NCBI GenBank assembly: GCA_003149065.1
Contig: QGFZ01000002.1
Coordinates: 186,001-250,000, forward strand
Source: Ruminococcaceae bacterium R-25
GTDB lineage: Bacteria; Bacillota; Clostridia; Saccharofermentanales; Saccharofermentanaceae
Reading direction: 5' to 3'
Length of the DNA stretch: 64,000 nucleotides
A program made the position numbers and the translations under genes. Positions 1 through 64,000 of the stretch are shown here, one piece after another; the first letter of the stretch is position 1, and every line of letters begins with the position of its first letter. A model generated the notes under the pieces. It was not told where the DNA came from and did no database searches. It saw only the letters and a list, made by a program, of their open reading frames with translations.

Positions 1-713
1 TAATTCTCACTTTAGGCGCTGCTGCAGTTATCGCTTACCTCGGAAGAACTTACATTCTTCCCAACGGCGAATCACTTGCTGAGATGCTCCTTCCTGACGC
101 ACGTAAGAACATCTTCATCGAAGTTGTTACACACATCTTCCCGGGCTTCATCGCAGGCATTTTGCTCTCGGCTATCATCGCTGCCGCAATGTCTACGGCT
201 GACTCCCAGCTCCTCGTTGCATCTTCCGCATTTACGAGCGATATCTATAAGCCTTTGATCCGTAAGAACAAGGCTTCCGATTCAGAGATGCTCTGGCTTG
301 GCCGTGTCGTCGTTCTTGTAGTTGCTATCGTCGCTTTCTTCATCGCTGTTCAGGGTCTTGACGATCCCAAGTCCTGGGCTTCCGACATCATGAACATGGT
401 TGAGAACGCATGGGGTCTCTTCGGCGCAGCCTTCGGACCTGTCGTTATCCTCTCACTGTTCTGGAAGCGCTTTAACTACAAGGGCGCTGTTGCAGGCATC
501 ATTGCAGGCGCCGTTGCCGACATCGCTTGGCTCCTTCTCTTCACAGACACGATCATGCCTGCCGCTATTAGCAGCACAGGTGTTTATGAGATTGTTCCCG
601 GCTTCATCTGCGGTCTTATCGTTGCAATTATCGTTACAGTTGTAACAAAGGCTCCGGGCAAGGAAGTCGAAGCAATCTACGCAAGAGCTACAGATAAGTC
701 CATCGACGACTGA
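1..713 (+). CDS. putP: Sodium:solute (proline-type) symporter, C-terminal part
   Basis: The reading frame is open from base 3, so the 5' end lies outside the window. The visible 236 residues are very hydrophobic and hold the helix motif ADSQLLVASSAFTSDIY, typical of the PutP branch of the sodium:solute symporter family, followed by several more membrane helices and a short charged tail. Family members import proline or a similar solute with sodium across the cytoplasmic membrane. The motif supports PutP over other SSF members, but substrate cannot be proved from the C-terminus. A strong terminator follows 23 bases after the stop. Confidence 0.85.
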   Translation, partial: ILTLGAAAVIAYLGRTYILPNGESLAEMLLPDARKNIFIEVVTHIFPGFIAGILLSAIIAAAMSTADSQLLVASSAFTSDIYKPLIRKNKASDSEMLWLGRVVVLVVAIVAFFIAVQGLDDPKSWASDIMNMVENAWGLFGAAFGPVVILSLFWKRFNYKGAVAGIIAGAVADIAWLLLFTDTIMPAAISSTGVYEIVPGFICGLIVAIIVTVVTKAPGKEVEAIYARATDKSIDD

Positions 714-735
714 TCTGTTTCCACTCATGTTTTTA

Positions 736-769
736 CCGGCCCTGAGGTTCGCTTCAGGGCCGTTTTTAT
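736..769 (+). terminator. Rho-independent terminator after putP
   Basis: A 9-bp perfect stem (CGGCCCTGA at 737-745 with TCAGGGCCG at 754-762) with an 8-base loop is followed by TTTTTATT. Confidence 0.9.
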
Positions 770-797
770 TGGGCGTTTTTGGGGTGTTATTGGTGTG

Positions 798-1051
798 ACG
801 GACTAATTTTATGTTTTTGGTTTTTTAGTACGTAATTTTTGAGGCTTTAGTTGGCTTCCCAGGATTTTTTACGTACTAATTTTCGAAAATGCATTATTAG
901 TCCGTAACTATTTGGAAAATAGCTGCCACAGAAGGCTGATTTTACGTACTAATCTTTAAAGACGCATTTTTAGTACGTCGAATTGGTCATATAACGCGAG
1001 TTGAAGGGTGAAAACTACGTACTAATTTTAGTGTTTGAGTTTTTAGTACGT
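798..1051. repeat. Four-unit dyad array A, period 73 bp
   Basis: Four dyads with arms ACGTACTAA / TTAGTACGT start at 798, 871, 944 and 1017, exactly 73 bp apart. Each dyad spans 35-36 bp; the 37-38 bp between dyads are unrelated to one another. The first left arm (ACGGACTAA) and second right arm (TTAGTCCGT) carry matching substitutions, so units 1 and 2 also form a nested dyad. The array lies between the convergent putP and histidine kinase genes. No coding potential is seen. Confidence 0.85.
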
Positions 1052-1067
1052 CATAGTTGTAGTGTGT

Positions 1068-1103
1068 CATACGAAAATAAACGTAAATCTACCTTTTCGT
1101 ATG
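1068..1103. repeat. 36-bp dyad with a different word
   Basis: CATACGAAAA at 1068-1077 is repeated inverted as TTTTCGTATG at 1094-1103. It follows the 73-bp array directly and has the same overall dyad length but another arm sequence. Confidence 0.75.
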
Positions 1104-1126
1104 TCGGCCCGAAAAAACAAAAACCA

Positions 1127-1164
1127 CCAAAAAACAAACGGCCTCAAAGAAAACTTCAAGGCCG
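1127..1164 (-). terminator. Terminator of the two-component operon
   Basis: On the minus strand, a stem of CGGCCT / AGGCCG (1159-1164 with 1139-1144) is followed by TTTGTTTTTT. It lies 27 bases past the histidine kinase stop. Confidence 0.8.
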
Positions 1165-1190
1165 TAACACTACTAATAGATTCAAATCAC

Positions 1191-2420
1191 TCAGAATGAG
1201 ACTTTTATCGTCATGCTCTTGCCGTCGGGGCAGATTGCTTTGATCGAGCCGCCGTGAGCTTCGGCAACGGCCTTGGCGATCGCGAGGCCTACGCCTGTGC
1301 CGCCGGTCTCAGTATTACGGGAACTGTCAGGGCGGTAGAAGCGGTCGAACAAAAGATCAACGTCCGGCGGAGTTTCGTAATTGCAGGTGTTGTAGACTTC
1401 GATTCTGGCCTTGTTCTTCTTGGAATAGACGGAGAATCTGATCTCGCCTCCCTTGTCGGAATAGCGGACGGCGTTATCGAGGAGAACGGACATCATCTGC
1501 TGGATGCCGGCCTTGTCGCCAAAGACATCAACGTTCTCGGAAATATCAACTGTCATCTTTTTGCCGCGGCCCTTTGCCTGTGACTGGTAGATATCGACGG
1601 TCTCCCATGCGGCGTTGCTTAATGAGAAGCGCTCCTTGTTTGGCAGAGGGAGGTCTTCATCGAGCCTGGATAAGGTGACGAGTTCGCTGACGAGCTTTGT
1701 CATGCGGCCTGTCTGCTTCTTGATATTGTCGGTCCATTCATCGTCGCCGTGCTCTGCCGTAATGACGTCGAGGCTCGTGGAGATGGACGTCAGAGGGGTC
1801 TTGAGCTCGTGGCTCGCGTCGGTGATGAACTGTTTTTGCTGCTTGATGTTGTTTTCGATAGGCTTGATCGCTTTCTTGGATATGATCACGACAAGGATGA
1901 AAACAAGTGTAAGACTTAAGACAGAGATGATTATGGACAGATCCAGGAGAGACTTTGCGATCTGGAGTTCTCTGCTGGCATTAAGGAAAATGATGACCGT
2001 GGCATCGTCAGATTCGGTTTTCAGGTAGCGGTAGTTGCCGATATAGCCCTTGTCTGACTTTTTGGAGAGGGCCTTTTCCGCGTATTCGGCGGCGCTGTCC
2101 TCGTCGACGGAAGCGATGAAATCCATTGAAATATATGCGGCGTCGCCGGTGTCATCAACGCGGACGATGAAGAAGCGCATCATGTAGCCCGCTTCCATGT
2201 CCTGGCGGCCCTCGAAAGGATTGCCTTCGCCACGTGGTTCGGGCTTGAAATCGCGCGGAGAACGGAAATCAGAATTAGCGATCGATTGGATGGAGTTATC
2301 AACACGTGTGGTGATAGCCGCATATGTGAAAACATTGACCAGAACAGCTATCAGCGTGATAACTGCAAAGAATGCCAGCATAGCGGCCAATATGAAGCGC
2401 CAGCGGAGTTTTTTCAGCAT
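1191..2420 (-). CDS. Sensor histidine kinase, two-component system
   Basis: This is a 409-residue membrane kinase. It has a first membrane helix near residues 9-34, an extracellular sensor region to about 157, a second helix at about 159-181 and a HisKA domain with DASHELKTPL (phospho-accepting His204). The C-terminal HATPase domain carries the N box LLDNAVRYSD and the G box GTGVGLAIAKA. It should phosphorylate the response regulator encoded just upstream. Its ATG overlaps the regulator gene by 7 bp and has a GGAGG site, so the two are translationally coupled. The signal sensed is unknown; a role like CiaH is suggested only by the promoter pattern in this window. Confidence 0.95.
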   Translation of the reverse strand: MLKKLRWRFILAAMLAFFAVITLIAVLVNVFTYAAITTRVDNSIQSIANSDFRSPRDFKPEPRGEGNPFEGRQDMEAGYMMRFFIVRVDDTGDAAYISMDFIASVDEDSAAEYAEKALSKKSDKGYIGNYRYLKTESDDATVIIFLNASRELQIAKSLLDLSIIISVLSLTLVFILVVIISKKAIKPIENNIKQQKQFITDASHELKTPLTSISTSLDVITAEHGDDEWTDNIKKQTGRMTKLVSELVTLSRLDEDLPLPNKERFSLSNAAWETVDIYQSQAKGRGKKMTVDISENVDVFGDKAGIQQMMSVLLDNAVRYSDKGGEIRFSVYSKKNKARIEVYNTCNYETPPDVDLLFDRFYRPDSSRNTETGGTGVGLAIAKAVAEAHGGSIKAICPDGKSMTIKVSF

Positions 2421-3091
2421 TTGATTTCCTCCAGGGAATAACCGGAACCGCGGATTGTCTTGATCTCAACATTGGCATCGATCGAACGGAGCTTCTTTCT
2501 TACAAAACCGATATGTGTCCAGACGACGTCGATGTCTGAATCTGATTCAAATCCCCAGATCTTGTCCATCAGGTGTTCTGTCGAAAATACGAATCCCGGA
2601 TGCAGTACAAAAAGCTCGATGAGCTGGTATTCCTTATTTGTGAGTTTGACGCTCTTGTCACCGACCTTCATTTCATAGCGGTTGCCGTCGAGGATTAGAT
2701 TGCCGACCTTCTGGAGGGAGTCGGAATAGTTTTCGCTTCTTCTTCCCAGAGCCTTTATCCTGGCGATCAGTTCGCTCGTTGCAAAGGGCTTCGGAAGGTA
2801 GTCATCGGCACCGGCCTCGAGTCCTGCGACACGGTCTTCGAGCTCAGCTTTTGCGGTAAGCATAAGTACGGGTGTGGTGATATGGTTTTTGCGGATAAGT
2901 GACAGGACTTCGAGGCCGTTCATGCCGGGCATCATGATATCTAACACGATGACTTCATATGTATCGGAGGAGATATAGGACCATGCATCATCACCGTTGT
3001 GAACAATGTCAACGGAATATTTTGCTTTTTCGAGCAAGAGCTTTAACGCCTTTGCAGTAGCGACTTCGTCTTCGGCAATGAGTATACGCAT
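2414..3091 (-). CDS. OmpR/PhoB-family response regulator
   Basis: The 225-residue protein has an N-terminal receiver domain (acidic EDE near residue 8, phospho-acceptor Asp51 in VIVLDIMMPG, conserved Thr in MLTAKAE and Lys in LPKPFA) and a C-terminal winged helix ending in the usual RGSGYSLE. It is the DNA-binding partner of the adjacent kinase. Start: ATG with an AAAAGGAGG site 7 bases upstream. OmpR-family proteins bind direct repeats phased by about 11 bp, and such a repeat lies in its own promoter (3127-3144) and before two candidate small RNAs at 38.4 and 41.4 kb. Confidence 0.96.
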   Translation of the reverse strand: MRILIAEDEVATAKALKLLLEKAKYSVDIVHNGDDAWSYISSDTYEVIVLDIMMPGMNGLEVLSLIRKNHITTPVLMLTAKAELEDRVAGLEAGADDYLPKPFATSELIARIKALGRRSENYSDSLQKVGNLILDGNRYEMKVGDKSVKLTNKEYQLIELFVLHPGFVFSTEHLMDKIWGFESDSDIDVVWTHIGFVRKKLRSIDANVEIKTIRGSGYSLEEIKC

Positions 3092-3112
3092 GGATACACC
3101 TCCTTTTCGAAC

Positions 3113-3144
3113 AGTTTATTAGGGCAACCTGAAATGCACCTGAA
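3113..3144 (-). promoter_or_regulatory. Proximal promoter of the response regulator with 11-bp direct repeat
   Basis: Reading the minus strand: TTCAGGT (3144-3138), TTCAGGT again 11 bp later (3133-3127), then 8 bases and TAAACT (3118-3113) as a -10. No -35 is needed if the regulator activates. The start point would be near 3106, directly before the ribosome site. The same layout recurs at 38353 and 41410. Confidence 0.65.
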
Positions 3145-3158
3145 ATCCTGACAATAGT

Positions 3159-3187
3159 ATAATACTGATTAGACATTACATGTCCAA
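3159..3187 (-). promoter_or_regulatory. Upstream promoter of the two-component operon
   Basis: On the minus strand TTGGAC (3187-3182), a 17-bp spacer and TATTAT (3164-3159) form a sigma-A-like promoter upstream of the repeat-bearing one. Confidence 0.55.
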
Positions 3188-3279
3188 AAGCTCGAAAAAA
3201 CGGCAATTCTCGCTTTGTGTCGTGTTAATTTCCCCATGGACATCGTATCCTCAAACCGGCCGAAAGGAGGAATCCAAGC

Positions 3280-4389
3280 TTGGATCAGAAAAAGACAGGA
3301 CAGTTTCTCAAGACCTTACGTAATGAGAAGGGACTTACCCAGGAACAGCTGGCACAGAAATTTAACGTCAGTAACAGATCCGTTTCCAGATGGGAGACGG
3401 GTACGAATCTTCCTGATATCTCATTGCTGGTCGAGATAGCCGATTTCTATGATGTCGATGTCAGGGAGATCATAGACGGGGAAAGGAAAAGCGAGATGAT
3501 GGACCAGGAAACAAGAGAGGTCGCCGGCAAGATGGCGGACTATGCAACAGGCGAGAAAAGCAAGCTTTTGAGGCTTGTGCAGGTATTGTCGATAATAGGA
3601 GTAGGATTAACGGTCGTTGCAATAGTACTTCAGACATTGGCATATGAACCGGACTTGAAGCGCGCCGGAGCGATATTTGCGACATTCTTAGGCTTTATAG
3701 TCATGAGCATAATCACGCTCTACGTAACGGGCCTTTTGCAGAGGTTCAGTAAGCACAGGAAGGCAGTAAAAGCCGTAAAGATAATTACCATAGTGCTGAT
3801 GGCAATTGTCACGCACTATGTGCTTGCGGCGGTGGTAATGTTTACTGTGGTGTACGCAATGTTTACCAGTGCCAAGATCGAAGTCAGCACGGATGCTTCG
3901 GATTTCAATAAGTACATTCATAACGGAGATGACAAGGACAGCGAATACAGTATGGGTACGAACCCGCTTTTCGATGTCATGCCGGAGAAGATCGAAGCGG
4001 AAGTTACCGAATACCAGCTCACTTATTATAACCCGTGGGACGGCCAGTACATTGTCTACATGACGCTCGACTACGGTGACAGATACGATGCTGAGATCGC
4101 AAGGCTTCAGGCGATCGGAATTGACGATTACAAGGGCATCTACACCGTAACAGGTGATCCCGAAGGCTACGATCTGGTCGCTATGGATTCCGACGAGTAC
4201 AACGGATTTGTCTATGCCATGATCCCTGAGGGTCAGGAAGGCAACACGAAGATCACCTACTGTGCGATCGTGTTCTGCAATTATTTCCTTGATCTGGATG
4301 TGCATGAATACATACCGGACAAGTACCTGCTGCCGGGCTTCGATGCGACGGACGAAAACCCGTACAGGAAAGAGAAATTGAATCTGTAA
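3280..4389 (+). CDS. XRE-family regulator with membrane tail
   Basis: A 369-residue protein starting with TTG, set by the AAAGGAGG at 3263-3270 nine bases upstream. Residues 7-60 are a Cro/C1-type helix-turn-helix (TQEQLAQKFNVSNRSVSRWETG). After a polar linker come three or four membrane helices (about 95-190) and a 150-residue domain of unknown type rich in Tyr, Asp and Glu. The design suggests a membrane-tethered transcription regulator that reads an envelope or external cue through its C-terminal part. It is divergent from the two-component operon with 188 bp between them. Target genes are unknown. Confidence 0.88.
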   Translation: MDQKKTGQFLKTLRNEKGLTQEQLAQKFNVSNRSVSRWETGTNLPDISLLVEIADFYDVDVREIIDGERKSEMMDQETREVAGKMADYATGEKSKLLRLVQVLSIIGVGLTVVAIVLQTLAYEPDLKRAGAIFATFLGFIVMSIITLYVTGLLQRFSKHRKAVKAVKIITIVLMAIVTHYVLAAVVMFTVVYAMFTSAKIEVSTDASDFNKYIHNGDDKDSEYSMGTNPLFDVMPEKIEAEVTEYQLTYYNPWDGQYIVYMTLDYGDRYDAEIARLQAIGIDDYKGIYTVTGDPEGYDLVAMDSDEYNGFVYAMIPEGQEGNTKITYCAIVFCNYFLDLDVHEYIPDKYLLPGFDATDENPYRKEKLNL

Positions 4390-4395
4390 CAGCTG

Positions 4396-4427
4396 ATACC
4401 CGCGCCTCAAAGGTGCGGGTATTTTAA
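4396..4427 (+). terminator. Terminator after the XRE regulator
   Basis: ATACCCGC and GCGGGTAT form the outer stem with an inner CCT/AGG around a CAA loop, followed by TTTAATAA. Confidence 0.85.
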
Positions 4428-4536
4428 TAATCGGATTGACCTCAAAACATTAACAAAAATCAATGATAAATTGAATATTAATATTAAACCTTGTTGATAC
4501 AATGAAAGCACACTAATACTGAAACGGGGTGCTGAT

Positions 4537-5262
4537 ATGTTGGATCTTACAGGCAAATGGGTTTTGGTAACAGGTGCCGCGAGGGGCATAGGAAGGCTTG
4601 CCGCGCTTAAGATGGCAGAGCAGGGATGTAACCTGATCCTTCACAGCAGGGACATTTCCCACACGGCTTCTCTCGAAGAAGAATTGAAGGCTATGGGCGT
4701 TAAGTGCCACTCGGTTTCAGCTGATCTCAATGACATTCCCTCAGTACAGAAAATGCTCGAAAATATCGACGCTCTGGGCGTCGACGTCGATATCGTCCTC
4801 AACAATGCAGGTCTTCAGATCGCTTACAGGACTGATTACTACAAGACACCTGCAGACGATTACACAGTAAGCTTCAATGTTAATACGATCGCTCCCGCCA
4901 TGATCTGCTATCACTTCCTGCCGAAGATGACAGAGCGCGGTTTCGGACGCATCGTAAACACAACGAGCGGCATCGATAAAGAGCCTGAGCAGGCAGGTTA
5001 TTCCGCAGCAAAGGCAGCGCTCGACAAGATCACAAAGGACATGGCATCAAGGCTCGGCGGAACAGGCGTTGCGATGAACCTAACCGATCCAGGATGGTGC
5101 AGGACAGACCTTGGCGGTCCCAACGCGCCCAACGCACCTGAGAGTGCAATTCCCGGCGTCATCGTCGGAGCATTTGTTGACGATAACATCAACGGGCAGA
5201 TCTTCCACGCGCAGGATTTCGCGGGAATGACTCTCGAAGAAGCAGTAAACAGCATCAAATAA
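4537..5262 (+). CDS. Short-chain dehydrogenase/reductase (SDR)
   Basis: A 241-residue classical SDR. The Rossmann motif TGAARGIGR is at residues 11-19, NNAG near 88-91, and the catalytic Tyr-Lys pair in YSAAKAA, with Ser in TTSGID upstream. The enzyme should reduce or oxidise a carbonyl or alcohol with NAD(P)H; the substrate is not evident. A TACAAT -10 lies at 4498-4503. Fifteen bases separate it from the iron alcohol dehydrogenase, so the two probably form an operon for aldehyde/ketone reduction. Confidence 0.9.
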   Translation: MLDLTGKWVLVTGAARGIGRLAALKMAEQGCNLILHSRDISHTASLEEELKAMGVKCHSVSADLNDIPSVQKMLENIDALGVDVDIVLNNAGLQIAYRTDYYKTPADDYTVSFNVNTIAPAMICYHFLPKMTERGFGRIVNTTSGIDKEPEQAGYSAAKAALDKITKDMASRLGGTGVAMNLTDPGWCRTDLGGPNAPNAPESAIPGVIVGAFVDDNINGQIFHAQDFAGMTLEEAVNSIK

Positions 5263-5277
5263 AAAGGGAGATAATGT

Positions 5278-6429
5278 ATGGAAAACTTCACGTTCTACTC
5301 ACCCACAAAGTTCGTTTTCGGCAAGGGCACTGAATCTGAGGCAGGCAAGCTCGTTAAGGCTTTCGGCGGATCCAAAGTCCTCATCCACTATGGCGGCGGC
5401 AGTGTTGTCCGTTCAGGTCTTTTAGACCGCGTTAAGGCTTCACTCGACGGTGAAGGAATTCCATATGTCGAATTGGGCGGCGTTAAGCCGAACCCGAGAA
5501 GCGGCCTCGTTTATGAAGGTATCGACCTCTGCAAAAAAGAGGGCATTGATTTCATTCTCGCAGTAGGCGGCGGAAGCTCCATAGATTCATCCAAAGCTAT
5601 CGCAGCAGGCGTTGTTTACGACGGCGATTTCTGGGATTTCTATTGCGGCAAGCCTATCGAAAAGGCTCTCCCTGTAGGAACAGTCCTCACGATCGCAGCT
5701 GCAGGCAGCGAAGGCTCCGGCGACTCTGTTATCACCAAGGAAGAAGGTATGTACAAGCGCGGCGCAAGCGGCGAGGGCATAAGGCCCAAGTTCAGTATCC
5801 TCAATCCTGAACTTACACAGACTCTGCCTCCTTACCAGACGGCATGCGGCATCACGGACATCATGGCTCACCTTTACGAGCGCTATCTCACAAATTCAAA
5901 GGATGTCGAAGTTACAGACCGCCTGATCGAAGCACTCCTCATCACAATGAAAAATGAAGGACCCAAGGTAATCGCTGATCCCAACGATTATCAGGCACGC
6001 GCAAATATCATGTGGGCAGGCACTATGGCACACACAAATTCCTGCGGCGTTGGCCGTTCACAGGACTGGAACAGCCACAACATCGAGCATGAATTATCAG
6101 CTCTCTACGACTGCGCTCACGGTGCAGGACTTGCGGTAACAATGCCTGCAGTTTTCAAGTATGTTATGAACCACGATGTTGCACGCTTCACACAGGTTGC
6201 AAACCGCGTCTGGGGTGTTGAGACTGCCGAGGAAGGCATCGAAGCATTCAAGCAGTTCCTCATCTCCATCGGCATGCCTTCGACATTGGGCGAATTAGGC
6301 GGCAAGGAAGAAGATATTCCCACACTTGTTAAGAACCTCTGCTACGGCGACGGCCGTGACGGCACGATCTCCGGATTTGTAACTCTTAATGAGGAAGACT
6401 GCGCAAATATCTACAAAGCAATGATCTGA
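5278..6429 (+). CDS. Iron-containing alcohol dehydrogenase (butanol dehydrogenase/YqhD type)
   Basis: The 383-residue protein has the NAD(P)-binding GGGSSIDSSKAIA motif near residues 97-109 and the metal-binding His region (HNIEHELSALYDCAHGAGLAV), typical of group III alcohol dehydrogenases. The C-terminal half is helical. YqhD/BDH-type relatives use NADPH and reduce aldehydes such as butanal, which fits a fermentative anaerobe. Start ATG, with AAAGGGAG nine bases upstream. A weak hairpin followed by TTTTTT at about 6469-6487 may terminate it. Confidence 0.93.
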   Translation: MENFTFYSPTKFVFGKGTESEAGKLVKAFGGSKVLIHYGGGSVVRSGLLDRVKASLDGEGIPYVELGGVKPNPRSGLVYEGIDLCKKEGIDFILAVGGGSSIDSSKAIAAGVVYDGDFWDFYCGKPIEKALPVGTVLTIAAAGSEGSGDSVITKEEGMYKRGASGEGIRPKFSILNPELTQTLPPYQTACGITDIMAHLYERYLTNSKDVEVTDRLIEALLITMKNEGPKVIADPNDYQARANIMWAGTMAHTNSCGVGRSQDWNSHNIEHELSALYDCAHGAGLAVTMPAVFKYVMNHDVARFTQVANRVWGVETAEEGIEAFKQFLISIGMPSTLGELGGKEEDIPTLVKNLCYGDGRDGTISGFVTLNEEDCANIYKAMI

Positions 6430-6613
6430 TAATTATTTATATTTTTTGGAGAATATCCGGGCTTTCTTTTATGACAGCCTTTTTTCGTGCTTTTGAGACG
6501 TTTTTCGCAATACGGATGTTATGGCGCTCCAAATTGTCTGATTTTTTTGAACGATTTTTCAAACGGCTGTCTGCAAACGCCTCCCTGTAACTCAACCGTA
6601 ACAGTGCGTTCAT

Positions 6614-6640
6614 TTGACTAACATACCGATTTCCTATAAT
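6614..6640 (+). promoter_or_regulatory. Promoter of the pilus operon
   Basis: TTGACT at 6614-6619 and a consensus TATAAT at 6635-6640, 15 bp apart (16 if TTTGAC is used). Transcription would start near 6647, leaving about 45 nt before the GTG start of the signal peptidase. Confidence 0.65.
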
Positions 6641-6691
6641 CCGCAATAAATATACTTGCCATTATTGTGCAGAAATGGAGCAGGGAGACCG

Positions 6692-7330
6692 GTGAAAAAG
6701 GACGATCTGAGCGACCTTAGCCGCAGGGAGCTGGTCGATACTTTGTATAACCTGATGAACGAGAATGAACGGGGAGTTAAGAAGATCCCTGTTCCAAAGC
6801 AGGTTGCAGAGGAAAGACGGAGACTTCGGAAAAGAGCTAGGGTGACAAGGACAATTGTTACTGCTTTAGGAGCATTGACTGTAGTTGCTGCAGTTGCTGT
6901 TTTGTTGTCCACATTTCTTTTCACGGCAATTCAGGTATCCGGCGACAGCATGGAACCTACCTTATCTGACGGTGATGTTCTCGTTCTGCTCAATGCCCGC
7001 GACTATTCGAGCGGACAGCTCTGCTGTGTCGCCTGGCAGAACAAATTGCTTATAAAGCGTGTAATTGCTGTCGGAGGTGACAGCATTGACATAGACAGGG
7101 AAGGCAATGTCTCGGTAAACGGAAAGAAGATCGACGAACCTTATGTTACCGAGAAGAGCCTTGGTGAATGCGATATAGAATTCCCGTATCTTGTGCCCGA
7201 AGGCCGGGTATTTGTAATGGGAGATCAAAGATCGACATCGATCGACAGCAGAAGTTCTGCTGTAGGCGCTGTGGAAGAGGATCAGATAGTTGGCCGGGTC
7301 TGGTTTAAAGCGTGGCCGTTTGGGAGCTGA
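6692..7330 (+). CDS. lepB: Signal peptidase I of the pilus operon
   Basis: GTG at 6692 is preferred over a TTG at 6656 because GGAG/CAGGGAGA lies just before it and the promoter would start transcription too close to 6656. The 212-residue product has a long charged cytoplasmic N-terminus, one membrane helix (about 53-80), catalytic Ser86 in SGDSMEPTL, catalytic Lys122 in LIKRVIAVGGD and the late box MGDQRSTSIDSRS. It cleaves signal peptides on the outer face of the membrane. As first gene of a pilin operon it probably processes or helps assemble the pilins, as SipA-like proteins do in streptococcal pilus islands. Confidence 0.93.
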   Translation: MKKDDLSDLSRRELVDTLYNLMNENERGVKKIPVPKQVAEERRRLRKRARVTRTIVTALGALTVVAAVAVLLSTFLFTAIQVSGDSMEPTLSDGDVLVLLNARDYSSGQLCCVAWQNKLLIKRVIAVGGDSIDIDREGNVSVNGKKIDEPYVTEKSLGECDIEFPYLVPEGRVFVMGDQRSTSIDSRSSAVGAVEEDQIVGRVWFKAWPFGS

Positions 7331-7335
7331 ATACA

Positions 7336-10300
7336 GTGAATAAGCGCATTGAAAACTACATAATGCTGCTTAACAGGGCAAGAACAGGCAGGAGACGGTT
7401 AGTGTCCCTCGTACTTGCTCTGTCTTTAGCTGTTTCAGGAAATGTTTTCTGGCTCATGCGCGGAATCGGAACCGCTTTGACCAATGACCTTGTATGCGGA
7501 CTTGAAGAACATGTTCACAGCGAAGAATGTTATGAGAAAAAGCTTATCTGCGAAGAGGAACATGAACATACCGATGAATGTTATGAAATGATCCTTATTT
7601 GCGGTAAGGAAGAACATAAACACACTGAAGACTGTTATGCACCTGTTTCCGTTCAGCGCGAGACACGATCTGATTGGGAAAAGACGATCCCCAAGACCCG
7701 TGGTGTCTATGCGAGCGATCTTATGAACGTTGCCGCATCTCAGACAGGTTATGTCGAGAGCGAGGACGGATATACAAGATATGGTGACTGGTACGGCAAC
7801 CCGACAGCTGACTGGAATGTGATGTTTATATCATTCTGCATGCATTATGCGGGTATCAGCAAGGATAAGATACCCGGCGGTGCAGGCTGTTGGGCATGGC
7901 AGGTCAAGCTCGAAGAAAAAGGACTTCTCATTACGGATCTGAATGTTTTACCTCAGATCGGTGACATCGTTCTTGCAGATAAGGACGGCGACGGCAAGTG
8001 CGACCGTGCCGGCATCGTAGCAGATGTTACTGACGGAAAGATCAGTCTGATCGAAGGTGATGTTGACGGCAAAGTCGGCACTGCATCTTATACTTCCGGC
8101 AGTGGCGTGGTATTCGGTTATGTTTCCATTAATTCTTTAAATAAGCAGGAAGTTAAGCCTGATGATGAGGCTGTATCCGAGACTGCAGAAGAAACAACAG
8201 CCGCGTTACCGGAAGGAACAACAGAAGAACCCGCCGAAACAACGGAAACCACCACGGAAGAAAAGGTTTCTATTTTAGAATTTAACGCTGAAACAGAATC
8301 CGGTATCTGCGTTAAAGCAACTGCACCTGCAGGTGCGTTCCCTGAAGGCGTCACTATGACCGCCGCAGATGTTAACGACGAGAATATCATCGCCAAGGCT
8401 GAAGGCGCTGTGGAAGAAAATAAGGAAGTAAAGGGAAGTATCGCTATAGATATTACCTTTAAAGACAGTGACGGAAATGAGATTGAACCTGCGGAAGACA
8501 CAACGGTTAACGTTAGTATCAGCATTCCTGAAGATAAGCAGATCGATGCTGATTCCTACAGCCTTTTCCACGTTAACAATGATGGCGCGACAGAGGTTGA
8601 AGGTGTTCAGGCAACGCAATCGGAAGTCGTTTTCGAATCTGACAGTTTCTCTATCTTTATCCTTACGGCAACAGGAGAAAGAAGCAAGGATAAAGTACAT
8701 GCATGGATCAAGAATGCCGGCATGGGCACTCTTGAAGGTCATAGAGAATATGATCCTGAAACCGGTACATATGGCGACTATATCGTTAATGACAGAGAAT
8801 ATCCTTACGTATTGAGAGCAGGTGACACTATAACCCTTATCGGATATAACGATCAGCAGACTCCCAGATTTGTGATAGAAACTGATGACGGCAATAACAA
8901 CAGTAATAATCACAGAAATATCGAGATAGTCGGCGAACAGACGGTTGAAGGAGATAAGGTAACTGCCGTAATAAGCGGTGTCGGCTCCACTGGATGGAGA
9001 TATGAAAATGATCACTGGATAAGAGATTCCGTCAGGATCAGACTTGAGGGTACCGATGAATACTTCTATATCCAGGTCGATGAATACGGTTCTTCGGGTG
9101 CTGTGGTTGATTTTGATAATGTTCCTGTTTACAACAACAATAATGACAATATATGGAATTATTATGTCCGTGTCGGCCAGACGATTTCTGTAGCCGGTAC
9201 GCCTAACCAAAACGGCGATCATTGGCCGTATATTGCAAATGGAGATAATCCGAACGGCTGGATAATAACAAACAATGCTTCATACCAGCAGCTTGATAAC
9301 GGAAAGAGACAGCTTACAATCCCTGCCGAGATTTATTATGGAAACCGCGATAATGTTCAGATCATTACCATGTATACACCGCAGGGCATAAAGAAGGTAA
9401 GGATCATCGAGAATGTTGACGGCAACATCGATCATGCCGATATCGAGATTGCGGATGGCGGTGTCTATACCAATGTTCAGATTGAAGGCGGTAAGAACGG
9501 CGAACTGTATAAGACAGTTACCGAATACCAGTCATTTGTATATGACGTCAATTATTCTGAAATGCTCAATTCGCAGGGCGGAGTCGTCCAATTCTATGAT
9601 AACAATGCAGGATATGCACCAATCACTCCTTCAAGATTTATAGGCGGTAAGGATCCTGAAACCGGTGAATGTCATGACTACTGGTCTGATCCTAATTATG
9701 CTCCAGGCAATTCACAGTATGAGTTAACTTCCAAGTACACTTGTCCGCCCGGAGAGACTTTCGATATGGGGCATGCCCGTTGGAGCAACAAGAGATTCTT
9801 CTATCAGGATGTAGCAGGTGCTATATTTGATGTCGAACTTCAGATTATTCCCCGCCATGTCCAAAAGTTTATCTGGAATGCTGATGCAAATGGCGGAGCC
9901 GGTGGATGGGATCCCATTTCCGGTCAGAATATCGAATATGATATCCATTACAACCAGGGTACGGGCGGCCAGTACAGGACGCGTACGGACAATGGCCCCT
10001 GGTCCGACTTTATTGATCTTAAGCCGGCTTCTTCCGGCGGTATCGTCGAATATAAAAACGAAGTCTTCAATCTTGGTAAGCAGGCCGTGATCGATGCTTA
10101 TAACAAGTGCCCGAACCATTCCGGGCTTGATTTTACAGTTCATCACGATCTTGCAACGATTGAGTTTACCGCGAGCAAAGTTCTGACAGGAAGAACTCTT
10201 CAGAACAACGAATTCCTTTTTAAGCTCTTCCCGAGTGTTGAAGAGGCAATAGCTGATCCTGTTCCGACAGGAATTGCTTCGGCGAGAAACGATGCCTCGG

Positions 10301-10713
10301 GAAAAGTGGTTTTCGAGAATGTCGAATTCGAAAACGTTTCAGGTGAGCACACATACACTTACTACATGAGAGAGATCCCCGGAGACGATGAAGAAGTCAT
10401 ATACGATCCTGTTATCTACAAGATAATCATTGACGTAAACAAGGTAAAACATAACGCCGGGCCTGAAGGTCAGGACATTGTCGTTCCTGTCGATATAAGG
10501 TCGTTTACAAGACTTCGAAAAGGCGGAGATCCGACTAATGACAATGACTATCTGCCGGCTGACCAGTTTGTATTTAATAACACAACGAATAAATACGTTC
10601 TGCCTGATACAGGAGGTGGCGGCATCGCACCATACTTTGCCATCGGCACAGTGCTGATCGTGGGAGCCCTGATACTGCTGTTGCTCAGGCGGCGCAAGGA
10701 GGTGGATTTGTGA
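7336..10713 (+). CDS. LPDTG-anchored surface protein/pilus adhesin with degenerate CHAP-like domain
   Basis: A 1125-residue wall protein. GTG at 7336 has GGGAG nine bases upstream. Order: N-terminal membrane/signal segment (21-45); three Cys/His repeats with an EEH.H...CY pattern (54-101); a CHAP-like domain (about 121-265); a Thr/Glu-rich linker; a domain common in clostridial LPXTG proteins (about 320-450); a long beta-rich middle; an FctA/Spy0128-type pilin domain (about 950-1060) that usually forms Lys-Asn isopeptide bonds; then LPDTG at about 1089, a membrane helix and RRRKEVDL. In the CHAP-like part the expected WC is WN (Asn161) and the expected His before GIV is absent, so it is probably a binding module. 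Likely the pilus tip or accessory pilin. Confidence 0.88.
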   Translation: MNKRIENYIMLLNRARTGRRRLVSLVLALSLAVSGNVFWLMRGIGTALTNDLVCGLEEHVHSEECYEKKLICEEEHEHTDECYEMILICGKEEHKHTEDCYAPVSVQRETRSDWEKTIPKTRGVYASDLMNVAASQTGYVESEDGYTRYGDWYGNPTADWNVMFISFCMHYAGISKDKIPGGAGCWAWQVKLEEKGLLITDLNVLPQIGDIVLADKDGDGKCDRAGIVADVTDGKISLIEGDVDGKVGTASYTSGSGVVFGYVSINSLNKQEVKPDDEAVSETAEETTAALPEGTTEEPAETTETTTEEKVSILEFNAETESGICVKATAPAGAFPEGVTMTAADVNDENIIAKAEGAVEENKEVKGSIAIDITFKDSDGNEIEPAEDTTVNVSISIPEDKQIDADSYSLFHVNNDGATEVEGVQATQSEVVFESDSFSIFILTATGERSKDKVHAWIKNAGMGTLEGHREYDPETGTYGDYIVNDREYPYVLRAGDTITLIGYNDQQTPRFVIETDDGNNNSNNHRNIEIVGEQTVEGDKVTAVISGVGSTGWRYENDHWIRDSVRIRLEGTDEYFYIQVDEYGSSGAVVDFDNVPVYNNNNDNIWNYYVRVGQTISVAGTPNQNGDHWPYIANGDNPNGWIITNNASYQQLDNGKRQLTIPAEIYYGNRDNVQIITMYTPQGIKKVRIIENVDGNIDHADIEIADGGVYTNVQIEGGKNGELYKTVTEYQSFVYDVNYSEMLNSQGGVVQFYDNNAGYAPITPSRFIGGKDPETGECHDYWSDPNYAPGNSQYELTSKYTCPPGETFDMGHARWSNKRFFYQDVAGAIFDVELQIIPRHVQKFIWNADANGGAGGWDPISGQNIEYDIHYNQGTGGQYRTRTDNGPWSDFIDLKPASSGGIVEYKNEVFNLGKQAVIDAYNKCPNHSGLDFTVHHDLATIEFTASKVLTGRTLQNNEFLFKLFPSVEEAIADPVPTGIASARNDASGKVVFENVEFENVSGEHTYTYYMREIPGDDEEVIYDPVIYKIIIDVNKVKHNAGPEGQDIVVPVDIRSFTRLRKGGDPTNDNDYLPADQFVFNNTTNKYVLPDTGGGGIAPYFAIGTVLIVGALILLLLRRRKEVDL

Positions 10714-10775
10714 TAACAACCGAAGTGATTAAAAAGAATGAAATAAATAAACTCAAAAGGAAAGGAACAAAGAAA

Positions 10776-12515
10776 ATGACTAAGATAATGAAGAAGATCA
10801 CATCCGTTTTCATAGCTTTCGTTATGATAATGGCGATGGGTGCATCGGCCTTCGCAGCAGGCCCTTACACCATTACGATTAAGAAGAAAGATACGAGTGA
10901 TAAGTCTGTTCACAAGTATGAGGTTTATCAGATCCTCAAGGGAGAATCGACTGACGCAGGCCAGCTTCACAGTATTGACTGGGGCGATCATGTTGACGTG
11001 TCCGATGAGTCTGCCGTACTAGCAGCTTTATCGGGTGCTACTGTTTTGAACACTACATGCTCAAATGTTGAGGATGTCGTTGAGGCATTAAAGGATTTGG
11101 AGAGCAATTCTGCTCCGCTTGACAATTTTGCTTCAGCAATTTCAGATTTTCTGAAAACAACATCATTGACGGCTACTCTTGCGGCAAACGCAAGTTCAAC
11201 AACTGTTTCCGTAACAGAGCCCGGCTATTACATGGTCAAGGATACTATTACGGATAACGACAACCCCAGTGCTGTTTCCAAGTTCATGCTTAAGGTCGTA
11301 AGCAATACAAATATTGATATCGATACAAAAGAAGAGATCCCTACACTCGATAAGGTAATCGAATCAGCAACTGACAGCACATCGATCACTGCTGACGGAA
11401 AGAAGAATACAGCAAGTGTCGGCGATGATATTAACTACAAGATTACAACAAAGGTACCTAATCTTATTGGCAAGGGTTACAAAGATAAGTATTGCTTTGT
11501 TGTTAACGATGAACTGAGCGCAGGTCTTACATATAAGGGTACAGCGGCTCCCACGATAACGATCGCAACGTCTCCCGTAACAACTCTTGTTGCCGGTACT
11601 GATTTTACTTTCGATAAGGATGACAGCGGATCCACAACAAAACTTCAGATCGTTTTCAATCCCGTAAAGATGCTCGAAAAGGGTACGAGTGCAGCTTTCG
11701 CAGGCAAGGAAATGACGATCAAGTACACTGCTATTCTTAATGAAGATGCAGTAATGACAGATGCAGGAAATCCTAATACTGCAGAACTTGTTTATTCAAA
11801 TAATCCTTATCAGACTTATGCAGGTGATGTTCCTTCACCTTCAGAGCCCCACGGACAGACACCCGAATCAAAGACAATTACTTATACAACTGAAGTTGAA
11901 CTTGATAAGGTTGATGCAAACAATACTTCAAAGAGACTTGCCGGTGCTGAATTCCAGATCACGGGTCTTTCAAGCAAGCAGGTCGTAACAACTGCCCAGC
12001 GCCTTGAAAGAGATGACGATGCAGGCACACTCTATAAGCTCAAGGACGGAAGCTATACGTCAGAAGCTCCTGACGGAACAAATAACGGCAAGTATGAAGA
12101 CGGAAAGTACAAACTCGTTGAAAAGACAGAAATAGAGAAACTCGAAGGCTCACAGACGATAGTTGATTTTGTCGTAGGTGACGACGGTATCATCAATCTT
12201 TCCCGCCTTGGTGCAGGAACATATACGATCAAGGAGACAAAAGCTCCTACAGGATATGTAATGAGCAACACGGAGCATACGCTTGTAATCGACTGTGATC
12301 TTTCCGGAACAGCTCCTGTATGGACATACACATTTGACGGTGATGACATTACCGCAACACCTATCTCCATCATGATTGTCGACAACATGAAGGTTTCTGA
12401 TCTTCCTATCACGGGAGGTATCGGTACTACAATCTTCTATATTGCAGGTTCAGTATTGATACTTGCAGGTGTTACACTTCTTATCGCAAAGAAGAGAAAG
12501 ATCAACGAAGTTTAA
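10776..12515 (+). CDS. Backbone pilin, isopeptide-forming, LPITG-anchored
   Basis: ATG at 10776 follows GGAAAGGA by nine bases; an earlier in-frame GTG has no ribosome site. The 579-residue protein has a signal peptide (cleavage near ASAFA-A, residue 27), an N-terminal pilin domain, a fimbrial D2-type domain after KEEIPTLDKVI, and a C-terminal SpaA/Cna_B domain with the E-box YTIKETKAPTGY. The sorting signal LPITG is at about 543, then a hydrophobic helix and KKRKINEV. These features fit the major shaft pilin polymerised by the following sortase. Its stop shares one base with the sortase ATG. Confidence 0.92.
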   Translation: MTKIMKKITSVFIAFVMIMAMGASAFAAGPYTITIKKKDTSDKSVHKYEVYQILKGESTDAGQLHSIDWGDHVDVSDESAVLAALSGATVLNTTCSNVEDVVEALKDLESNSAPLDNFASAISDFLKTTSLTATLAANASSTTVSVTEPGYYMVKDTITDNDNPSAVSKFMLKVVSNTNIDIDTKEEIPTLDKVIESATDSTSITADGKKNTASVGDDINYKITTKVPNLIGKGYKDKYCFVVNDELSAGLTYKGTAAPTITIATSPVTTLVAGTDFTFDKDDSGSTTKLQIVFNPVKMLEKGTSAAFAGKEMTIKYTAILNEDAVMTDAGNPNTAELVYSNNPYQTYAGDVPSPSEPHGQTPESKTITYTTEVELDKVDANNTSKRLAGAEFQITGLSSKQVVTTAQRLERDDDAGTLYKLKDGSYTSEAPDGTNNGKYEDGKYKLVEKTEIEKLEGSQTIVDFVVGDDGIINLSRLGAGTYTIKETKAPTGYVMSNTEHTLVIDCDLSGTAPVWTYTFDGDDITATPISIMIVDNMKVSDLPITGGIGTTIFYIAGSVLILAGVTLLIAKKRKINEV

Positions 12516-13360
12516 TGAAAGGCAGATGGCTGAGTATCTTAATAGTAGTTCTGATCGTGGCAGGCGCGGCTCTGCTGCTCTATCCCACAGTCAGCAATTA
12601 TCTTCATTCGAAGTATTCAGCCTCGGTAATTAAGGATTATCACACGGTGTATCAGAACACCGAAGAGGAGAAAAGGCAGGACATAATCCGCAAAGCGGAA
12701 GACTATAATACGAGATTGTTTTCTGCCAACGCTCCGCTCTATGAACCCACCCAGGTCACTGGTTATAACGATACTCTTGATCTTACGGGAACGGGTGTAA
12801 TGGGGTACATTGATATTGATAAGATCGGCGTGGAACTCCCGATCTACCATGGTGTGGATGCGGGAGTGCTTCAGATCGGAGTCGGACATCTTGAGGGATC
12901 AAGTCTACCTGTCGGAGGAGTGAACACTCACTGTATTCTGTCAGGACACAGAGGACTTCCTTCTGCAAAGCTCTTCACCGATCTGAATGAAATGGCGATA
13001 GGTGACAGGTTTACCATCACCGTTTTAGATCGGGTACTTACGTATGAGGTCGATCAGATAAAGGTAGTGCTTCCGGAGGATGCTTCGGAACTCGCTATCG
13101 AAGAAGGTAAGGATTATTGTACTCTTGTAACATGTACTCCTTATGGAATTAATACACACCGCCTTCTGGTCAGAGGCATCAGAGTGGATGGTGAGATAAC
13201 AAGAACGCCAGATATATTTGTATCCAATGAGGCGTTTAAGATCGATAAGACTATTGTCGCAACTGTCATTGCGCTGCCTTTATTTATCACGGTAACGTTA
13301 GTAGCGGTAGTAATCGAGAGGAGAAGGTCGGGACATGACAAAAAACATAAAAATGTTTAG
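12515..13360 (+). CDS. Class C-type pilus sortase
   Basis: A 281-residue transpeptidase with an N-terminal membrane helix (about 5-24), a catalytic core and a C-terminal membrane helix (about 248-270), the layout of pilin-polymerising class C sortases. Catalytic residues are His135 (ILSGHRGLPS), Cys197 (TLVTCTPYG) and Arg206 (THRLLVRG). The stretch ANAPLYEPT before the core may be the lid. It should join pilin subunits through the LPXTG threonine. It is translationally coupled to the backbone pilin (one-base overlap) and overlaps the next pilin gene by 26 bp. Confidence 0.94.
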   Translation: MKGRWLSILIVVLIVAGAALLLYPTVSNYLHSKYSASVIKDYHTVYQNTEEEKRQDIIRKAEDYNTRLFSANAPLYEPTQVTGYNDTLDLTGTGVMGYIDIDKIGVELPIYHGVDAGVLQIGVGHLEGSSLPVGGVNTHCILSGHRGLPSAKLFTDLNEMAIGDRFTITVLDRVLTYEVDQIKVVLPEDASELAIEEGKDYCTLVTCTPYGINTHRLLVRGIRVDGEITRTPDIFVSNEAFKIDKTIVATVIALPLFITVTLVAVVIERRRSGHDKKHKNV

Positions 13361-14240
13361 CGTCGCAGTGCTTATTGCACTTGTAATATGTTTCACGCCA
13401 TGCATATCTGTGTTTGGCTTTGTTGTGCCGGATCCCGATAAGCCGACAAGTCTTTCCATGACGCTGAAATATTCAGGAGATGACGTTCTCTATGTTTCAG
13501 GCGCAGAAATAACTCTTTACAAAGTCGCTGACTGCAAGACCACATCCAGCGCAGTAAGCTATGACCTGACAAGTGGTTATGCCGCTTCTGGATTAGATCT
13601 TGACGGCAAGATAACCCAGTCCATGATCGATGATCTGGTCAAGTATACAGATGCGAACAGCATCACCGGTATTACGAAATCGACTGACAACAACGGAGAG
13701 GTAGCTTTTGACGGACTTGAAAGCGGAGTATATCTTGTATCCGCAACAAGTCTGCCGGACGGTTTTTCGTCCTTTGTTCCTTTCCTTTATTACCTCCCGT
13801 TCTTCGATCAGGATACCGGCGCCTGGGTTTATGACGGCGTTGCAGAGCCTAAGATCTCTTACTATCCGCCGGTTGACATTACAGTTAAGAAAGTATGGAA
13901 CGATGACGGCAAAGACCGTCCTGCTTCAATTACCGTACAGCTCGAAAACGAGGATGGTATCGTAGATACAGTCGTGCTCAATTCTGCGAACGGATGGAAG
14001 CATGAATGGACAAACATGAGAGCCGATAAGAAATGGACTGTTAAGGAAACTAATGTGCCCAAGGGTTATCAGGTAACATATTCCTCCGCAGGTCTTGACT
14101 TTACCGTAACCAACACGGCCAAACTGATACAGACAGGTCAGGTACAATGGCCTGTGCCGGTCATGGTATTTGCCGGTTCATTCCTTATCTGTGCGGGTAT
14201 CCTGATAAAGCTTCCGGGAAAGAAAAAAGATGAAGAGTAA
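13335..14240 (+). CDS. Minor/base pilin with LIQTG sorting signal
   Basis: The 301-residue product has a signal peptide (residues 1-28), a pilin-type beta domain, a Cna_B domain (about 180-255: ITVKKVWNDD to VKETNVPKGYQV) and a C-terminal sorting region LIQTGQVQWPVPV at about 264 followed by a membrane helix and GKKKDEE. The sorting pentapeptide has Ile where LPXTG has Pro. It probably anchors the shaft or decorates it. The start ATG is inside the preceding sortase gene with GAGGAGAAGG upstream; its 3' end overlaps the second sortase gene by 11 bp. Confidence 0.88.
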   Translation: MTKNIKMFSVAVLIALVICFTPCISVFGFVVPDPDKPTSLSMTLKYSGDDVLYVSGAEITLYKVADCKTTSSAVSYDLTSGYAASGLDLDGKITQSMIDDLVKYTDANSITGITKSTDNNGEVAFDGLESGVYLVSATSLPDGFSSFVPFLYYLPFFDQDTGAWVYDGVAEPKISYYPPVDITVKKVWNDDGKDRPASITVQLENEDGIVDTVVLNSANGWKHEWTNMRADKKWTVKETNVPKGYQVTYSSAGLDFTVTNTAKLIQTGQVQWPVPVMVFAGSFLICAGILIKLPGKKKDEE

Positions 14241-14841
14241 GCGCAGACTGATCGGAAACATATCGATTACAGTGGGCCTGATCCTGCTCCTCGGCGCAGG
14301 CGGGCTCTTTTTCTTTAATATGCTCGAAAATAACAGTTTTGATGAAGATTCTTTTGACCTTGCAGAGCAGGTAAGATCTGAGATGGAACATACCGATGAG
14401 TCCATCGAAGGATCTGTTCCTGAAGAGACTGACAAGGTTGAACTGACTGAACTCAAGACCAGAAAGATAGGTGACGGAGTCTTTGACGGAATACTTGCAA
14501 TTCCCGCTATTGAACTCGAGATGTCTGTATACGATACATGGAATGACGAGTACCTCCGTAAATCGATTTGCAGATACTATGGCTCGCCCTACACGGATGA
14601 TTTTGTGATCGCAGGACATAATTACCGGAGCGGTTTCGGTAAACTTAAAAAGCTTAAACCGGGTGACGAAGTGTTCTTTACGGACATGGATGGCGTAACC
14701 ACCCGTTACATCGTAAAACAGCTCGAAGTTTTGAATGGAACAGATATATCAGGCATGCTTTCTGGAGACTGGCCGCTGTCGCTTTATACGTGCACATATG
14801 GCGGAAGTGCGAGACTAACCGTGCGTTGTGAAAAGGCATAA
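14230..14841 (+). CDS. Second, short sortase of the pilus operon
   Basis: A 203-residue sortase with a single N-terminal membrane helix (about 8-30), an acidic linker, then the core with His130 (IAGHNYRSGFGKL), Cys188 (SLYTCTYGG) and Arg195 (SARLTVRC). It lacks the C-terminal helix of the first sortase, so it is more like a housekeeping or class B/D-type anchoring enzyme than a polymerase. Its position directly after the LIQTG pilin suggests that protein, or the whole pilus, is its substrate for wall attachment. Confidence 0.9.
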   Translation: MKSKRRLIGNISITVGLILLLGAGGLFFFNMLENNSFDEDSFDLAEQVRSEMEHTDESIEGSVPEETDKVELTELKTRKIGDGVFDGILAIPAIELEMSVYDTWNDEYLRKSICRYYGSPYTDDFVIAGHNYRSGFGKLKKLKPGDEVFFTDMDGVTTRYIVKQLEVLNGTDISGMLSGDWPLSLYTCTYGGSARLTVRCEKA

Positions 14842-14869
14842 CGCGTCCGTTCATTAGTGAGAATGTATG

Positions 14870-14875
14870 TATAAT
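14870..14875 (+). promoter_or_regulatory. -10 element before the macro-domain gene
   Basis: TATAAT lies 22 bases before the chosen ATG at 14898. No clear -35 was seen. Confidence 0.45.
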
Positions 14876-14897
14876 TATGAAAAACGGAGGGCGCACC

Positions 14898-15431
14898 ATG
14901 AGCAGCATCGATATACGAAAGATAAGCATTACCAACCTTGATGTTGACGCGATAGTAAATGCGGCGAATTCCTCGCTTCTTATGGGCGGCGGTGTCTGCG
15001 GCGCTATCTTCAGGGCGGCGGGAGCTGCCAAACTTCAGGCTGCCTGCTTTAAGATCGGCGGCTGCAAGACAGGTGATGCGGTCATTACTCCAGGTTTTAA
15101 ACTCCCTGCAAAACATGTTATCCACGCTGTAGGCCCCGTCTGGCACGGCGGCAATAAAGGCGAACCCGAGCAGCTTTACAGCGCATACAAGCGCTCTTTG
15201 GAAGTCGCGAAAGAAAACAACCTTCATTCGATCGCTTTCCCCTTGATCTCTGCCGGAATCTACGGTTATCCGCAGGATCAGGCATGGTGCAAGGCTCTTC
15301 AGGCCACTAGCGACTTCATAGAGGCTAATAAGAACTATGAAATGAACATCATATTTGCCGTTATCGACGACGGGATCTTAGCGCTCGGCAAAAAGACGAT
15401 GACGGATCTTAATTTCGCTGATAAAATGTGA
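14898..15431 (+). CDS. Macro-domain protein (ADP-ribose binding/hydrolysing)
   Basis: ATG at 14898 has GGAGG seven bases upstream; the in-frame ATG at 14877 does not. The 177 residues make a single macro domain: IVNAANSSLLMGGG near residues 19-32 and ISAGIYGYP near 117-125 line the ADP-ribose pocket. Family members remove ADP-ribose from proteins or deacetylate O-acetyl-ADP-ribose. The usual VDGAIH after the Gly loop reads VCGAIF here, so activity may differ. It is followed 32 bp later by corA. Confidence 0.9.
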   Translation: MSSIDIRKISITNLDVDAIVNAANSSLLMGGGVCGAIFRAAGAAKLQAACFKIGGCKTGDAVITPGFKLPAKHVIHAVGPVWHGGNKGEPEQLYSAYKRSLEVAKENNLHSIAFPLISAGIYGYPQDQAWCKALQATSDFIEANKNYEMNIIFAVIDDGILALGKKTMTDLNFADKM

Positions 15432-15463
15432 GTTGATCTGGAAATAACGGAGGGGTTCTGAAA

Positions 15464-16375
15464 GTGTTTTTCACGATAGAGGAAACATTAAAGAAGGTTT
15501 CTCGCGAAGAGATAAACGGCAAACAGTTTGTAGCAGTTCTTTCTGCCGAAGAATGGATGAAGAACAAAGACAGCTTCGAGATGGGCATGGATATAGAGCC
15601 CGATCTGGCTGACATATTCCTTACAAAGGCAGAAGTTAACTACGATTCGCTCACAGGAACATTCTCCATTCCCGACCGCAAAAATCCTTCCGGCGACGAC
15701 CTCAAATTCGCATTCGTCATGGACGAGAAGGGCATTGTTTTCATTGATAATTCAGGTTCCGCATTAGACATCATCCAGGGTGTCCAGCGCACGAAAAAGT
15801 GGAAGATGCCGAGCCTCGAACGCTTCTTATATGATTTCCTGGACCAGATCGTAAAAGACGATCTGAGATTGATGGAAAAGTATGAAGACGAGCTCGATCA
15901 CATGGAGCAGGCGATAATCGACGGCGATGAGAATCTGCCTTCAGGACGCCTTAACGACATCAGAAACGATATCCGTTATCTTCGTATCCACTACGAGCAG
16001 CTCATGGACCTTGCTGCCGAATTCGAAGAGAATGAGAACGGCTTCTTCAAGCTCGAAAACTTAAGATATTTCAGGCTGTTCATAAACCGCGCAGAGAGAC
16101 TGCACGAAGCATCAATGTCTCTGCGTGACTATACCATGCAGCTCCGAGACCTTTACAAGGCCCAGCTCGACTTGAAGCAGAACCGCATCATGACCGTTCT
16201 TACAGTCGTAACAACGATCTTCATGCCTCTGACACTTATCGTAGGCTGGTACGGAATGAACTTCGTCTACATGCCCGAACTCAAGTGGGAAGGCAGCTAT
16301 CCGGTCGTAATCGCCGTAAGCATTCTGATCGTCGTTTTGAGCCTGATATTCTTCAAGCGCAAAAAGTGGCTCTGA
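15464..16375 (+). CDS. corA: CorA-family magnesium/divalent cation channel
   Basis: A 303-residue protein beginning with GTG (GGAGGGG eight bases before). The N-terminal two thirds form the cytoplasmic funnel with long charged helices; two membrane helices are at the C-terminus, and the first ends in the diagnostic GMN motif (WYGMNF). CorA pentamers admit Mg2+ (sometimes Co2+ or Ni2+) across the cytoplasmic membrane. The C-terminal tail is basic (FKRKKWL). Confidence 0.94.
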   Translation: MFFTIEETLKKVSREEINGKQFVAVLSAEEWMKNKDSFEMGMDIEPDLADIFLTKAEVNYDSLTGTFSIPDRKNPSGDDLKFAFVMDEKGIVFIDNSGSALDIIQGVQRTKKWKMPSLERFLYDFLDQIVKDDLRLMEKYEDELDHMEQAIIDGDENLPSGRLNDIRNDIRYLRIHYEQLMDLAAEFEENENGFFKLENLRYFRLFINRAERLHEASMSLRDYTMQLRDLYKAQLDLKQNRIMTVLTVVTTIFMPLTLIVGWYGMNFVYMPELKWEGSYPVVIAVSILIVVLSLIFFKRKKWL

Positions 16376-16400
16376 TAATTCCTGCTTTTGCACTTCAGAC

Positions 16401-17033
16401 ATGCTAAATCCGGTAGTCGTTTTATCAAACAGGTTGTCCTGCAGACTCGATGCAGCCAGGGACAGGAAGATCAGCGGGAAGAATCTCGGTGAATTTGTTC
16501 CGACTCCTTTTGCAAAAACGCATGGTGCCACGGGAAGCCAGTCTGCTCCTTATCTTGGACTGGACGTTGTCCTGGAAGATCTGGATCTTTCTCCCGATGA
16601 CTCATTTATCGATATCGGCTGCGGCAAGGGACGTGTGATCGCTTACCTTCTTAAGAAAGGCTGCACCTGCAAGATCACAGGTGTTGAGATAAATCCCCAG
16701 GTTGCTTTTGTCGCGCGCAGCTGGTCCTCGCACATACCGAATGTTGAGATAATCGAAGGCGATGCAATGAGGCTTGATTATAACGCCTACAGCGTGCTCT
16801 TCATGTACCGGCCGATGGAGACGGATACTTTTAAGACTTTTATTGAGCATCTCGAAAATACGCTTACGCACAAGATCAAACTCTATTACTATGCAGATAT
16901 GCAGAGCGGCTATTACTTGAATGAAAGGGCAGGGTGGAAGCTCATTAAGCGTGAAGAGATCTACCGTGTGCGCGGTTACTATATTCACAAGACTCCGCAG
17001 CGTTATTCGGTGTGGGAATACTCTGTTGATTAA
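16401..17033 (+). CDS. Class I SAM-dependent methyltransferase
   Basis: The 210-residue protein contains the SAM-binding motif I FIDIGCGKGRV near residues 72-82, followed by an acidic residue in GVEINPQ and GDAMRLDY. The substrate is not evident; the fold is that of small cytoplasmic methyltransferases. The start lies 25 bp after corA. Its stop overlaps the convergent mazF stop within a 14-bp palindrome, so both proteins end in Val-Asp. Confidence 0.85.
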   Translation: MLNPVVVLSNRLSCRLDAARDRKISGKNLGEFVPTPFAKTHGATGSQSAPYLGLDVVLEDLDLSPDDSFIDIGCGKGRVIAYLLKKGCTCKITGVEINPQVAFVARSWSSHIPNVEIIEGDAMRLDYNAYSVLFMYRPMETDTFKTFIEHLENTLTHKIKLYYYADMQSGYYLNERAGWKLIKREEIYRVRGYYIHKTPQRYSVWEYSVD

Positions 17034-17038
17034 TCAAC
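17025..17038. repeat. 14-bp palindrome covering two convergent stop codons
   Basis: GTTGATTAATCAAC is a perfect palindrome. It encodes Val-Asp-stop on the plus strand for the methyltransferase and Val-Asp-stop on the minus strand for MazF. Confidence 0.9.
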
Positions 17039-17362
17039 CATTTCCACTTCTGCGAAAACTATATCAGTAACGGTCTTTAATATATCTTCCGGAACCTTTT
17101 CAACAAACTTATTCTGTCTGGATGAAAGATCCAATGTCCTTATGTGTTCACACAGAATTGCACCTGTAGTAGAAGTGCGCTCATCCAAAGGCACATGGAG
17201 TGGAAAGTTGTTATTTGTATTTGTAATAGGACAGACAATTGCAAGCTTGGTTCGTCTGTTGAATTCATTATTACTTATGACAAGTGCAGGACGGAATCCG
17301 GCCTGTTCATGGCCTTGTTTTGGGTCAAAGCTGACCTTGATAATATCGCCTTGTTTTACCAT
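17030..17362 (-). CDS. mazF: MazF/PemK-family mRNA interferase toxin
   Basis: A 110-residue toxin with the PemK-like beginning GDIIKVSFDPKQGHEQAGFRPALVIS and the later IVCPITNT strand. The family cleaves single-stranded RNA at short sequences. It overlaps the upstream antitoxin gene by 7 bp, as usual for type II pairs. Cleavage specificity cannot be read from sequence. Confidence 0.94.
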   Translation of the reverse strand: MVKQGDIIKVSFDPKQGHEQAGFRPALVISNNEFNRRTKLAIVCPITNTNNNFPLHVPLDERTSTTGAILCEHIRTLDLSSRQNKFVEKVPEDILKTVTDIVFAEVEMVD

Positions 17363-17601
17363 GCTTCCCTCCCTGAAGGATCTCCCCAGTCAATCTCAGA
17401 GGGTTCATATTTGCCTTTGAATCCTTCGAAAAGGGCATGGATATTTTTTCTCTGAACAGGGCGCGAACGCTCGATTATTATCTTGCCATCATCAACAATG
17501 ATATCGACCATTTCATCTTCAGACCAAGTCAGATCATCAAGCATGAATTTGGGAATTCTGATTCCCTGACTATTTCCCCATTTTTGAAGTTTTACAGTCA
17601 T
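17356..17601 (-). CDS. mazE: MazE-family antitoxin (AbrB/SpoVT fold)
   Basis: ATG at 17601 follows GGAGGA by nine bases. The 81-residue protein starts with the swapped-hairpin AbrB domain (MTVKLQKWGNSQGIRIPK) and ends in an acidic tail that would wrap MazF. It neutralises MazF and should autoregulate the pair by binding the palindromic repeat upstream. Confidence 0.93.
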   Translation of the reverse strand: MTVKLQKWGNSQGIRIPKFMLDDLTWSEDEMVDIIVDDGKIIIERSRPVQRKNIHALFEGFKGKYEPSEIDWGDPSGREAW

Positions 17602-17622
17602 ACGTAAATGTCCTCCTTGTAT

Positions 17623-17641
17623 GTATATACATAGTATATAC
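17623..17641 (-). promoter_or_regulatory. mazEF promoter/operator
   Basis: Two copies of the self-complementary octamer GTATATAC (17623-17630 and 17634-17641) are separated by ATA. The minus strand contains TATACT, a likely -10, within them. This is a good site for MazE autorepression. Confidence 0.6.
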
Positions 17642-17674
17642 ACAATTAGTACGAATATCAAGAGTTTTGAGGAA

Positions 17675-17712
17675 CAAAAGAAGGGGCTGCCGGCACTTAC
17701 CGGCAACCCCAA
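17675..17712 (-). terminator. Terminator of the first solute-binding protein gene
   Basis: An 11-bp stem with one mismatch (CCGGCAACCCC at 17700-17710 with GGGGCTGCCGG at 17683-17693) is followed on the minus strand by TTCTTTTGTT. Confidence 0.8.
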
Positions 17713-17742
17713 AACAAGGGTCGGACATCATGAACAGATGGG

Positions 17743-20139
17743 TTATTTACGCTCGTCCAAAACTTTTTGTACTCTGTCCTGGGCGATCTTTATTACGGCG
17801 TCCAGATCTTTCTGGCCTGTGAAGTAAGACGGCATTTCTTCCACCAGTATTATGGATATTGCCGCATCGTTGAAATTCGAATTTGAGCAGGATTCGATTA
17901 CCTTTTCGAGAGCATCGAGCTGTTCTGTCGTATACTTCACGTTATTCTTGGGCTTAGGGCCGTCTCCGTAATATCCGAAAGGGTATGCGGGATTGATCGT
18001 ATTAAAGTATTCAAACGCTTTAATACCTGTTTCACGGAAGATCTCACGGTTTAATACAAAATATCCTCTCGTGGCAATCTCTTGCTGTGTTTCGTCGGAA
18101 ATCAGGAGCTTCAGGAAATCGGCACAAGCGTCGGCGCTCTTTGCCTGGGCGGAAATTGCGAGTGAGTCGTATGAATAAACTGTAGGTCCGCGTCCGTCAG
18201 AAGAGGGTGTTCCGAGTATTGAGGTGCAGCCTCTGGTGTTTTCGACTGCCTGAATATAATCCCAATATCCGGAGAATGAACCGTAGACAGCTTTCTGCAT
18301 CTCGGCCGGAGTGTTGCTGTCGATATATACGGTCCTGTCGTCCTGTGTCCAATCCGGGCTCTTTTCCTGGACGTTATCCTTGACGAATTCTGCGAGGGCT
18401 GCAAATTCGGGACCTGAGAAATCCGCTTTTTTGTTGGAGATGAATTTTTCGCTCATGTTGTCGAAGAGACCGGCAAAATAATGTGCCTGGCCTGAAGTGT
18501 TCAGGTCCTTGCCGTTCAAAGTATCCTTGAGGAATTTAACATATTCGTCTGTTGTAAAACCGACTCCTGTTGTGGCTGCATATTTAGCATCCGTCTGGAT
18601 GCCGAAGAGGCCGAAACTTATGGGCATGCTGTAAAGCTTTCCGTCGGTTTTCATTGCATCAAGTACGTTGGTGAAGTACTTATCGCTCTTCATATTGCTT
18701 GTGTAATCAGACAGGTCCATAAGGTAATTGCTGTTTTTAAGCGCACCGTAACCGTCAATATTCAAAAGCATGTCAGGGCCTTCGCCGTTCATGATGTCCA
18801 TTGCGAGTTTATTGGTCATGTCTGCCATGTATTTAAGGCTGATTTCGTTGGATTCATCGTCGTTAGTTGCTTTCCTGTACTCTGAGGAAACATTTGAAGA
18901 GTAACGCTCCGTGACCTCGATAAAGTAGTCCTTGTTAGACTCGTTATATTTTGTTATCGCATTATTGATGTCTTCGCTGACATATCCGGAAGAGGCAAAT
19001 AACTCCAGAATGGTCTTGCCCTCGTGAGGGTTTTTATCAGCTTTTTTCATCTCGTACATAACGAAATCAGCCGATGATCCGCCATAGCTGTTTGTATACG
19101 GCAATGTCTTTATTTTTTCGCCGTAGAGAATGATCGAATCATCATACACATCGGCTACCATGAGGCTGTTTGCGAGGTTTCTGTCAATATTGCACCAGCT
19201 GAAATTAAGAACTTCCTCAGCGGCCTTCTTTTTGAAGTCCACTTTGGTAATTCCGGTCGAATCAATGGAATAGACATTTCCGTCAGAGCACCCTCTCATC
19301 CTGTATGCAGCCAGAAAATCAAGCCAGTCGTAATTCTTGCTGTCCTCCTTGGTTATCTTGCCTGTTGCAAGATCGAGCTTAAAGAAGGCAAATGCGCTGT
19401 CGGCGTCAGCTACTATCAGACCGGTCTTTTCGTCAAAAGGAATGATGCTTTCGACATAAGAGATCTTTGAAGTCTCATCCTTGAAATCAATCTTATTCTG
19501 TTCACCGTCAGGCGAAATGATGTTCAAAGAGTAGATAGGCTCAGTTTCAGTCCAGATTGCAAGTAACTGCACTTTGTACTTGCCGATCGTGAAAACGTTC
19601 TGGATAGAATCAGAGCTCTTATTCTCTCTTGTTTCGAGCACCTTTTCTGTCTCAGGGTCGATGTCTATGGATTTGCTGGTCATGGTATTTGTCTTTTCAT
19701 CGTATTCGTTTACATCGAGCGTGAGCTTACCGTCTGAATAAGATGCGCTGTCGACATAACCTACTCCTTTTAAGGACATAAGATCGATGTATTTGGCAGT
19801 TTTCCTGGTAGCCTTGTCGACCAATGTTATTCCGGATATCTGATAAGCATTGTAATCGAAAGTGCTCCAGTCAACATTCTCGGGATATTTGTAACTGCCC
19901 TGTGTGAAAACTGCGATCTGCTTTTCATCGGAACCGATCAGCTGGGAATAATTAAATTCCAGTTCCTTGTCCGGATCTATTCCTGTTTCAACTTCAAATG
20001 GATTGGCTTCAAACCATGGCATATCAGAAGTGATCTTCTGCCCGCTGTGGCCTTTGCTCCCGCCTTTATTGCATGCTGCCATCGAAAACATAATCGAAGC
20101 AGCAAGCATTACTGCTGCTACTTTACTAAGGGATTTCAT
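17743..20139 (-). CDS. Long solute-binding lipoprotein, copy 1
   Basis: A 798-residue lipoprotein with signal peptide and lipobox (SMAAC, Cys23). It is about twice the length of usual family 1 sugar-binding proteins. Residues about 40-370 are beta-rich with repeated blade-like stretches (SGITLVDKATRKTAK, GKYKVQLLAIW, LDLATGKI), perhaps a propeller; residues about 380-790 resemble an extracellular solute-binding protein (AMDIMNGEGPDMLLNIDGYGAL). No permease or ATPase gene is nearby. A paralogue with the same tail (QKVLDERK) lies at 22723-25095. Ligand unknown. Confidence 0.85.
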   Translation of the reverse strand: MKSLSKVAAVMLAASIMFSMAACNKGGSKGHSGQKITSDMPWFEANPFEVETGIDPDKELEFNYSQLIGSDEKQIAVFTQGSYKYPENVDWSTFDYNAYQISGITLVDKATRKTAKYIDLMSLKGVGYVDSASYSDGKLTLDVNEYDEKTNTMTSKSIDIDPETEKVLETRENKSSDSIQNVFTIGKYKVQLLAIWTETEPIYSLNIISPDGEQNKIDFKDETSKISYVESIIPFDEKTGLIVADADSAFAFFKLDLATGKITKEDSKNYDWLDFLAAYRMRGCSDGNVYSIDSTGITKVDFKKKAAEEVLNFSWCNIDRNLANSLMVADVYDDSIILYGEKIKTLPYTNSYGGSSADFVMYEMKKADKNPHEGKTILELFASSGYVSEDINNAITKYNESNKDYFIEVTERYSSNVSSEYRKATNDDESNEISLKYMADMTNKLAMDIMNGEGPDMLLNIDGYGALKNSNYLMDLSDYTSNMKSDKYFTNVLDAMKTDGKLYSMPISFGLFGIQTDAKYAATTGVGFTTDEYVKFLKDTLNGKDLNTSGQAHYFAGLFDNMSEKFISNKKADFSGPEFAALAEFVKDNVQEKSPDWTQDDRTVYIDSNTPAEMQKAVYGSFSGYWDYIQAVENTRGCTSILGTPSSDGRGPTVYSYDSLAISAQAKSADACADFLKLLISDETQQEIATRGYFVLNREIFRETGIKAFEYFNTINPAYPFGYYGDGPKPKNNVKYTTEQLDALEKVIESCSNSNFNDAAISIILVEEMPSYFTGQKDLDAVIKIAQDRVQKVLDERK

Positions 20140-20159
20140 AATACCAACTCCTTTCTCCC

Positions 20160-20189
20160 CATAGACGGCATGTTGGTTTACCGTCTATG
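20160..20189. promoter_or_regulatory. Inverted repeat in the leader of the first solute-binding protein gene
   Basis: CATAGACGG and CCGTCTATG form a perfect 9-bp inverted repeat with a 12-base loop, ending just before the GGGGAGAAAGGAG ribosome region of the minus-strand gene. It could be a repressor operator or an RNA hairpin affecting translation. Confidence 0.6.
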
Positions 20190-20276
20190 AAAAGAATAAC
20201 ACAGCGATATGTACTTTTTGTGTAAAAATATTTCCCTTTGAAATACCCTCCGTTTTCTGCCTTAAGTCTCTAATGT

Positions 20277-20282
20277 TATAAT
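20277..20282 (+). promoter_or_regulatory. -10 element before luxE
   Basis: TATAAT lies 44 bases before the luxE ATG. The -35 is not clear. Confidence 0.45.
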
Positions 20283-20326
20283 GGGTTTTGTCGGGTTTGG
20301 GCTTTTGTTTACATGGGGTGTCTGTT

Positions 20327-21430
20327 ATGAAGCTTCGAAGAAAACTATTCTCGAGCAAGGATCCTTACGACTGCACGAAACAGCAGTTATTCCTTGATGC
20401 ATGCAAAGAAAACTTTAAGCACCTGATCACTCATTGCGATGACTATAAGAAGATCAGTGAAGGCCTTGGTATCAAAGGCGCCAGCGACATCAAAGGTGTT
20501 GAAGACATTCCGATAATTCCGACAATGCTCATGAAGCAGCATGACTTCCGTTCGGGAAGATATATGGTCATGGCAACGTCCTCCGGCACGAGCGGAAAGA
20601 TGAGCCATGTGCGTTTTGAATTCGGCGCATTGATGGCTGCGCTCAGGATGTCGATAAAGGTAACAAGATATCACGGTATCATGTCATTTCAGCCCTGCCG
20701 CTACATCGTAATGGGTTATAAGCCGCACCGTTCGAACAAGACTGCAGTCGCAAAGACCGCTTATCTTACTACATTTTTGGCTCCCGCGATCAGCCGCAAA
20801 TTTATTTTGAAGCATACCGCAGACGGCTATAAGCCTGATTTCGAAGGCATCGTAAATGCATTGAGAAAATACGAAAAGGGCAAGGCACCTGTGCGCTTCA
20901 TGGGATTCCCGTCATATACGTTTTTTCTGTTCAGACTGTTAGAGGAGAGGGGCCTTTCTTTTAAGCTTCCGAAGAATTCGAAGATCATGTTGGGCGGCGG
21001 ATGGAAGCAGTTCTACCAGGAGGCCGCAGACAAGGAAACCTTCTATAAACTTGCAAAGAAAACTCTTAATATCGACGAGGAAAACATCACTGAATTTTTC
21101 GGTGCGGTAGAGCATCCGATCCTTTATACAGACTGCTCTCACCATCATTTCCATGTGCCCGTTTACAGCAACATCGTCATCCGCGATCCGGACACTTTAG
21201 AGCCTCTGGGAATGGAGCAGACAGGCCTTGTAAATCTCATCTCGCCGCTCTGTAAGGCCACGCCGATATTGTCGATAATGACAGATGATTTAGGCATCTT
21301 ACACGATGGCAGCACTTGTCCTTGCGGCGTCAAGTCGCCTTATCTGGAGATCGTCGGCCGAGTCGCTCCTGAAGACATCAAGACTTGCGCTGCCGGTGCC
21401 GCAGACATTTTGCAGGGGGTGAAGGTATGA
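20327..21430 (+). CDS. luxE: LuxE-type acyl-protein synthetase
   Basis: ATG at 20327 is preferred to the upstream TTG at 20288 because it has GGGGTG six bases before and gives a normal LuxE length (367 residues). The nucleotide-binding stretch MATSSGTSGK lies near residues 82-91 and the C-terminal region has CPCG followed by GR, as in LuxE. The enzyme activates a fatty acid as acyl-AMP and passes it as an acyl thioester to a reductase. It is coupled to luxC through an ATGA overlap. Confidence 0.86.
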   Translation: MKLRRKLFSSKDPYDCTKQQLFLDACKENFKHLITHCDDYKKISEGLGIKGASDIKGVEDIPIIPTMLMKQHDFRSGRYMVMATSSGTSGKMSHVRFEFGALMAALRMSIKVTRYHGIMSFQPCRYIVMGYKPHRSNKTAVAKTAYLTTFLAPAISRKFILKHTADGYKPDFEGIVNALRKYEKGKAPVRFMGFPSYTFFLFRLLEERGLSFKLPKNSKIMLGGGWKQFYQEAADKETFYKLAKKTLNIDEENITEFFGAVEHPILYTDCSHHHFHVPVYSNIVIRDPDTLEPLGMEQTGLVNLISPLCKATPILSIMTDDLGILHDGSTCPCGVKSPYLEIVGRVAPEDIKTCAAGAADILQGVKV

Positions 21431-22722
21431 TTCTTTATGACGGCAAAACATATGAGAGTTCCGAGCAGGATCGCCTTCTTACCGATCTCGAAAACAGGAT
21501 TCCTGAAATACTCGGCAAAAAGCAGCTGTCACCCGAAGTGGTAATAGAAGCTGTGGAATGCCTGAAAAACGACCTTCTGGCAGGCAAGTTTGATGAGCTC
21601 TTAGAGGCATTTCCCGCTGATGTTGTCGACACCTATAAGAAGCAGGCTGAAGCGCTTTTGTCCAAAGAGCATCTGCATAAAAAGCTTGAGACGGAACTCG
21701 GAGATACGATCGAATATACGACGGATTACATCAAAGGCTTCAATCAGATCAAGGTCAGGAAAATGCCTCTGGGCGTGCTCTTCCACATCGCTGCGGGCAA
21801 CATGGATTTCCTGCCTGCATATTCTCTTGCAGAAGGCCTCATGACCGGAAATATCAACATCTTGAAACTGCCTTCTGCAGATAACGGACTGTCGTTAAAG
21901 CTCATTATGCAGCTCATCGAATACAGGCCTGATCTCAAAGACTATATCTATGTTTTCGATACATCTTCATCAGATATCCAGGGCATGCGCAAGATGGCTG
22001 AGCTGAGCAATGCTATAAGCGTATGGGGCAGCGACATGGCTATAGCGGCTGTAAGAGGATTGGCACCTACAGGCGTCAAGATAATCGAGTGGGGCCAGAA
22101 GCTCGGATTCTGCTACATCACAAAGCTTGATGAAGTCGAAAATGCCGACAAAGAATTAGAAGGCCTCGCAAAGCATATTGCTGCAACAAAGCAGCTTCTT
22201 TGCAGCAGCTGCCAGGTGATCTATGTGGATACTGATGACATGAACGAAGTAAAGGCAGTTGCAGAAAAGTTCCTGCCGTTTTTGGAAGCTGCTGCAAATG
22301 CAAATAAGACAGAAGAGATCGGCGTCAGGGCAAGAGATACCCTGGTCTCATATACTCAGAGATTAAAGGCTTATCTGGGCGAAGAAGAAAAGCATGAGAA
22401 TGTCTTAAGAGGCAGGTCATGCAGCCTGATCCTCTCATCAGACAGCGCGCTCGAATTATCTCCAATGATGTGCAATGTCCTTGTAAAACCCCTGCCGCGC
22501 GCAGATATCAGCAAGGTCCTTTATAAGAGCAGATATCATCTCCAGACGGCAGGCCTCATATGCCCCGTAGAGGACAGGAAATATCTGTCTGATGTATTCA
22601 CACAGTGCGGTCTTATCCGTGTTACGAAAGCTGCTGACATGAGCGCATATTTCCCCGGCGAATGTCACGACGGAGAATATGCGCTTAGCCGCTATGTAAG
22701 AATTGTTAACGTGGAAGAATAA
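21427..22722 (+). CDS. luxC: LuxC-type acyl reductase (aldehyde-forming)
   Basis: The ATG overlaps the luxE stop (ATGA). The 431-residue protein belongs to the LuxC branch of the aldehyde dehydrogenase superfamily, with MPLGVLFHIAAGN in the N-terminal part and QLLCSSCQVIY around the likely catalytic cysteine. With LuxE it should reduce an activated fatty acid to aldehyde with NADPH. No luciferase (luxAB) or thioesterase (luxD) gene is in the window, so this is not light production; aldehyde for a lipid or modified metabolite is more likely. Its stop directly abuts the stop of the convergent lipoprotein gene. Confidence 0.88.
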   Translation: MILYDGKTYESSEQDRLLTDLENRIPEILGKKQLSPEVVIEAVECLKNDLLAGKFDELLEAFPADVVDTYKKQAEALLSKEHLHKKLETELGDTIEYTTDYIKGFNQIKVRKMPLGVLFHIAAGNMDFLPAYSLAEGLMTGNINILKLPSADNGLSLKLIMQLIEYRPDLKDYIYVFDTSSSDIQGMRKMAELSNAISVWGSDMAIAAVRGLAPTGVKIIEWGQKLGFCYITKLDEVENADKELEGLAKHIAATKQLLCSSCQVIYVDTDDMNEVKAVAEKFLPFLEAAANANKTEEIGVRARDTLVSYTQRLKAYLGEEEKHENVLRGRSCSLILSSDSALELSPMMCNVLVKPLPRADISKVLYKSRYHLQTAGLICPVEDRKYLSDVFTQCGLIRVTKAADMSAYFPGECHDGEYALSRYVRIVNVEE

Positions 22723-25095
22723 TTATTTCCTCTCGTCTAAAACTTTCTGCGCTCTGTCGTTGATCGTGACAGCGACTTCTTCGAATGACTTCTGGCCTTC
22801 GAAATAAGCAGGGATCTCTTCATAGATTATGAGTGAGATGTTGTGATATACAAAGCTTGAAGTCTTAGCTGAAGACAGCTGTTCGATATAACTGTCTGCC
22901 ATGGAAGCATCAAGTTTTTTGCCTTTTCCGGCCCACTTGTTATCCGCGTTCCTTTCAACAGTTTTATTGTTTGCTTCGATCTCTTCAAGGGCCTGGTTTT
23001 TCGCGCAGTTCTTGTTGATCGGAATGTTCCTTTCGATCGAGTTCTGAATGTCTTCCGAGAGAAGGATGCTTAAAAACTTTTTGCAGGAGCTTAAGTCATA
23101 ACTGTGAGCTGAGATCGAAACGGAAAGCTCTGAACCGATCGTCGCAGTCCTGCCGTCAACGGAAGGATAGCCGCAGATCATCGTATTCTCGTTTTTCATT
23201 GCCATGGCTTCGTAGTCGTAGAAACCGTAAACAACAACGGGCTGGACAGGCATGTTATCTTTTCCTGTCATTAGATCTTCGTACTCCATATCAAGGTCTT
23301 TGCCCTCAAAATAAGATTTTGCAGGGAGGTCTTTGCAGTAGTCGAGGATCGCCTTGAACGAATCGTTATTTACATTGACCTTTCCGTCCTTGATGTACAT
23401 CTCGTTCGTGTTGGCGAAAAGCTTGGTGGCGACTTCCGTTCTCGAATAAGAGAGCTGGTGGTCGTACACGGGATCAGATCCGTTGCAGACAGTCTTGACC
23501 ATCGTTTTATATTCATCGAATGTCAGACCGTTCTTATTGCCGAAGCAGTCTCCTGAAGCCAATAAGCCGTCAACATAAAAGCCTATTGGGAACTGGTAAA
23601 GAGCACCGTTAAACTTCATTGCATTTATCGCATTCATGAAATAATCGGATTCGCTGATACCGCTCTCGTTTCTTAAGTAATCCGTGAGATCTATGAAGTA
23701 TTCGCTTCTTGAGAGCTGTTCGTTCGCGCCGTTTGTTATGAGAATGTCAGGACCCTCGCCTGCCATAATGTCCATAGCCAGGCGGTCGGAAACTGATGCG
23801 TAAGCCGTGAGTGAATTCTTTGCCGCGCGGTCAGCACTGTCGATATTGGAATAGTCGATCTCAGCGTTGGCTTTATATCTGCTGTCGAAGACCATGAACG
23901 AAGAATCGCTCGTGCTGTTAAACTGCATGATGGCTTTTGAGATGCTGTAATCGAGATCCTCTGTTGATGCGACGGTGAGAATGTTCTTGCCTGCTGCAGG
24001 ATAATCTGCTGTCTTTGTAAAAGTACAGATCGAGTACCTCAGCTGGCCCAATTTTGCAGTTGTTGAAGTATAGCCAAAGAGGAGCTTTTCGTCATCGGCA
24101 TACTTTAATTCCGAATTATTGGCGAGATATCTGTTGCAGTTGGAACAGTTGAAAGACAGAGTCATTTGGCATGTTCCTTTATCAGTATCGATCGTGTAGA
24201 CACCGCCGTCAGTAACGCTTACGAGACTGCCGTTGCAGTATGTCAGGTTGCGCAAAGGGATATTGATATATTCGAGTTCATCCATAGCGCTTACTTTTCC
24301 TGATTCAAGGTCCACGAGGCAGTATCTTATCTGTCCGAAATAGTAATTGGAAGAAGTGTTGCCCCATACAACGACCTTATCCGGACCTGCACCGATCATG
24401 CCTTCAGGATATTGGATGTTGAAATCTCTTGACAATGCTTCCAGATATACAGTCTTCTTTGACTCACCTGTCTTGCCGATGAGTTCGACTCTCGGTGTCT
24501 GGGCATTCTGGAGAACGGCGATATCGTCACCTGCGAATGCTAAAGCGTTGGCACTGTAATCACCTGAAAGGTCTTTTGAAACGTCGATCTTGTTGTCAGG
24601 TGATACTTTTCCCGTATTCTCATCTACAGGGTAAAGATAGTCTCTTCTGGCAGCAAAATCATAAGCTGTAATATAAAGTCCGTCGCCGCCCTGGATCATC
24701 CTGGCAAGGTCAATGTTGTCGCCGAATTCGTTTTTGATGACGAAGTCATTTACAGGCTTATCGTTTTCATCAAAAGACATTATGTGATAGACGGGAACCT
24801 TGGGCTCTCTCTCGCAGATATAGAGCCAGGTCTGTCCTTTATAACAAGTGATGTCGATCAGAAAAATCTCGCCGATCGTATTTTCGAGATAATCGAAAAT
24901 GGCGGTCTCTTCCTTAAAATCGAACCATGACATTCCGTCAGGGAGCTTGTCCGGCATCTTGCCGCTCAAGGTAAGGCCGGATTCATCTTTGATCCCGTTC
25001 TTTCCGGATTTTACCGTGCACCCGCACGCGAAAACAGAAAAAAGAAGAGCAGCCGCCAATAAAGCGGGCCCGATCTTTTTGATAGGTCTTTTCAT
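22723..25095 (-). CDS. Long solute-binding lipoprotein, copy 2
   Basis: A 790-residue paralogue of the protein at 17743-20139, with the same plan: signal peptide with Cys in VFACGC, a beta-rich N-terminal half (about 40-370) with NCSNCNRYLANNSELKYAD like the SWCNIDRNLANS region of copy 1, and a C-terminal solute-binding half (AMDIMAGEGPDILITNG) ending in NDRAQKVLDERK. The N-terminal half may be a propeller. No transporter genes flank it. The two copies sit on both sides of luxE-luxC, in the opposite orientation. Ligand unknown. Confidence 0.85.
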   Translation of the reverse strand: MKRPIKKIGPALLAAALLFSVFACGCTVKSGKNGIKDESGLTLSGKMPDKLPDGMSWFDFKEETAIFDYLENTIGEIFLIDITCYKGQTWLYICEREPKVPVYHIMSFDENDKPVNDFVIKNEFGDNIDLARMIQGGDGLYITAYDFAARRDYLYPVDENTGKVSPDNKIDVSKDLSGDYSANALAFAGDDIAVLQNAQTPRVELIGKTGESKKTVYLEALSRDFNIQYPEGMIGAGPDKVVVWGNTSSNYYFGQIRYCLVDLESGKVSAMDELEYINIPLRNLTYCNGSLVSVTDGGVYTIDTDKGTCQMTLSFNCSNCNRYLANNSELKYADDEKLLFGYTSTTAKLGQLRYSICTFTKTADYPAAGKNILTVASTEDLDYSISKAIMQFNSTSDSSFMVFDSRYKANAEIDYSNIDSADRAAKNSLTAYASVSDRLAMDIMAGEGPDILITNGANEQLSRSEYFIDLTDYLRNESGISESDYFMNAINAMKFNGALYQFPIGFYVDGLLASGDCFGNKNGLTFDEYKTMVKTVCNGSDPVYDHQLSYSRTEVATKLFANTNEMYIKDGKVNVNNDSFKAILDYCKDLPAKSYFEGKDLDMEYEDLMTGKDNMPVQPVVVYGFYDYEAMAMKNENTMICGYPSVDGRTATIGSELSVSISAHSYDLSSCKKFLSILLSEDIQNSIERNIPINKNCAKNQALEEIEANNKTVERNADNKWAGKGKKLDASMADSYIEQLSSAKTSSFVYHNISLIIYEEIPAYFEGQKSFEEVAVTINDRAQKVLDERK

Positions 25096-25128
25096 ACTAT
25101 TATCCCCCGATAATAAATGCTATTTCTT

Positions 25129-25157
25129 TTCATATGCTGCCGTATCTGCAACGTCAA
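25129..25157 (-). promoter_or_regulatory. Promoter of the second solute-binding protein gene
   Basis: On the minus strand TTGACG (25157-25152), a 17-bp spacer and TATGAA (25134-25129) precede the ATG by 34 bases. Confidence 0.55.
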
Positions 25158-25214
25158 TATTTAAGCCCTTTGAGAAAGAGCTTTCAATAAAGAAGTGTGG
25201 CGAAAATCAAGCGA

Positions 25215-26459
25215 TTAGCCCCAGGAAGATACCCACTGGACGATCGTCATAATAAGTGCGCGCAGGAAGGAAAGACCGAAAAGCGCACCCGCTACGATAC
25301 CGATGATCATGAAGATCCTCTTCAGTGACTTCGGCCATGTGCCGACGATATTGCCTGTCTGTCCGTTAACGAGGACACGGTAGATCGTGCCGTTGTAATC
25401 GAAAGACGTGATCCAGATCGGAGCCAGAACATATTTAGCGTGAACATTCGTAGCTTCAGGCTTCATGTCGATCCTTGCGATAACATCAGCGTCCTCAATG
25501 GACTTGATGCTCCTCTGGATCTGGTCGTAGATCTTGCCCATAGCTGTCTGCCATGCAGTTACGCCGTCAACTGTATAGCTCTCTGACCAGAATCCGGCAA
25601 GGAGATTGGGATCGTATTTCTTCATGCCGTTGAAGTCGAATTTTGAAACCGATTTCCAGAAAGCATCTTTTTCCAGACGGCTCGTTGCCAAAAGGGTCAT
25701 GTTTCTGACGGGCATCTTGCAGACACCTTCTGACTTATGGTACTTCGTGTACTGGTCGTCGCCGCTGCCATAGTGCTTACCGAACTTTCCCTTGTAGGGA
25801 GTATTTGTCTCGCAGTCGAATACCCAGTAAGGGACATAAACGCCGACGAGATCCGTGATCTCCGAATTCTTTACAAGGTCCATCGGAGCCAGTTTTCGCT
25901 GGGAGATCCATACCTTAAAGATATCCTGAGCCTGCTGCTTGCTGATCAAAAAAGGAATGATGCCTGTAGGTTCAGGCATTCCTGCGGAATTGCTGGATTC
26001 CGTAATGGAGTTGGAACCGCAGTAAGGGCACATGCCGGAAAGGGCGCTCTTGTCTGCAACAAACTGACCGCCGCACGTTCCGCAGATTACGATCTTGTTT
26101 GTTGTAAGTGTGAGATGACGTCCTGCATTATTCTGCAGATCCGTAAGAGAATAACCGCCGCCTTCACCAACATCTTCAGTCTTAATATCTACGGAACTTC
26201 CGCAGAAATTACAGATGAGGCTTCTTGTCGCGGGATCGTAAGCCAATGTGGCACCGCATGAAGGGCACTTGTTATCTGATGTCGTCTGGTTAGTCAAAGA
26301 CATGGGATTGAAACCCGCAGGGCCTGCAGCCGGAGCCTCGGTTCCCTGTGCGTCTTTAACAACGGGAGCATTGCCGTATGCAACAGCCAGTTCTTCTGCT
26401 CTTGCCTCAGCATCACGCTTTTCGAGTTCTTTTTCTCTCTGATTGAAAATATTTGCCAT
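25215..26459 (-). CDS. Membrane protein with two zinc ribbons
   Basis: ATG at 26459 has TTAAGGAGT upstream; a longer frame starting at 26507 has no such site. The 414 residues begin with a charged coiled segment (NQREKELEKRDAEARAEE), then a zinc ribbon CPSC...CNFC near 65-85 and a second CGTC...CPYC near 125-150. A mixed domain follows, with one or two membrane helices at the C-terminus. Similar TFIIB-like zinc-ribbon proteins are frequent in Clostridia with no settled function. It could tether a cytoplasmic complex to the membrane. Confidence 0.8.
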   Translation of the reverse strand: MANIFNQREKELEKRDAEARAEELAVAYGNAPVVKDAQGTEAPAAGPAGFNPMSLTNQTTSDNKCPSCGATLAYDPATRSLICNFCGSSVDIKTEDVGEGGGYSLTDLQNNAGRHLTLTTNKIVICGTCGGQFVADKSALSGMCPYCGSNSITESSNSAGMPEPTGIIPFLISKQQAQDIFKVWISQRKLAPMDLVKNSEITDLVGVYVPYWVFDCETNTPYKGKFGKHYGSGDDQYTKYHKSEGVCKMPVRNMTLLATSRLEKDAFWKSVSKFDFNGMKKYDPNLLAGFWSESYTVDGVTAWQTAMGKIYDQIQRSIKSIEDADVIARIDMKPEATNVHAKYVLAPIWITSFDYNGTIYRVLVNGQTGNIVGTWPKSLKRIFMIIGIVAGALFGLSFLRALIMTIVQWVSSWG

Positions 26460-26496
26460 ACCCCTACTCCTTAACCCTTTAAATTCCTTATTCCGT

Positions 26497-26531
26497 GGGC
26501 GCGACATATTCGCGCTCCATTAATAATTGTA
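26497..26531 (-). promoter_or_regulatory. Leader hairpin and -10 of the zinc-ribbon gene
   Basis: GCGCGA (26499-26504) and TCGCGC (26510-26515) form a tight hairpin in the leader; a minus-strand TACAAT -10 lies at 26531-26526. Confidence 0.45.
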
Positions 26532-26599
26532 TCAGAAAACAGGGGGCTTAAAAATAATTAAGGGGAAGAATGAGTTCTGGTATAAGTTACCGGCTCTCC

Positions 26600-26654
26600 G
26601 GGAAGCGCTATTCTTCTCCAGCGCATATCCTGATATGAACAGCGCTTCCCTTTT
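26600..26654 (+). other. Structured intergenic element, possible terminator
   Basis: GGGAAGCGCT (26600-26609) and AGCGCTTCCC (26641-26650) form a perfect 10-bp stem followed by TTTT. The 31-base loop holds a second hairpin, CATATC-CT-GATATG (26624-26637). A TATAAG lies at 26581-26586. It may end a short RNA or be a remnant regulatory element; nothing else was seen between the zinc-ribbon gene and the ABC-F leader. Confidence 0.5.
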
Positions 26655-26760
26655 GCCACCCGAAGTATAGCAAAGCCCGCTGCCCCATTGTGGCGAAAAA
26701 TTAGTGAAGTCTGAGTGAAAGCTGTGTGATTTTGTTTCCGTCCTTCCGGCAGGGCCGGTC

Positions 26761-26789
26761 TTGACGGCTCAAAGATCCTGCTGTATCAT
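26761..26789 (+). promoter_or_regulatory. Promoter of the ABC-F leader
   Basis: TTGACG (26761-26766), a 17-bp spacer and TATCAT (26784-26789). Transcription would start near 26796, giving a leader of about 185 nt. Confidence 0.75.
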
Positions 26790-26822
26790 CACGGCAGAAT
26801 TCTTAAAGACGGAGGAACACCA

Positions 26823-26843
26823 ATGAGAAAGACGATCTGCTGA
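26823..26843 (+). CDS. Six-codon leader peptide MRKTIC
   Basis: ATG at 26823 follows GGAGG (26811-26815) by seven bases and reads Met-Arg-Lys-Thr-Ile-Cys-stop. It lies between a good promoter and a terminator hairpin in front of an antibiotic-type ABC-F gene. Such leader ORFs sense stalled ribosomes: stalling on the peptide would favour an antiterminated leader. CGCGG at 26861-26865, just past the ORF, can pair with the 5' arm of the terminator and is a candidate antiterminator. Confidence 0.65.
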   Translation: MRKTIC

Positions 26844-26908
26844 TAGTTTAATAACTGCCTCGCGGATAAGTCTATTTTTGTGTGTTCATTTATATTTGCA
26901 TTTTATTC

Positions 26909-26943
26909 AAGCCGCGGCCGCAACTTCGTGTCGCGGCTTTTGA
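26909..26943 (+). terminator. Attenuator terminator before the ABC-F gene
   Basis: AGCCGCG (26910-26916) pairs with CGCGGCT (26932-26938), followed by TTTTGATTT. It lies 37 bases before the ABC-F ATG and after the leader peptide, so it would stop transcription unless the leader refolds. Confidence 0.75.
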
Positions 26944-26979
26944 TTTATCCGGCAGAGGATTTTCGAAAGGAGAATCATT

Positions 26980-28440
26980 ATGCCTGTGATTAACATAAAC
27001 AATTTAACATTCGGATACGACGGGTCTGAAAAGACCTTATTTGACGACGTCTCCATAGTCTTAGACACTTCCTGGAAGCTTGCTCTGGCAGGCAGAAACG
27101 GCAGGGGCAAGACCACATTCTTTAAGCTCCTTCGTGGCGAACTTCCTTACGCCGGCACGATCACCGGAGTGCCCGAGACGATACTTTTCCCGATGACAGA
27201 GCTCCCCGAAAACGAGGACTGGAGGGTCCGCAAAGAACTCAACCTGATGGGCGCCGATCCCGACATCATGTGGCGCCCGATGGAGACGTTATCCGGCGGT
27301 GAGAGGACCAAGCTGATGCTCGCAAACCTCTTTGCCGCAGACGGCATTTATCCTCTTATCGATGAGCCGACGAACCATCTGGACAGGCAGGGCAGAGAAG
27401 CAGTTGCAGACTATCTCGCATCCAAAGAAGGCTTCATCCTGATCTCGCACGACCGTGCCTTTCTGGACCGCTGCACAGACCACACGCTGGTGATCACAAA
27501 GACAGGTTTGGAACTTGTCGGCGCGTCCTATTCCGTGTGGTGGGAGAATAACGAGAAACGCATGGAAAGTGAGCAGTCCAGAAACGACCAGCTCAAGAAA
27601 GAGATAAGTTCCATTGATGCCGCCATGAAGAAGAATGCCCAGTGGTCTTCAAAGGCTGAGGGATATAAGAACCGCAGCAAGGCTCCTTCCAAGGTCGCCG
27701 AGGACCATTTCAGAAGGGCATATGAAGGTGCAAAATCCAAGAAACTCATGTCCCTTTCCAAGAATCTTGAGCAGAGAAACGAGCGCAAGATCGAAGAAAA
27801 GCAGGGCCTTCTTAAAGATCTTGAACGCTCCGAAAAGCTCAAGATCACCGGCACCGAGCACCATAACAAGATGCCGATAATCCTTAAAGACGTGACCCTT
27901 TACCGCTACGGCGAGCCCGTCGTTACAGGCTTTAACCTTTCTGTCGAGCGCGGATGCAAAATATCCCTGCAGGGCAAAAACGGCTGCGGCAAGAGCACGC
28001 TCATCAAGTATCTGGCGGGTTTTGGCGAAGCTGAAGGAATAACTGCTTCAGGCGATATCTACATAGCTCCCGGATTGAAGATCTCTTATGTCGGACAGGA
28101 CACGTCCTCTTTGACAGGAACTTTATATGAGATTGCCGGCGAGCGCGGTGCCGACAAGACGATCTTTTCGACGATCCTGATAAAGATGGGTTTTACGAAG
28201 GAGATGCTATACAGAGACGTGTCAGCATTGTCTTTGGGCCAGAAGAAATTCGTTATGATCGCCCTGTCACTGTGCGAGCATGCCGACCTCTACCTTTGGG
28301 ACGAGCCGCTGAACTACATTGATGTCTATATGAGGCAGGAAATCGAGCGTCTGGTCAAAGATAACAATGTTACAATGCTCTTCGTTGAGCACGACAGGAC
28401 GTTCTCAGAGTCAGTCGCTGACAGGGAAGTGGACATGTGA
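26980..28440 (+). CDS. ABC-F ribosomal protection protein, Lsa/Vga-like
   Basis: A 486-residue protein with two ABC domains and no membrane part. Walker A motifs GRNGRGKTT (about 38-46) and GKNGCGKST (about 330-338), signatures LSGGERTKL and LSLGQKKF, and Walker B regions LIDEPTNHLD and YLWDEPLNYID are all present. The charged linker between domains enters the ribosomal E site and its tip sets which drugs are displaced. The second Walker B pattern DEPLNYID is typical of the Lsa/Vga group, which protects against lincosamides, streptogramin A and pleuromutilins. The leader peptide and attenuator upstream support drug-induced expression. Confidence 0.9.
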   Translation: MPVININNLTFGYDGSEKTLFDDVSIVLDTSWKLALAGRNGRGKTTFFKLLRGELPYAGTITGVPETILFPMTELPENEDWRVRKELNLMGADPDIMWRPMETLSGGERTKLMLANLFAADGIYPLIDEPTNHLDRQGREAVADYLASKEGFILISHDRAFLDRCTDHTLVITKTGLELVGASYSVWWENNEKRMESEQSRNDQLKKEISSIDAAMKKNAQWSSKAEGYKNRSKAPSKVAEDHFRRAYEGAKSKKLMSLSKNLEQRNERKIEEKQGLLKDLERSEKLKITGTEHHNKMPIILKDVTLYRYGEPVVTGFNLSVERGCKISLQGKNGCGKSTLIKYLAGFGEAEGITASGDIYIAPGLKISYVGQDTSSLTGTLYEIAGERGADKTIFSTILIKMGFTKEMLYRDVSALSLGQKKFVMIALSLCEHADLYLWDEPLNYIDVYMRQEIERLVKDNNVTMLFVEHDRTFSESVADREVDM

Positions 28441-28442
28441 TA

Positions 28443-28513
28443 GAAGCCGCTATTCAGTCGTTGATATGCGATTGAAGCCGCCATTCAGCCGTTGGCACGC
28501 GATTGAGGCCGCC
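28443..28513. repeat. 31-bp tandem repeat, 2.3 copies
   Basis: Units start at 28443, 28474 and (partial) 28505, immediately after the ABC-F stop. Each begins GAAGCCGC (GAGGCCGC in the third) and the full ones end GCGATT; units 1 and 2 differ at a few positions. Confidence 0.8.
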
Positions 28514-28515
28514 TG

Positions 28516-28606
28516 TTTTTACACCATTTTGAAATAATTTCAATTTGGTGTAAAAAAAGCCGTGTTTTTTACACCATTTCGATATTATTTCGTTTTGGTG
28601 TAAAAA
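28516..28606. repeat. Two-unit dyad array B, period 50 bp
   Basis: Arms TTTTTACACCA and TGGTGTAAAAA frame two 41-bp dyads (28516-28556 and 28566-28606) starting exactly 50 bp apart. The loops differ; the first has an inner TTGAAA/TTTCAA stem. The right arm of the second dyad forms the last codons (FYTKTK) of the minus-strand gene ending at 28585. The same word and geometry recur at 54719-54809. Confidence 0.9.
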
Positions 28607-29142
28607 CTCTCTGTTATGGGATCTCTCTTGATGTATGCGAAAAACTTCTCTCCGGTGACAAATGCCACGTCAGTCTGAGGCTCGAACTTAAAGTAGTTGA
28701 CGAAACTGCTGTAGCTTAAGTATTCTTCTTTGCCGTCGACGGTCCAGCCGCCCTCGGCCTTCTGGACTTCAATCCAGTTGATGGTTGCAATGTTGCATTC
28801 GAGATCTTCAGGAAGCAGTATTCTCAGGTATTTGGCGTAGTGAGTCTCACGTGCCTTCTTATATGCGCGGTCGTCCAGGAAAAAGTAGAAGAACGGAATG
28901 AACGCGCACCCGGCGATGAGCAACAGGGTGACGGTCACGGCAAAGGCCGTCTCATGGCTGTTAACGAAGTCCGGGCATAAAAAGATGATCAATGCAGCTA
29001 TTGCGGCAACAATAACGGGCGGGATGAGAGTCTTAAAGAGCGAAGCGCGGTGAGCCTTGAACGCAGCGTAAGGCTCGAACATGACCAGTTCGGGATTGTT
29101 AAGGAGTATATCTCGTTCTTCAGGCGTGACTTTGCGCTTCAT
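28585..29142 (-). CDS. Two-helix membrane protein, YcxB-like
   Basis: A 185-residue protein with a cytoplasmic N-terminus, two membrane helices (about 39-58 and 68-90) and a C-terminal domain containing INWIEVQKAEGGW and YLSYSSFVNYFKF, the pattern of YcxB-like C-terminal domains. Function unknown. The last six residues (FYTKTK) come from an arm of dyad array B, so the repeat may have replaced the original end. It lies 9 bp downstream of the flavoprotein gene in the same orientation. Confidence 0.75.
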   Translation of the reverse strand: MKRKVTPEERDILLNNPELVMFEPYAAFKAHRASLFKTLIPPVIVAAIAALIIFLCPDFVNSHETAFAVTVTLLLIAGCAFIPFFYFFLDDRAYKKARETHYAKYLRILLPEDLECNIATINWIEVQKAEGGWTVDGKEEYLSYSSFVNYFKFEPQTDVAFVTGEKFFAYIKRDPITESFYTKTK

Positions 29143-29151
29143 GGTGCGTGA

Positions 29152-29697
29152 TCAGATGTTTTTGCAGAACTCGATTATCTCGGCCTTTCTGGGCTCGACA
29201 TTCTCTTTGTATTCGATAGAAGTAAGGCCAAGGTGGCCGGATCTTTCGATCTCGAGATGGCCGTAGAAATGTTCGATGCTGCCGATAAGTCTCTCGCATT
29301 CGGGCATGTTGGGTCCGGTGCGCAGAGCTACGGCATAACCCTTTTTGCCGGGCTTGATCGTTGCATGAGGCTCGTGCGTATTGCACCAGGGAGTGCATCT
29401 GTCGATGAATGCCTTGTACTGGCCGGGAATGTCTGCCCAGTACGAAGGTGCGACGGATACGATGATGTCAGCTTCATCGAATTCGTTCATGATGCCGCGG
29501 ATCACATCTGCATCGTTCATGACGCAGGAAGCTGTCTTGTGGCATGCCCTGCATCCTTTGCAGAAAGCGAAAGAATAATCGTCTATGCAGATGCACTTTG
29601 TGTCATATCGCGTGCTGAGCTCGCCTTCAATTATCTTAACGATCTCGGCCGTGGCTCCGGTTCTTACAGGACTGCAGTTGATTATAAGTGTTCTCAT
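29152..29697 (-). CDS. Flavodoxin-fold NAD(P)H:FMN oxidoreductase family protein
   Basis: The 181 residues begin with the FMN-binding loop LIINCSPVRTGATAEI and contain CKGCRACHKTASC near residues 46-58, then SVAPSYWADIPGQYKAFIDR. This is the iron-sulfur flavoprotein/NADPH-dependent FMN reductase family; the clustered cysteines may bind iron or a cluster. Likely a cytoplasmic electron carrier or reductase. Its start overlaps the stop of the upstream membrane protein gene by 4 bp. Confidence 0.87.
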   Translation of the reverse strand: MRTLIINCSPVRTGATAEIVKIIEGELSTRYDTKCICIDDYSFAFCKGCRACHKTASCVMNDADVIRGIMNEFDEADIIVSVAPSYWADIPGQYKAFIDRCTPWCNTHEPHATIKPGKKGYAVALRTGPNMPECERLIGSIEHFYGHLEIERSGHLGLTSIEYKENVEPRKAEIIEFCKNI

Positions 29698-31568
29698 CCG
29701 GTTACCTCACTTTTTGCATCTTTTTCATTAGCTTTGCCTGATTCAGTTTCCGGCTCTGCTGCCTCTCCGTCAGGGTTTTTCTTATACGCCAGACAGCTGA
29801 ATACAATTATCGGAAGGCATGTATAGAATGCATATCCGAATCTGAATTCATCGTGCATGAGCGTTGCAATAAGGAGCGTTCCTAAAAGGCACAGTGCCGG
29901 CAGGGCATAGATGAAATCTTTACGCTTTTTGTAGATGCAGTAAGCGACACTGATAAGGATCAGCCAGACATGCCAGCCTACATTGTAAGTCAGCAAGAGA
30001 ATGGAGTTGTCGTCCGTAAATGCCAGCACATAGTTATGGAAGAAATCGTTGAATGCATAATTTTTGACATCTAAGTACAAGCCTTCTTCCTCGCATACAC
30101 CGTCCCACCATTTCATCCAGTAATAGCTTCCCGGATTCCAGTAACCTGAGGTTTGGTCGACCCATGCCTCAGCAGCGATGAAAGGATGTCTGCTGATAAC
30201 TGACAGCCAGGTCTTAAAGCAAAGGACAGGGTGCTCTTTGATATATTCCTGGTTTCCTTCGTAACGGATCGCATCTCTGGCATAGTCGTAGATCCTCGGG
30301 TTATAACGTTCAACCATGAGGTCGATGGAACCTACCTGATCGATTACTTCGCGTTCGGAAAGTGTGAGGTCATTCTTTTCGAGCGCGACTCTTGTTATCT
30401 GCTGAACAGGAATCGAGAGCATCTCGATCGTGTCAGCCTGAGGGATGTCCTTTGCCTTGAGGACAGGGAATTTCATGATGAGCGCGACTATGAGAGCGCC
30501 GAGGCAGCACAGAAGAATTGCCTGCTTGCTGCGCTTGTTTTCTTTATCCGCCAGGGCTTTTTTTGTCCCGAAAAACATAATAGGCAGGATCACCATCATC
30601 AGCAGGTATGCGGGAAGTCCGTTACTCCTTAAGAGGTTAAATGCAATGCCCATAATGGTCAGGAGAATATAATCCGGCACACGGTGCTTGCCGATCTTTT
30701 TAATGATCCTGAACAATGCGACTGTAAAGAGGCAGACACATGCACCGTAGATGCTGTCCTTCCAGATAGTAAAGCTGAAGATGATGTGGCAGGGCGTAAG
30801 CATGAACCAGACGAGCCATGCAATGGTAAAAAGCCTCTTGCTGCCGGCCTGGATCATTGTCGTGAGCATGAAAGAAACTGCCGCGGACATGAAGAGGATC
30901 TGGAAAACTGTGTAGGTTGCGACCGCATCATTAATGTTGTTGCCGAACCAGCTGTATCCGAGCTTCATGAAAAAACCGATGAGCCATGTCTGGTAAACAG
31001 GGTGGTGATTTGAATAGTCGCCGTAGATCGTTTGCTTGATCTGGTTCAAACTGTCAGAGCAGATCTGACCTGGATAAGAACAGAGATAGAAGACTGTAAG
31101 ATAAACGCCTGCGAGGAGCGTGAAGAATACAAAAAACCAGATGACGGGTTTTGCTTTTGCATCGTCTTTTCTAAGTTCAGTCTGTGCGAGGAAGTTTTCG
31201 AAAAATAAGAAAATGTCGATGAATACAACAAATGAAGAGCAGAAGAGCAGCAGGATTATTATTACTCTCTGCCACATGATCAAAGGAAGATACATAGCGT
31301 AATTCGCAAAAATTACTATAAGACCGAAGAGCACACCGAATGCCGTGAGTGTGATCTTCTCTGTCTTATCGTGCTTTTCGGGTTTGCCGCCATTCTTAAA
31401 CAGGCGGAACTGATTGATAAAGAAGGCCAGGATAGCCATAACGCCTACGATAAGATAAGCGGTCTTTGAAGATCCGATCTCAGCCCTGCCGAAATAGATC
31501 AGGTAAAAAGCCAGCAGAAGAAAATTGAGCACTGCACCTTTTGCGTTTTTCAGTTCTTGGAGAAGCAT
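29694..31568 (-). CDS. Polytopic membrane protein, DUF6020/GT-C-like
   Basis: A 624-residue protein with about 12 membrane helices and a large extracellular loop (about 375-530), the outline of GT-C membrane glycosyltransferases and of DUF6020 proteins. The segment YPGQICSDSLNQIKQTIYGDYSNHHPVYQTW in the first outer region (about 168-198, with DS and HHP) is likely functional. It may transfer sugars from a lipid carrier at the outer face of the membrane. The exact reaction is not known. AAAGGA lies before the ATG. Confidence 0.7.
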   Translation of the reverse strand: MLLQELKNAKGAVLNFLLLAFYLIYFGRAEIGSSKTAYLIVGVMAILAFFINQFRLFKNGGKPEKHDKTEKITLTAFGVLFGLIVIFANYAMYLPLIMWQRVIIILLLFCSSFVVFIDIFLFFENFLAQTELRKDDAKAKPVIWFFVFFTLLAGVYLTVFYLCSYPGQICSDSLNQIKQTIYGDYSNHHPVYQTWLIGFFMKLGYSWFGNNINDAVATYTVFQILFMSAAVSFMLTTMIQAGSKRLFTIAWLVWFMLTPCHIIFSFTIWKDSIYGACVCLFTVALFRIIKKIGKHRVPDYILLTIMGIAFNLLRSNGLPAYLLMMVILPIMFFGTKKALADKENKRSKQAILLCCLGALIVALIMKFPVLKAKDIPQADTIEMLSIPVQQITRVALEKNDLTLSEREVIDQVGSIDLMVERYNPRIYDYARDAIRYEGNQEYIKEHPVLCFKTWLSVISRHPFIAAEAWVDQTSGYWNPGSYYWMKWWDGVCEEEGLYLDVKNYAFNDFFHNYVLAFTDDNSILLLTYNVGWHVWLILISVAYCIYKKRKDFIYALPALCLLGTLLIATLMHDEFRFGYAFYTCLPIIVFSCLAYKKNPDGEAAEPETESGKANEKDAKSEVTG

Positions 31569-31659
31569 AGTATTTTCCTTTTATTAATTATTGTGGACAT
31601 TCTATCACATTCGGCAGGACCTGCTGTTCACGTCAGTATGAAATTTACTTTACAGGTGC

Positions 31660-31717
31660 TTGACAACTATATCGGGAGGCGATATACTCGGGCTACGATA
31701 TATCGGAAGCCGATATA
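31660..31717 (+). promoter_or_regulatory. padR promoter with two operators
   Basis: TTGACA (31660-31665), 17 bp, TATACT (31683-31688). Operator 1, TATATCG-N5-CGATATA (31668-31686), fills the spacer and overlaps the -10. Operator 2, TATATCGG-N3-CCGATATA (31699-31717), lies over the transcript start. Their centres are 31 bp apart, about three helical turns, so two repressor dimers could bind the same face. The PadR protein encoded next is the likely repressor. Confidence 0.85.
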
Positions 31718-31733
31718 AAGGAGGATAAAGGAA

Positions 31734-32045
31734 ATGCCACAGTTAGCGTTAACCGAAGCAGTGTTCTACATACTGTTGTCGCTTCAGAAACCGCTTCACG
31801 GATACGGAATAATCCAGAATGTGGGAGAACTGTCACACGGGCGGGTGAAGCTCGCCGCAGGTACATTATACGGAGCGCTTAATTCGCTCGTTGAGAAGGG
31901 ATGGATCGATGCCCTGCCGGAAAACCCGGAGAGCCGCAAGAAGGAGTACGTGATCACAAAGAACGGTCAGGCAGTACTCAAGGAAGAACTGGACAGACTC
32001 TCAGAACTGGTTGATAACGGCAAGAGGATCTTGGGAGGAAATTGA
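31734..32045 (+). CDS. PadR-family transcriptional repressor
   Basis: A 103-residue winged-helix protein: LTEAVFYILLSLQKPLHGYGIIQNV is the typical PadR start, followed by LAAGTLYGALNSLVEKGWID as recognition helix and wing (RKKEYVITKNGQ). PadR proteins repress neighbouring membrane or transport genes until a ligand binds. It should bind the two palindromes in its own promoter. The next gene starts one base after the stop. The start has AGGAGG nine bases upstream. Confidence 0.93.
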   Translation: MPQLALTEAVFYILLSLQKPLHGYGIIQNVGELSHGRVKLAAGTLYGALNSLVEKGWIDALPENPESRKKEYVITKNGQAVLKEELDRLSELVDNGKRILGGN

Positions 32046-32046
32046 T

Positions 32047-32613
32047 ATGCGCAGAGTCATTCATAAGTTGTTTTGGATCTGGCAGCTTGAAAAAGAGCAG
32101 GCCTGGATCAATGAGATGGCTTCACACGGATATTCTCTTGAACATGCAGGAAGACTTACTTTTGAATTTGATGAGACAGAACCAGGAAAGTACATTTACA
32201 AGGAGATCTTCCTTAAAGGCTGGGGAGAGAGTGTTGAAAACATTAAATACTTCAGGTTCTTGGAGGAGATGGGCATCAAGGTCGTATGCTACATCAACTA
32301 TCCCGGAACATGCTGGGTATATACGAGAGCATTAAGAGAAGATTACCCGGACGGGATCGAACTCTTCTCTGATATCGACTCCAAGATCAACGGTATGAAG
32401 GCAATGAGCGGATACATGATCTTCGTTATGGCAATGACACTTTTTGCCGCTCTGCTTAACCTCTGGTGTGCAATTGGAAGGGATTACTTCTCGCTGATAA
32501 ACCTTATATGCTCGATATCAATGTTCGTACTGTTCACTCTGGCAACGATCGCTACAGTCAGGATTTTCGTGAACATGGGAAAGCTTAAAAAAGAACGCAC
32601 GATACACGAATAA
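32047..32613 (+). CDS. DUF2812 membrane protein
   Basis: ATG at 32047 has GGAGG eight bases upstream. The 188 residues have the DUF2812 start (WQLEKEQAWINEMASHGYSLE) as a cytoplasmic domain of about 115 residues, then two membrane helices (about 118-139 and 146-170). DUF2812 genes are very often paired with padR, as here, and are thought to respond to membrane or drug stress; the molecular role is not known. Confidence 0.87.
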   Translation: MRRVIHKLFWIWQLEKEQAWINEMASHGYSLEHAGRLTFEFDETEPGKYIYKEIFLKGWGESVENIKYFRFLEEMGIKVVCYINYPGTCWVYTRALREDYPDGIELFSDIDSKINGMKAMSGYMIFVMAMTLFAALLNLWCAIGRDYFSLINLICSISMFVLFTLATIATVRIFVNMGKLKKERTIHE

Positions 32614-32661
32614 ACGTTATCTTTCAAACAATTTAATACCGCAAATATGGAGGAATTACTT

Positions 32662-33849
32662 ATGGAAAAATTAAGTGATCAGGGCAGACTGCGCCCTTGG
32701 ATGGGATTTGTACTTTTCGCTGTAGTGATGGCATTCTTTGTTTTGGTATGCGCACCGCTTCAGCAGAACCTCGGAATACCGGGTCTCATAATTACGGAAT
32801 TGAGTTTTCCGGTAATAGGCGTTGTCTATTGCCTCATCCGTAAAGTAAAGATCAGGGAAGTATTTCCGGTAAAGAAGATCAAGGCAAGAGAATTCTTCGG
32901 ATGCATCCTTCTCGTATTGGGAATGTTCCCGGTATCATTAATGCTCGTAGCCCTTACGGCTATCATCTTCCCGGCATCTGCAGCTGAGGCAACAGAACTG
33001 ACTTCATTCATCTTCGACAGCCTTAACTTCCCGATGGCAGTTCTTATCGTTGCACTCATGCCCGCTGTCTGCGAGGAAGCAATCCACAGAGGCGCCATCT
33101 TAAGCAACTTCAGAGGTCTCAAGCGCGACTGGGTCATCGTACTCATCATGGGCATATTCTTCGGAATCAACCACCTGTCAATATTAAGATTCTTAACGAC
33201 AATGGTTCTCGGTATGTTCTTAAGCTTCGTAGTAGTAAAGAAGAACAACATCCTTCTGTCGATGCTGATGCACTTTACGAACAACTTTATCTCAGTAGCC
33301 ATCTCATATCTTTTCGGAGCAGGAAACGGAGCAGCAATATCATCTGCAACGATCGATTACACTTCAGTTCTCGGCACATACATGATCCTGGGCGTTGCCG
33401 CACCGTTCCTCATCACACTGGGCTTGATGCTCGTAAATCCTGAGGGTCACAAGAAGATCAGATTCCTTATTGCCGGAATCCTCTCAACACTTCTCCTTGT
33501 CGGCGGCTTCAGCATCAGTGCCGTATCGAACGCGAAAAACACTATCCTCAGCGCAACTGTCGGATATACAGTAACAGCAGAGGAAGAGAACAGCTCCGTA
33601 ATCGACTTCACAGTCGAGGAAGACCGCGAAGCCACAGTAGTCGTTATCCTCACAAATGCAGAGGGCGATTACAAGGTAAGGATCGACGGCGACAAGGGAA
33701 GCAACATCATCAATGCAGATGTACCCCATGGCGCGATCCGCATGATCACATACAACGTAAACCTTCAGGCTGACCACTACAACGTTACGGTAGTTCCTGA
33801 TGCCAATACCGTCGGCGAAACACCGCAGTTCAGCATAACTGTTAAGTGA
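32662..33849 (+). CDS. CPBP-family intramembrane metalloprotease with extra C-terminal domain
   Basis: ATG at 32662 has GGAGG eight bases before it; an earlier ATG at 32647 does not. The 395-residue protein has about eight membrane helices containing the Abi/CPBP motifs CEEAIHRG (paired Glu), FGINHLS and LMHFTNNF, which bind the metal and cleave within the membrane. After the last helix (about 275-292) comes a beta-rich domain of about 100 residues, probably outside the cell, not usual for the family. It follows the PadR-DUF2812 pair by 48 bp and may be part of the same regulated unit. Confidence 0.87.
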   Translation: MEKLSDQGRLRPWMGFVLFAVVMAFFVLVCAPLQQNLGIPGLIITELSFPVIGVVYCLIRKVKIREVFPVKKIKAREFFGCILLVLGMFPVSLMLVALTAIIFPASAAEATELTSFIFDSLNFPMAVLIVALMPAVCEEAIHRGAILSNFRGLKRDWVIVLIMGIFFGINHLSILRFLTTMVLGMFLSFVVVKKNNILLSMLMHFTNNFISVAISYLFGAGNGAAISSATIDYTSVLGTYMILGVAAPFLITLGLMLVNPEGHKKIRFLIAGILSTLLLVGGFSISAVSNAKNTILSATVGYTVTAEEENSSVIDFTVEEDREATVVVILTNAEGDYKVRIDGDKGSNIINADVPHGAIRMITYNVNLQADHYNVTVVPDANTVGETPQFSITVK

Positions 33850-33874
33850 TCTGATATAAAAACACATAAAGAAC

Positions 33875-33903
33875 AAGGGCTGTCTCATGTGAGGCAGCCC
33901 TTA
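33875..33903. terminator. Bidirectional terminator with TGTCTC/GAGGCA core
   Basis: A 12-bp stem (AAGGGCTGTCTC with GAGGCAGCCCTT, one T-G pair) around an ATGT loop, between the convergent protease and ACT-domain genes. The minus-strand side is followed by a T-rich stretch. Two terminators with the same core are at 38444 and 62980. Confidence 0.8.
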
Positions 33904-33906
33904 ATA

Positions 33907-34272
33907 TCAGACGATGTTATAACCTTCTTTTCCAAGCACTTGCAGTGCCTTTTCGAAGTTTTCTTCCTTCGCGAGAATGTAGTCCGTGTTGTATGTCGAT
34001 ACGGCAAAGATACCGATCTTGTTTTCGGCGAGGATCGAAGATATCTTCGACAGTATTCCGATGAGCGAAAAGTCTAACACTCCTTCAATGCGGAAGCCCC
34101 TCCAGCCGTCATCTCTTTCGATAGTTTCTTTAGGGCAGTCGGAAGTCTTGCAGACAAGTGAGATCTCTTCGTCCGTGCGTGCGGCAAACCAGAAATCTTT
34201 GTCCGGCACGAGGGATTCAACAGACTTCAGTTTGCATACTGTGAACTGATAGGGTAAACGCTTAAGATCCAT
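33907..34272 (-). CDS. ACT-domain protein (COG3603/CASTOR-like)
   Basis: A 121-residue cytoplasmic protein with two small ACT-like units: SVESLVPDKDFWFAARTDEEISLVC in the first and GILSKISSILAENKIGIFAVSTYNTDYILAK in the second, the latter very typical. ACT domains bind amino acids; the free-standing form suggests a sensor. It is 3 bp downstream of the small membrane protein gene in the same orientation. Ligand unknown. Confidence 0.85.
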   Translation of the reverse strand: MDLKRLPYQFTVCKLKSVESLVPDKDFWFAARTDEEISLVCKTSDCPKETIERDDGWRGFRIEGVLDFSLIGILSKISSILAENKIGIFAVSTYNTDYILAKEENFEKALQVLGKEGYNIV

Positions 34273-34275
34273 AGA

Positions 34276-34647
34276 TTATTCCGTCCCGTTATCTGCTTTT
34301 TCTGCCGCCCAGGCCTTCTGAAATCTGAAGGTGAAGATAACAGCATAGACTGCGATAAGGACGACCCACCATCCGGACAGTTTTCCGTTGGATGTTGAAG
34401 TGTAGATGACAGTAAATGCTGCGTATGCTACGAAAACAATGGCAGCGACCCTGCTCTGAAGGAAATGTATCAGAAGCGAGCATACCAGTAAGAAAAGAAC
34501 ATCGGCAAGAGCAAAATGATTTTGGGATTTGATCACATTGAAGTACAAGGTAAGGCCTGCGAGCACATAGCCTAAGATCGCACATGTTGTGATGTTTTTT
34601 CTAATAGCGGACATTTGAGGAGATTTGAAGAACTCTAATCTTGTCAT
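34276..34647 (-). CDS. Small membrane protein, unknown function
   Basis: ATG at 34647 follows AGGAGGT closely; a longer frame from 34680 lacks a site. The 123 residues hold about four hydrophobic helices between a basic N-terminus (TRLEFFKSPQMSAIRKN) and a polar C-terminal tail (RFQKAWAAEKADNGTE). No family recognised. Probably co-transcribed with the ACT-domain gene downstream. Confidence 0.7.
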   Translation of the reverse strand: MTRLEFFKSPQMSAIRKNITTCAILGYVLAGLTLYFNVIKSQNHFALADVLFLLVCSLLIHFLQSRVAAIVFVAYAAFTVIYTSTSNGKLSGWWVVLIAVYAVIFTFRFQKAWAAEKADNGTE

Positions 34648-34745
34648 GGTATACCTCCTATGAATCTGTTGCTGCAACAATTATAACAATAAAAGGTGAT
34701 ACAATGATGTGGCTGAGCCAATTCAGTTTTTGGGGGTAGATCAAT

Positions 34746-35582
34746 ATGAACAAGAAGGTTATCACGGTTTTGCAGATAGTAATTCCTGCCGTTACGATCG
34801 CAGGAGCTGCTTTAATCGGAAGTTTCTATTACGCAACACAGAGATGTACTGATGAAGTGCCGGATACGACATCTCTTTATGTTTATACGGTTGACGAGGA
34901 ATTCGGCGAGCTCAACCAAAGATATGCAAAAGCTATGGGAATTGAACCCAAGGCTAAGGACAGGCTCATTACTTACGATTCGATTCCCGAGATCAGTTCC
35001 TGGAATGAAGTAAAGTACATTTACATCTTCAGTGACACCGCAGTTGAAGCTGCAGATGAAGATTACAAGGCCGGGAAAAATGTAAAGCTGGCTATCCCTT
35101 CGGATGTAGTGTTTTACTATGGCGACTGTTCCGGAATATGGAGCTTGTTCGGTGATGAAGTTAAAAACGATGACAGATCACACTATGGCGAATATATGGT
35201 TTTCGACACCGCCGGGGATTCTTTCAAGAAAGTGTACGAAGAGCCGGATTACTACTTTTACTACAAATACGATCCTTCCACATGGGAGGAGTTCAGGACT
35301 GAACTTGACAGCTACCTGACAGCAAATGATGCAAGTTCGGATGTAAGCATGCTGATCACGACAAGGAGCAAGCCGGATGCTTCAAATCTTCAGATGAAGC
35401 TGATGTATGAGTTCCCCGCTTCAAATTACGATTCGGCGCATTACAGCAAGGTTTGGAACGAGTCCTACAACAAGGAAGTAGGAATGAAGATCGCAATTCC
35501 TTCAGTATGCTTGGTTGTTTTACTGACCGGCATCGAGATACTTTTCGCCTGGCTCAAGAAACCGCGCAAACAAGAGGCTTAA
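34746..35582 (+). CDS. Membrane-anchored extracytoplasmic protein, unknown
   Basis: The 278-residue protein has one N-terminal membrane helix (about 6-26), a polar domain of about 220 residues rich in Tyr, Asp and Glu, and a second helix near the C-terminus (about 252-270) ending in KKPRKQEA. The bulk should lie outside the cytoplasm. GGGGGT precedes the ATG. I recognise no family. Confidence 0.7.
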   Translation: MNKKVITVLQIVIPAVTIAGAALIGSFYYATQRCTDEVPDTTSLYVYTVDEEFGELNQRYAKAMGIEPKAKDRLITYDSIPEISSWNEVKYIYIFSDTAVEAADEDYKAGKNVKLAIPSDVVFYYGDCSGIWSLFGDEVKNDDRSHYGEYMVFDTAGDSFKKVYEEPDYYFYYKYDPSTWEEFRTELDSYLTANDASSDVSMLITTRSKPDASNLQMKLMYEFPASNYDSAHYSKVWNESYNKEVGMKIAIPSVCLVVLLTGIEILFAWLKKPRKQEA

Positions 35583-35702
35583 TGTCTGAAAATTGACGTC
35601 CCCGAAATCAAATAAAATGTACATTTTCCGTAGCGGTAGAACTTTTTATTTCTGATGATATAATGTCTATCGGTTTATTGCGGAAAGGGTAAGTTTGGGT
35701 CA

Positions 35703-36737
35703 ATGCAGAAGCTTTTATCTGTGGCGATACCCTCCTATAACTCGGAAGATTATGTCAGCAGAGCTATCGAGAGTCTGCTGCCGGGTAAGGAGCAGGTGGA
35801 GATCATTGTCGTTGACGACGGTTCGACTGATGATACATCCAGGATCGCTGAAGAATATATAGAAAAATATCCTGATACCGTGCGCCTTATCAAGAAAGAG
35901 AACGGCGGTCACGGCGATGCTGTTATGGCAGGTCTTAGCGCAGCTACAGGCCTTTATTTCAGGGTCCTTGATTCTGATGACTGGCTCGAAAAAGAGTCTT
36001 TGTTAAAGCTCCTTAAGGTTCTTGAAGAGATGAGAGATCCCGAAAAGGCAGCAGATCTCGTTATCACCAATTACGTTTATGAGAAAGTAAACGAGGGCAA
36101 GAGCCACCCGATCCATTACAGAAAGACGCTTCCTACCGGCAGGCTTTTCGGCTGGGACGAAGTAGGCAAGTGGGCCACAGGTTCTTATATCCTGATGCAC
36201 TCTGCGACATATAAGACCGAGCTCGCCAGAAACAGCGGAATGAAGCTTCCGAAGCACACTTTTTATGTAGACCACCTTTTCGTATGCTACCCCATGATGA
36301 AGGTCGAAAAGATGTACTATCTGGACGTCGACCTTTACCGTTATTTCATCGGCCGTGAAGACCAGTCCGTAAATGAGAAGGTAATGCTCAGCCGTATGGA
36401 CCAGCAGCTCAAGGTTAACCGCCTCATGCTCTATGAGCTCGACACGGATTCCATTAAGAATAAAGCACAGAGAGAATATCTCTATTACTATACCGAGATC
36501 GTTACGCTCGCTACTGTTTCATTCCTTCTCCGTCTTGGCACAAAAGAAGACGAGCAGGTAATGCAGTCTTTCCTTGATGAAGTTCAGGAAAAGCGCCCGG
36601 TCTATTACGAGTGGCTCTGCCAAAAGCCTTTTACGCGCCACATGATCGGCCCTGTCAGAAGATGGCCGCACTGGTTCTGCTATCCTGTTTACCGTTTCTG
36701 CTACCTGGTAGCAAGAAAGCTTTTCGGATTCAATTAA
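35703..36737 (+). CDS. Family 2 glycosyltransferase
   Basis: A 344-residue GT-A glycosyltransferase: LSVAIPSYNSEDYVSRAIESL at the N-terminus, IIVVDDGSTDDTS (about 33-45) for nucleotide binding, and FRVLDSDDW (about 87-95) for the metal-binding DXD region. It transfers a sugar from a nucleotide donor, probably in envelope glycan or glycolipid synthesis. There is no C-terminal membrane pair, so it is cytoplasmic or peripheral. A TATAAT lies at 35659-35664. The stop overlaps that of the convergent flippase-like gene. Confidence 0.9.
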   Translation: MQKLLSVAIPSYNSEDYVSRAIESLLPGKEQVEIIVVDDGSTDDTSRIAEEYIEKYPDTVRLIKKENGGHGDAVMAGLSAATGLYFRVLDSDDWLEKESLLKLLKVLEEMRDPEKAADLVITNYVYEKVNEGKSHPIHYRKTLPTGRLFGWDEVGKWATGSYILMHSATYKTELARNSGMKLPKHTFYVDHLFVCYPMMKVEKMYYLDVDLYRYFIGREDQSVNEKVMLSRMDQQLKVNRLMLYELDTDSIKNKAQREYLYYYTEIVTLATVSFLLRLGTKEDEQVMQSFLDEVQEKRPVYYEWLCQKPFTRHMIGPVRRWPHWFCYPVYRFCYLVARKLFGFN

Positions 36738-37753
36738 CCTTTTTTCTTCGGTTTGATCGAGAGAAGAACCAATCCCAATCCGCTTCCTACGAGCGGCAGC
36801 ATAAAGCTGCAGAAACGCGATAACAGCATGACGCTTCCCATTAATCCCGTGGGGATCAGGCCGGAATAAAATAATGCATAACCATATTCGGTAACGCCTG
36901 CAGCGCCCGGAAGCGGCAATGAAGATACTGAGATAAAGAGCGAAGACTGCGTTCTTAAGACCGTGAACCAGTCAAGATCTGTGCATCCGACCGCATGTGC
37001 GCAGAAAAATGTTACCGAGTGGAACAGGATTATCTGAATAAGCGAAGTAATAAGCATTTTCACGAACACGATCTTATTCTTCTTAAGGAGCGCTGCTGCT
37101 TTTCTGTAACATGCGAAAGACCTTAAGAACTTGAATCTCTCGCCGGGCTTGATACCTCTTACCTTAATGAACCAGAGTCCGATGCCGATGAAAAAGCCTG
37201 CGAGTTTTCTCGTAAAGAGCACGCAGATCAAAAATGCGATTATCGCGAGATTTAATGCAAAACCTATAGGGAAGACATATGCAAATCTGCCCTGAAGCTT
37301 AAATACTTCGCCGTGTGAGCAGATAACGCCGATTACGCCTAAGAATACTGCCGCGCACTGGAAGCTCAAAAGCGCGCAAAGGAGCGTAAATGCGCTGTGC
37401 GACACCTTCAGTTTGTCTTTGGCCATGAAGTAGAGCTGGCCCGGCTGTCCGCCTGTAGATGAGGGAGTGATCGAGCTGAAGAAGAACCCTGCAAAAGAAT
37501 ATTTCATCATCTGCGCGAAAGTGATCTTATAGCCGTCAAGTTTCAAGCATCTGCTGATATTGATGCCGTCGCAGACAGCATAGACCGCCATCGCCAGGAT
37601 CGCAGCCAATACCCACCAGATATTTGCATTTTTAAGAGTCCCGATGATGTCCTGGCCTTCAAGCTCTTTATAGATGACATAGACCGTTGCCCCGCCGAGA
37701 ATCAGCAGAAACAGCGCCCCAAGCCAAAGAGACTTTTTCTTAAGAAGTTCCAT
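36734..37753 (-). CDS. LPG-synthase-type membrane protein (MprF flippase-like, UPF0104)
   Basis: A polytopic protein with about eight helices of the lysylphosphatidylglycerol synthase membrane domain family: SITPSSTGGQPGQLYFM and LPGAAGVTEYGYALFY are the characteristic motifs. There is no C-terminal aminoacyl transferase domain, so it is the flippase/transport half only. Such proteins move lipids or lipid-linked sugars. I use ATG 37753; a TTG at 37780 would add nine residues and neither has a strong ribosome site. It is convergent with the glycosyltransferase gene, sharing two bases of stop codon. Confidence 0.87.
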   Translation of the reverse strand: MELLKKKSLWLGALFLLILGGATVYVIYKELEGQDIIGTLKNANIWWVLAAILAMAVYAVCDGINISRCLKLDGYKITFAQMMKYSFAGFFFSSITPSSTGGQPGQLYFMAKDKLKVSHSAFTLLCALLSFQCAAVFLGVIGVICSHGEVFKLQGRFAYVFPIGFALNLAIIAFLICVLFTRKLAGFFIGIGLWFIKVRGIKPGERFKFLRSFACYRKAAALLKKNKIVFVKMLITSLIQIILFHSVTFFCAHAVGCTDLDWFTVLRTQSSLFISVSSLPLPGAAGVTEYGYALFYSGLIPTGLMGSVMLLSRFCSFMLPLVGSGLGLVLLSIKPKKKG

Positions 37754-37878
37754 TCGAAAAGTTGATCCATCCCTAATCAATTAATCAGCTAGGTTATTTT
37801 AGGAGTTTTTCCATTAGTTTTCAATTATATGGAGAGCTTTCACGCAAAGTTCGCTCAAAAGGGAGACTTTAAGTTGTA

Positions 37879-37884
37879 TATAAT
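37879..37884 (+). promoter_or_regulatory. -10 element before the small lipoprotein gene
   Basis: TATAAT lies 27 bases before the ATG; no good -35. Confidence 0.45.
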
Positions 37885-37911
37885 AGCTTCGAGCGAAAAA
37901 GGAGAGAAAAG

Positions 37912-38328
37912 ATGAAAAAATTACTTGCAACACTTTTGGCAGCGGGGATGGTCCTCGCGATTTCATCCTGCGGCAAGGAACCTGAATCTTCCAAGGAAGA
38001 GCCCTCTGTCCAGCCTGACGTCACAGTCACGGAAACCGAGGCCGCAAAGGGCTGGGAAGGCAACTATCAGTCCGCTGATTCAGATGAGCATTTCAGGATC
38101 TACGATGTAACTGACACAGGCTTTAAAGTCGAGTTCTACCACTACGAAGAAGACCTCATCGAGAGGTTCGATTATGAGATGGAATACGACAATGCCGAAA
38201 AGACTATGGCTTCCGAGATCGGAAATGCCGACGACAAAGGCGGCTGGGAGTACAGATTCGCTTTCGGCGGCGACTCCATTACCGTCAGCTGGCAGGAAAA
38301 AGTCATGTTATATCAAAGAGTTTCATAA
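37912..38328 (+). CDS. Small lipoprotein, unknown function
   Basis: A 138-residue secreted lipoprotein: basic start, hydrophobic stretch and lipobox AISSC (Cys20), then a short acidic linker (KEEPSVQPDVTVTETE) and a beta-rich domain of about 95 residues with repeated Asp/Glu-Tyr-Phe strands. The domain resembles small lipocalin-like or DUF-type sensor domains, but I recognise no family. GGAGAG precedes the ATG. Confidence 0.75.
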   Translation: MKKLLATLLAAGMVLAISSCGKEPESSKEEPSVQPDVTVTETEAAKGWEGNYQSADSDEHFRIYDVTDTGFKVEFYHYEEDLIERFDYEMEYDNAEKTMASEIGNADDKGGWEYRFAFGGDSITVSWQEKVMLYQRVS

Positions 38329-38352
38329 ATTCCTGAAATTTTCCCCACTGAC

Positions 38353-38384
38353 TTCAAGTACATTTCAGGTTGGGGTCTCATAAT
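38353..38384 (+). promoter_or_regulatory. Direct-repeat promoter of candidate small RNA 1
   Basis: TTCAAGT (38353-38359) and TTCAGGT (38364-38370) are phased by 11 bp, then 8 bases, then CATAAT (38379-38384). The core repeat matches 18 of 20 bases of the minus-strand repeat before the response regulator gene. Confidence 0.7.
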
Positions 38385-38390
38385 GAGGTC

Positions 38391-38475
38391 GTATAACAAA
38401 GAACTACTCAGAGTTCCCAAAATGTACACCCTCCCCGAATAAAAAAGGTTGTCTCATACGAGGCAACCTTTTAAT
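38391..38475 (+). ncRNA. Candidate small RNA 1, about 85 nt, C-rich
   Basis: A predicted start about seven bases past the CATAAT and a strong terminator at 38444-38472 bound a short transcript with no start codon plus ribosome site. CACCCTCCCC (38427-38436) lies just 5' of an A-run and the terminator hairpin. This stretch contains CCTCC and can pair with GGAGG ribosome sites, as in csRNA/RsaE-type regulators. It lies between the small lipoprotein and the GH94 gene. Confidence 0.6.
38441..38475 (+). terminator. Terminator of small RNA 1
   Basis: A 12-bp stem AAAGGTTGTCTC / GAGGCAACCTTT with an ATAC loop; A-run before and TTAATC after. Same TGTCTC/GAGGCA core as at 33875 and 62980. Confidence 0.85.
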
Positions 38476-38515
38476 CTTTAGTGCAGTTGTAGGTCAGTGT
38501 GGTTTGCTGTCGACG

Positions 38516-38618
38516 TTTTGTAGACGATTTTCCGTTTTTCGTCTACAAAATGTGCAAAAACGCTTGAATTTGCACGATTTGCAGACGTTTTTTCGATTTT
38601 CGTCTACAAAATGTGCAA
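38516..38618. repeat. Two-unit dyad array D, period 61 bp
   Basis: Arms TTTTGTAGACG and CGTCTACAAAA frame 35-bp dyads at 38516-38550 and 38577-38611 (left arm of the second reads ATTTGCAGACG). Each right arm is followed by TGTGCAA, and the first of these pairs with TTTGCACG at 38569-38576, forming a linking dyad. The array lies between convergent genes; no coding potential. Confidence 0.85.
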
Positions 38619-38662
38619 CAGCTGATTCGACCGGTCAAACAGGTGTCAGTGTCAAACAGCTG

Positions 38663-41335
38663 TTAATCGAGTTCTACCTCAATGATGCCGCCGATCTTAT
38701 CCTTGGGAAGGACATTGGTGCCTTCGCTGACCAGCGCGCCGTCGACCATGATCGACTTGACGGCGGATGCGTTAGCGTCCATCGAATATATAACATTTAC
38801 GGGCTTGCCGTTGAACTCGAATTCGACAGAAGCCTTGCCCTCTGAATCGAACTGCGAAGGCAGGAGCTTGGGCTCGAAAACCATATCGCCGTAAGAACCC
38901 TTTATACCGAACATCTCTGTAAGGACTGTGAGCATCAGCCAGCTTGCCGCGCCCGTGAGGTAGTGGTAAACGCCTCTGCCCTTGGGATCGAAATATTCAG
39001 GAACGCCGGGATAGATCTTGCTCTTCCCGAAGTCCGTTGCGTGGCGGTAAAGGGTGCCGATAACTTTCCAGCCCTCTTCCTTGAAGCCTCTGGTATAAAG
39101 GGCGTTGCCGAACATGACGGTCATGTGTGAGAAGACAGCGCCGTTTTCCTTTTGTCCGTAGGAGAAGCCGAACATACGGCCCATGTCGGTCTTGATCTCA
39201 TGGAAATCCGTATTGAGCTTATAGCCGCCGAGCGAGGGATCGTAGATGTATTTGTCAGCGGATTTAATGATCTCAGGGATCTGTTCATCGGTTGCGACTC
39301 CGGACATGATCGTGAAGACCTCGCCTGTGAGCATCATGGCAGGTCTGCCGTGCTTGTCGCCGTTCTTCTCAAGAGCATTGCCGCTGTTGTCGTAATAGCC
39401 GTTATAGCGGGAATAACCCTCGCTGTCGGTGAACCATTCGGTCTCTCTGATATGGGAAATGATCCAGTCAGCCTTCTTCTCAAGGTCATCTGCGAGCAGG
39501 TCGATGTCAAAGACCTTCTTTGCACCTGAAAAACCGGTTTTAACATTGTTACAGTAGCTCAATAGTACGCTCTGGAGCTTATTAGCATCGTAAACGCCAA
39601 AGAGGCCTTCTAACTCTTCGCAGGCCTCGATCGAGGTCTTTCCGAAGACCTTTTTGTACTCTCTTAAGATGCTCGCGAGCTTTTTGTAGTTGCCTGCATA
39701 AGCTGCCGTGAAGGCAACGCTCTCACCTTTGTCCTTGCCCATGTCGAGCGCATCGTTCCAGTCAGCTCCTCTGAGCTTCATGTGGCCGTGCTCGCCTACA
39801 TCGAAGAAAGATGCAAAGTTCTGAAGGAGGAGGTGCTCCATGACCGTGCCGCTGCAGGATACGCAGGAAAGATCGGTATCCTTGTCCAGCAGTTCCTCGC
39901 CTCTCATAACCTGGCGGTCGATGAAGTAGGGAGCCGTCTCATCAAGGATCTTGAGGTCACCCGTCTGCTTTATATAAAGGTCCATAGTCATGAAAGGCCA
40001 CATTGCGTGGTCCATCCAGACACGTGTGATGCCATTTCTGTCAGCGATGAATTCGCCGCTCTTGCTGCCGATAATGGTTGCGTTCGTGCCGTCGCATCTT
40101 ACGCCGCCGAAGTTATCGACGAGCATGCCTCTTACATCAGAAGGATCCATAATTATCAGCGCCAGGCAGTCCTGCCAGAGGTCTCTCCAGCCTCTGCCAC
40201 CCTTGCCGTAATCGTGATGGGGAAGGAATGAGCAGCCGTATATCCTTCGAAGCATCGGCTGAACACCGACCCAGTACATCCAGTTGTCAAAGATCTTGTC
40301 ACCTGTGTGGAATCTGACATTATTTTTGTCGACCCAGTAATTCATGTTATCGGCCCAGCCTTTATCGAAAGCCGTGGAATCTAAGTATTTAACGGCCTTT
40401 GCCTGAAGGGCATCAGATACAGAGAGGATCTCTTCTTCGGTATCGGAAGGCTTATCGAGGTCGTCTATTGCGAGCGCGAAAAAGTAATCAATGTCCTCGC
40501 CCGGTTCCAGTGTTTTTTTCGAAAACATAGCTGCGCCCATTGCTTCAAAGCCGTCAACGCGTGTGCCGGGCTTTGCAGCGGGAGCGCCTGTTACAGGGAA
40601 TCTCGGGTTGTCGAAAGCTCCGCCTTCGCCGATGAAATCTTCTGCGACAGGGCAGAAGGATACAGGCTTATAGCCTTCACCTTCAGCTGCGAAGAAACCG
40701 TAGATGACCTTATTTCTTCTGTGTCCTCTCTCGTCGAAAGTGAGGGTGGGATCGTTTGTTACGCCGTATTCGGTAACGGTCATGCGGTTGAGCATGGAAG
40801 TAACGTTTCTGTGGTCTCTGATGTTGTCAGCCGAACGTCCGTAGATAGGTGTTGCGGCTGTCGGTGTGAAAGTAACGGGCGAAGTGCCGTTATTGGTAAT
40901 TCTGACCCTTGTAAGTTCGATCCTGTCTGAGGTATTAACAGGTACGAAAGTGGTGATCCCGATCTCAAGATCCCTTTCGCTTATAAGGCGTCGGATGCTC
41001 TGCCATAAAAGGCCGTTTGTTAAGGTGACTTTGTCTTTTTCTTCTGTAAATCTTTTCGCATGCTGGGATGCGGAAGCGCCCGTTGCCGATATGAGAGTGC
41101 CGTCTTCAAAACAGAGCCAGAAGTTTCTGGTAGAGCGGTTGTTGTGAAGATTATCGGAGGATACGGGCTCTAAGATGAATGTGTTCTGGGAGGTCTTAAG
41201 ATCGCCGCCTAATTCGGGCGTAAGGCATCCCATCATGCCGCTGGCTGCTCCAACGGGGAAGTAAAGATAGCTGTAAAGTTCGGGATCGTTTAATTTAAAA
41301 GTGCCGTTTTCATCAAAGAATTTATAACCTTCCAT
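38663..41335 (-). CDS. GH94 glycoside phosphorylase
   Basis: ATG at 41335 has AAGGAGA eight bases upstream; a frame from 41365 lacks a site. The 890-residue enzyme has the GH94 plan: an N-terminal beta-sandwich (about 1-300), a linker and an (alpha/alpha)6 barrel with GGRGWRDLWQDCLALI and the catalytic Asp in GADWNDALDMG. GH94 enzymes split beta-glucosidic disaccharides with phosphate to give a sugar 1-phosphate and save ATP. The length is nearer laminaribiose or cellodextrin phosphorylases than the roughly 810-residue cellobiose enzymes; the substrate is not settled. No transporter is adjacent. Confidence 0.92.
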   Translation of the reverse strand: MEGYKFFDENGTFKLNDPELYSYLYFPVGAASGMMGCLTPELGGDLKTSQNTFILEPVSSDNLHNNRSTRNFWLCFEDGTLISATGASASQHAKRFTEEKDKVTLTNGLLWQSIRRLISERDLEIGITTFVPVNTSDRIELTRVRITNNGTSPVTFTPTAATPIYGRSADNIRDHRNVTSMLNRMTVTEYGVTNDPTLTFDERGHRRNKVIYGFFAAEGEGYKPVSFCPVAEDFIGEGGAFDNPRFPVTGAPAAKPGTRVDGFEAMGAAMFSKKTLEPGEDIDYFFALAIDDLDKPSDTEEEILSVSDALQAKAVKYLDSTAFDKGWADNMNYWVDKNNVRFHTGDKIFDNWMYWVGVQPMLRRIYGCSFLPHHDYGKGGRGWRDLWQDCLALIIMDPSDVRGMLVDNFGGVRCDGTNATIIGSKSGEFIADRNGITRVWMDHAMWPFMTMDLYIKQTGDLKILDETAPYFIDRQVMRGEELLDKDTDLSCVSCSGTVMEHLLLQNFASFFDVGEHGHMKLRGADWNDALDMGKDKGESVAFTAAYAGNYKKLASILREYKKVFGKTSIEACEELEGLFGVYDANKLQSVLLSYCNNVKTGFSGAKKVFDIDLLADDLEKKADWIISHIRETEWFTDSEGYSRYNGYYDNSGNALEKNGDKHGRPAMMLTGEVFTIMSGVATDEQIPEIIKSADKYIYDPSLGGYKLNTDFHEIKTDMGRMFGFSYGQKENGAVFSHMTVMFGNALYTRGFKEEGWKVIGTLYRHATDFGKSKIYPGVPEYFDPKGRGVYHYLTGAASWLMLTVLTEMFGIKGSYGDMVFEPKLLPSQFDSEGKASVEFEFNGKPVNVIYSMDANASAVKSIMVDGALVSEGTNVLPKDKIGGIIEVELD

Positions 41336-41409
41336 AGGTATAGTCTCCTTAATTGTATTAGCCACCTTCTGACAGTATAAATGATTTCACTCAACTTTTC
41401 CTCATGCAT

Positions 41410-41441
41410 TTCAAGTTCGTTTTAGGTCAGGGGGCAATAAT
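41410..41441 (+). promoter_or_regulatory. Direct-repeat promoter of candidate small RNA 2
   Basis: TTCAAGT (41410-41416) and TTTAGGT (41421-41427) are phased by 11 bp, then 8 bases, then AATAAT (41436-41441). Spacing and the following TAATGNNGTC match the promoter at 38353-38384. Confidence 0.68.
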
Positions 41442-41447
41442 GTAGTC

Positions 41448-41531
41448 ATCCAAGCAATAATGCTTTTCATATTTTCTTCATAACAGCCCCCAAGAAAAAA
41501 GTCCGGATGGTTCAGATCCGGACTCTTTTTT
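41448..41531 (+). ncRNA. Candidate small RNA 2, about 84 nt, C-rich
   Basis: A short transcript is predicted from the AATAAT to the terminator at 41501-41531. It has no ribosome site plus start, and CAGCCCCCAAG (41484-41494) lies just 5' of an A-run and the terminator, the same order as in candidate 1. It is transcribed away from the GH94 gene and toward the 3' end of the GGDEF gene on the other strand. Confidence 0.6.
41495..41531. terminator. Bidirectional terminator
   Basis: GTCCGGAT (41501-41508) pairs with ATCCGGAC (41516-41523), flanked by AAAAAA and TCTTTTTT. It ends small RNA 2 on the plus strand and the GGDEF gene on the minus strand. Confidence 0.9.
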
Positions 41532-41588
41532 AGGTTTTTATTTTTTTCTTATCCCAGTTTGTTCAAAGTATCAAACAGGTGCAGTCAG

Positions 41589-42605
41589 TTAAAAGACGAC
41601 TTTGTTTTTGCCTGTATTCTTGCCCGTATAAAGTTTGTTGTCAGCATCGCTGATCCAGTTATCGATCGACTGTCCTTTTGTGCGGGCTGCAACACCTGCA
41701 GTAATGGTGACTTTTATATGCCGGTCTTCGAAAACAAAATCTTCGGATTCTATATTCTTCCTGAGTTTTTCTATTCCGGCCAGAACTTGGTCTTCTTCTT
41801 TTCCGGAAACCAGTATCAGGAATTCCTCGCCGCCCCAGCGGGAGACTATTATATCGCTGCAGGCTTCCCTCATGATGTTTGCAATGCTTACGAGAATATA
41901 GTCACCTGCATTGTGGCCATACTGATCGTTGATCTTTTTGAAGTTATCGATGTCGGACATTATGACAAAAGCGGTCTTATCGCTTTTGTAGGCCTTTTCG
42001 ATCTCGTCCATCATGAAGTGACGGTTATAAAGACCTGTGAGCCTGTCTTTGTGGGCAACGTCTTTGAGTTTCTTTTCGTAATCGCCGATCATGCTGAGTA
42101 CAAGTTTTGAATAGAAGATCATGAACGAGATCGTAATGACGGAATTCATGGTCCAGACAAGGTCCCTTACCGTCGTATCAACCTCATATACCGCACCGTT
42201 AGCTGCGGAATAACCTGTGGAGACAAGATAACAGAATGCGACCGCGCCGCTCGTTGCGAATGCGTTGAGCTTTTTCTTGCCGAGCTTGTCAGCCATAAAC
42301 TCAGCATAGAAACTGATCGGGATCATCGACATGCAGTAAAGATGGAATCCCATTCTGTATCCCAGAAAGACCGTGCATAAACACATATAAAGCGTGAGCC
42401 AGAAATATACGACTCTCGTATAGATCTCGAGACGGTCTTTCCTGATCAGGAAGTAACCGATAACATAGACCAGCGCGGTAGGAATGCTGAACCAGATCAG
42501 GAACGTTGCTTTGCAGTACACAAAGAAAGCCGCAAGCATAAATACCAGCACCAGGATTATGCCGTTGATTATGAGCGTGAATTTCTTTATGTCCTTGAGT
42601 TCCAA
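41589..42605 (-). CDS. Membrane GGDEF diguanylate cyclase
   Basis: Start TTG at 42605 with GGAGG nine bases upstream. The 338-residue protein has six membrane helices (about 8-160) and a GGDEF domain (about 180-338) with DRLTGLYNRHFM, DIDNFKKINDQYGHNAGD and the active-site form GGEEF (SRWGGEEFLIL). It should make cyclic di-GMP from two GTP. No RxxD inhibitory site precedes the motif. The sensed signal is probably in or near the membrane. Unlike the other three GGDEF genes here, it has a normal ribosome site. Confidence 0.93.
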   Translation of the reverse strand: MELKDIKKFTLIINGIILVLVFMLAAFFVYCKATFLIWFSIPTALVYVIGYFLIRKDRLEIYTRVVYFWLTLYMCLCTVFLGYRMGFHLYCMSMIPISFYAEFMADKLGKKKLNAFATSGAVAFCYLVSTGYSAANGAVYEVDTTVRDLVWTMNSVITISFMIFYSKLVLSMIGDYEKKLKDVAHKDRLTGLYNRHFMMDEIEKAYKSDKTAFVIMSDIDNFKKINDQYGHNAGDYILVSIANIMREACSDIIVSRWGGEEFLILVSGKEEDQVLAGIEKLRKNIESEDFVFEDRHIKVTITAGVAARTKGQSIDNWISDADNKLYTGKNTGKNKVVF

Positions 42606-42699
42606 GAGCGAGGGCCTCCGAATGAATATGTACTTTAAGTATAAATTGGCTTTATGTTTTTAGTGTGAATGAATAGAAAACAATATCTCAAATGTACTT

Positions 42700-42705
42700 T
42701 ATAAT
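42700..42705 (+). promoter_or_regulatory. -10 element of ald
   Basis: TATAAT lies 59 bases before the ATG of alanine dehydrogenase. Confidence 0.5.
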
Positions 42706-42763
42706 ATTATCTGTCCGCGGTTTGGGCGCGGTCAATAACTAATTCTCAAGGAGAAAAAGGAAT

Positions 42764-43876
42764 ATGAAGATCGGATGCGTAAAAGAGATCAAAAACAATG
42801 AGTTCCGTGTAGGCCTCACACCCGACAATGTCAAAGCCTATGTCGCAGCAGGACACCATGTTTACATGGAAAAGGGCGCAGGAGTCGGTTCCGGCTTTAC
42901 GGACAACGAGTACATCGATGCCGGTGCGTCGCTCATCGACAACGCCGCAGACATCTGGGCTCTCGTTGACATGATGGTCAAGGTAAAAGAACCCCTGCCG
43001 GAAGAATATCCGCTCTTCAGAGAAGGCCTTATTCTCTATACATATCTCCACCTCGCTGCAGACAAAGAGCAGACAGATGCTCTCCTCGATGGCAAGGTAA
43101 AGGCAGTTGCTTATGAGACGATCCAGGAAGCTGACGGATCACTTCCGTGTCTTGCTCCTATGAGCCAGATCGCAGGCCGTCTCTCCATTCAGGAAGGCGC
43201 CAAGTATCTCGAAAAGAAGTTCGGCGGTGAAGGAATCCTGCTCGCAGGCGTACCCGGCACACCTAAGGCAAATGTAGTTATCCTGGGCGGCGGTACAGTC
43301 GGCATGAATGCGTGCAAGATCGCTGTCGGCATGGGTGCTAATGTTACGATCCTTGACGTCAACCTCAAGAGACTTGAAGAGCTCGACAACAGATTCGGTT
43401 CACACATCCAGACATTGGTTTCCAACGATTCCAACGTCGAGAGAGCAGTCAAGGAAGCTGACCTCGTAATCGGTTCCGTACTTATTCCCGGCGGTTCTAC
43501 ACCAAAGCTCTTCAAGCGCAAATATCTTCCCGAGATGAAGAACGGCGCTGTATTCGTAGATGTAGCTATCGACCAGGGCGGATGTGGTGAATCTTCACGC
43601 GTCACCACACACGATGATCCGATCTTCGTAGAAGACGGTGTCGTTCACTACTGCGTAGGCAACATGCCCGGTTCAGTTCCGAGAACATCCACTATCGCTC
43701 TCACAAACGCTACACTCCGTTACGGTCTCCAGATTGCCGGTTCCGGCCTCGAAGAAGCTGTTAAGGCAAACAAGGCAATCGCCCTGGGCGTTAACTGCTA
43801 CGACGGCAAGATCGTAAATAAGAATGTTGCCAAGGCATTGGATCTTGAATACGTTGATCTTGCAGAACTCATCTGA
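42764..43876 (+). CDS. ald: Alanine dehydrogenase
   Basis: The 370-residue enzyme has the family start MKIGCVKEIKNNEFRVGLTP with the pyruvate-binding Arg, the Lys/His region MVKVKEPLPEE and the NAD-binding loop VVILGGGTVGMNA (about 169-181). SLTPSNPTT-like end segments are replaced by GSVPRTSTIALTNATL, normal for the family. It interconverts alanine and pyruvate plus ammonia with NAD. CAAGGAGAAA precedes the ATG. It is monocistronic, with a clear terminator after it. Confidence 0.96.
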   Translation: MKIGCVKEIKNNEFRVGLTPDNVKAYVAAGHHVYMEKGAGVGSGFTDNEYIDAGASLIDNAADIWALVDMMVKVKEPLPEEYPLFREGLILYTYLHLAADKEQTDALLDGKVKAVAYETIQEADGSLPCLAPMSQIAGRLSIQEGAKYLEKKFGGEGILLAGVPGTPKANVVILGGGTVGMNACKIAVGMGANVTILDVNLKRLEELDNRFGSHIQTLVSNDSNVERAVKEADLVIGSVLIPGGSTPKLFKRKYLPEMKNGAVFVDVAIDQGGCGESSRVTTHDDPIFVEDGVVHYCVGNMPGSVPRTSTIALTNATLRYGLQIAGSGLEEAVKANKAIALGVNCYDGKIVNKNVAKALDLEYVDLAELI

Positions 43877-43901
43877 CAGATCTTATTAACAGACTTTACC
43901 G

Positions 43902-43933
43902 GCGGCAGATCTTAAATGGTCTGCCGCTTTTTG
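43902..43933 (+). terminator. Terminator after ald
   Basis: GCGGCAGA (43902-43909) pairs with TCTGCCGC (43920-43927), followed by TTTTTG. Confidence 0.9.
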
Positions 43934-44029
43934 TCCGGCTTGGCCGCCTTTGGATGGGACCAACACTTGATATCAAGCCTCAAAGCTTTAAATAGATAAA
44001 AGAATAAGTACAATTCAAAAAAGGGATAG

Positions 44030-44035
44030 TATAAT
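44030..44035 (+). promoter_or_regulatory. -10 element six bases before a GGDEF start codon
   Basis: TATAAT ends six bases before the ATG at 44042, so transcription should start at or near the A of the ATG. AGTACA at 44007-44012, 17 bp upstream, is a weak -35. AAGGGA lies about 15 bases from the ATG, too far for a ribosome site and upstream of the predicted start. Confidence 0.7.
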
Positions 44036-44041
44036 CTTCTT

Positions 44042-45196
44042 ATGGCACCCATTATTAACATCTATTCTGTAATCGTGGCCGATTTTATCGGTATTGCTAT
44101 TCTTCTGACCCTGTTGGTCACAAGAGGCTGGAACCTGCCCGGACGTAAAGACGAGAGCCGGATCCTGTTCCGAATGATAATCGCATCGATCGCAAACTGC
44201 CTGATTGACTGTATTGCTTCGGAATTGGATGGAAAGATCGGAGCAGGACAGCAGTTCTATCATTTCGTGCTTTTGCTCGGCAACAGTTACCTTTTCCTGT
44301 ATAACATCTTATTCGGAATTTTCCTGGTCCATATGATCATCAAACATATCGACAAGAAGATCACAAAGAGCCAGAAGATATGTTTCTTAATCGTAAGCTT
44401 TATTCAGTTTGCGCTGATCATTATTAATATCTTCGTGCCGGTCGTCTTCGACATCGATAAGATCAATGTTTACCACAGAGGACCGCTCTTCTTTGTCTTT
44501 ATTGTCGCGGCCGTAGCGCTTATCCTCTATGGATACATTTTTTATTTCGTATCAAAGTTCAAGAACCCGGCGCTCCGTTATTTCCCGGTTATCGAGTTCT
44601 TTATGCCGATATTGTTATGTCTTATTATACAGACCATGGTTTACGGAATCTCTCTTGTGCCTGTAAGTATTGCAGTATCTCTTATCGGTATCATCAGCTC
44701 GCTGCAAAATGAGTGCATTTATATCGACAAGCTTACGGGCGTTTATAACAGATTCGAGCTCGACAGGGAGCTTAAGAGACTCCAGAAAAGGCGGAAGGAA
44801 ACGATTGTTGCCTATATGCTCGACCTTAACGGATTTAAGAGGATCAACGATGACTATTCCCATGAAGAAGGCGACCAGGCCCTTATCGCATTTGCAAGGA
44901 TCCTAACTGATGTTTTCGGTTCTGTCGGAACCGTCATAAGATTTGCAGGAGACGAATTTGTCGCCCTCGTTTACAAGGGCAAGGAGTCTGATATCGAACT
45001 TTATAAGCAGAAGACTGCTGAAGCAGTTGATAAATACAATGAGATCTCCGGCAAGCCCTACAAGCTTTCTGCTGCTGTCGGAGGCCATGTTTTCGACTTC
45101 AGCAAGGAAGATACCCAGGATCTGGTAGTCGTTATCGATAAGATGATGTACAAGGATAAGGACGACTACTATAAGGACCGCAAGAGAGAAAGATGA
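44042..45196 (+). CDS. Membrane GGDEF protein (AGDEF form)
   Basis: A 384-residue protein with about seven membrane helices (about 5-215) and a C-terminal GGDEF domain with DKLTGVYNRFELD, LDLNGFKRINDDYSHEEGD and FAGDEFVALVY. The first Gly of the motif is Ala, seen in some active cyclases. It should make cyclic di-GMP or act as a receptor. No ribosome site precedes the ATG and a TATAAT is six bases away, so the mRNA is probably leaderless. The 7TM part may sense a small molecule. Confidence 0.92.
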   Translation: MAPIINIYSVIVADFIGIAILLTLLVTRGWNLPGRKDESRILFRMIIASIANCLIDCIASELDGKIGAGQQFYHFVLLLGNSYLFLYNILFGIFLVHMIIKHIDKKITKSQKICFLIVSFIQFALIIINIFVPVVFDIDKINVYHRGPLFFVFIVAAVALILYGYIFYFVSKFKNPALRYFPVIEFFMPILLCLIIQTMVYGISLVPVSIAVSLIGIISSLQNECIYIDKLTGVYNRFELDRELKRLQKRRKETIVAYMLDLNGFKRINDDYSHEEGDQALIAFARILTDVFGSVGTVIRFAGDEFVALVYKGKESDIELYKQKTAEAVDKYNEISGKPYKLSAAVGGHVFDFSKEDTQDLVVVIDKMMYKDKDDYYKDRKRER

Positions 45197-45286
45197 GCTT
45201 TCTCGTAATTTTATTTCTCTATTGATACAATCGTTTCTAAGGGGTTTTAGGGCCTTTAAATAATTTAAACTCAAAGGAGAGGAACT

Positions 45287-45799
45287 ATGCTGGAATTTTT
45301 AGCCGTTTTCGGACTTTGTAAAGTCAACAGAAGAAATGCGATTGCCAGAGGAAGAAAACCAGGTGGTTACATCGCTCTTACGATCGTATTATGGATCGTC
45401 ATGGAGATCACCGGAGTAATCGTCGGAACCGTTCTGCAGTATTCCTTATTTGGAGAACGTGATTCTTCCGGACTTAATCTCTTTATCCTGATAATCGCTT
45501 ACAGCTTTGCCGGCATCGGCGCGCTCATCTCATACCTTTGCGCAAAGTTCGCTCCCCAGGGCGACTATGTCGATCCCAGCACTATAAGAAATCCCCAGTA
45601 CGGCAATCAATATTATAACGTATCCGCCAATACACCTGCTTACATGGCACAACAGCAGCCTGCCCAGCCTCAGGAATTTGTTCACGTTGAAAATCCTTAT
45701 CAGGCACCTGCGGCCCAGTACTGTGAATCATGCGGCAGCCTGCTTAAGCCCGGCGCACAATTCTGTTCCGCATGCGGAGCAAGAAACTTGCAGAGCTAA
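45287..45799 (+). CDS. Membrane protein with C-terminal zinc ribbon
   Basis: A 170-residue protein: short N-terminal stretch, two membrane helices (about 29-50 and 60-84), a Gln/Pro-rich linker (NTPAYMAQQQPAQPQEF) and a C-terminal zinc ribbon (CESCGSLLKPGAQFCSACGAR). GGAGAGG precedes the ATG and TACAAT lies near 45226. Function unknown; similar small zinc-ribbon membrane proteins are common in Clostridia. Confidence 0.8.
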   Translation: MLEFLAVFGLCKVNRRNAIARGRKPGGYIALTIVLWIVMEITGVIVGTVLQYSLFGERDSSGLNLFILIIAYSFAGIGALISYLCAKFAPQGDYVDPSTIRNPQYGNQYYNVSANTPAYMAQQQPAQPQEFVHVENPYQAPAAQYCESCGSLLKPGAQFCSACGARNLQS

Positions 45800-45837
45800 G
45801 CTGATCTGTTTTCCGTTTAACTTATCAAGCCAATATA

Positions 45838-45875
45838 AAGCGGCCCTTCAAACTGAAGGACCGCTTCTTGTTTTT
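45838..45875. terminator. Terminator between convergent genes
   Basis: AAGCGG-C-CCTTCA pairs with TGAAGG-A-CCGCTT around an AAC loop, followed by TCTTGTTTTT. Confidence 0.85.
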
Positions 45876-45891
45876 GGATTGAGCGAATCTG

Positions 45892-47118
45892 TTACGTCGT
45901 CTCTGTTGCTTGTGTTGTATCAGAAGCAGATGTCTCAGAGGTTGCAGCTGTCTCAGTTGTTGCATTCTGTCCCTGCTGAGGAGCTTTGACATTGTTCTCA
46001 CAGTTGTAGTACTGGCTCTCGGACCTGATTACATTGTTATAAAGTGTTTCAACGTCTTCATAGCCGATGACATAACGTGCCTTGGAGCCTGAGCCCTTCT
46101 TGATCGCAGTTTTGCTGTATTCAGAACCTGTCGGATACTTAACGTCCATGATGTTGTAGCATTCGTTTGAACCGTCAGCCTTAACAACGATGTCGTTGAA
46201 AGCAACGTAGAAGTAATAATCAAACTCGCCTGCAGTTGTGGTGCAGTGGATGTGATAGATCATGTAGACGTAGTTATAGTGGCCGCTGTAGGACTTCTTT
46301 GCGCCTTCCTTGAGTGAGAGGAAATATGCGCCTACATATTCGCAGCTGTCGAGCTTTGAATCTTTAGCCCAGCTCTTGATGCTTGAATTGAAAGTATCTT
46401 CACCCTGCTTCTTGAGCTCATCGATCATCTTATCTGTGATCTGACCTAATGAAGTTGCATATTCTTCAAGTCCTTCTACAGTGAATTCCTTTGTGTCTCC
46501 GCTAAGAATATAACCGGCGTCGAGGCAAGCCTTTTCGAGATTCTTCTTATTTGCCTTAACTGTGACTACATCGCCGTTCTTGAGGTTCTTGCCGCGGTTA
46601 TCGCTTGTGATGGTGTAGGTAATGCCTTGGATCGGGCTGTTGCCTTCTGCTTCGATCTTTGCGGTACCGTTGGGTGCGATTCCTGCGAATACGACCTTAA
46701 CATATGCGAAAGGATCGAAAACCTGTCTTTCTTCAAGACCTTCTACCTTAACTTCGAAATCTTCGTAGATGAATGTAGCCTTTACATTGTCTTCGAGTCT
46801 GCTTCTGACATCGAGCTCGACATCGATCTTTTCGCCGTTGCTCAGACCCGTTGTCTTCTTAGGCTCAACCTTGATAGAGTCCTCTACGTCATCGTCGTCG
46901 AATTTGACCTTGCTGTCGTAAAGATCATCCATCAGGCCCTCATAATCGACCTTGTAAGTGAGAACGCCTTCGCCGTCATAACCCGTGAACGTGAATTCGA
47001 TATAGTTCTGAATATCGAACTCGGGCTTCTTGCCGAAGCTGCAGCCGGCCATCGCGAAAAGCATTCCGACAGCTGCAACAAAACAAATAACAGTCTTTGC
47101 GCTAAAAGTACGCTTCAT
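45892..47118 (-). CDS. Lipoprotein with repeated beta domains, unknown
   Basis: A 408-residue lipoprotein with lipobox AMAGC (Cys26). Residues about 30-225 hold two or three similar beta units (IEFTFTGYDGEGVLTYKVD, VKVVFAGIAPNGTAKIEAEG, GDVVTVKANKKNLEKACLDAGY), then a mixed domain and a Thr/Ser/Glu-rich tail (TTETAATSETSASDTTQ). It lies on the outer face of the membrane; the tail may pass into the wall. Proteins of this type are frequent in Clostridia but have no assigned function. Confidence 0.8.
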   Translation of the reverse strand: MKRTFSAKTVICFVAAVGMLFAMAGCSFGKKPEFDIQNYIEFTFTGYDGEGVLTYKVDYEGLMDDLYDSKVKFDDDDVEDSIKVEPKKTTGLSNGEKIDVELDVRSRLEDNVKATFIYEDFEVKVEGLEERQVFDPFAYVKVVFAGIAPNGTAKIEAEGNSPIQGITYTITSDNRGKNLKNGDVVTVKANKKNLEKACLDAGYILSGDTKEFTVEGLEEYATSLGQITDKMIDELKKQGEDTFNSSIKSWAKDSKLDSCEYVGAYFLSLKEGAKKSYSGHYNYVYMIYHIHCTTTAGEFDYYFYVAFNDIVVKADGSNECYNIMDVKYPTGSEYSKTAIKKGSGSKARYVIGYEDVETLYNNVIRSESQYYNCENNVKAPQQGQNATTETAATSETSASDTTQATETT

Positions 47119-47181
47119 TTTAAACCCTCCATGCCTGTCTAAAATTTATTTGACCTCAGACATATTAGCACAAAAGGGTTC

Positions 47182-47556
47182 TTACTGTTTCGAACGCGCT
47201 AACAAAAACTCTGCTATATAACAGGGGATAATACCAACACAATAACTAAGGATATCTATCCACGAAAACCCGGTTCCGATGATGATCCGGAGGAGCTCAT
47301 TCGTGATGCCGAAGCGGTCACAAAAGCCCCAGAACTGCAGGAATTCAACGATGAACGAGAATATCAGGATCAACGTAGGGAGGATGTACCATCTGGAGAT
47401 CTTATATGGTGCGATCGTCCTTATGAGCGTGTAGATCAGGATGACGACAAGAACGTCACCCAAGTAGCTTCTTACCCAGCCATGGGCATAAAGGCCTATC
47501 AGCACTTCGATGCCGAGCAACAGGAGCGATAAGATTCCGAATACCAGACGTCGCAT
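47182..47556 (-). CDS. DUF2809 membrane protein
   Basis: A 124-residue protein with four membrane helices and the DUF2809 pattern: GVLIGLYAHGWVRSYLGDVLVVILIY near the start, then FIVEFLQFWG and GTGFSWIDILSYCVGI. Function unknown. AGCGAGGT precedes the ATG. It stands alone between two lipoprotein genes. Confidence 0.83.
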   Translation of the reverse strand: MRRLVFGILSLLLLGIEVLIGLYAHGWVRSYLGDVLVVILIYTLIRTIAPYKISRWYILPTLILIFSFIVEFLQFWGFCDRFGITNELLRIIIGTGFSWIDILSYCVGIIPCYIAEFLLARSKQ

Positions 47557-47653
47557 TTTTTACCTCGCTTCCATAACAAGTTAATTATACAGATTCATTT
47601 CCAAAATGCATTTTATAGTATAATGACCGCATCAAGCGATTTGGGGGTGTCTT

Positions 47654-48205
47654 ATGAACAGAAGAGCGGTTGCGGCTGTCTTGATCTTGTGTGTCATGCT
47701 GGTATCTGCCGCATGCAATAATACTTCCCCCACAGTTATCCACGAGGCAGAGACCTTCGGCACTTCCGGAACAACCAGTGGTAATCTGGCATTCATGGAT
47801 CCGGTTTATGAGAATGTCGTTCTCTCTTCGGAATCCGGCGTCACATACGATTTCAAATACGACAGCGACATCCTGGCATATACAGGTCAGGGCGGCAATT
47901 TCTATCTGGTTGGAAGCGATGCGACAAAGTGCTTCCTGCATGTGATCATTCAGGATCAGATGAATGAATCTTTCGAAGAAGCGAAAAACGTTTATCAGGG
48001 AAGCATCACAAAAGAATTTACTCTGGATTCCGGACGCAAAGCGTTCATCTATTCGACCGATGATACAAACAATATCCACGTTGTTATCGATGCGGAGGGC
48101 ATCATTCCTGCCGGCAAAGGACTTGTAAATATCTACATCGGCTCTGTTGAGACCTGGCCTTATTCAAGTGAGCAGATCGCTGACCAGGTGGATAAGGGTT
48201 TTTAA
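47654..48205 (+). CDS. Small lipoprotein, unknown function
   Basis: A 183-residue lipoprotein with lipobox LVSAAC (Cys21), a Thr-rich linker, and a beta-rich domain of about 130 residues (SGVTYDFKYDSDILAYTGQGGNF, KAFIYSTDDTNNIHVVIDAEG). GGGGGTG precedes the ATG; TATAAT lies at 47619-47624. It abuts the glycerate kinase gene without a gap, so both are likely co-transcribed; no functional link is evident. Confidence 0.75.
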   Translation: MNRRAVAAVLILCVMLVSAACNNTSPTVIHEAETFGTSGTTSGNLAFMDPVYENVVLSSESGVTYDFKYDSDILAYTGQGGNFYLVGSDATKCFLHVIIQDQMNESFEEAKNVYQGSITKEFTLDSGRKAFIYSTDDTNNIHVVIDAEGIIPAGKGLVNIYIGSVETWPYSSEQIADQVDKGF

Positions 48206-49315
48206 ATGAAGGCAGTTATAGCCATCGATTCATTCAAGGGGAGCCTTACTTCATTGGAAGCCGGCAATGCTGCAAAGCGCGGCATTCTCCGTGCATGCCC
48301 TGATGCGGAAGTAACTGTCATTCCGGTAGCTGACGGTGGCGAAGGCACCATCGATTCCATAGCTCCTTTTGTAGGCGGCATCCCGAAAACAGTGACGGTC
48401 ACAGGTCCTCTCGGAAAGCCGGTCGGAGCTTCCTATATCATTGATCCTGACAATAAAACTGCATATATCGAGATGGCAAAAGCATGCGGTCTCACACTCC
48501 TTAAAGAAGATGAGCGTAACCCGTATCTCACCACAACTTACGGTGTCGGTGAACTCATGAAGGATGCTCTTAGTGAAGGCTGTGAAAAGCTCTTCATTTG
48601 CATAGGCGGAAGCGCAACCAATGACGGTGGTGCAGGCATGCTTCAATCACTCGGTGCAAAGCTTACAGATAAGGATGGCAATGATATCCGGAATGGTGCA
48701 TCCGGCCTTAAGGACCTTTACAGTGTCGATACAAAAGACCTTATCTGCAGGGGTATTTCCATCGTTGTTGCGAGCGATGTCACCAATCCGTTGTGCGGAC
48801 CTGATGGTGCGAGTTTTGTTTACGCTCCCCAAAAAGGCGCATCGGAAAAAGACTGTGAAGACATGGATAAACTTCTTGAAAATTTCGCCCGGCTGTCAGG
48901 CTTTGATCCTTTCGAAAAAGGCACAGGCGCAGCAGGCGGAATGAGCTTTGCATTAAAGAATTTCCTCGGTGCGGAATTAAGATCCGGCGCTGAGATAGTT
49001 ATGGAGATAACGGGTTTGGAAAACCTTATCCGAAGCTCTGATATCGTGATTACGGGTGAGGGGAGAATAGACAGCCAGACACTGAGCGGCAAGGCTCCTT
49101 TTAAGGTCATGAAGGTGGCTCGAAAATACGGCAAACCGGTTATCGGAATATGCGGAATTACAGGCGACGGCTACGAAGAATGCCTTAATGCCGGTTTTAC
49201 AAAGATCGCTCCGCTCATTCATCCTGTAATGGAGACAAGCGGAGCGGTAAAAAGCGTTGAAGAGACGATGGCAGATCTGTTACTCCAGCATCCTGATTGC
49301 TTCCTGAAGGCTTGA
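48206..49315 (+). CDS. Glycerate kinase (GarK/GlxK type)
   Basis: The 369-residue enzyme has the family start MKAVIAIDSFKGSLTSLEAGNA, IPVADGGEGTID, CIGGSATNDGGAGM and VITGEGRIDSQTLSGKAP. It phosphorylates D-glycerate with ATP, feeding it into glycolysis. The start codon follows the lipoprotein stop directly. Its last 36 bp overlap the 3' end of the convergent zinc-ribbon gene. Confidence 0.95.
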   Translation: MKAVIAIDSFKGSLTSLEAGNAAKRGILRACPDAEVTVIPVADGGEGTIDSIAPFVGGIPKTVTVTGPLGKPVGASYIIDPDNKTAYIEMAKACGLTLLKEDERNPYLTTTYGVGELMKDALSEGCEKLFICIGGSATNDGGAGMLQSLGAKLTDKDGNDIRNGASGLKDLYSVDTKDLICRGISIVVASDVTNPLCGPDGASFVYAPQKGASEKDCEDMDKLLENFARLSGFDPFEKGTGAAGGMSFALKNFLGAELRSGAEIVMEITGLENLIRSSDIVITGEGRIDSQTLSGKAPFKVMKVARKYGKPVIGICGITGDGYEECLNAGFTKIAPLIHPVMETSGAVKSVEETMADLLLQHPDCFLKA

Positions 49316-49930
49316 AGCTTTTCCCGACTGGATAAGAGCCTTCAGTTTAGCCATAGAAGCTGTTGTACAGAGCTTTTTCGGTATGTATTTGTTATATGCT
49401 GTAAGGTCTGCCCTTGATGTACTTAACCTGGACCTGAGCTCTTGTGTTTCTTTTTCGAGCTTTGCTCTTTGTTCTTTTATTTTTTCGTTTCCGAGCATTA
49501 TCGCTTCGTTTTCACTGTTTTTCCTCTTGTTGGCAAGGACGATTCCGAGAATAATAAGAAAGATCGGCACGCTTACAAACAGGAACGAGACAAAATTGGC
49601 TCTTCCGTTATCTGATGTCATCGCAAAGATCAGACCAAAGAAATATAAAGTGCATAATGACCCTACCAGATATGGCCAGAAGAACCTGAAAAATGAATAT
49701 GATCTGTAATTGAGTTCCAAAGGCTTTGCAAGTCTTGCTTCGTTATCGGCGACCTCGTGCTCGAGTTTCTCGATCTTTGTCAGTTTATCCCTGAGCTTGT
49801 GTATGTAAGCAATACTTTCCTCCGAAGACATTACAGGTACCGGATCAGCCTGTTCTACCGGTGCTCCGCACTTGGTGCAAAAAAGAGAGGTGCCCGAAAC
49901 CTCATGTCCACACTTGCTGCAAAACGGCAT
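49280..49930 (-). CDS. Zinc-ribbon membrane protein with coiled coil
   Basis: A 216-residue protein: N-terminal zinc ribbon CSKCGHEVSGTSLFCTKCGAP, a coiled segment (about 40-70), two membrane helices (about 85-107 and 117-138), a second coiled segment (about 145-175) and a short C-terminal helix (MAKLKALIQSGKASSLQEAIRML). GGGGAGGG precedes the ATG. Function unknown. The last codons overlap glycerate kinase on the other strand. Confidence 0.8.
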   Translation of the reverse strand: MPFCSKCGHEVSGTSLFCTKCGAPVEQADPVPVMSSEESIAYIHKLRDKLTKIEKLEHEVADNEARLAKPLELNYRSYSFFRFFWPYLVGSLCTLYFFGLIFAMTSDNGRANFVSFLFVSVPIFLIILGIVLANKRKNSENEAIMLGNEKIKEQRAKLEKETQELRSRLSTSRADLTAYNKYIPKKLCTTASMAKLKALIQSGKASSLQEAIRMLE

Positions 49931-50024
49931 TCTTAGTCCCTCCCCTTTAAGAATTAAGCAAATATTATCATTTTAGGTAAATATTTCATCAAGAATCGTA
50001 TTTATTTTATTAATATTTTGTTTA

Positions 50025-50053
50025 TTGTAAAAGATTTTTTAGTGGCATATAAT
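50025..50053 (+). promoter_or_regulatory. Promoter ending six bases before a GGDEF start codon
   Basis: TTGTAA (50025-50030), 17 bp, TATAAT (50048-50053); the ATG is at 50060, so the predicted start of transcription falls on it. Confidence 0.75.
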
Positions 50054-50059
50054 CGCAAC

Positions 50060-51223
50060 ATGGAAATCGATTATACGACGTTTTATGTAGAAGCTAATAT
50101 TGTCTGCATTATCATTTTTCTGATGATGTTCTTGAGAGAAATGGGTACTGTCGGCAGACAGACCAAGCAGATAATCTTCGTCAACATAACGGTAAGCCAC
50201 ATGCTCTACTTTGTGAGCGACATATTCTGGGTCCTCATACTTGGAGGTCTTATTCCCCATACAGTGCTCACAGCGTCCCTGGCTAATATTTCGAATGCGA
50301 TTCTGCTTAGTGCCATAACGGGATTATGGTTTGTATATGTCGAACTTTCCCAGGGCGAAAAATATATCCTGACATTTTTACACATGATGTACGCATTGAT
50401 CCCTGCAATGATTGAAACTATCACGATGGTAATACTTTTCACATTCCTGCGCCCGGTGGTAATGGATGGGAATAATGGAATGACTTTGAAGTATTACTTA
50501 GTATTCCTCAGTGTTCCGGCATTATATATTACGGTAAGTGCAATAAGATCATTCATCAGGGCGATGAAAAAGGAGAATTACGCCGTCAGGACTCAGTATC
50601 TGGCGTGTGCTATCTATCCTGTTATCTTAACGGTTTTCGGAATTATGCAGATACTGTGGCTCAACGCTCCGGTGTTCTGCTTCGGCAGCACGCTTTTAAT
50701 GCTTTATGTTTATATCGTCAGCCTTAACGACCAGGTATCAATAGATGAACTGACAAGACTCAACAACAGAACACAGCTCAAAAAATATGTTGCAGGCGAA
50801 TCTATTAAGCAGGGTTCTGATAAGAACAACCGCTATGTCCTAATGATCGATCTTAATAAGTTCAAGCTAATCAACGACCAGTATGGTCATGTGGAAGGCG
50901 ACAACGCTCTTAAAAGAACAGCCGATGCATTAAAGGCCGCATGCGGCAGCAATCCTTTGAAAACCTTCATTGCCAGGTTCGGCGGAGACGAATTCATCAT
51001 CATCGCAAAGACCGACGACGAAGAGATGATAAAGACGCTCTGCAAGAGCATAAAAGAGACTCTCATTAAGATGAATAATGAGTCCGGCGCTAAATATGAG
51101 CTGACGTGCTGTATTGGCTACTGCCAATATAGCGGTGATGTTTCCTCATTCCAGAATGCGATGGCGAAAGCCGATGAAGAACTTTATAAGGAGAAAGCGA
51201 AGCTGGGAACCTTAAGGCAGTAG
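50060..51223 (+). CDS. Membrane GGDEF diguanylate cyclase
   Basis: ATG at 50060; an upstream in-frame TTG at 50018 lies inside the promoter and is rejected. The 387-residue protein has about seven membrane helices (about 8-220) and a GGDEF domain with DELTRLNNRTQLK, IDLNKFKLINDQYGHVEGD and the canonical FGGDEFIII. It should produce cyclic di-GMP. No ribosome site is present and the -10 is six bases from the ATG, so a leaderless mRNA is likely. Overall shape matches the protein at 44042. Confidence 0.92.
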   Translation: MEIDYTTFYVEANIVCIIIFLMMFLREMGTVGRQTKQIIFVNITVSHMLYFVSDIFWVLILGGLIPHTVLTASLANISNAILLSAITGLWFVYVELSQGEKYILTFLHMMYALIPAMIETITMVILFTFLRPVVMDGNNGMTLKYYLVFLSVPALYITVSAIRSFIRAMKKENYAVRTQYLACAIYPVILTVFGIMQILWLNAPVFCFGSTLLMLYVYIVSLNDQVSIDELTRLNNRTQLKKYVAGESIKQGSDKNNRYVLMIDLNKFKLINDQYGHVEGDNALKRTADALKAACGSNPLKTFIARFGGDEFIIIAKTDDEEMIKTLCKSIKETLIKMNNESGAKYELTCCIGYCQYSGDVSSFQNAMAKADEELYKEKAKLGTLRQ

Positions 51224-51235
51224 GCTAAGACCGTC

Positions 51236-51264
51236 TTTTCAGGCTCTGAAACGCCTAGTATAAT
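51236..51264 (+). promoter_or_regulatory. Promoter ending six bases before the sensor-GGDEF start codon
   Basis: TTTTCA (51236-51241), 17 bp, TATAAT (51259-51264); ATG at 51271. No ribosome site between. Confidence 0.72.
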
Positions 51265-51270
51265 GGTTTT

Positions 51271-53103
51271 ATGAAGATTTGTGTTTTTATCGGCGACATG
51301 TACAGAGACTTTGCTATGGGAATCCTTAAGCAGCTCGATTACTATGCCCGCGAAAAGGGCTACAGGATCGATGTTTTCGGAATCTGTTCCATGCCTACGA
51401 CAAATCCTCTCCACGTTACCGGATTTAAGAGCATCCTGTCTTTGCCGGATGTCCACGATTACGATGGCGTGATCCTGTGCTATGACACGCTTATTCACGA
51501 AGGTGTTGGAAAAGATCTCGTAGAAGACCTTTTATCCGACAACGATGTTCCTCCGGTCATCTGTATCAGAGCCGAGATACCGGGTTTTTATAACATCATC
51601 CCCGACAACAGGGCTTTGATGCACGATATCGCAGCTCACGTAATCTCCAAATGTAAGACAAAGGATATCGGTTTTGTTACCGGCAGAGATGACATCGACG
51701 ATTCTTTCGCAAGAAGACAAGGCTTCGAAGATGCCATGGCTGAGGCCGGTTTTAAAGTATCCGAGAAAAAGATATTCCACGGCAACTACTGGTCAGACCA
51801 GGGTCCCGAGATGGCTGATTTCTTCATAAAGAAGAACGGCAAGCTCCCCGAAGCGATCATCTGTTCCAACGACTACGAAGCGATTGCGCTTTGCAACGAG
51901 CTGCGCAAGAGAGGTTATTCCGTGCCGCAGGATGTCATGATCAGCGGCGTTGATAATGCCCGGTGCGCGAGTGAACATATTCCGTCTATCTCAACTATCG
52001 AGATCTCCAATTCTTTATTTGTCGATACAGCGGTAAAGGTCCTTGAGGACGTGTTAGCGGGCAGGAAGGCAGAACTTGAGACATATGTTCCGGGCACCCT
52101 GATCCTCCGTGAGAGCACCGGTGACCTTGTCGTCGAGAGAGATGTTTATTCCGAACTTCTGGATCTCACGGCTACTGTATCGATCAATACCGAGAACATG
52201 AGAGAATATGTTGTTATCAGCGATCTTTTCGAGGGCGCGCTCACCAGAGAAGCCGGCAAAGAACTGACATTAGAGCAGTTCAAGACGGTAGAGAGCGTCA
52301 AGTCCTGTTACATCTGCAGATACAAAGAAGAGAACAGGGATCTTCTCGGTTACTTTACCAACAGGGGAGACAATGTTATTAAGACCATTACGTTTCCTAA
52401 CAACAGGCTCCTTCCTGAAGGCTTAGAAAACGAAGACCACGGAATGAGGATCCATTTCCCTCTCGCATACAAGAATGAAGTTTACGGCTACATCGCCATG
52501 GTAGTTGATTCGGATATGCCGAATTACATCAACTTCAAGATCGAGTATCTCCTGATGCAGGTCGCAGCGAACATGAATAAGTTCGAGCTCTACGAGAAGC
52601 TTTTCGGTATTTCAGACGTTTTGACGCTCTACATCACCGATCCTCTCACAGAGACACTTAACAGGCGCGGATTCGAAAAGAAGATCTCCGAAAAGTTCGA
52701 CAAAGACGGCAAGATGATAAAGGAAATCGCAGTCGTATCGATCGACATGGATGACCTTAAGATCATTAACGATACATACGGACATAACGATGGTGACGAC
52801 GCGATCAAGGAGATTGCGAATTGCATCGAAAACGCGCTTAACCCGGGCGAATTTGTTGCCAGAATGGGCGGCGATGAGTTCGAAGCAGTCCTGGTCTTAA
52901 ACGAAGCCGGCCGTGTCGGCAAGTTTATTAGAGGCGTCAGGAACAATATCCGCGAAGTAAATCAATCAGGCAAATATCCTTTTGAGCTTTCAGCGAGCAT
53001 CGGTACGAGCGAAGTCCAGGACTGGCACGGCGTCACCGAATCGATGAAGAAGGCCGACAAAGCCATGTATCTCGAAAAGAAAGCAAAGAAAAAGGGAAGA
53101 TAA
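51271..53103 (+). CDS. LacI-type ligand-binding domain fused to GGDEF
   Basis: A 610-residue protein without signal peptide or membrane helix. Residues 1-290 are a periplasmic-binding-protein-like domain of LacI/GalR type (IGFVTGRDDIDDSFARRQGFEDAM, ICSNDYEAIALCNELRKRGYSVPQDVMISGVDN) but without a DNA-binding head. Residues about 300-440 look like a GAF-like linker, and 445-610 are GGDEF (DPLTETLNRRGFEKK, DMDDLKIINDTYGHNDGDD, MGGDEFEAVL). A sugar or other small ligand in the cytoplasm probably controls cyclic di-GMP synthesis. Likely leaderless. Confidence 0.9.
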   Translation: MKICVFIGDMYRDFAMGILKQLDYYAREKGYRIDVFGICSMPTTNPLHVTGFKSILSLPDVHDYDGVILCYDTLIHEGVGKDLVEDLLSDNDVPPVICIRAEIPGFYNIIPDNRALMHDIAAHVISKCKTKDIGFVTGRDDIDDSFARRQGFEDAMAEAGFKVSEKKIFHGNYWSDQGPEMADFFIKKNGKLPEAIICSNDYEAIALCNELRKRGYSVPQDVMISGVDNARCASEHIPSISTIEISNSLFVDTAVKVLEDVLAGRKAELETYVPGTLILRESTGDLVVERDVYSELLDLTATVSINTENMREYVVISDLFEGALTREAGKELTLEQFKTVESVKSCYICRYKEENRDLLGYFTNRGDNVIKTITFPNNRLLPEGLENEDHGMRIHFPLAYKNEVYGYIAMVVDSDMPNYINFKIEYLLMQVAANMNKFELYEKLFGISDVLTLYITDPLTETLNRRGFEKKISEKFDKDGKMIKEIAVVSIDMDDLKIINDTYGHNDGDDAIKEIANCIENALNPGEFVARMGGDEFEAVLVLNEAGRVGKFIRGVRNNIREVNQSGKYPFELSASIGTSEVQDWHGVTESMKKADKAMYLEKKAKKKGR

Positions 53104-53118
53104 AAAGACTGATAAAGA

Positions 53119-53152
53119 CACCCGCCCCGGAAACGAGGCGGGCGTTTTTTTT
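53119..53152 (+). terminator. Terminator after the sensor-GGDEF gene
   Basis: CCCGCC (53121-53126) pairs with GGCGGG (53137-53142), followed by CGTTTTTTTT. Confidence 0.88.
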
Positions 53153-53182
53153 GATGGTCGACGACTGGTCAACTTTTTGGTG

Positions 53183-53296
53183 AATGACTGAAATGATGAC
53201 TGATTTTGGGTTTTTAGTCACTGTTTGAGTCATTTTCACCCTAAAATGACCGGAGTGGTGACTATTTTAGGGAAAATAGTCACCGTTTGAGTCATT
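53183..53296. repeat. Two-unit nested dyad array E1, period 62 bp
   Basis: Each 52-bp unit (53183-53234, 53245-53296) has outer arms AATGAC / GTCATT and inner arms. The second inner pair is a perfect GGTGACTATTTT / AAAATAGTCACC; the first is TGACT / AGTCA. The units start 62 bp apart. Intergenic between convergent genes. Confidence 0.8.
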
Positions 53297-53357
53297 CGCT
53301 GGAATAAGTGTTTTGCTAGCGCACGAAAACCGGCCCCGCACTGTGTTCTTCACGTTC

Positions 53358-53471
53358 ATTGACGAAAAACTGTACGGAAATGACCAAAATCGTCAATAAT
53401 TTTGTCAATCAGAGGCCTTTTTGACGATTTTATTGACACTTTTCTCTGTTTTCGTACAGTTTTTTGTCAAT
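53358..53471. repeat. Nested palindrome E2, 114 bp
   Basis: Outer arms of 23 bp (53358-53380 and 53449-53471; ATTGAC, AACTGTACG inside) match with two mismatches. An inner perfect pair AAAATCGTCAA (53386-53396) / TTGACGATTTT (53421-53431) is nested inside, and TTTTGTCAATCAG occurs as a direct repeat at 53400 and 53463. No ORF of note in 53153-53546. Confidence 0.8.
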
Positions 53472-53546
53472 CAGGATCAGTGCCCCCTTCCGCAACCCCT
53501 TCCGCAATCCCTTCCGAACCCGAAGTTAGGAAGTCTTGCGCTGATT

Positions 53547-54593
53547 TCAGGTATATTTACCGTAGTGGGCGATGTCGTTATTAAGAAGTTCGATCACTTT
53601 CTTCTTCTGTTCGTCCGTCAGGTCTTCGCGTCCGATCTCTTCGCAGAAATCGTTATAGAGCTTGACCGCGCCCTCGTTGTCTCCTGATCTCTTTACCGCG
53701 ACGAGTCTGAAGAAAGCAAGGCTCCTTCTGATCCTCAGATAATGATCCATGCTGATGGAATCTTTCATTGAGGCATATGCTTTGACGATGCCTTCACACC
53801 AGTCGATCACTCTGAGTGCTTCGTCCTTCTCGCCGTTCCAGCCGTAGTCCTGTGCGATCGTGTTGAGGAAGCTTGCGGTCATGTCAAAAAGAAGGACTGA
53901 GTTATTTGCGATATCAACCTTCATCTTCTCGAAGCCACTCTCGAAGTATGTGAGTTCCATTGAGATCTTCTCGGCGATGCATCCGGGTGAGATGCTTGGG
54001 AGTACATTGATATGAGCCCTTGCGTTATCGAAATCCTTCATGTGGATATAGATCCATGCGACCGCGAAATGAGTCCTCTCGATAAGACCCCTGTCTGCGC
54101 AGTGACCGATGAGATAAGCGCCCTTTCTTATTGCATCTTTATAGAGTTTTGCCAGTCTTTCCTCTTCGCCCGGGAAACTGTTTTCGAGCACGGGGTCGGC
54201 ATACATGCTGAGGTTTGCGGTCTCCTGCACATAATCCTTAATGATCTCAAAGCATCCCGGATTAAGGGTTGTCTCCGTCGCGAGATATTCTGAGATGCGG
54301 AGAGCCTTTTGTTCTCTGCCTTCGTCGCTGTTCTTCATGCCGATGACAGTCTCTTTTACTCTTGCGATCACTTCTTCGTTCTCGGAGAGTGAATCGTATC
54401 CCAGGAGAGCGTCGGTGCTTACACCAAGGACCTGTGCCAGAGGGATCAGCATCGAAGTGTCGGGGAGGCTGTTCTCAGATTCCCACTTACTGACCGCCTG
54501 GGGCGTTACGCTCAAAAGGTCAGCAAGTTCTTCCTGTGTAAAGCCCTTGTTCTTGCGGAAGAGCTTGATATTGTTTCCTATTGTCTTTGCCAT
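53547..54593 (-). CDS. XRE-family regulator with TPR-like C-terminus
   Basis: A 348-residue protein with a helix-turn-helix at residues 8-62 (TQEELADLLSVTPQAVSKWES) and a purely helical C-terminal part of about 280 residues with tetratricopeptide-like pairs, as in peptide-sensing RRNPP/XRE regulators and MutR/Rgg types. It could bind a signal peptide or partner protein. GAGATG-type ribosome site precedes the ATG. Target genes unknown; dyad array C lies directly upstream. Confidence 0.87.
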   Translation of the reverse strand: MAKTIGNNIKLFRKNKGFTQEELADLLSVTPQAVSKWESENSLPDTSMLIPLAQVLGVSTDALLGYDSLSENEEVIARVKETVIGMKNSDEGREQKALRISEYLATETTLNPGCFEIIKDYVQETANLSMYADPVLENSFPGEEERLAKLYKDAIRKGAYLIGHCADRGLIERTHFAVAWIYIHMKDFDNARAHINVLPSISPGCIAEKISMELTYFESGFEKMKVDIANNSVLLFDMTASFLNTIAQDYGWNGEKDEALRVIDWCEGIVKAYASMKDSISMDHYLRIRRSLAFFRLVAVKRSGDNEGAVKLYNDFCEEIGREDLTDEQKKKVIELLNNDIAHYGKYT

Positions 54594-54703
54594 ATTTCAT
54601 CTCCTACATCAGTTGTGCATGCATCTTAAGCATATGGTATTTCTGTTTCCGGAGATTTTCAAACAACGGGCAGTTGAGGAGAACTCAACCAAGGAGTTTT
54701 GCG

Positions 54704-54809
54704 GGTGTAAAACATGTGTTTTTACACCAAAAGCAAATATTTTCAAAATGGTGTAAAAAACAGGCCTTTTTTTACACCAGATTTATATATATGGAAAATG
54801 GTGTAAAAA
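54704..54809. repeat. Dyad array C, period 50 bp, same word as array B
   Basis: Two 41-bp dyads with arms TTTTTACACCA / TGGTGTAAAAA at 54719-54759 and 54769-54809 start 50 bp apart, exactly as at 28516. A further GGTGTAAAA at 54704-54712 can pair with the first left arm. It lies upstream of the XRE-TPR gene. No coding potential is seen in 54594-54898. Confidence 0.9.
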
Positions 54810-54835
54810 CACCGGCTATCCGGATCACGGTCGCA

Positions 54836-54870
54836 AAAGAAGGCTGCCTTGCGATAGGGCAGCCTCCTTT
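54836..54870 (-). terminator. Terminator of the sigma/anti-sigma operon
   Basis: AGGCTGCC (minus 54865-54858) pairs with GGCAGCCT (54848-54841), followed on the minus strand by TCTTTTG. Confidence 0.8.
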
Positions 54871-54898
54871 GTATGGGCACTATGAAATTATAAGAATA

Positions 54899-55825
54899 TC
54901 AGCCGATTCCGCCGCCTTCTTCAATTGTGCAGATAACGATCTGGTTAGCTGCGTCGTATGTGAGAGTGAAGTTCATAAATCTCGCGCAGTCGGAGGGCAG
55001 GATCTTCGTCTCAGGTTCGGGTCCGAGCCAGGAAGCCTTATAGACTTCATTTCCGTCGGAATCGGTACTCTTTGTCCAGAATCCGTCATAAGCAACGGCA
55101 TCCTGATTGTGTTCCTTGCGCTCGTAAGATACGACGTTGTAATAGTTCTTCATGAAGCCTTCGAGCTGTTCGGGAGTTGCCTTGAAAACATAGATTGTGC
55201 CAAAAGTAGGCTGAGCGTTGGTTCCGAGCGTATAGGTTACGAAGAATCCGTCTGAATACCAGTCGTTTGTCTTCAGATCGCCGTAGCAGTCGGAGAATTC
55301 AGAATCCTTCTTGATGTCCATGATGTTGTATTCCTGCTGCGCATAGTAGTTGGCATACTTGTTGAGTTCAGGATCGGAGTAATAGTCAGCAGTTACGGTT
55401 ACGGTCTTAAAGTAATCGTCTTCTGCCTGATCCTGTGAGGATACTGCCGCTTCGATCTCTGCTCTTACTGATTCGTCAACATCATCTGTAGGGACAACGC
55501 GGTTTTCTCTGTTTTCCATATCCTTTGTGTATCCGTCTTCTGCGCCATCAGGGATCTCCATGTGGAAGAATGCCCTTACACTTGCTGAGATTGCGTTTCT
55601 TGTTGAAGGGATCGCCATGAGCGTACCCATTGAAAGTGTGACTGCTGCTGCCGCGATACCTACCTTCGCGCCTGCGGAAAGGCGTGATGTCTTGGCACGT
55701 ACGGGCAATGTTGTTACAGAAGCTTCCTGTGAAGCCATTTCGTTTTCTAATATTTTTCTCATTTCTATTTTCCTGTCTTTATTCATTTCTATCTTTTCGA
55801 TAGCTTTGATGTATTCATCCTGCAT
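54899..55825 (-). CDS. Anti-sigma factor-like membrane protein
   Basis: The 308-residue product overlaps the sigma gene by 11 bp. It has a charged cytoplasmic N-terminus of about 50 residues, one membrane helix (about 52-71) and an extracytoplasmic domain of about 230 residues (ADYYSDPELNKYANYYAQQEYNIMD, FFVTYTLGTNAQPTFGTIYVF). This layout and position fit an anti-sigma factor that holds the ECF sigma at the membrane until an envelope cue is sensed. No zinc-binding ZAS motif is visible. Confidence 0.82.
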   Translation of the reverse strand: MQDEYIKAIEKIEMNKDRKIEMRKILENEMASQEASVTTLPVRAKTSRLSAGAKVGIAAAAVTLSMGTLMAIPSTRNAISASVRAFFHMEIPDGAEDGYTKDMENRENRVVPTDDVDESVRAEIEAAVSSQDQAEDDYFKTVTVTADYYSDPELNKYANYYAQQEYNIMDIKKDSEFSDCYGDLKTNDWYSDGFFVTYTLGTNAQPTFGTIYVFKATPEQLEGFMKNYYNVVSYERKEHNQDAVAYDGFWTKSTDSDGNEVYKASWLGPEPETKILPSDCARFMNFTLTYDAANQIVICTIEEGGGIG

Positions 55826-56303
55826 AGCTGCTACCTCCCATAAAACGTTTTCTCAAGATTTCCTTTGCCCTGGTAAGTCTCATCGATACTGCAGATGGTT
55901 CTATTTCCAGGATGTCAGCTATCTCTTTCAGGGAGTAGCCTTCGTAGTAATGAAGATGTATCGCGACTCTGAGTTTTTCGGGAAGTTCTGATACTGCTTC
56001 GTACATTTCCGTATCATCTTCATCTATATTGATGTCTGACCCTACTTCGACTGCGTCTTCAAAAGGTGCTTTCAAGACTACATCTGAGGATTTCAGAAAA
56101 TCCCTGCACCTGTTGACGGTCATGGTAAGGATATATGATTTTTCTTTGCCTTTAGTGATAGTGATATCGGATCTGATGAGCTTTAGGAAAACATCCTGAA
56201 CAACATCTTCGGCATCAGGTCTTGAGCCCAGATACGAATACGCCAGACGGAAAGCGTCATCGGCATATGTATCGAAAAGTCTCAACACAGCTTCATTGTT
56301 CAT
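55815..56303 (-). CDS. ECF-type RNA polymerase sigma factor
   Basis: ATG at 56303 (MNNEAVLRLFDTYADDAF) follows GGAAGG by nine bases; an upstream in-frame start at 56372 would add 23 residues without such a site. The 162 residues contain region 2 (AYSYLGSRPDAEDVVQDVFLKL) and region 4 (LPEKLRVAIHLHYYEGYSLKEIADILEIEPSAVSMRLTRAKEIL). It directs RNA polymerase to envelope-stress or similar promoters and is controlled by the membrane protein encoded next. Confidence 0.94.
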   Translation of the reverse strand: MNNEAVLRLFDTYADDAFRLAYSYLGSRPDAEDVVQDVFLKLIRSDITITKGKEKSYILTMTVNRCRDFLKSSDVVLKAPFEDAVEVGSDINIDEDDTEMYEAVSELPEKLRVAIHLHYYEGYSLKEIADILEIEPSAVSMRLTRAKEILRKRFMGGSSYAG

Positions 56304-56412
56304 TTGGCCTAACCTTCCTTTTGTGATTTTTGAGATCTCACCTATAAGACGAATGAGGTAATCCGGTTTCACACATATTTTTCGAAATTCCTCGAAAAAA
56401 CTTTTCGACTCA

Positions 56413-56441
56413 ATTATACGCTTACGGCCAAAGTGCCGTAA
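56413..56441 (-). promoter_or_regulatory. Sigma factor promoter with operator
   Basis: Minus-strand TATAAT at 56418-56413. A perfect inverted repeat TTACGGC (56422-56428) / GCCGTAA (56435-56441) covers the spacer and -35 region, a likely regulator site. Confidence 0.55.
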
Positions 56442-56546
56442 AAGCCCTTAAAACTAACATTTTTGTCCCATTATCAGACTTGTTTACGTAAAACTCTTTT
56501 GCTAAAATTCTCGAACTGACGAAAATAGGAACATATATAAGTAATT

Positions 56547-57923
56547 ATGACTGGTGTAAAAGAAGACAGATCCTATATAAAGAAACTCCTTATGATCGCC
56601 ATTCCGATAATGGTGCAGAACGGAATTTCCAACTTCGTAAACCTTCTCGACAATCTCATGATCGGGAGGGTCGGTACTAATGCGCTCTCAGGAGTTGCGA
56701 TCGCCAACCAGCTGATCTTCGTTTTCTATCTTGTCATCTTCGGCGCCACCGCCGGAGTCGGCATCTTTACTGCACAGTACAAGGGCAAGGGCGATGACGA
56801 AGGCATCCGCTACTCATTCCAGTTTAAGATCATCTTCAATACGATCCTCGCTGCTATCTGCACCCTGATCCTTTTTATCTGGGCACCTGATCTTATCAAC
56901 CTTTTCCTTTTAGGCGAAGGTGATCCTGCCGATGCTGCCGAGACATTGCAGATCGGTATCGATTATATGCATGTAATTCTCATAAGCCTTATTCCGATCG
57001 GAATCACACAGGCTTATGCAGGCACATTAAGAGACCTGGGTTCAACCAAGGTTCCGATGTATTCATCCATGGCTGCGATCGCGGTAAACCTTGTCGGCAA
57101 CTGGCTCCTCATCTACGGACACTTCGGGCTTCCTGCGTTAGGCGCTGTCGGTGCCGCTATTGCCACGGTCATTTCCAGATTCGTGGAGCTCGCGATCCTT
57201 ATTATCTACACAGGCAAGCATTCTACGGCTTTCCCGTTCATCAATGGTGCTTTTTCGAACTTTAAGATACCGGGAGATCTTGCCCTTAAGTTCCTTTTAA
57301 AGGCTCTGCCTCTCATGGCTAATGAGACCTTGTGGTCACTCGGCATGACAACGATCAACCAGTGCTATTCTTACAGGAGCCTTGATGCGGTTGCTGCCCT
57401 TAATATCGAATCCACGATCTGGAACCTCATGGGTGTGGCTTTCCTTGCAATGGGCGAAGCGGTCGGTATCATGATGGGCCATATCCTTGGTGCCGGCGAA
57501 CTCGATGATGCAATGAAGAAGGCATACAGGATGAGAACAGTCACTGTTGTATGCGGTCTTGTTTTCGGCGCGGTAATGGCAATAATCGCGCCGTTCTTCC
57601 CGCTGCTCTATAACACGAGCGACGTGATCAGACACCTCGCTACGAACTTCATTTTCATCTGCGCTATCATGATGCCTTTCTGCTCATATACACATGCATC
57701 TTATTTCATCATGAGATCAGGCGGAAATGCAGTCCTTACGGTTATCTTCGACAGCGTTTACACATGGGTCCTCGTCGTGCCTCTGGCGTTCTGCCTGAGC
57801 CATTTTACGAACATGGGTGTCACCTGGATGCTCTTTATCGTTCACGGCATGGAGATCGTAAAATGCACCATCGCGTTCTTCTTCGTCAGGTCCGGAATCT
57901 GGGTCAAGAATATCGTTAAGTAA
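56547..57923 (+). CDS. MATE-family multidrug/cation antiporter
   Basis: A 458-residue protein with twelve membrane helices in two similar halves and the MATE start MIAIPIMVQNGISNFVNLLDNLMIGRVG. It should export cationic drugs or metabolites in exchange for sodium or protons. No ribosome site is evident; ATATATAAG lies just before the ATG, so this may be a further leaderless gene, though with a weaker promoter. Confidence 0.94.
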   Translation: MTGVKEDRSYIKKLLMIAIPIMVQNGISNFVNLLDNLMIGRVGTNALSGVAIANQLIFVFYLVIFGATAGVGIFTAQYKGKGDDEGIRYSFQFKIIFNTILAAICTLILFIWAPDLINLFLLGEGDPADAAETLQIGIDYMHVILISLIPIGITQAYAGTLRDLGSTKVPMYSSMAAIAVNLVGNWLLIYGHFGLPALGAVGAAIATVISRFVELAILIIYTGKHSTAFPFINGAFSNFKIPGDLALKFLLKALPLMANETLWSLGMTTINQCYSYRSLDAVAALNIESTIWNLMGVAFLAMGEAVGIMMGHILGAGELDDAMKKAYRMRTVTVVCGLVFGAVMAIIAPFFPLLYNTSDVIRHLATNFIFICAIMMPFCSYTHASYFIMRSGGNAVLTVIFDSVYTWVLVVPLAFCLSHFTNMGVTWMLFIVHGMEIVKCTIAFFFVRSGIWVKNIVK

Positions 57924-57936
57924 TCAGTAAAACAAA

Positions 57937-57978
57937 CAGCGGTGCCTTCGCCTCACACGATCAAGCACCGCTGTTTTA
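57937..57978. terminator. Terminator between MATE and SulP genes
   Basis: CAGCGGTGC (57937-57945) pairs with GCACCGCTG (57965-57973), followed by TTTTATC; the long loop carries no obvious motif. Confidence 0.85.
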
Positions 57979-58001
57979 TCTTCAAAATCTGCAACTAGGC
58001 T

Positions 58002-59657
58002 TTAAGCCTTTACGATCTCCTGTGCTCTTGCGAGCGCATCGTCTATATGAGGTGCAAAGTTCTCTTCGCCGAGCTTATCGTAGAAACCGGCCTTTTTAAT
58101 GACCTTCATGGGCTGCTCGTTAACGTGTGACATGATGAGCTGTACGCCTCTTGTCTTGCAGTCTTCTGCCAGGATCTCAAGATTCTTCATTGCCGTTGCA
58201 TCGATCGTGCTTACGCTTCTCATTCTAAGAACGAGAGCTTTTGTATCTTCCTTAGGTGAGATCTGAAGTATCTTTCCTGCTGATGCGAAGAACATAGGAC
58301 CGGAGATCTCATATACGAGTGTGTGTTCAGGAAGCACTCTTAAGTCGATGCTGTCAGGGTCGTTCTCGGGATCGAAATCCTTCCAGCCTTCAACCTGTGT
58401 TACTTCGCTCATTCTCTTCATGAAGAGGACTGCTGCAAGGAGCACGCCTACTTCGATAGCAACGACGAGGTCGAAGATTACAGTGAGCGCGAAAGTGATG
58501 AGAAGGACAACGATGTCGCTCTTGGGTGAGCTCTTTACGAGCTTAACAAATCTTCTCCAGCCGCTCATGTTGTATGCGACCTGGAAAAGGATAGCCGCGA
58601 TGCAGGGCATCGGGATGAGCTTTGCGTAGGGCATGAGGAACACAACGACAATAAGAAGAGTTACGGAGTGTACCATGCCTGCGATAGGTGTGCGGCCACC
58701 GTTCTTGATGTTTGCTGCAGTTCTTGCGATTGCGCCTGTAGCAGGGATACCGCCCAAGCATGCGGATGCCATGTTACCTAAACCCTGTGCAACGAGCTCT
58801 GCGTTAGGTCTGTGCTTGGAACCGATCATGGAGTCAGCGACAACTGCGGAGAGCAGTGATTCAACGCCTGCGAGGAATGCGATCGTGATCGCGTTTGTGA
58901 ACTGGCCGCGGATGTTTTCAAAAGAGAACATTGCGAGGTTTACGCTGACGGGAGGAAGTCCTGCCTGGATGTTTTCGAAAGATTTTCCGATAGTGTTTAC
59001 ATCCCAGTGGAAGATCTCAACGATTGCTGCTGTAACAACAACAGCGATGAATGAGCCGGGGATCTTCTTGAAGATCATGGGCCATACGATGAGGATCGCA
59101 AGTGCGATAACGCCGATCAAAACGCCCTGCCAGTTGATGGTTGTTGCGTTGTTTATAAGGGCCATGACTTTCTCGGCTGTCTCGATAGGCTTTTCGCCGT
59201 TCTGGTAAGAGATGCCTGTGAAGTCCTTGATCTGGCCGATGAAGAGGGTGACTGCGATGCCTGCAGTAAAGCCTGTTGTGATAGGGTCGGGAATATATTT
59301 AAGAAGGCTTCCGAATCTGCAAAGACCCATGATAATGAGGAGGATGCCTGCCATGATGGTGGCGATGATGAGTCCCTCTTTGCCGTCCTTTAAGACGATG
59401 CCTGCAACGATCGTTGCGAAAGCTGCCGTAGGGCCTGCGATCTGGACTCTGCTTCCGCCCAAGAAAGATACGATGAAGCCTGCTACGATTGCAGTGTAGA
59501 TACCTGCTTCAGGACCGACGCCTGATGCGATCGCAAGTGCAATGGACAAAGGCAGCGCGATGATCGCTACGATGATTCCGGCAACGATATCCTTTACGAG
59601 CTGGGAACCGGAATAGTTCTTCATTACGGAAAACAGCTTAGGTTTAAATTCGTTCAT
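58002..59657 (-). CDS. SulP-family anion transporter with STAS domain
   Basis: ATG at 59657 has GAGGG seven bases upstream; a longer frame from 59726 lacks a site. The 551 residues include about eleven or more membrane helices with IVAIIALPLSIALAIASGVGPEAGIYTAIVAG and GGSRVQIAGPTAAF, typical of SulP, and a C-terminal STAS domain (about 440-545: KALVLRMRSVSTIDATAMKNLEIL). It imports sulfate, bicarbonate or a dicarboxylate with sodium or protons; the substrate is not evident. Confidence 0.93.
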   Translation of the reverse strand: MNEFKPKLFSVMKNYSGSQLVKDIVAGIIVAIIALPLSIALAIASGVGPEAGIYTAIVAGFIVSFLGGSRVQIAGPTAAFATIVAGIVLKDGKEGLIIATIMAGILLIIMGLCRFGSLLKYIPDPITTGFTAGIAVTLFIGQIKDFTGISYQNGEKPIETAEKVMALINNATTINWQGVLIGVIALAILIVWPMIFKKIPGSFIAVVVTAAIVEIFHWDVNTIGKSFENIQAGLPPVSVNLAMFSFENIRGQFTNAITIAFLAGVESLLSAVVADSMIGSKHRPNAELVAQGLGNMASACLGGIPATGAIARTAANIKNGGRTPIAGMVHSVTLLIVVVFLMPYAKLIPMPCIAAILFQVAYNMSGWRRFVKLVKSSPKSDIVVLLITFALTVIFDLVVAIEVGVLLAAVLFMKRMSEVTQVEGWKDFDPENDPDSIDLRVLPEHTLVYEISGPMFFASAGKILQISPKEDTKALVLRMRSVSTIDATAMKNLEILAEDCKTRGVQLIMSHVNEQPMKVIKKAGFYDKLGEENFAPHIDDALARAQEIVKA

Positions 59658-59792
59658 AACAGACCCTCTTATATTCCTTATGATTTCAAACTTCGAAATT
59701 ATATGAATTGGGTCATTTAGTATCAATTAATAATTTGCACGAATGTATAAGCGTTTTGTGGAAGATCATATAACGAATTGAGCAGATGGTAT

Positions 59793-59798
59793 TATAAT
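59793..59798 (+). promoter_or_regulatory. -10 element of the histidine phosphatase gene
   Basis: TATAAT inside a near-palindrome (ATGGTATTATAATAACCAT, 59786-59804); 42 bases before the ATG. Confidence 0.5.
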
Positions 59799-59839
59799 AA
59801 CCATATTTGTGGGGCGAAAAGAAAACGGGGGTAACAGGA

Positions 59840-60451
59840 ATGAACAAGAAGACAATAATCACAGTCCAGCACACGGAATCAGAGCACCACCTTAACGGGC
59901 ACGCAGGCGCCCGTGGCGACTGGGCTCTCACGGAAAACGGCAGAAAACAGGCATTTGAGATAGGCAGATGGCTTTTAAACGAAGGCTGCAATGACGGTTT
60001 TGTCATGTACTGCTCAGATCAGAGAAGGGCAGCGCAGACAGCTGAAGAGATCAACAAGACGCTTCATCTGACACCCATAATGTCCGAACTCATCAGGGAA
60101 GTTGATGCCGGTGCAGGCAACGGAAAACCGTGGGACTGGTATGACGAACATAAGATACCTGAAAAAGACGGTTACGATCCTGATTACAGGCCTTTTCCCG
60201 ATGCGGAATCAGACAGGGATCTCTGGAACAGGGTAAAGCCTTTTTACGAGCAAATAATGGTTTCTTCTGATGAAAAGATCCTTATCGTGTCGCACGGATG
60301 CCTTTTGGGATTTTTGCAGGCGATGTTCATGGGATTTGAGTTTAAAGATCTGGCAAATGCAAGATTTTCGGGAAGGTCCGGTTCCATTTCAAAGTTTACG
60401 TCAGATCAGAACGGCCGTGTGACCGCAAACTATATAAATTTCAGGCTTTGA
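59840..60451 (+). CDS. Histidine phosphatase superfamily protein
   Basis: ATG at 59840 follows GGGGGT; an in-frame TTG at 59807 is less likely. The 203 residues are phosphoglycerate-mutase-like: VQHTESEHHLNGHAGA in place of the common RHGET motif, CSDQRRAAQTAEEI, ELIREVDAG and the second catalytic His in VSHGCLLGF. The Arg-to-Gln change before the catalytic His marks a subfamily seen in Firmicutes. It should remove phosphate from a small molecule; substrate unknown. Confidence 0.85.
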   Translation: MNKKTIITVQHTESEHHLNGHAGARGDWALTENGRKQAFEIGRWLLNEGCNDGFVMYCSDQRRAAQTAEEINKTLHLTPIMSELIREVDAGAGNGKPWDWYDEHKIPEKDGYDPDYRPFPDAESDRDLWNRVKPFYEQIMVSSDEKILIVSHGCLLGFLQAMFMGFEFKDLANARFSGRSGSISKFTSDQNGRVTANYINFRL

Positions 60452-60488
60452 GGGTTATTAACGGGACCCTGATTTTCCGGTTCAGTGT

Positions 60489-60494
60489 TATAAT
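60489..60494 (+). promoter_or_regulatory. -10 element of the racemase gene
   Basis: TATAAT 39 bases before the ATG; no clear -35. Confidence 0.45.
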
Positions 60495-60532
60495 CCTGAA
60501 TATCAAAAGCGAAGAACAAGCAAGGGGATAAT

Positions 60533-61225
60533 ATGAAAAAGATCGGTTTAGTCGGCGGGACAGGTCCCGAGTCGACGTTAATGTACTACAAGAATTTAAA
60601 TTCCGGGATCGACAGGATCACTAACGGCGAGGCTATGCCTGACATCGCGATCGAGAGCGTCAATTTCACGAGGGCGTGGAATTATGTGACAGAAGGACAG
60701 TTTGATCTTCTCGCCGATTACCTTTATGAAAAGCTCGAAGCGCTTGAAAAAGGCGGTTCTGAAGTCATCTCTCTTACGGCAGTTACAATGCATGTCGTCT
60801 ACGATGAACTTGCTGCCAGATTCGATAAGCCCATTGTCAGCATCCCTAAAACAGTGACCGAAGAAGTCGTCTCCAAAGGCATAAAGAAAATAGGCCTTCT
60901 CGGCACCATTTTCACGATGGAAAAAGACTACATGAAGAAGGACTTGAGGGAAGCCGGAGTAGAGGTTTTCGTGCCTTCGGAAGAAGACAGAAAGCTTGTC
61001 GCAACAAGGATCTATGAGGAGCTCGAAAAGGGCATCGTCAAGGAGTCCACGCTCGCTGAACTTCAGGGAGTCATCAATAGAATGAAGGAAGAGAACGGCA
61101 TCGAAGGCGTCATCCTGGGATGCACGGAGCTTCCGCTGATACTTAATCAGGATAATTGTCCGGTCGCATGTTTTGATGCGGTCGAGATCCATATAAGAAG
61201 GCTGATCGACCTGTCGGTCAAATAA
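60533..61225 (+). CDS. Aspartate/glutamate racemase-family amino acid racemase
   Basis: The 230-residue protein begins GLVGGTGPESTLMYYKNLN and has the second catalytic Cys in LGCTELPLIL (about 194). The first Cys position reads LTAVTMH, so the usual CNT is TAV followed by Thr, giving a Thr/Cys pair as in YgeA-type enzymes. It racemises or epimerises amino acids in the cytoplasm, perhaps for the cell wall; the exact amino acid is unknown. AGGGGAT precedes the ATG. Confidence 0.88.
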   Translation: MKKIGLVGGTGPESTLMYYKNLNSGIDRITNGEAMPDIAIESVNFTRAWNYVTEGQFDLLADYLYEKLEALEKGGSEVISLTAVTMHVVYDELAARFDKPIVSIPKTVTEEVVSKGIKKIGLLGTIFTMEKDYMKKDLREAGVEVFVPSEEDRKLVATRIYEELEKGIVKESTLAELQGVINRMKEENGIEGVILGCTELPLILNQDNCPVACFDAVEIHIRRLIDLSVK

Positions 61226-61244
61226 TATACAGGGGGAAATAGGA

Positions 61245-61361
61245 ATGAAATTCGAAGAAAGGAAGATCCTGCCAAAAGACGGCAGGACGTGCGTGCTTGA
61301 GCCGAAATCGCCTGAGTACGCACAAAAAACTAAAACAAAGGGGATAAAAATATGCAATTAG
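61245..61361 (+). pseudogene. Truncated start of a GNAT acetyltransferase gene
   Basis: A 38-codon frame with a good site (AGGGGG, 8-base spacing) reads MKFEERKILPKDGRTCVLEP KSPEYAQ, which matches how many GNAT N-acetyltransferases of Firmicutes begin. After about 27 residues the match ends, the rest (KTKTKGIKICN) is unrelated and the frame closes 10 bp inside the next gene. The enzyme core is missing, so this looks like the remnant of a deletion that joined the racemase to the hydrolase gene. A short functional peptide cannot be ruled out. Confidence 0.6.
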
Positions 61362-62935
61362 GTTTTTCTTATATCGGCCTTATCTGGCTTCTTATGCTCT
61401 TCATCCCGAATTTTATATGGATGAAGAACAAACCGGACGGCTATGAGGAGTACGCAAAAAGAGAGAATAAAGTGCTGCTCGCATTTGAACGCGTGGGCGA
61501 GTTTATCGTAACTCCCGCTGCACTTGTTTTCTCGAACTTTAACTTTCACAAGTTCACATTCTGGAGCGCCGTGCTCATTCTTTCATTCATATGCATGGTG
61601 ATCTATGAGATCTTCTGGATCCGCTACTTCAAGTCCGAAAAGACAATGAAGGATTTCTACAGGAATATGTTCGGGATTGCCGTTCCGGGCGCATCGCTTC
61701 CTGTAGTCGCTTTCTTCCTTCTGGGTATCTACGGCGGCAATCTGATCATGATCGTAGGCTCGATCATCTTAGGTATCGGCCATATCGGTATCCACTTAAA
61801 GCACCACAAAGAAGCATGGGGTCCCAAGCCCAAGAAGAAGCTTCCTGTCAGGATTCTTCTCGGATTTTTGAAGGGAATAGTCATTATCCTTCTGGTGGTC
61901 GTTTTCGGTGCACTGATCTTCGTCATCACAGGCCGCAACATCAATGAAGTCAAGCGCGCCATCGAATTGAAGGACGGCGTCAACGAAGGCCTTTACGTCC
62001 AGCTTAAGAACAGCGAGAGCTATATTCTCATCAACAGCAAGAACGCGAATAATCCTATAATCGTGTCCCTCCACGGCGGTCCCGGATCGCCCACGGGATA
62101 TATGGATCACTGCACTTTTGATTATTTCGTCGATGACTATACCATCGTCCATTGGGACCAGACCGGATGCGGCAGATCTTACTACCGTGAGCTCGAAAAA
62201 GGCAACTCAAGCCTTGCGACTGTCGAGATGCAGGAAGAGGACTTAGACGCACTGGTCGATTATCTCTGCCGGAGATTCAATCAGGATAAGGTCATTCTCG
62301 TAGGCCACTCCTACGGTACAGTACTCGGTACCTTGTATGCCCAGGCTCACCCTGAAAAAGTAGCTGCTTATGTAGGCATCGGACAGGTCGTAAATTTCCA
62401 GGGCCTTGCGAGCGAGCACTATTCATATAACGATGCTCTTGCACAGGCAAAAGCCAGGGGCGACGACACGACTGAACTCGAGAGAGTTTACAAGGCATTC
62501 TGCGACGATCCTTCTGTCACGAACATGTCTGCTCTCCGTGCGGCAACAGGCGTTTACCATCAGGCAACGGTTACCGAAGACGAGACATTCGATGCGCTCT
62601 TCTTCTCGCCCTATATCGGCGTTGATGACATAAGATGGCTCATAGTCGAGTATTCCATGATGTTCGGCGACACGACATACGAGAGTCTTCAGGGAGAGAT
62701 CATGCCTGAACTTTATAATTTCAACCTGAATGAACATGATACCGAATATCAGGTTCCCGTCATGTTCGTATCAGGCTCTGCTGACTGGGTATGCCCTTGC
62801 GGAATGGTAAAGGAATACTACGAATCGATAAATGCTCCCAAAAAGAGCATGTACGTAATGGACGGCTGTGGCCACGCACCACAGACACAGCTGCCTGAGG
62901 ATTTCGCGAAGGCAGTAAAACAGTTCCTGAAATAA
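61352..62935 (+). CDS. Membrane domain fused to alpha/beta hydrolase (S33-like)
   Basis: A 527-residue protein. Residues about 1-210 contain five or six membrane helices with no known catalytic motif; residues about 225-527 are an alpha/beta hydrolase with VSLHGGPGSPTGYMDH (oxyanion loop HGGPG of proline iminopeptidases), nucleophile Ser in VGHSYGTVLG, and His in DGCGHAPQTQ. It may hydrolyse a peptide or ester at the membrane; the side is set by the helix count and is not certain. AAAGGGGAT precedes the ATG. Confidence 0.85.
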   Translation: MQLGFSYIGLIWLLMLFIPNFIWMKNKPDGYEEYAKRENKVLLAFERVGEFIVTPAALVFSNFNFHKFTFWSAVLILSFICMVIYEIFWIRYFKSEKTMKDFYRNMFGIAVPGASLPVVAFFLLGIYGGNLIMIVGSIILGIGHIGIHLKHHKEAWGPKPKKKLPVRILLGFLKGIVIILLVVVFGALIFVITGRNINEVKRAIELKDGVNEGLYVQLKNSESYILINSKNANNPIIVSLHGGPGSPTGYMDHCTFDYFVDDYTIVHWDQTGCGRSYYRELEKGNSSLATVEMQEEDLDALVDYLCRRFNQDKVILVGHSYGTVLGTLYAQAHPEKVAAYVGIGQVVNFQGLASEHYSYNDALAQAKARGDDTTELERVYKAFCDDPSVTNMSALRAATGVYHQATVTEDETFDALFFSPYIGVDDIRWLIVEYSMMFGDTTYESLQGEIMPELYNFNLNEHDTEYQVPVMFVSGSADWVCPCGMVKEYYESINAPKKSMYVMDGCGHAPQTQLPEDFAKAVKQFLK

Positions 62936-62979
62936 ACCTTTTCGAAGATCCGTTTTCCCTGTATTAATGTTTTCGAAAA

Positions 62980-63014
62980 TGGGGTTGTCTCGCTATAGAG
63001 GCAACCCCAATTTT
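62980..63014 (+). terminator. Terminator with TGTCTC/GAGGCA core
   Basis: A 12-bp stem TGGGGTTGTCTC / GAGGCAACCCCA (one T-G pair) with a GCTATA loop, followed by ATTTTAAATTT. Confidence 0.85.
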
Positions 63015-63106
63015 AAATTTGTGAACAAATAAACCCTGTTCCGTTCAATATAAGCCGTTATCTCAAAAATCCGCTTGTTTTAGAGGGATTTGGTAAATTC
63101 CGTTGC

Positions 63107-63135
63107 TTGACTTTTTTCGATCTCCATATTATAAA
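63107..63135 (+). promoter_or_regulatory. Promoter of the pheS T-box transcript
   Basis: TTGACT (63107-63112), 17 bp, TATAAA (63130-63135). Confidence 0.75.
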
Positions 63136-63141
63136 TAAGTC

Positions 63142-63421
63142 CTGCAATGAAGGTGCGTAAGTAGTCTTCATGCTTCCGGAAAAGAGAGTCGTGTCTTGGG
63201 CTGAAAGCACGATCCGAAGGGCATAAAGATGAATTTCAACACTGGAGCTTTCTTGCGAAAACGGTATTTTGCCGATTAAGTAAGATGCGTGCGGCGGCAT
63301 TACAGCGCAATATAAGTGCGGATGGTTATAACGGCTTTCCGAACATGGGTGGTACCGCGAAGGTGCAAATTTAAATGCTGATTCGTCCCATGGCAACGAC
63401 AAAGTTGCCGTGGGATTTTTT
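63142..63421 (+). promoter_or_regulatory. T-box riboswitch, phenylalanine specifier
   Basis: The leader has AGAGAG near the stem I base (63183-63188), a specifier-type loop GAATTTCAAC with TTC at 63235-63237 (Phe codon), and the conserved T-box TGGTACCGCG (63350-63359) that pairs with the uncharged tRNA end. A terminator follows: TCCCATGGCAAC (63386-63397) / GTTGCCGTGGGA (63404-63415), then TTTTTT. Uncharged tRNA-Phe should stabilise the antiterminator and switch on pheS. Confidence 0.93.
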
Positions 63422-63453
63422 AATTGCAAGGCAAGGAAAAAGAGGAGGAAAAC

Positions 63454-64000
63454 ATGGCTGAACTTAGTGAATTAAGTGAGAAGTTATCCGCTATCAAGAG
63501 TCAGATCGAAACTGATCTGGCAGGACTTACGAGCTCCAAGGCAGTCTTCGAGTACAAGAAGAGCGTCATGGACTCAAAGGAAGGCAAGATCGGCTCTCTC
63601 ATGAAGGAGATGGGCAAGATCCCGAAGGAGCAGAAGGCCGAGTACGGCAAGATGGTAAATGAACTCAGAAACTGGGCTACAGAGAAGTTCGACACTATGG
63701 ATGCAGAGTTCAAGGCAGCTGAGCAGAAGGCACGTTATGAGGCTGAGGCTATCGACGTAACGCTTCCTTCCAAGAAGCTCAAGAAGGGCTATCTCCATCC
63801 CAATACTCAGGTCAGAAACCAGATTGTGGATATTTTCGGTTCAATGGGCTTCGAAGTTTATGAAGGCAACGAGATCGAGACAGATCACTATAACTTCACG
63901 GCTTTGAACATCCCGAAGGATCACCCTTCACGCGATATGCAGGACACATTCTACTTAAGCCCTGAGTTCCTTTTGAGAACGCAGACTTCAGCAGGTCAGG
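63454..64000 (+). CDS. pheS: Phenylalanine--tRNA ligase alpha subunit, 5' part
   Basis: ATG at 63454 follows AGGAGG. The frame stays open to the window end, giving 182 residues: an N-terminal coiled coil (about 1-90, tRNA binding), then the start of the catalytic core with HPSRDMQDTFYL (motif 2 region) and LLRTQTSAGQ. The subunit charges tRNA-Phe together with PheT, presumably encoded beyond the window. The T-box with a Phe codon confirms the assignment. Confidence 0.96.
   Translation, partial: MAELSELSEKLSAIKSQIETDLAGLTSSKAVFEYKKSVMDSKEGKIGSLMKEMGKIPKEQKAEYGKMVNELRNWATEKFDTMDAEFKAAEQKARYEAEAIDVTLPSKKLKKGYLHPNTQVRNQIVDIFGSMGFEVYEGNEIETDHYNFTALNIPKDHPSRDMQDTFYLSPEFLLRTQTSAGQ

Follow-up and report, generated by a model that had tools for sequence, protein, structure and literature searches.

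The window, the 64,000-nucleotide stretch of DNA analysed here, appears to encode an OmpR-type response regulator (RR1) with a regulon of envelope-stress type that comprises its own operon and two small RNAs, sRNA1 and sRNA2. We assign this reading as a whole a probability of about 0.8. The partner sensor kinase (1191-2420) would phosphorylate RR1 (2414-3091), and a tandem RR1 dimer would then occupy a pair of half-sites (TTTCARGT-N3-TTTYAGGT) separated by one turn of the helix. These half-sites cover the -35 region, 8 bp ahead of the -10 element, where RR1 would activate rather than repress transcription, switching on its own operon, and thereby regulating itself, along with the two small RNAs (about 38391-38476 and 41448-41530), both short and ending at terminators. 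Both RNAs carry a C-rich stretch, preceded by CAU and predicted to be unpaired in sRNA2 and most relatives, that could base-pair with the Shine-Dalgarno sequence and the start codon of putative target mRNAs and would in this way repress their translation. In related genomes the same sites lie ahead of genes for HtrA-like proteases and VTC-domain proteins, among others, and the signal sensed is presumably of envelope-stress type. Judging from the sequence comparisons below, the circuit is broader than that described in an earlier note on this DNA, which had linked the regulator to itself and the two RNAs.

A promoter module at a regulator gene and two predicted RNA genes

The features underlying this reading are the following.

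1191..2420, minus strand: sensor histidine kinase gene, 409 aa, overlapping the RR1 gene (Pfam HisKA and HATPase_c)
2414..3091, minus strand: RR1, OmpR-type response regulator gene, 225 aa (Pfam Response_reg and Trans_reg_C)
3113..3118, minus strand: RR1 -10 element TAAACT, 8 bp past the repeat, a spacing retained in relatives
3127..3144, minus strand: RR1 promoter direct repeat TTCAGGTGCATTTCAGGT, putative autoregulatory site
37912..38328, plus strand: small lipoprotein-like gene upstream of sRNA1, no Pfam match
38353..38370, plus strand: sRNA1 promoter direct repeat TTCAAGTACATTTCAGGT, aligned with three relatives
38379..38384, plus strand: sRNA1 -10 element CATAAT
38391..38476, plus strand: sRNA1, predicted transcript of about 86 nt, start placed from the -10 element
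38428..38436, plus strand: sRNA1 C-rich motif ACCCTCCCC, no CAU ahead, partly base-paired to the 5' end by fold prediction
38443..38472, plus strand: sRNA1 intrinsic terminator (terminator-like hairpin)
38663..41338, minus strand: GH94-type gene (Pfam) between both sRNA genes, given as context with no regulation implied
41410..41427, plus strand: sRNA2 promoter direct repeat TTCAAGTTCGTTTTAGGT, aligned with four relatives
41436..41441, plus strand: sRNA2 -10 element AATAAT
41448..41530, plus strand: sRNA2, predicted transcript of about 83 nt, start placed from the -10 element
41477..41493, plus strand: sRNA2 anti-initiation motif TTCATAACAGCCCCCAA, with CAU as anti-start and CCCCC as anti-Shine-Dalgarno
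41500..41524, plus strand: sRNA2 intrinsic terminator (terminator-like hairpin)

The modules read TTCAGGTGCATTTCAGGT-TGCCCTAA-TAAACT for RR1 (minus 3144-3113), TTCAAGTACATTTCAGGT-TGGGGTCT-CATAAT for sRNA1 (plus 38353-38384) and TTCAAGTTCGTTTTAGGT-CAGGGGGC-AATAAT for sRNA2 (plus 41410-41441), with the repeat at about -38 to -21 relative to the predicted transcript start. Re-reading the window sequence reproduced every letter and position given in the earlier note, together with its counts of 18/20 identical bases across the repeat of the first two modules and of 8 bp from repeat to -10 in all three. Both plus-strand modules are followed by terminator-like hairpins (38443-38472 and 41500-41524), as had also been described.

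Allowing at most one mismatch, the bare repeat occurs 4 times in the window against a shuffle mean of 1.31, with at least 4 in 4/100 shuffles, so that its excess within the window alone is only modestly unusual. Across the whole genome it has 8 exact matches, four of which also carry the flanking Ts and a -10 at N8: the three window sites and a fourth at C2:428969-429000 on the minus strand, upstream of what looks like a decayed exporter adaptor gene remnant. The other four consist of one match within a 206-codon frame and three dispersed-repeat copies lacking a -10. With one mismatch allowed, 94 matches to the bare repeat against 67 to its reversed control give only weak discrimination. The extended module, TTCARGT-N3-TTTYAGGT-N8-NANAMT, occurs 4 times at 0 mismatches, not at all at 1-2 and 6 times at 3, while its reversed control gives 0 matches at up to 2 mismatches and 7 at 3. 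The genome thus holds four perfect sites and a gap before the next-best, beyond chance. The module observation is therefore confirmed, accurate to the base and in excess of chance; since the extended pattern was derived from these same four sites, the real test is the count across the genus.

The two RNAs differ in their fit to the proposed mechanism. In sRNA2 the stretch from CAU to CCCCC has a mean unpaired probability of 0.99 in the fold prediction, and model R1, built from these RNAs with sRNA2 as a training row, recovers it with E 2e-9; sRNA1, although a training row as well, was not recovered in the genome scan with this model under strict filters. The GH94-type gene flanked by both RNAs is 89%, 84% and 89% identical to genes beside such RNAs in three relatives (G079, G044 and G031), and the same flanking arrangement is found in two other species. 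Relatives of sRNA1 lie on the same side of this gene in G079 and G044, and sRNA2 aligns with RNAs of G031, G079, G044 and G078.

Pairing of the RNAs with mRNAs was explored in two ways. Complements of 17 and 18 nt of the two RNAs, with up to 3 mismatches, had 7 and 2 matches in this genome, the RNA genes themselves included, against 5 and 0 for controls, and this long-complementarity search gave no convincing start-region target. One candidate, L343, precedes the ATG of a 110-codon frame and was set aside, having no further support. In duplex-energy calculations the window RNAs pair better with the start regions of 45 selected window frames than with coding stretches (p 9e-4 and 2.5e-9), which indicates potential only, given that the controls are coding stretches and that a C-rich RNA favours any purine-rich Shine-Dalgarno sequence. 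RR1's own start region ranks third for sRNA1 (-20.8), and feedback through this predicted duplex is possible.

Sites and RNAs in related genomes

RR1 orthologues with 73-97% identity were found in 19 other genomes of the 85 searched, plus one partial, and the repeat stands at the regulator's own promoter in 20/20 full-length orthologues. This conservation is strong evidence that RR1 autoregulates, and at the level of sequence it supports the earlier proposal that RR1 drives itself and the two RNAs, much as CiaR does with its csRNAs. The module starts 38-60 nt upstream of the RR1 start codon in 14/14 orthologues, whose promoters show 1-3 mismatches to a permissive pattern vs 5-6 for the reversed control; in the 6 closest orthologues it lies in the same place with 0-1 mismatch to a stricter pattern. 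In two genomes (G068 and G073) the -10 would end just 6 nt ahead of the start codon of RR1. Among the matches listed by NCBIfam, RR1 falls under the cut-off of every family (25 of 100 matches), PmrA included, and the kinase is above the cut-off of none (25 of 67).

The extended module has 152 sites in the 85 genus genomes against 10 for reversed-pattern controls. At least 18 of these are one conserved coding match inside an apparent GAPDH gene, whose copy in this genome has 3 mismatches (L039), and 134 are left without them. We classed a sample of 82 sites from relatives, picked by eye and leaving out the 18 GAPDH rows, several rows with 1-2 mismatches and others: 34 precede short RNAs, 9 are RR1 promoters, 36 precede protein frames (34 ORFs of at least 100 aa and 2 short VTC-like ORFs) and 3 precede nothing clear. 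Pfam assigns Trypsin_2 to 14/34 of these ORFs and VTC to 8/34. HtrA-like proteins are the commonest downstream of relatives' sites, in agreement with a CiaR-like circuit. The HtrA match of this genome has no module site, and HtrA was rejected as a member of its regulon.

The 36 RNAs aligned share a common design, with a variable 5' part, a CAU...CCC motif (anti-start and anti-Shine-Dalgarno) and a terminator whose stem shows compensatory changes at 10/10 pairs. CAU-N1-10-CCC lies ahead of the terminator in 28/36 RNAs, against 5.0 in shuffles and a maximum of 13/36 in 1000 rounds; sRNA1 is among the 8 RNAs without it. This looser definition was adopted after a stricter one (4 of 5 C after CAU; 17/36 RNAs vs 4.9% in shuffles), and over the first 64 nt it gave 29/36, reduced to 28/36 by cutting at the terminator that the motif of L121 overlapped. 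The anti-initiation stretch has a mean unpaired probability above 0.75 in 15/17 RNAs measured. A G-rich spacer, TTGGGGGC, before many RNA -10 elements looks complementary to the C-rich motif (permutation p 0.028); because the sequences are related and the same spacer occurs at an HtrA promoter (L160), we do not claim it as part of the RNA design.

The RNA model had 34 non-training matches in the genus with E at most 0.003. One at a contig end, with a half-site and -10 visible, was left uncounted; 13/33 have the repeat in place (3 already in the genus site list, hence 10/30 new) and 20/33 are without such a promoter. In the sister genus 10/14 matches have the repeat promoter, and in a more distant family 0/5 do. 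The recurrence of RNA genes with the same promoter and anti-initiation motif in genus and sister genus strengthens the RR1 circuit as a reading, while the matches without the promoter in the genus and the distant family indicate that RR1 and the RNA family need not go together. As traced by these model matches, the C-rich family is one that extends beyond this regulon. Rfam covariance models gave 0 matches in the window; at 10 loci they gave 6 with E no higher than 1, all below the gathering score; Thr_leader appeared twice (L004 and L174), on the opposite strand, with 35 and 31 bits vs a gathering score of 55. The family is nameless in Rfam 15 and a covariance model for it is now supplied. 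Our literature search returned, by title, no paper on small RNAs of Saccharofermentans, near which this genus may belong.

Other readings of the repeat and its transcripts

The repeat might belong to another OmpR-family regulator, such as RR2, a paralogue 45-53% identical to RR1, with RR1 merely one of its targets. Genomes that have RR2 alone hold sites (62 across 48 genomes), as do those with neither regulator (12 across 16), so RR1 is not the sole possible reader, and similar repeats with 1-3 mismatches lie upstream of RR2 in 4 of 15 stretches tested (L044, L045, L046 and L057; the other 11 have at least 4 mismatches). Against this, the site is at RR1's own start in every full-length orthologue, and site counts peak where RR1 is present: the 20 RR1 genomes have a mean of 3.8 sites, none lacking one, and the 65 others a mean of 1.2 (Mann-Whitney p 8e-9, which is nominal because the genomes are related). 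Among the roughly 35 OmpR-type regulator matches in this genome, the next-best after RR1 is only 37% identical, and the sites in RR2 genomes are compatible with a specificity common to RR1 and RR2. We therefore regard a different reader as unlikely and retain RR1.

Alternatively, the system could be CiaRH proper, going back to an ancestor shared with streptococci, the letters of the site having drifted. The logic is shared: an OmpR-type regulator with a partner kinase (by Pfam here), an N5-spaced direct repeat just upstream of the -10 (PMC3091779), autoregulation, and several sibling RNAs with terminators and an anti-Shine-Dalgarno plus CAU motif (PMC3091779, PMC8186281, PMC4507080). HtrA, which belongs to the CiaR regulon in pneumococcus (PMC3091779, PMC8186281, PMC4507080), is found here behind sites in relatives. 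According to PMC3091779, however, the CiaR site is TTTAAG-N5-TTTAAG (consensus NTTAAG-N5-TTTAAG), searched for with the -10 placed ten nt past the second hexamer, and the CiaR recognition helix is VVEVYVSKVRKKL, varying among streptococci only V/I at two positions. The half-sites here are TTCARG/TTYAGG, the distance to the -10 is nine nt in all four sites of this genome, and the RR1 helix matches that of CiaR at just 7/13 residues. The csRNA nonamer [A/C]UCCUAAA[A/C] is exact in 0/36 of our RNAs and within one mismatch in 1/36. The bacterial lineage is another, and the HtrA gene of this genome is without a site. As the two differ in half-site and spacing as well as in recognition helix and RNA sequence, we do not class the RR1 system as CiaRH, an identity that we find improbable.

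It is also conceivable, with low probability, that the short transcripts do not act in trans and represent 5' leaders, 3' ends or mRNAs for small peptides. sRNA1 lies downstream of the lipoprotein-like gene, which has a 58% identical counterpart in the same place in G079 and whose transcript may run into the sRNA1 terminator; with the promoter repeat beginning 25 bp past a stop codon, the locus may double as a 3' end. A 19-codon frame starts at ATG 38383, overlapping the -10 and upstream of the predicted sRNA1 start. By eye this frame is not conserved in the aligned relatives, which retain the promoter, C-rich motif and terminator, and a peptide in sRNA1 was rejected. Terminators were found for the 34 relatives' RNAs (27 by scan, 7 assigned by eye from folds), frames of at least 40 codons were flagged in only two (L139 and L161), and sRNA2 points away from GH94 and ends ahead of a convergent GGDEF gene.

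OmpR-family dimers typically bind two like half-sites with an 11-bp period, and although the motif sits at the -35 position with a -10 at fixed distance, this very architecture and its place in the regulator's own promoter in all 20 full-length RR1 orthologues make a sigma-factor element, for instance an alternative-sigma -35, very unlikely.

Comparison with other two-component systems

The PmrA box is likewise a direct repeat with N5. PmrA/BasR resembles RR1 as an OmpR-family regulator, with 4s04, 4s05 and 8jo2 among the best PDB matches to RR1, whereas the best match is 1kgs and RR1 falls under the PmrA cut-off of NCBIfam. CssRS-htrA/htrB of Bacillus is described as similar in linking a two-component system to HtrA-like proteases. 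In Bacillus, htrB is divergent from CssRS; 9 relatives here have an HtrA-like gene with a site divergent from RR1, whereas this genome has an HTH gene in that position. We know of no RNAs driven by CssRS.

LisRK of Listeria monocytogenes, compared by description (PMC4132741), also joins a two-component system to C-rich RNAs: it drives the multicopy LhrC1-5, which bind start regions via UCCC under envelope stress. LisR-responsive positions lie upstream of -53, unlike the repeat here, and UCCC lies in loops and the linker of LhrC (PMC4132741). Of our RNAs, 14/36 contain UCCC within the first 64 nt, at any position in the fold.

An envelope sensor that drives itself, an HtrA-like protease and start-blocking sibling RNAs may constitute a general Bacillota module rather than one confined to streptococci, inherited from an ancestor or else arisen independently on three or more occasions (CiaRH, LisRK and the RR1 system), with the RNAs giving an activator-type regulator its means of repression; we hold this view tentatively, as somewhat short of an even chance. 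Gains and losses of sites, RNAs and protein targets are visible across the 85 related genomes, which makes it testable whether such RNAs are a standard means by which an activator-type regulator also represses. With the RR1 system, a third lineage shows signs of sibling anti-initiation RNAs under two-component control, and this system differs from the known cases in its site, its regulator helix and its RNA family.

A promoter module in the window and across the genus

The earlier note had described one direct-repeat module, ending in a -10 element, at three places in the window. Re-reading the sequence confirmed each copy exactly, and terminator-type hairpins lie 3′ of both downstream modules, in line with the short plus-strand transcripts that had been proposed. 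The features concerned are as follows.

2414-3091, minus strand: RR1, OmpR-type response regulator gene
3144-3113, minus strand: module before RR1
38353-38384, plus strand: module before sRNA1
38391-38476, plus strand: sRNA1, predicted transcript
41410-41441, plus strand: module before sRNA2
41448-41530, plus strand: sRNA2, predicted transcript
C2:428969-429000, minus strand: fourth site of the own genome (locus L007), exact match to the extended module
C2:263069, C2:380302 and C3:10595, own genome: dispersed repeat (loci L005, L006 and L008)

Judged on the window only, the bare repeat stands out little (4 matches at up to one mismatch against 1.3 expected), and in the whole genome (3.07 Mb, 7 contigs) one mismatch yields 94 matches against 67 for the control. 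The genome-wide scan that had been suggested as a check returned 8 exact matches, of which four, the three in the window and one new, share an extended module: TTCARGT-N3-TTTYAGGT, 8 bp, and a -10 matching NANAMT. This extension is missing from the remaining four, which comprise one match inside a 206-codon frame and three copies of a dispersed repeat. In the own genome the extended pattern has 4 matches at zero mismatches, none at one or two and 6 at three, while its reversed form has none at up to two and 7 at three; a better notation for the repeat is therefore two copies of TTTCAGGT at an 11-bp interval. Despite the weak excess of the bare repeat, the exact whole-genome matches settle the reality of the module. 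The dispersed repeat starts with TTTTCAGGCGTTTTTCAGGCCTTCAAATGCACAAG, continues with spaced TATCGAAAAC / GATACA words, and resembles the regulator repeat without a -10. Downstream of the fourth site lies a 26-codon ORF, MEHQRRKKKIKDAADDEVDDSIEYTF, pieces of which match the start and inner part of a 548-residue adaptor protein in a relative (G031, locus L311) whose gene itself stands behind the same kind of site; the ORF looks like the decayed remnant of an exporter gene with a surviving promoter.

Because the extended pattern was derived from the four own sites, a genus-wide test was needed. Across 85 genomes, at up to 2 mismatches, it gave 152 sites against 10 matches of the reversed pattern, at least 18 of the 152 being one match within a GAPDH-like gene. 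We classed 82 sites on 80 stretches, all from relatives and hand-picked among the listed matches, so that the shares are no estimate for all 152: the -10 is followed by the gene for RR1 itself at 9, a short terminator-ended RNA at 34 (the scan supplied the terminator for 27 of these, inspection of folds by eye for 7), an ORF of at least 100 codons at 34, a short VTC-like ORF at 2 and nothing clear at 3. Domain matches among the 34 longer ORFs include Trypsin_2 (HtrA-like; 14), VTC (8), Cthe_2159 (2), biotin-lipoyl (2) and the beta-lactamase family (1). In nine genomes (G006, G044, G051, G056, G066, G068, G069, G073 and G095) the HtrA-like gene behind a site and RR1 are arranged divergently; the HtrA match of the own genome has no site. 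VTC-like frames behind sites at L130 and L155 stop after 43 and 59 codons, and are possibly broken genes or assembly errors.

The regulator and the reading of the site

RR1 encodes a 225-residue OmpR-type protein in one operon with a kinase gene (1191-2420). It is present in 20 of the 85 genomes, own included, the other copies being 73-97% identical; G077 adds a partial gene, and most other genomes of the genus hold only the paralogue RR2 (45-53% identical to RR1). The repeat stands just 5′ of the RR1 start codon in all 20 genomes, with 0-1 mismatch in the six closest orthologues and 1-3 mismatches to a permissive pattern in the fourteen further ones (reversed control, 5-6), in two of which the -10 would end 6 nt from the start codon. 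This conservation at its own promoter is the best evidence that RR1 may bind the site.

Genomes with RR1 average 3.8 sites, against 1.2 in those without. The 21 RR1 genomes, G077 counted in, hold 78 sites and none lacks one; the 48 RR2-only genomes hold 62, with 14 lacking any, and the 16 with neither gene hold 12, with 10 lacking any. Since sites occur in RR2-only genomes, RR2 probably reads a similar site, though only 4 of 15 RR2 upstream stretches tested carry such a repeat, and RR1 may not be the sole reader.

A family of predicted C-rich small RNAs

The RNAs of the 34 relatives were aligned with the two window RNAs (36 in all; 72-95 nt as cut). Their common design is a 5′ part that varies and, in single-sequence folds, often forms a small hairpin, followed by a UUCAUAAcA-like stretch, a C-rich run and a terminator. 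All 10 consensus pairs show compensatory changes and all ten lie in the terminator; the 5′ part contributes no pair to the consensus structure. CAU-N1-10-CCC occurs 5′ of the terminator in 28 of 36 RNAs, against 5.0 in shuffles (largest 13, 1000 rounds), and the probability of being unpaired, averaged over the CAU/C-rich stretch, exceeds 0.75 in 15 of 17 RNAs measured. In antisense this motif spells out a translation start, with a G-rich Shine-Dalgarno followed after a short spacer by AUGAA. The motif is complete in sRNA2; in sRNA1 the C-rich run is ACCCUCCCC, CAU is missing, and part of the run is paired to the 5′ end of the RNA in the predicted fold. No Rfam family matched at gathering score, either in the window or in 10 loci scanned. 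The 8-bp spacer at sites before RNA genes (L100, L124 and L135, for example) is often TGGGGGN-like, recalling the complement of the C-rich motif, with weak statistics (p 0.028) and a further occurrence before an HtrA gene (L160).

A GH94-type gene (38663-41338) has one window RNA at each end. G079 keeps this layout, including an upstream lipoprotein-like gene (58% identity), G044 has RNAs on both sides of the same gene, and G031 has one on the 5′ side only, its other side showing no site in the genus list or by eye. Alignment with relatives shows the strongest conservation in the promoter repeat, the -10, the C-rich run and the terminator. Downstream of the sRNA1 terminator, at 38513-38618, a hairpin-like unit containing GTTTTGTAGACGA...TCGTCTACAAAAT occurs as two copies of 45 nt (89%), 61 bp apart. 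Their style is that of an intergenic array at 798-1051, after a gene ending near 711, in which ACGTACTAAT / TTAGTACGT words recur 73 bp apart with inverted copies in between.

A covariance model of the family, R1, trained only on sequence after the -10, gave 34 non-training matches in the genus at E ≤0.003, and failed to recover sRNA1 despite its being a training row. Upstream DNA could be read for 33 of these: 13 carry the direct repeat at the promoter position (≤3 mismatches), at exactly -32 in 12 and -29 in one, and 20 do not; three of the 13 were already in the site list, leaving 10 of 30 as new. Off-site upstream DNA scored 4 to 7 mismatches at best in 12 rows. A sister genus gave 14 matches, 10 of which carry the repeat (≤2 mismatches); it lies at exactly -32 and its half-sites are closer to TTTAAAC/TTAAGG, so the link between RNA and repeat extends beyond the genus. 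In a more distant family the repeat was found at 0 of 5. Because many matches lack the repeat, the C-rich family is wider than the regulon. Members without it include L281, L288, L295, L297, L306 and others, some with TTTTTCACTC-like stretches instead, perhaps the site of another regulator. The own genome holds a further candidate (L303, C1:462625-462697, minus strand; E 0.0013), with TTCAAAACACCCTCC 5′ of its terminator and a degenerate upstream repeat (4 mismatches), and two weaker matches (C4:64336 and C2:654245; E 0.0135).

Proposed circuit and known systems

The idea that the regulator drives itself and the two RNAs is borne out on comparative evidence. Most likely, an activator would sit, like CiaR, on the tandem half-site that covers the -35 (about -38 to -21) and drive its own gene, other envelope-type genes and the RNAs, which would repress translation. 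For both RNAs, predicted pairing is better with the start regions of 45 frames of the window than with coding controls, which shows anti-Shine-Dalgarno potential, not targets; searches for RNA targets by extended complementarity gave nothing convincing. The predicted circuit is a known kind of design in a novel form, and among the open-access papers that the literature searches listed, none, judged by title, reports a comparable system from Clostridia.

Among known systems the closest is CiaRH of streptococci, in which CiaR drives small RNAs called csRNAs. The CiaR regulon has 15 promoters, five for RNAs, and includes HtrA; csRNAs carry a Shine-Dalgarno/AUG-complementary region between two stem-loops, with CAU in 53 of 61 predicted csRNAs (PMC3091779, PMC8186281, PMC4507080). 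Compared with this system, the half-site letters differ, the distance to the -10 is 9 nt here against 10 in CiaR, the RR1 recognition helix is identical to that of CiaR at 7 of 13 positions, and the csRNA nonamer is absent from the RNAs here. Given these tested differences, we call the system CiaRH-like in its apparent working rather than a demonstrated member, and the likeness may stem from either convergence or common descent. LisRK with LhrC of Listeria offers a second parallel (PMC4132741).
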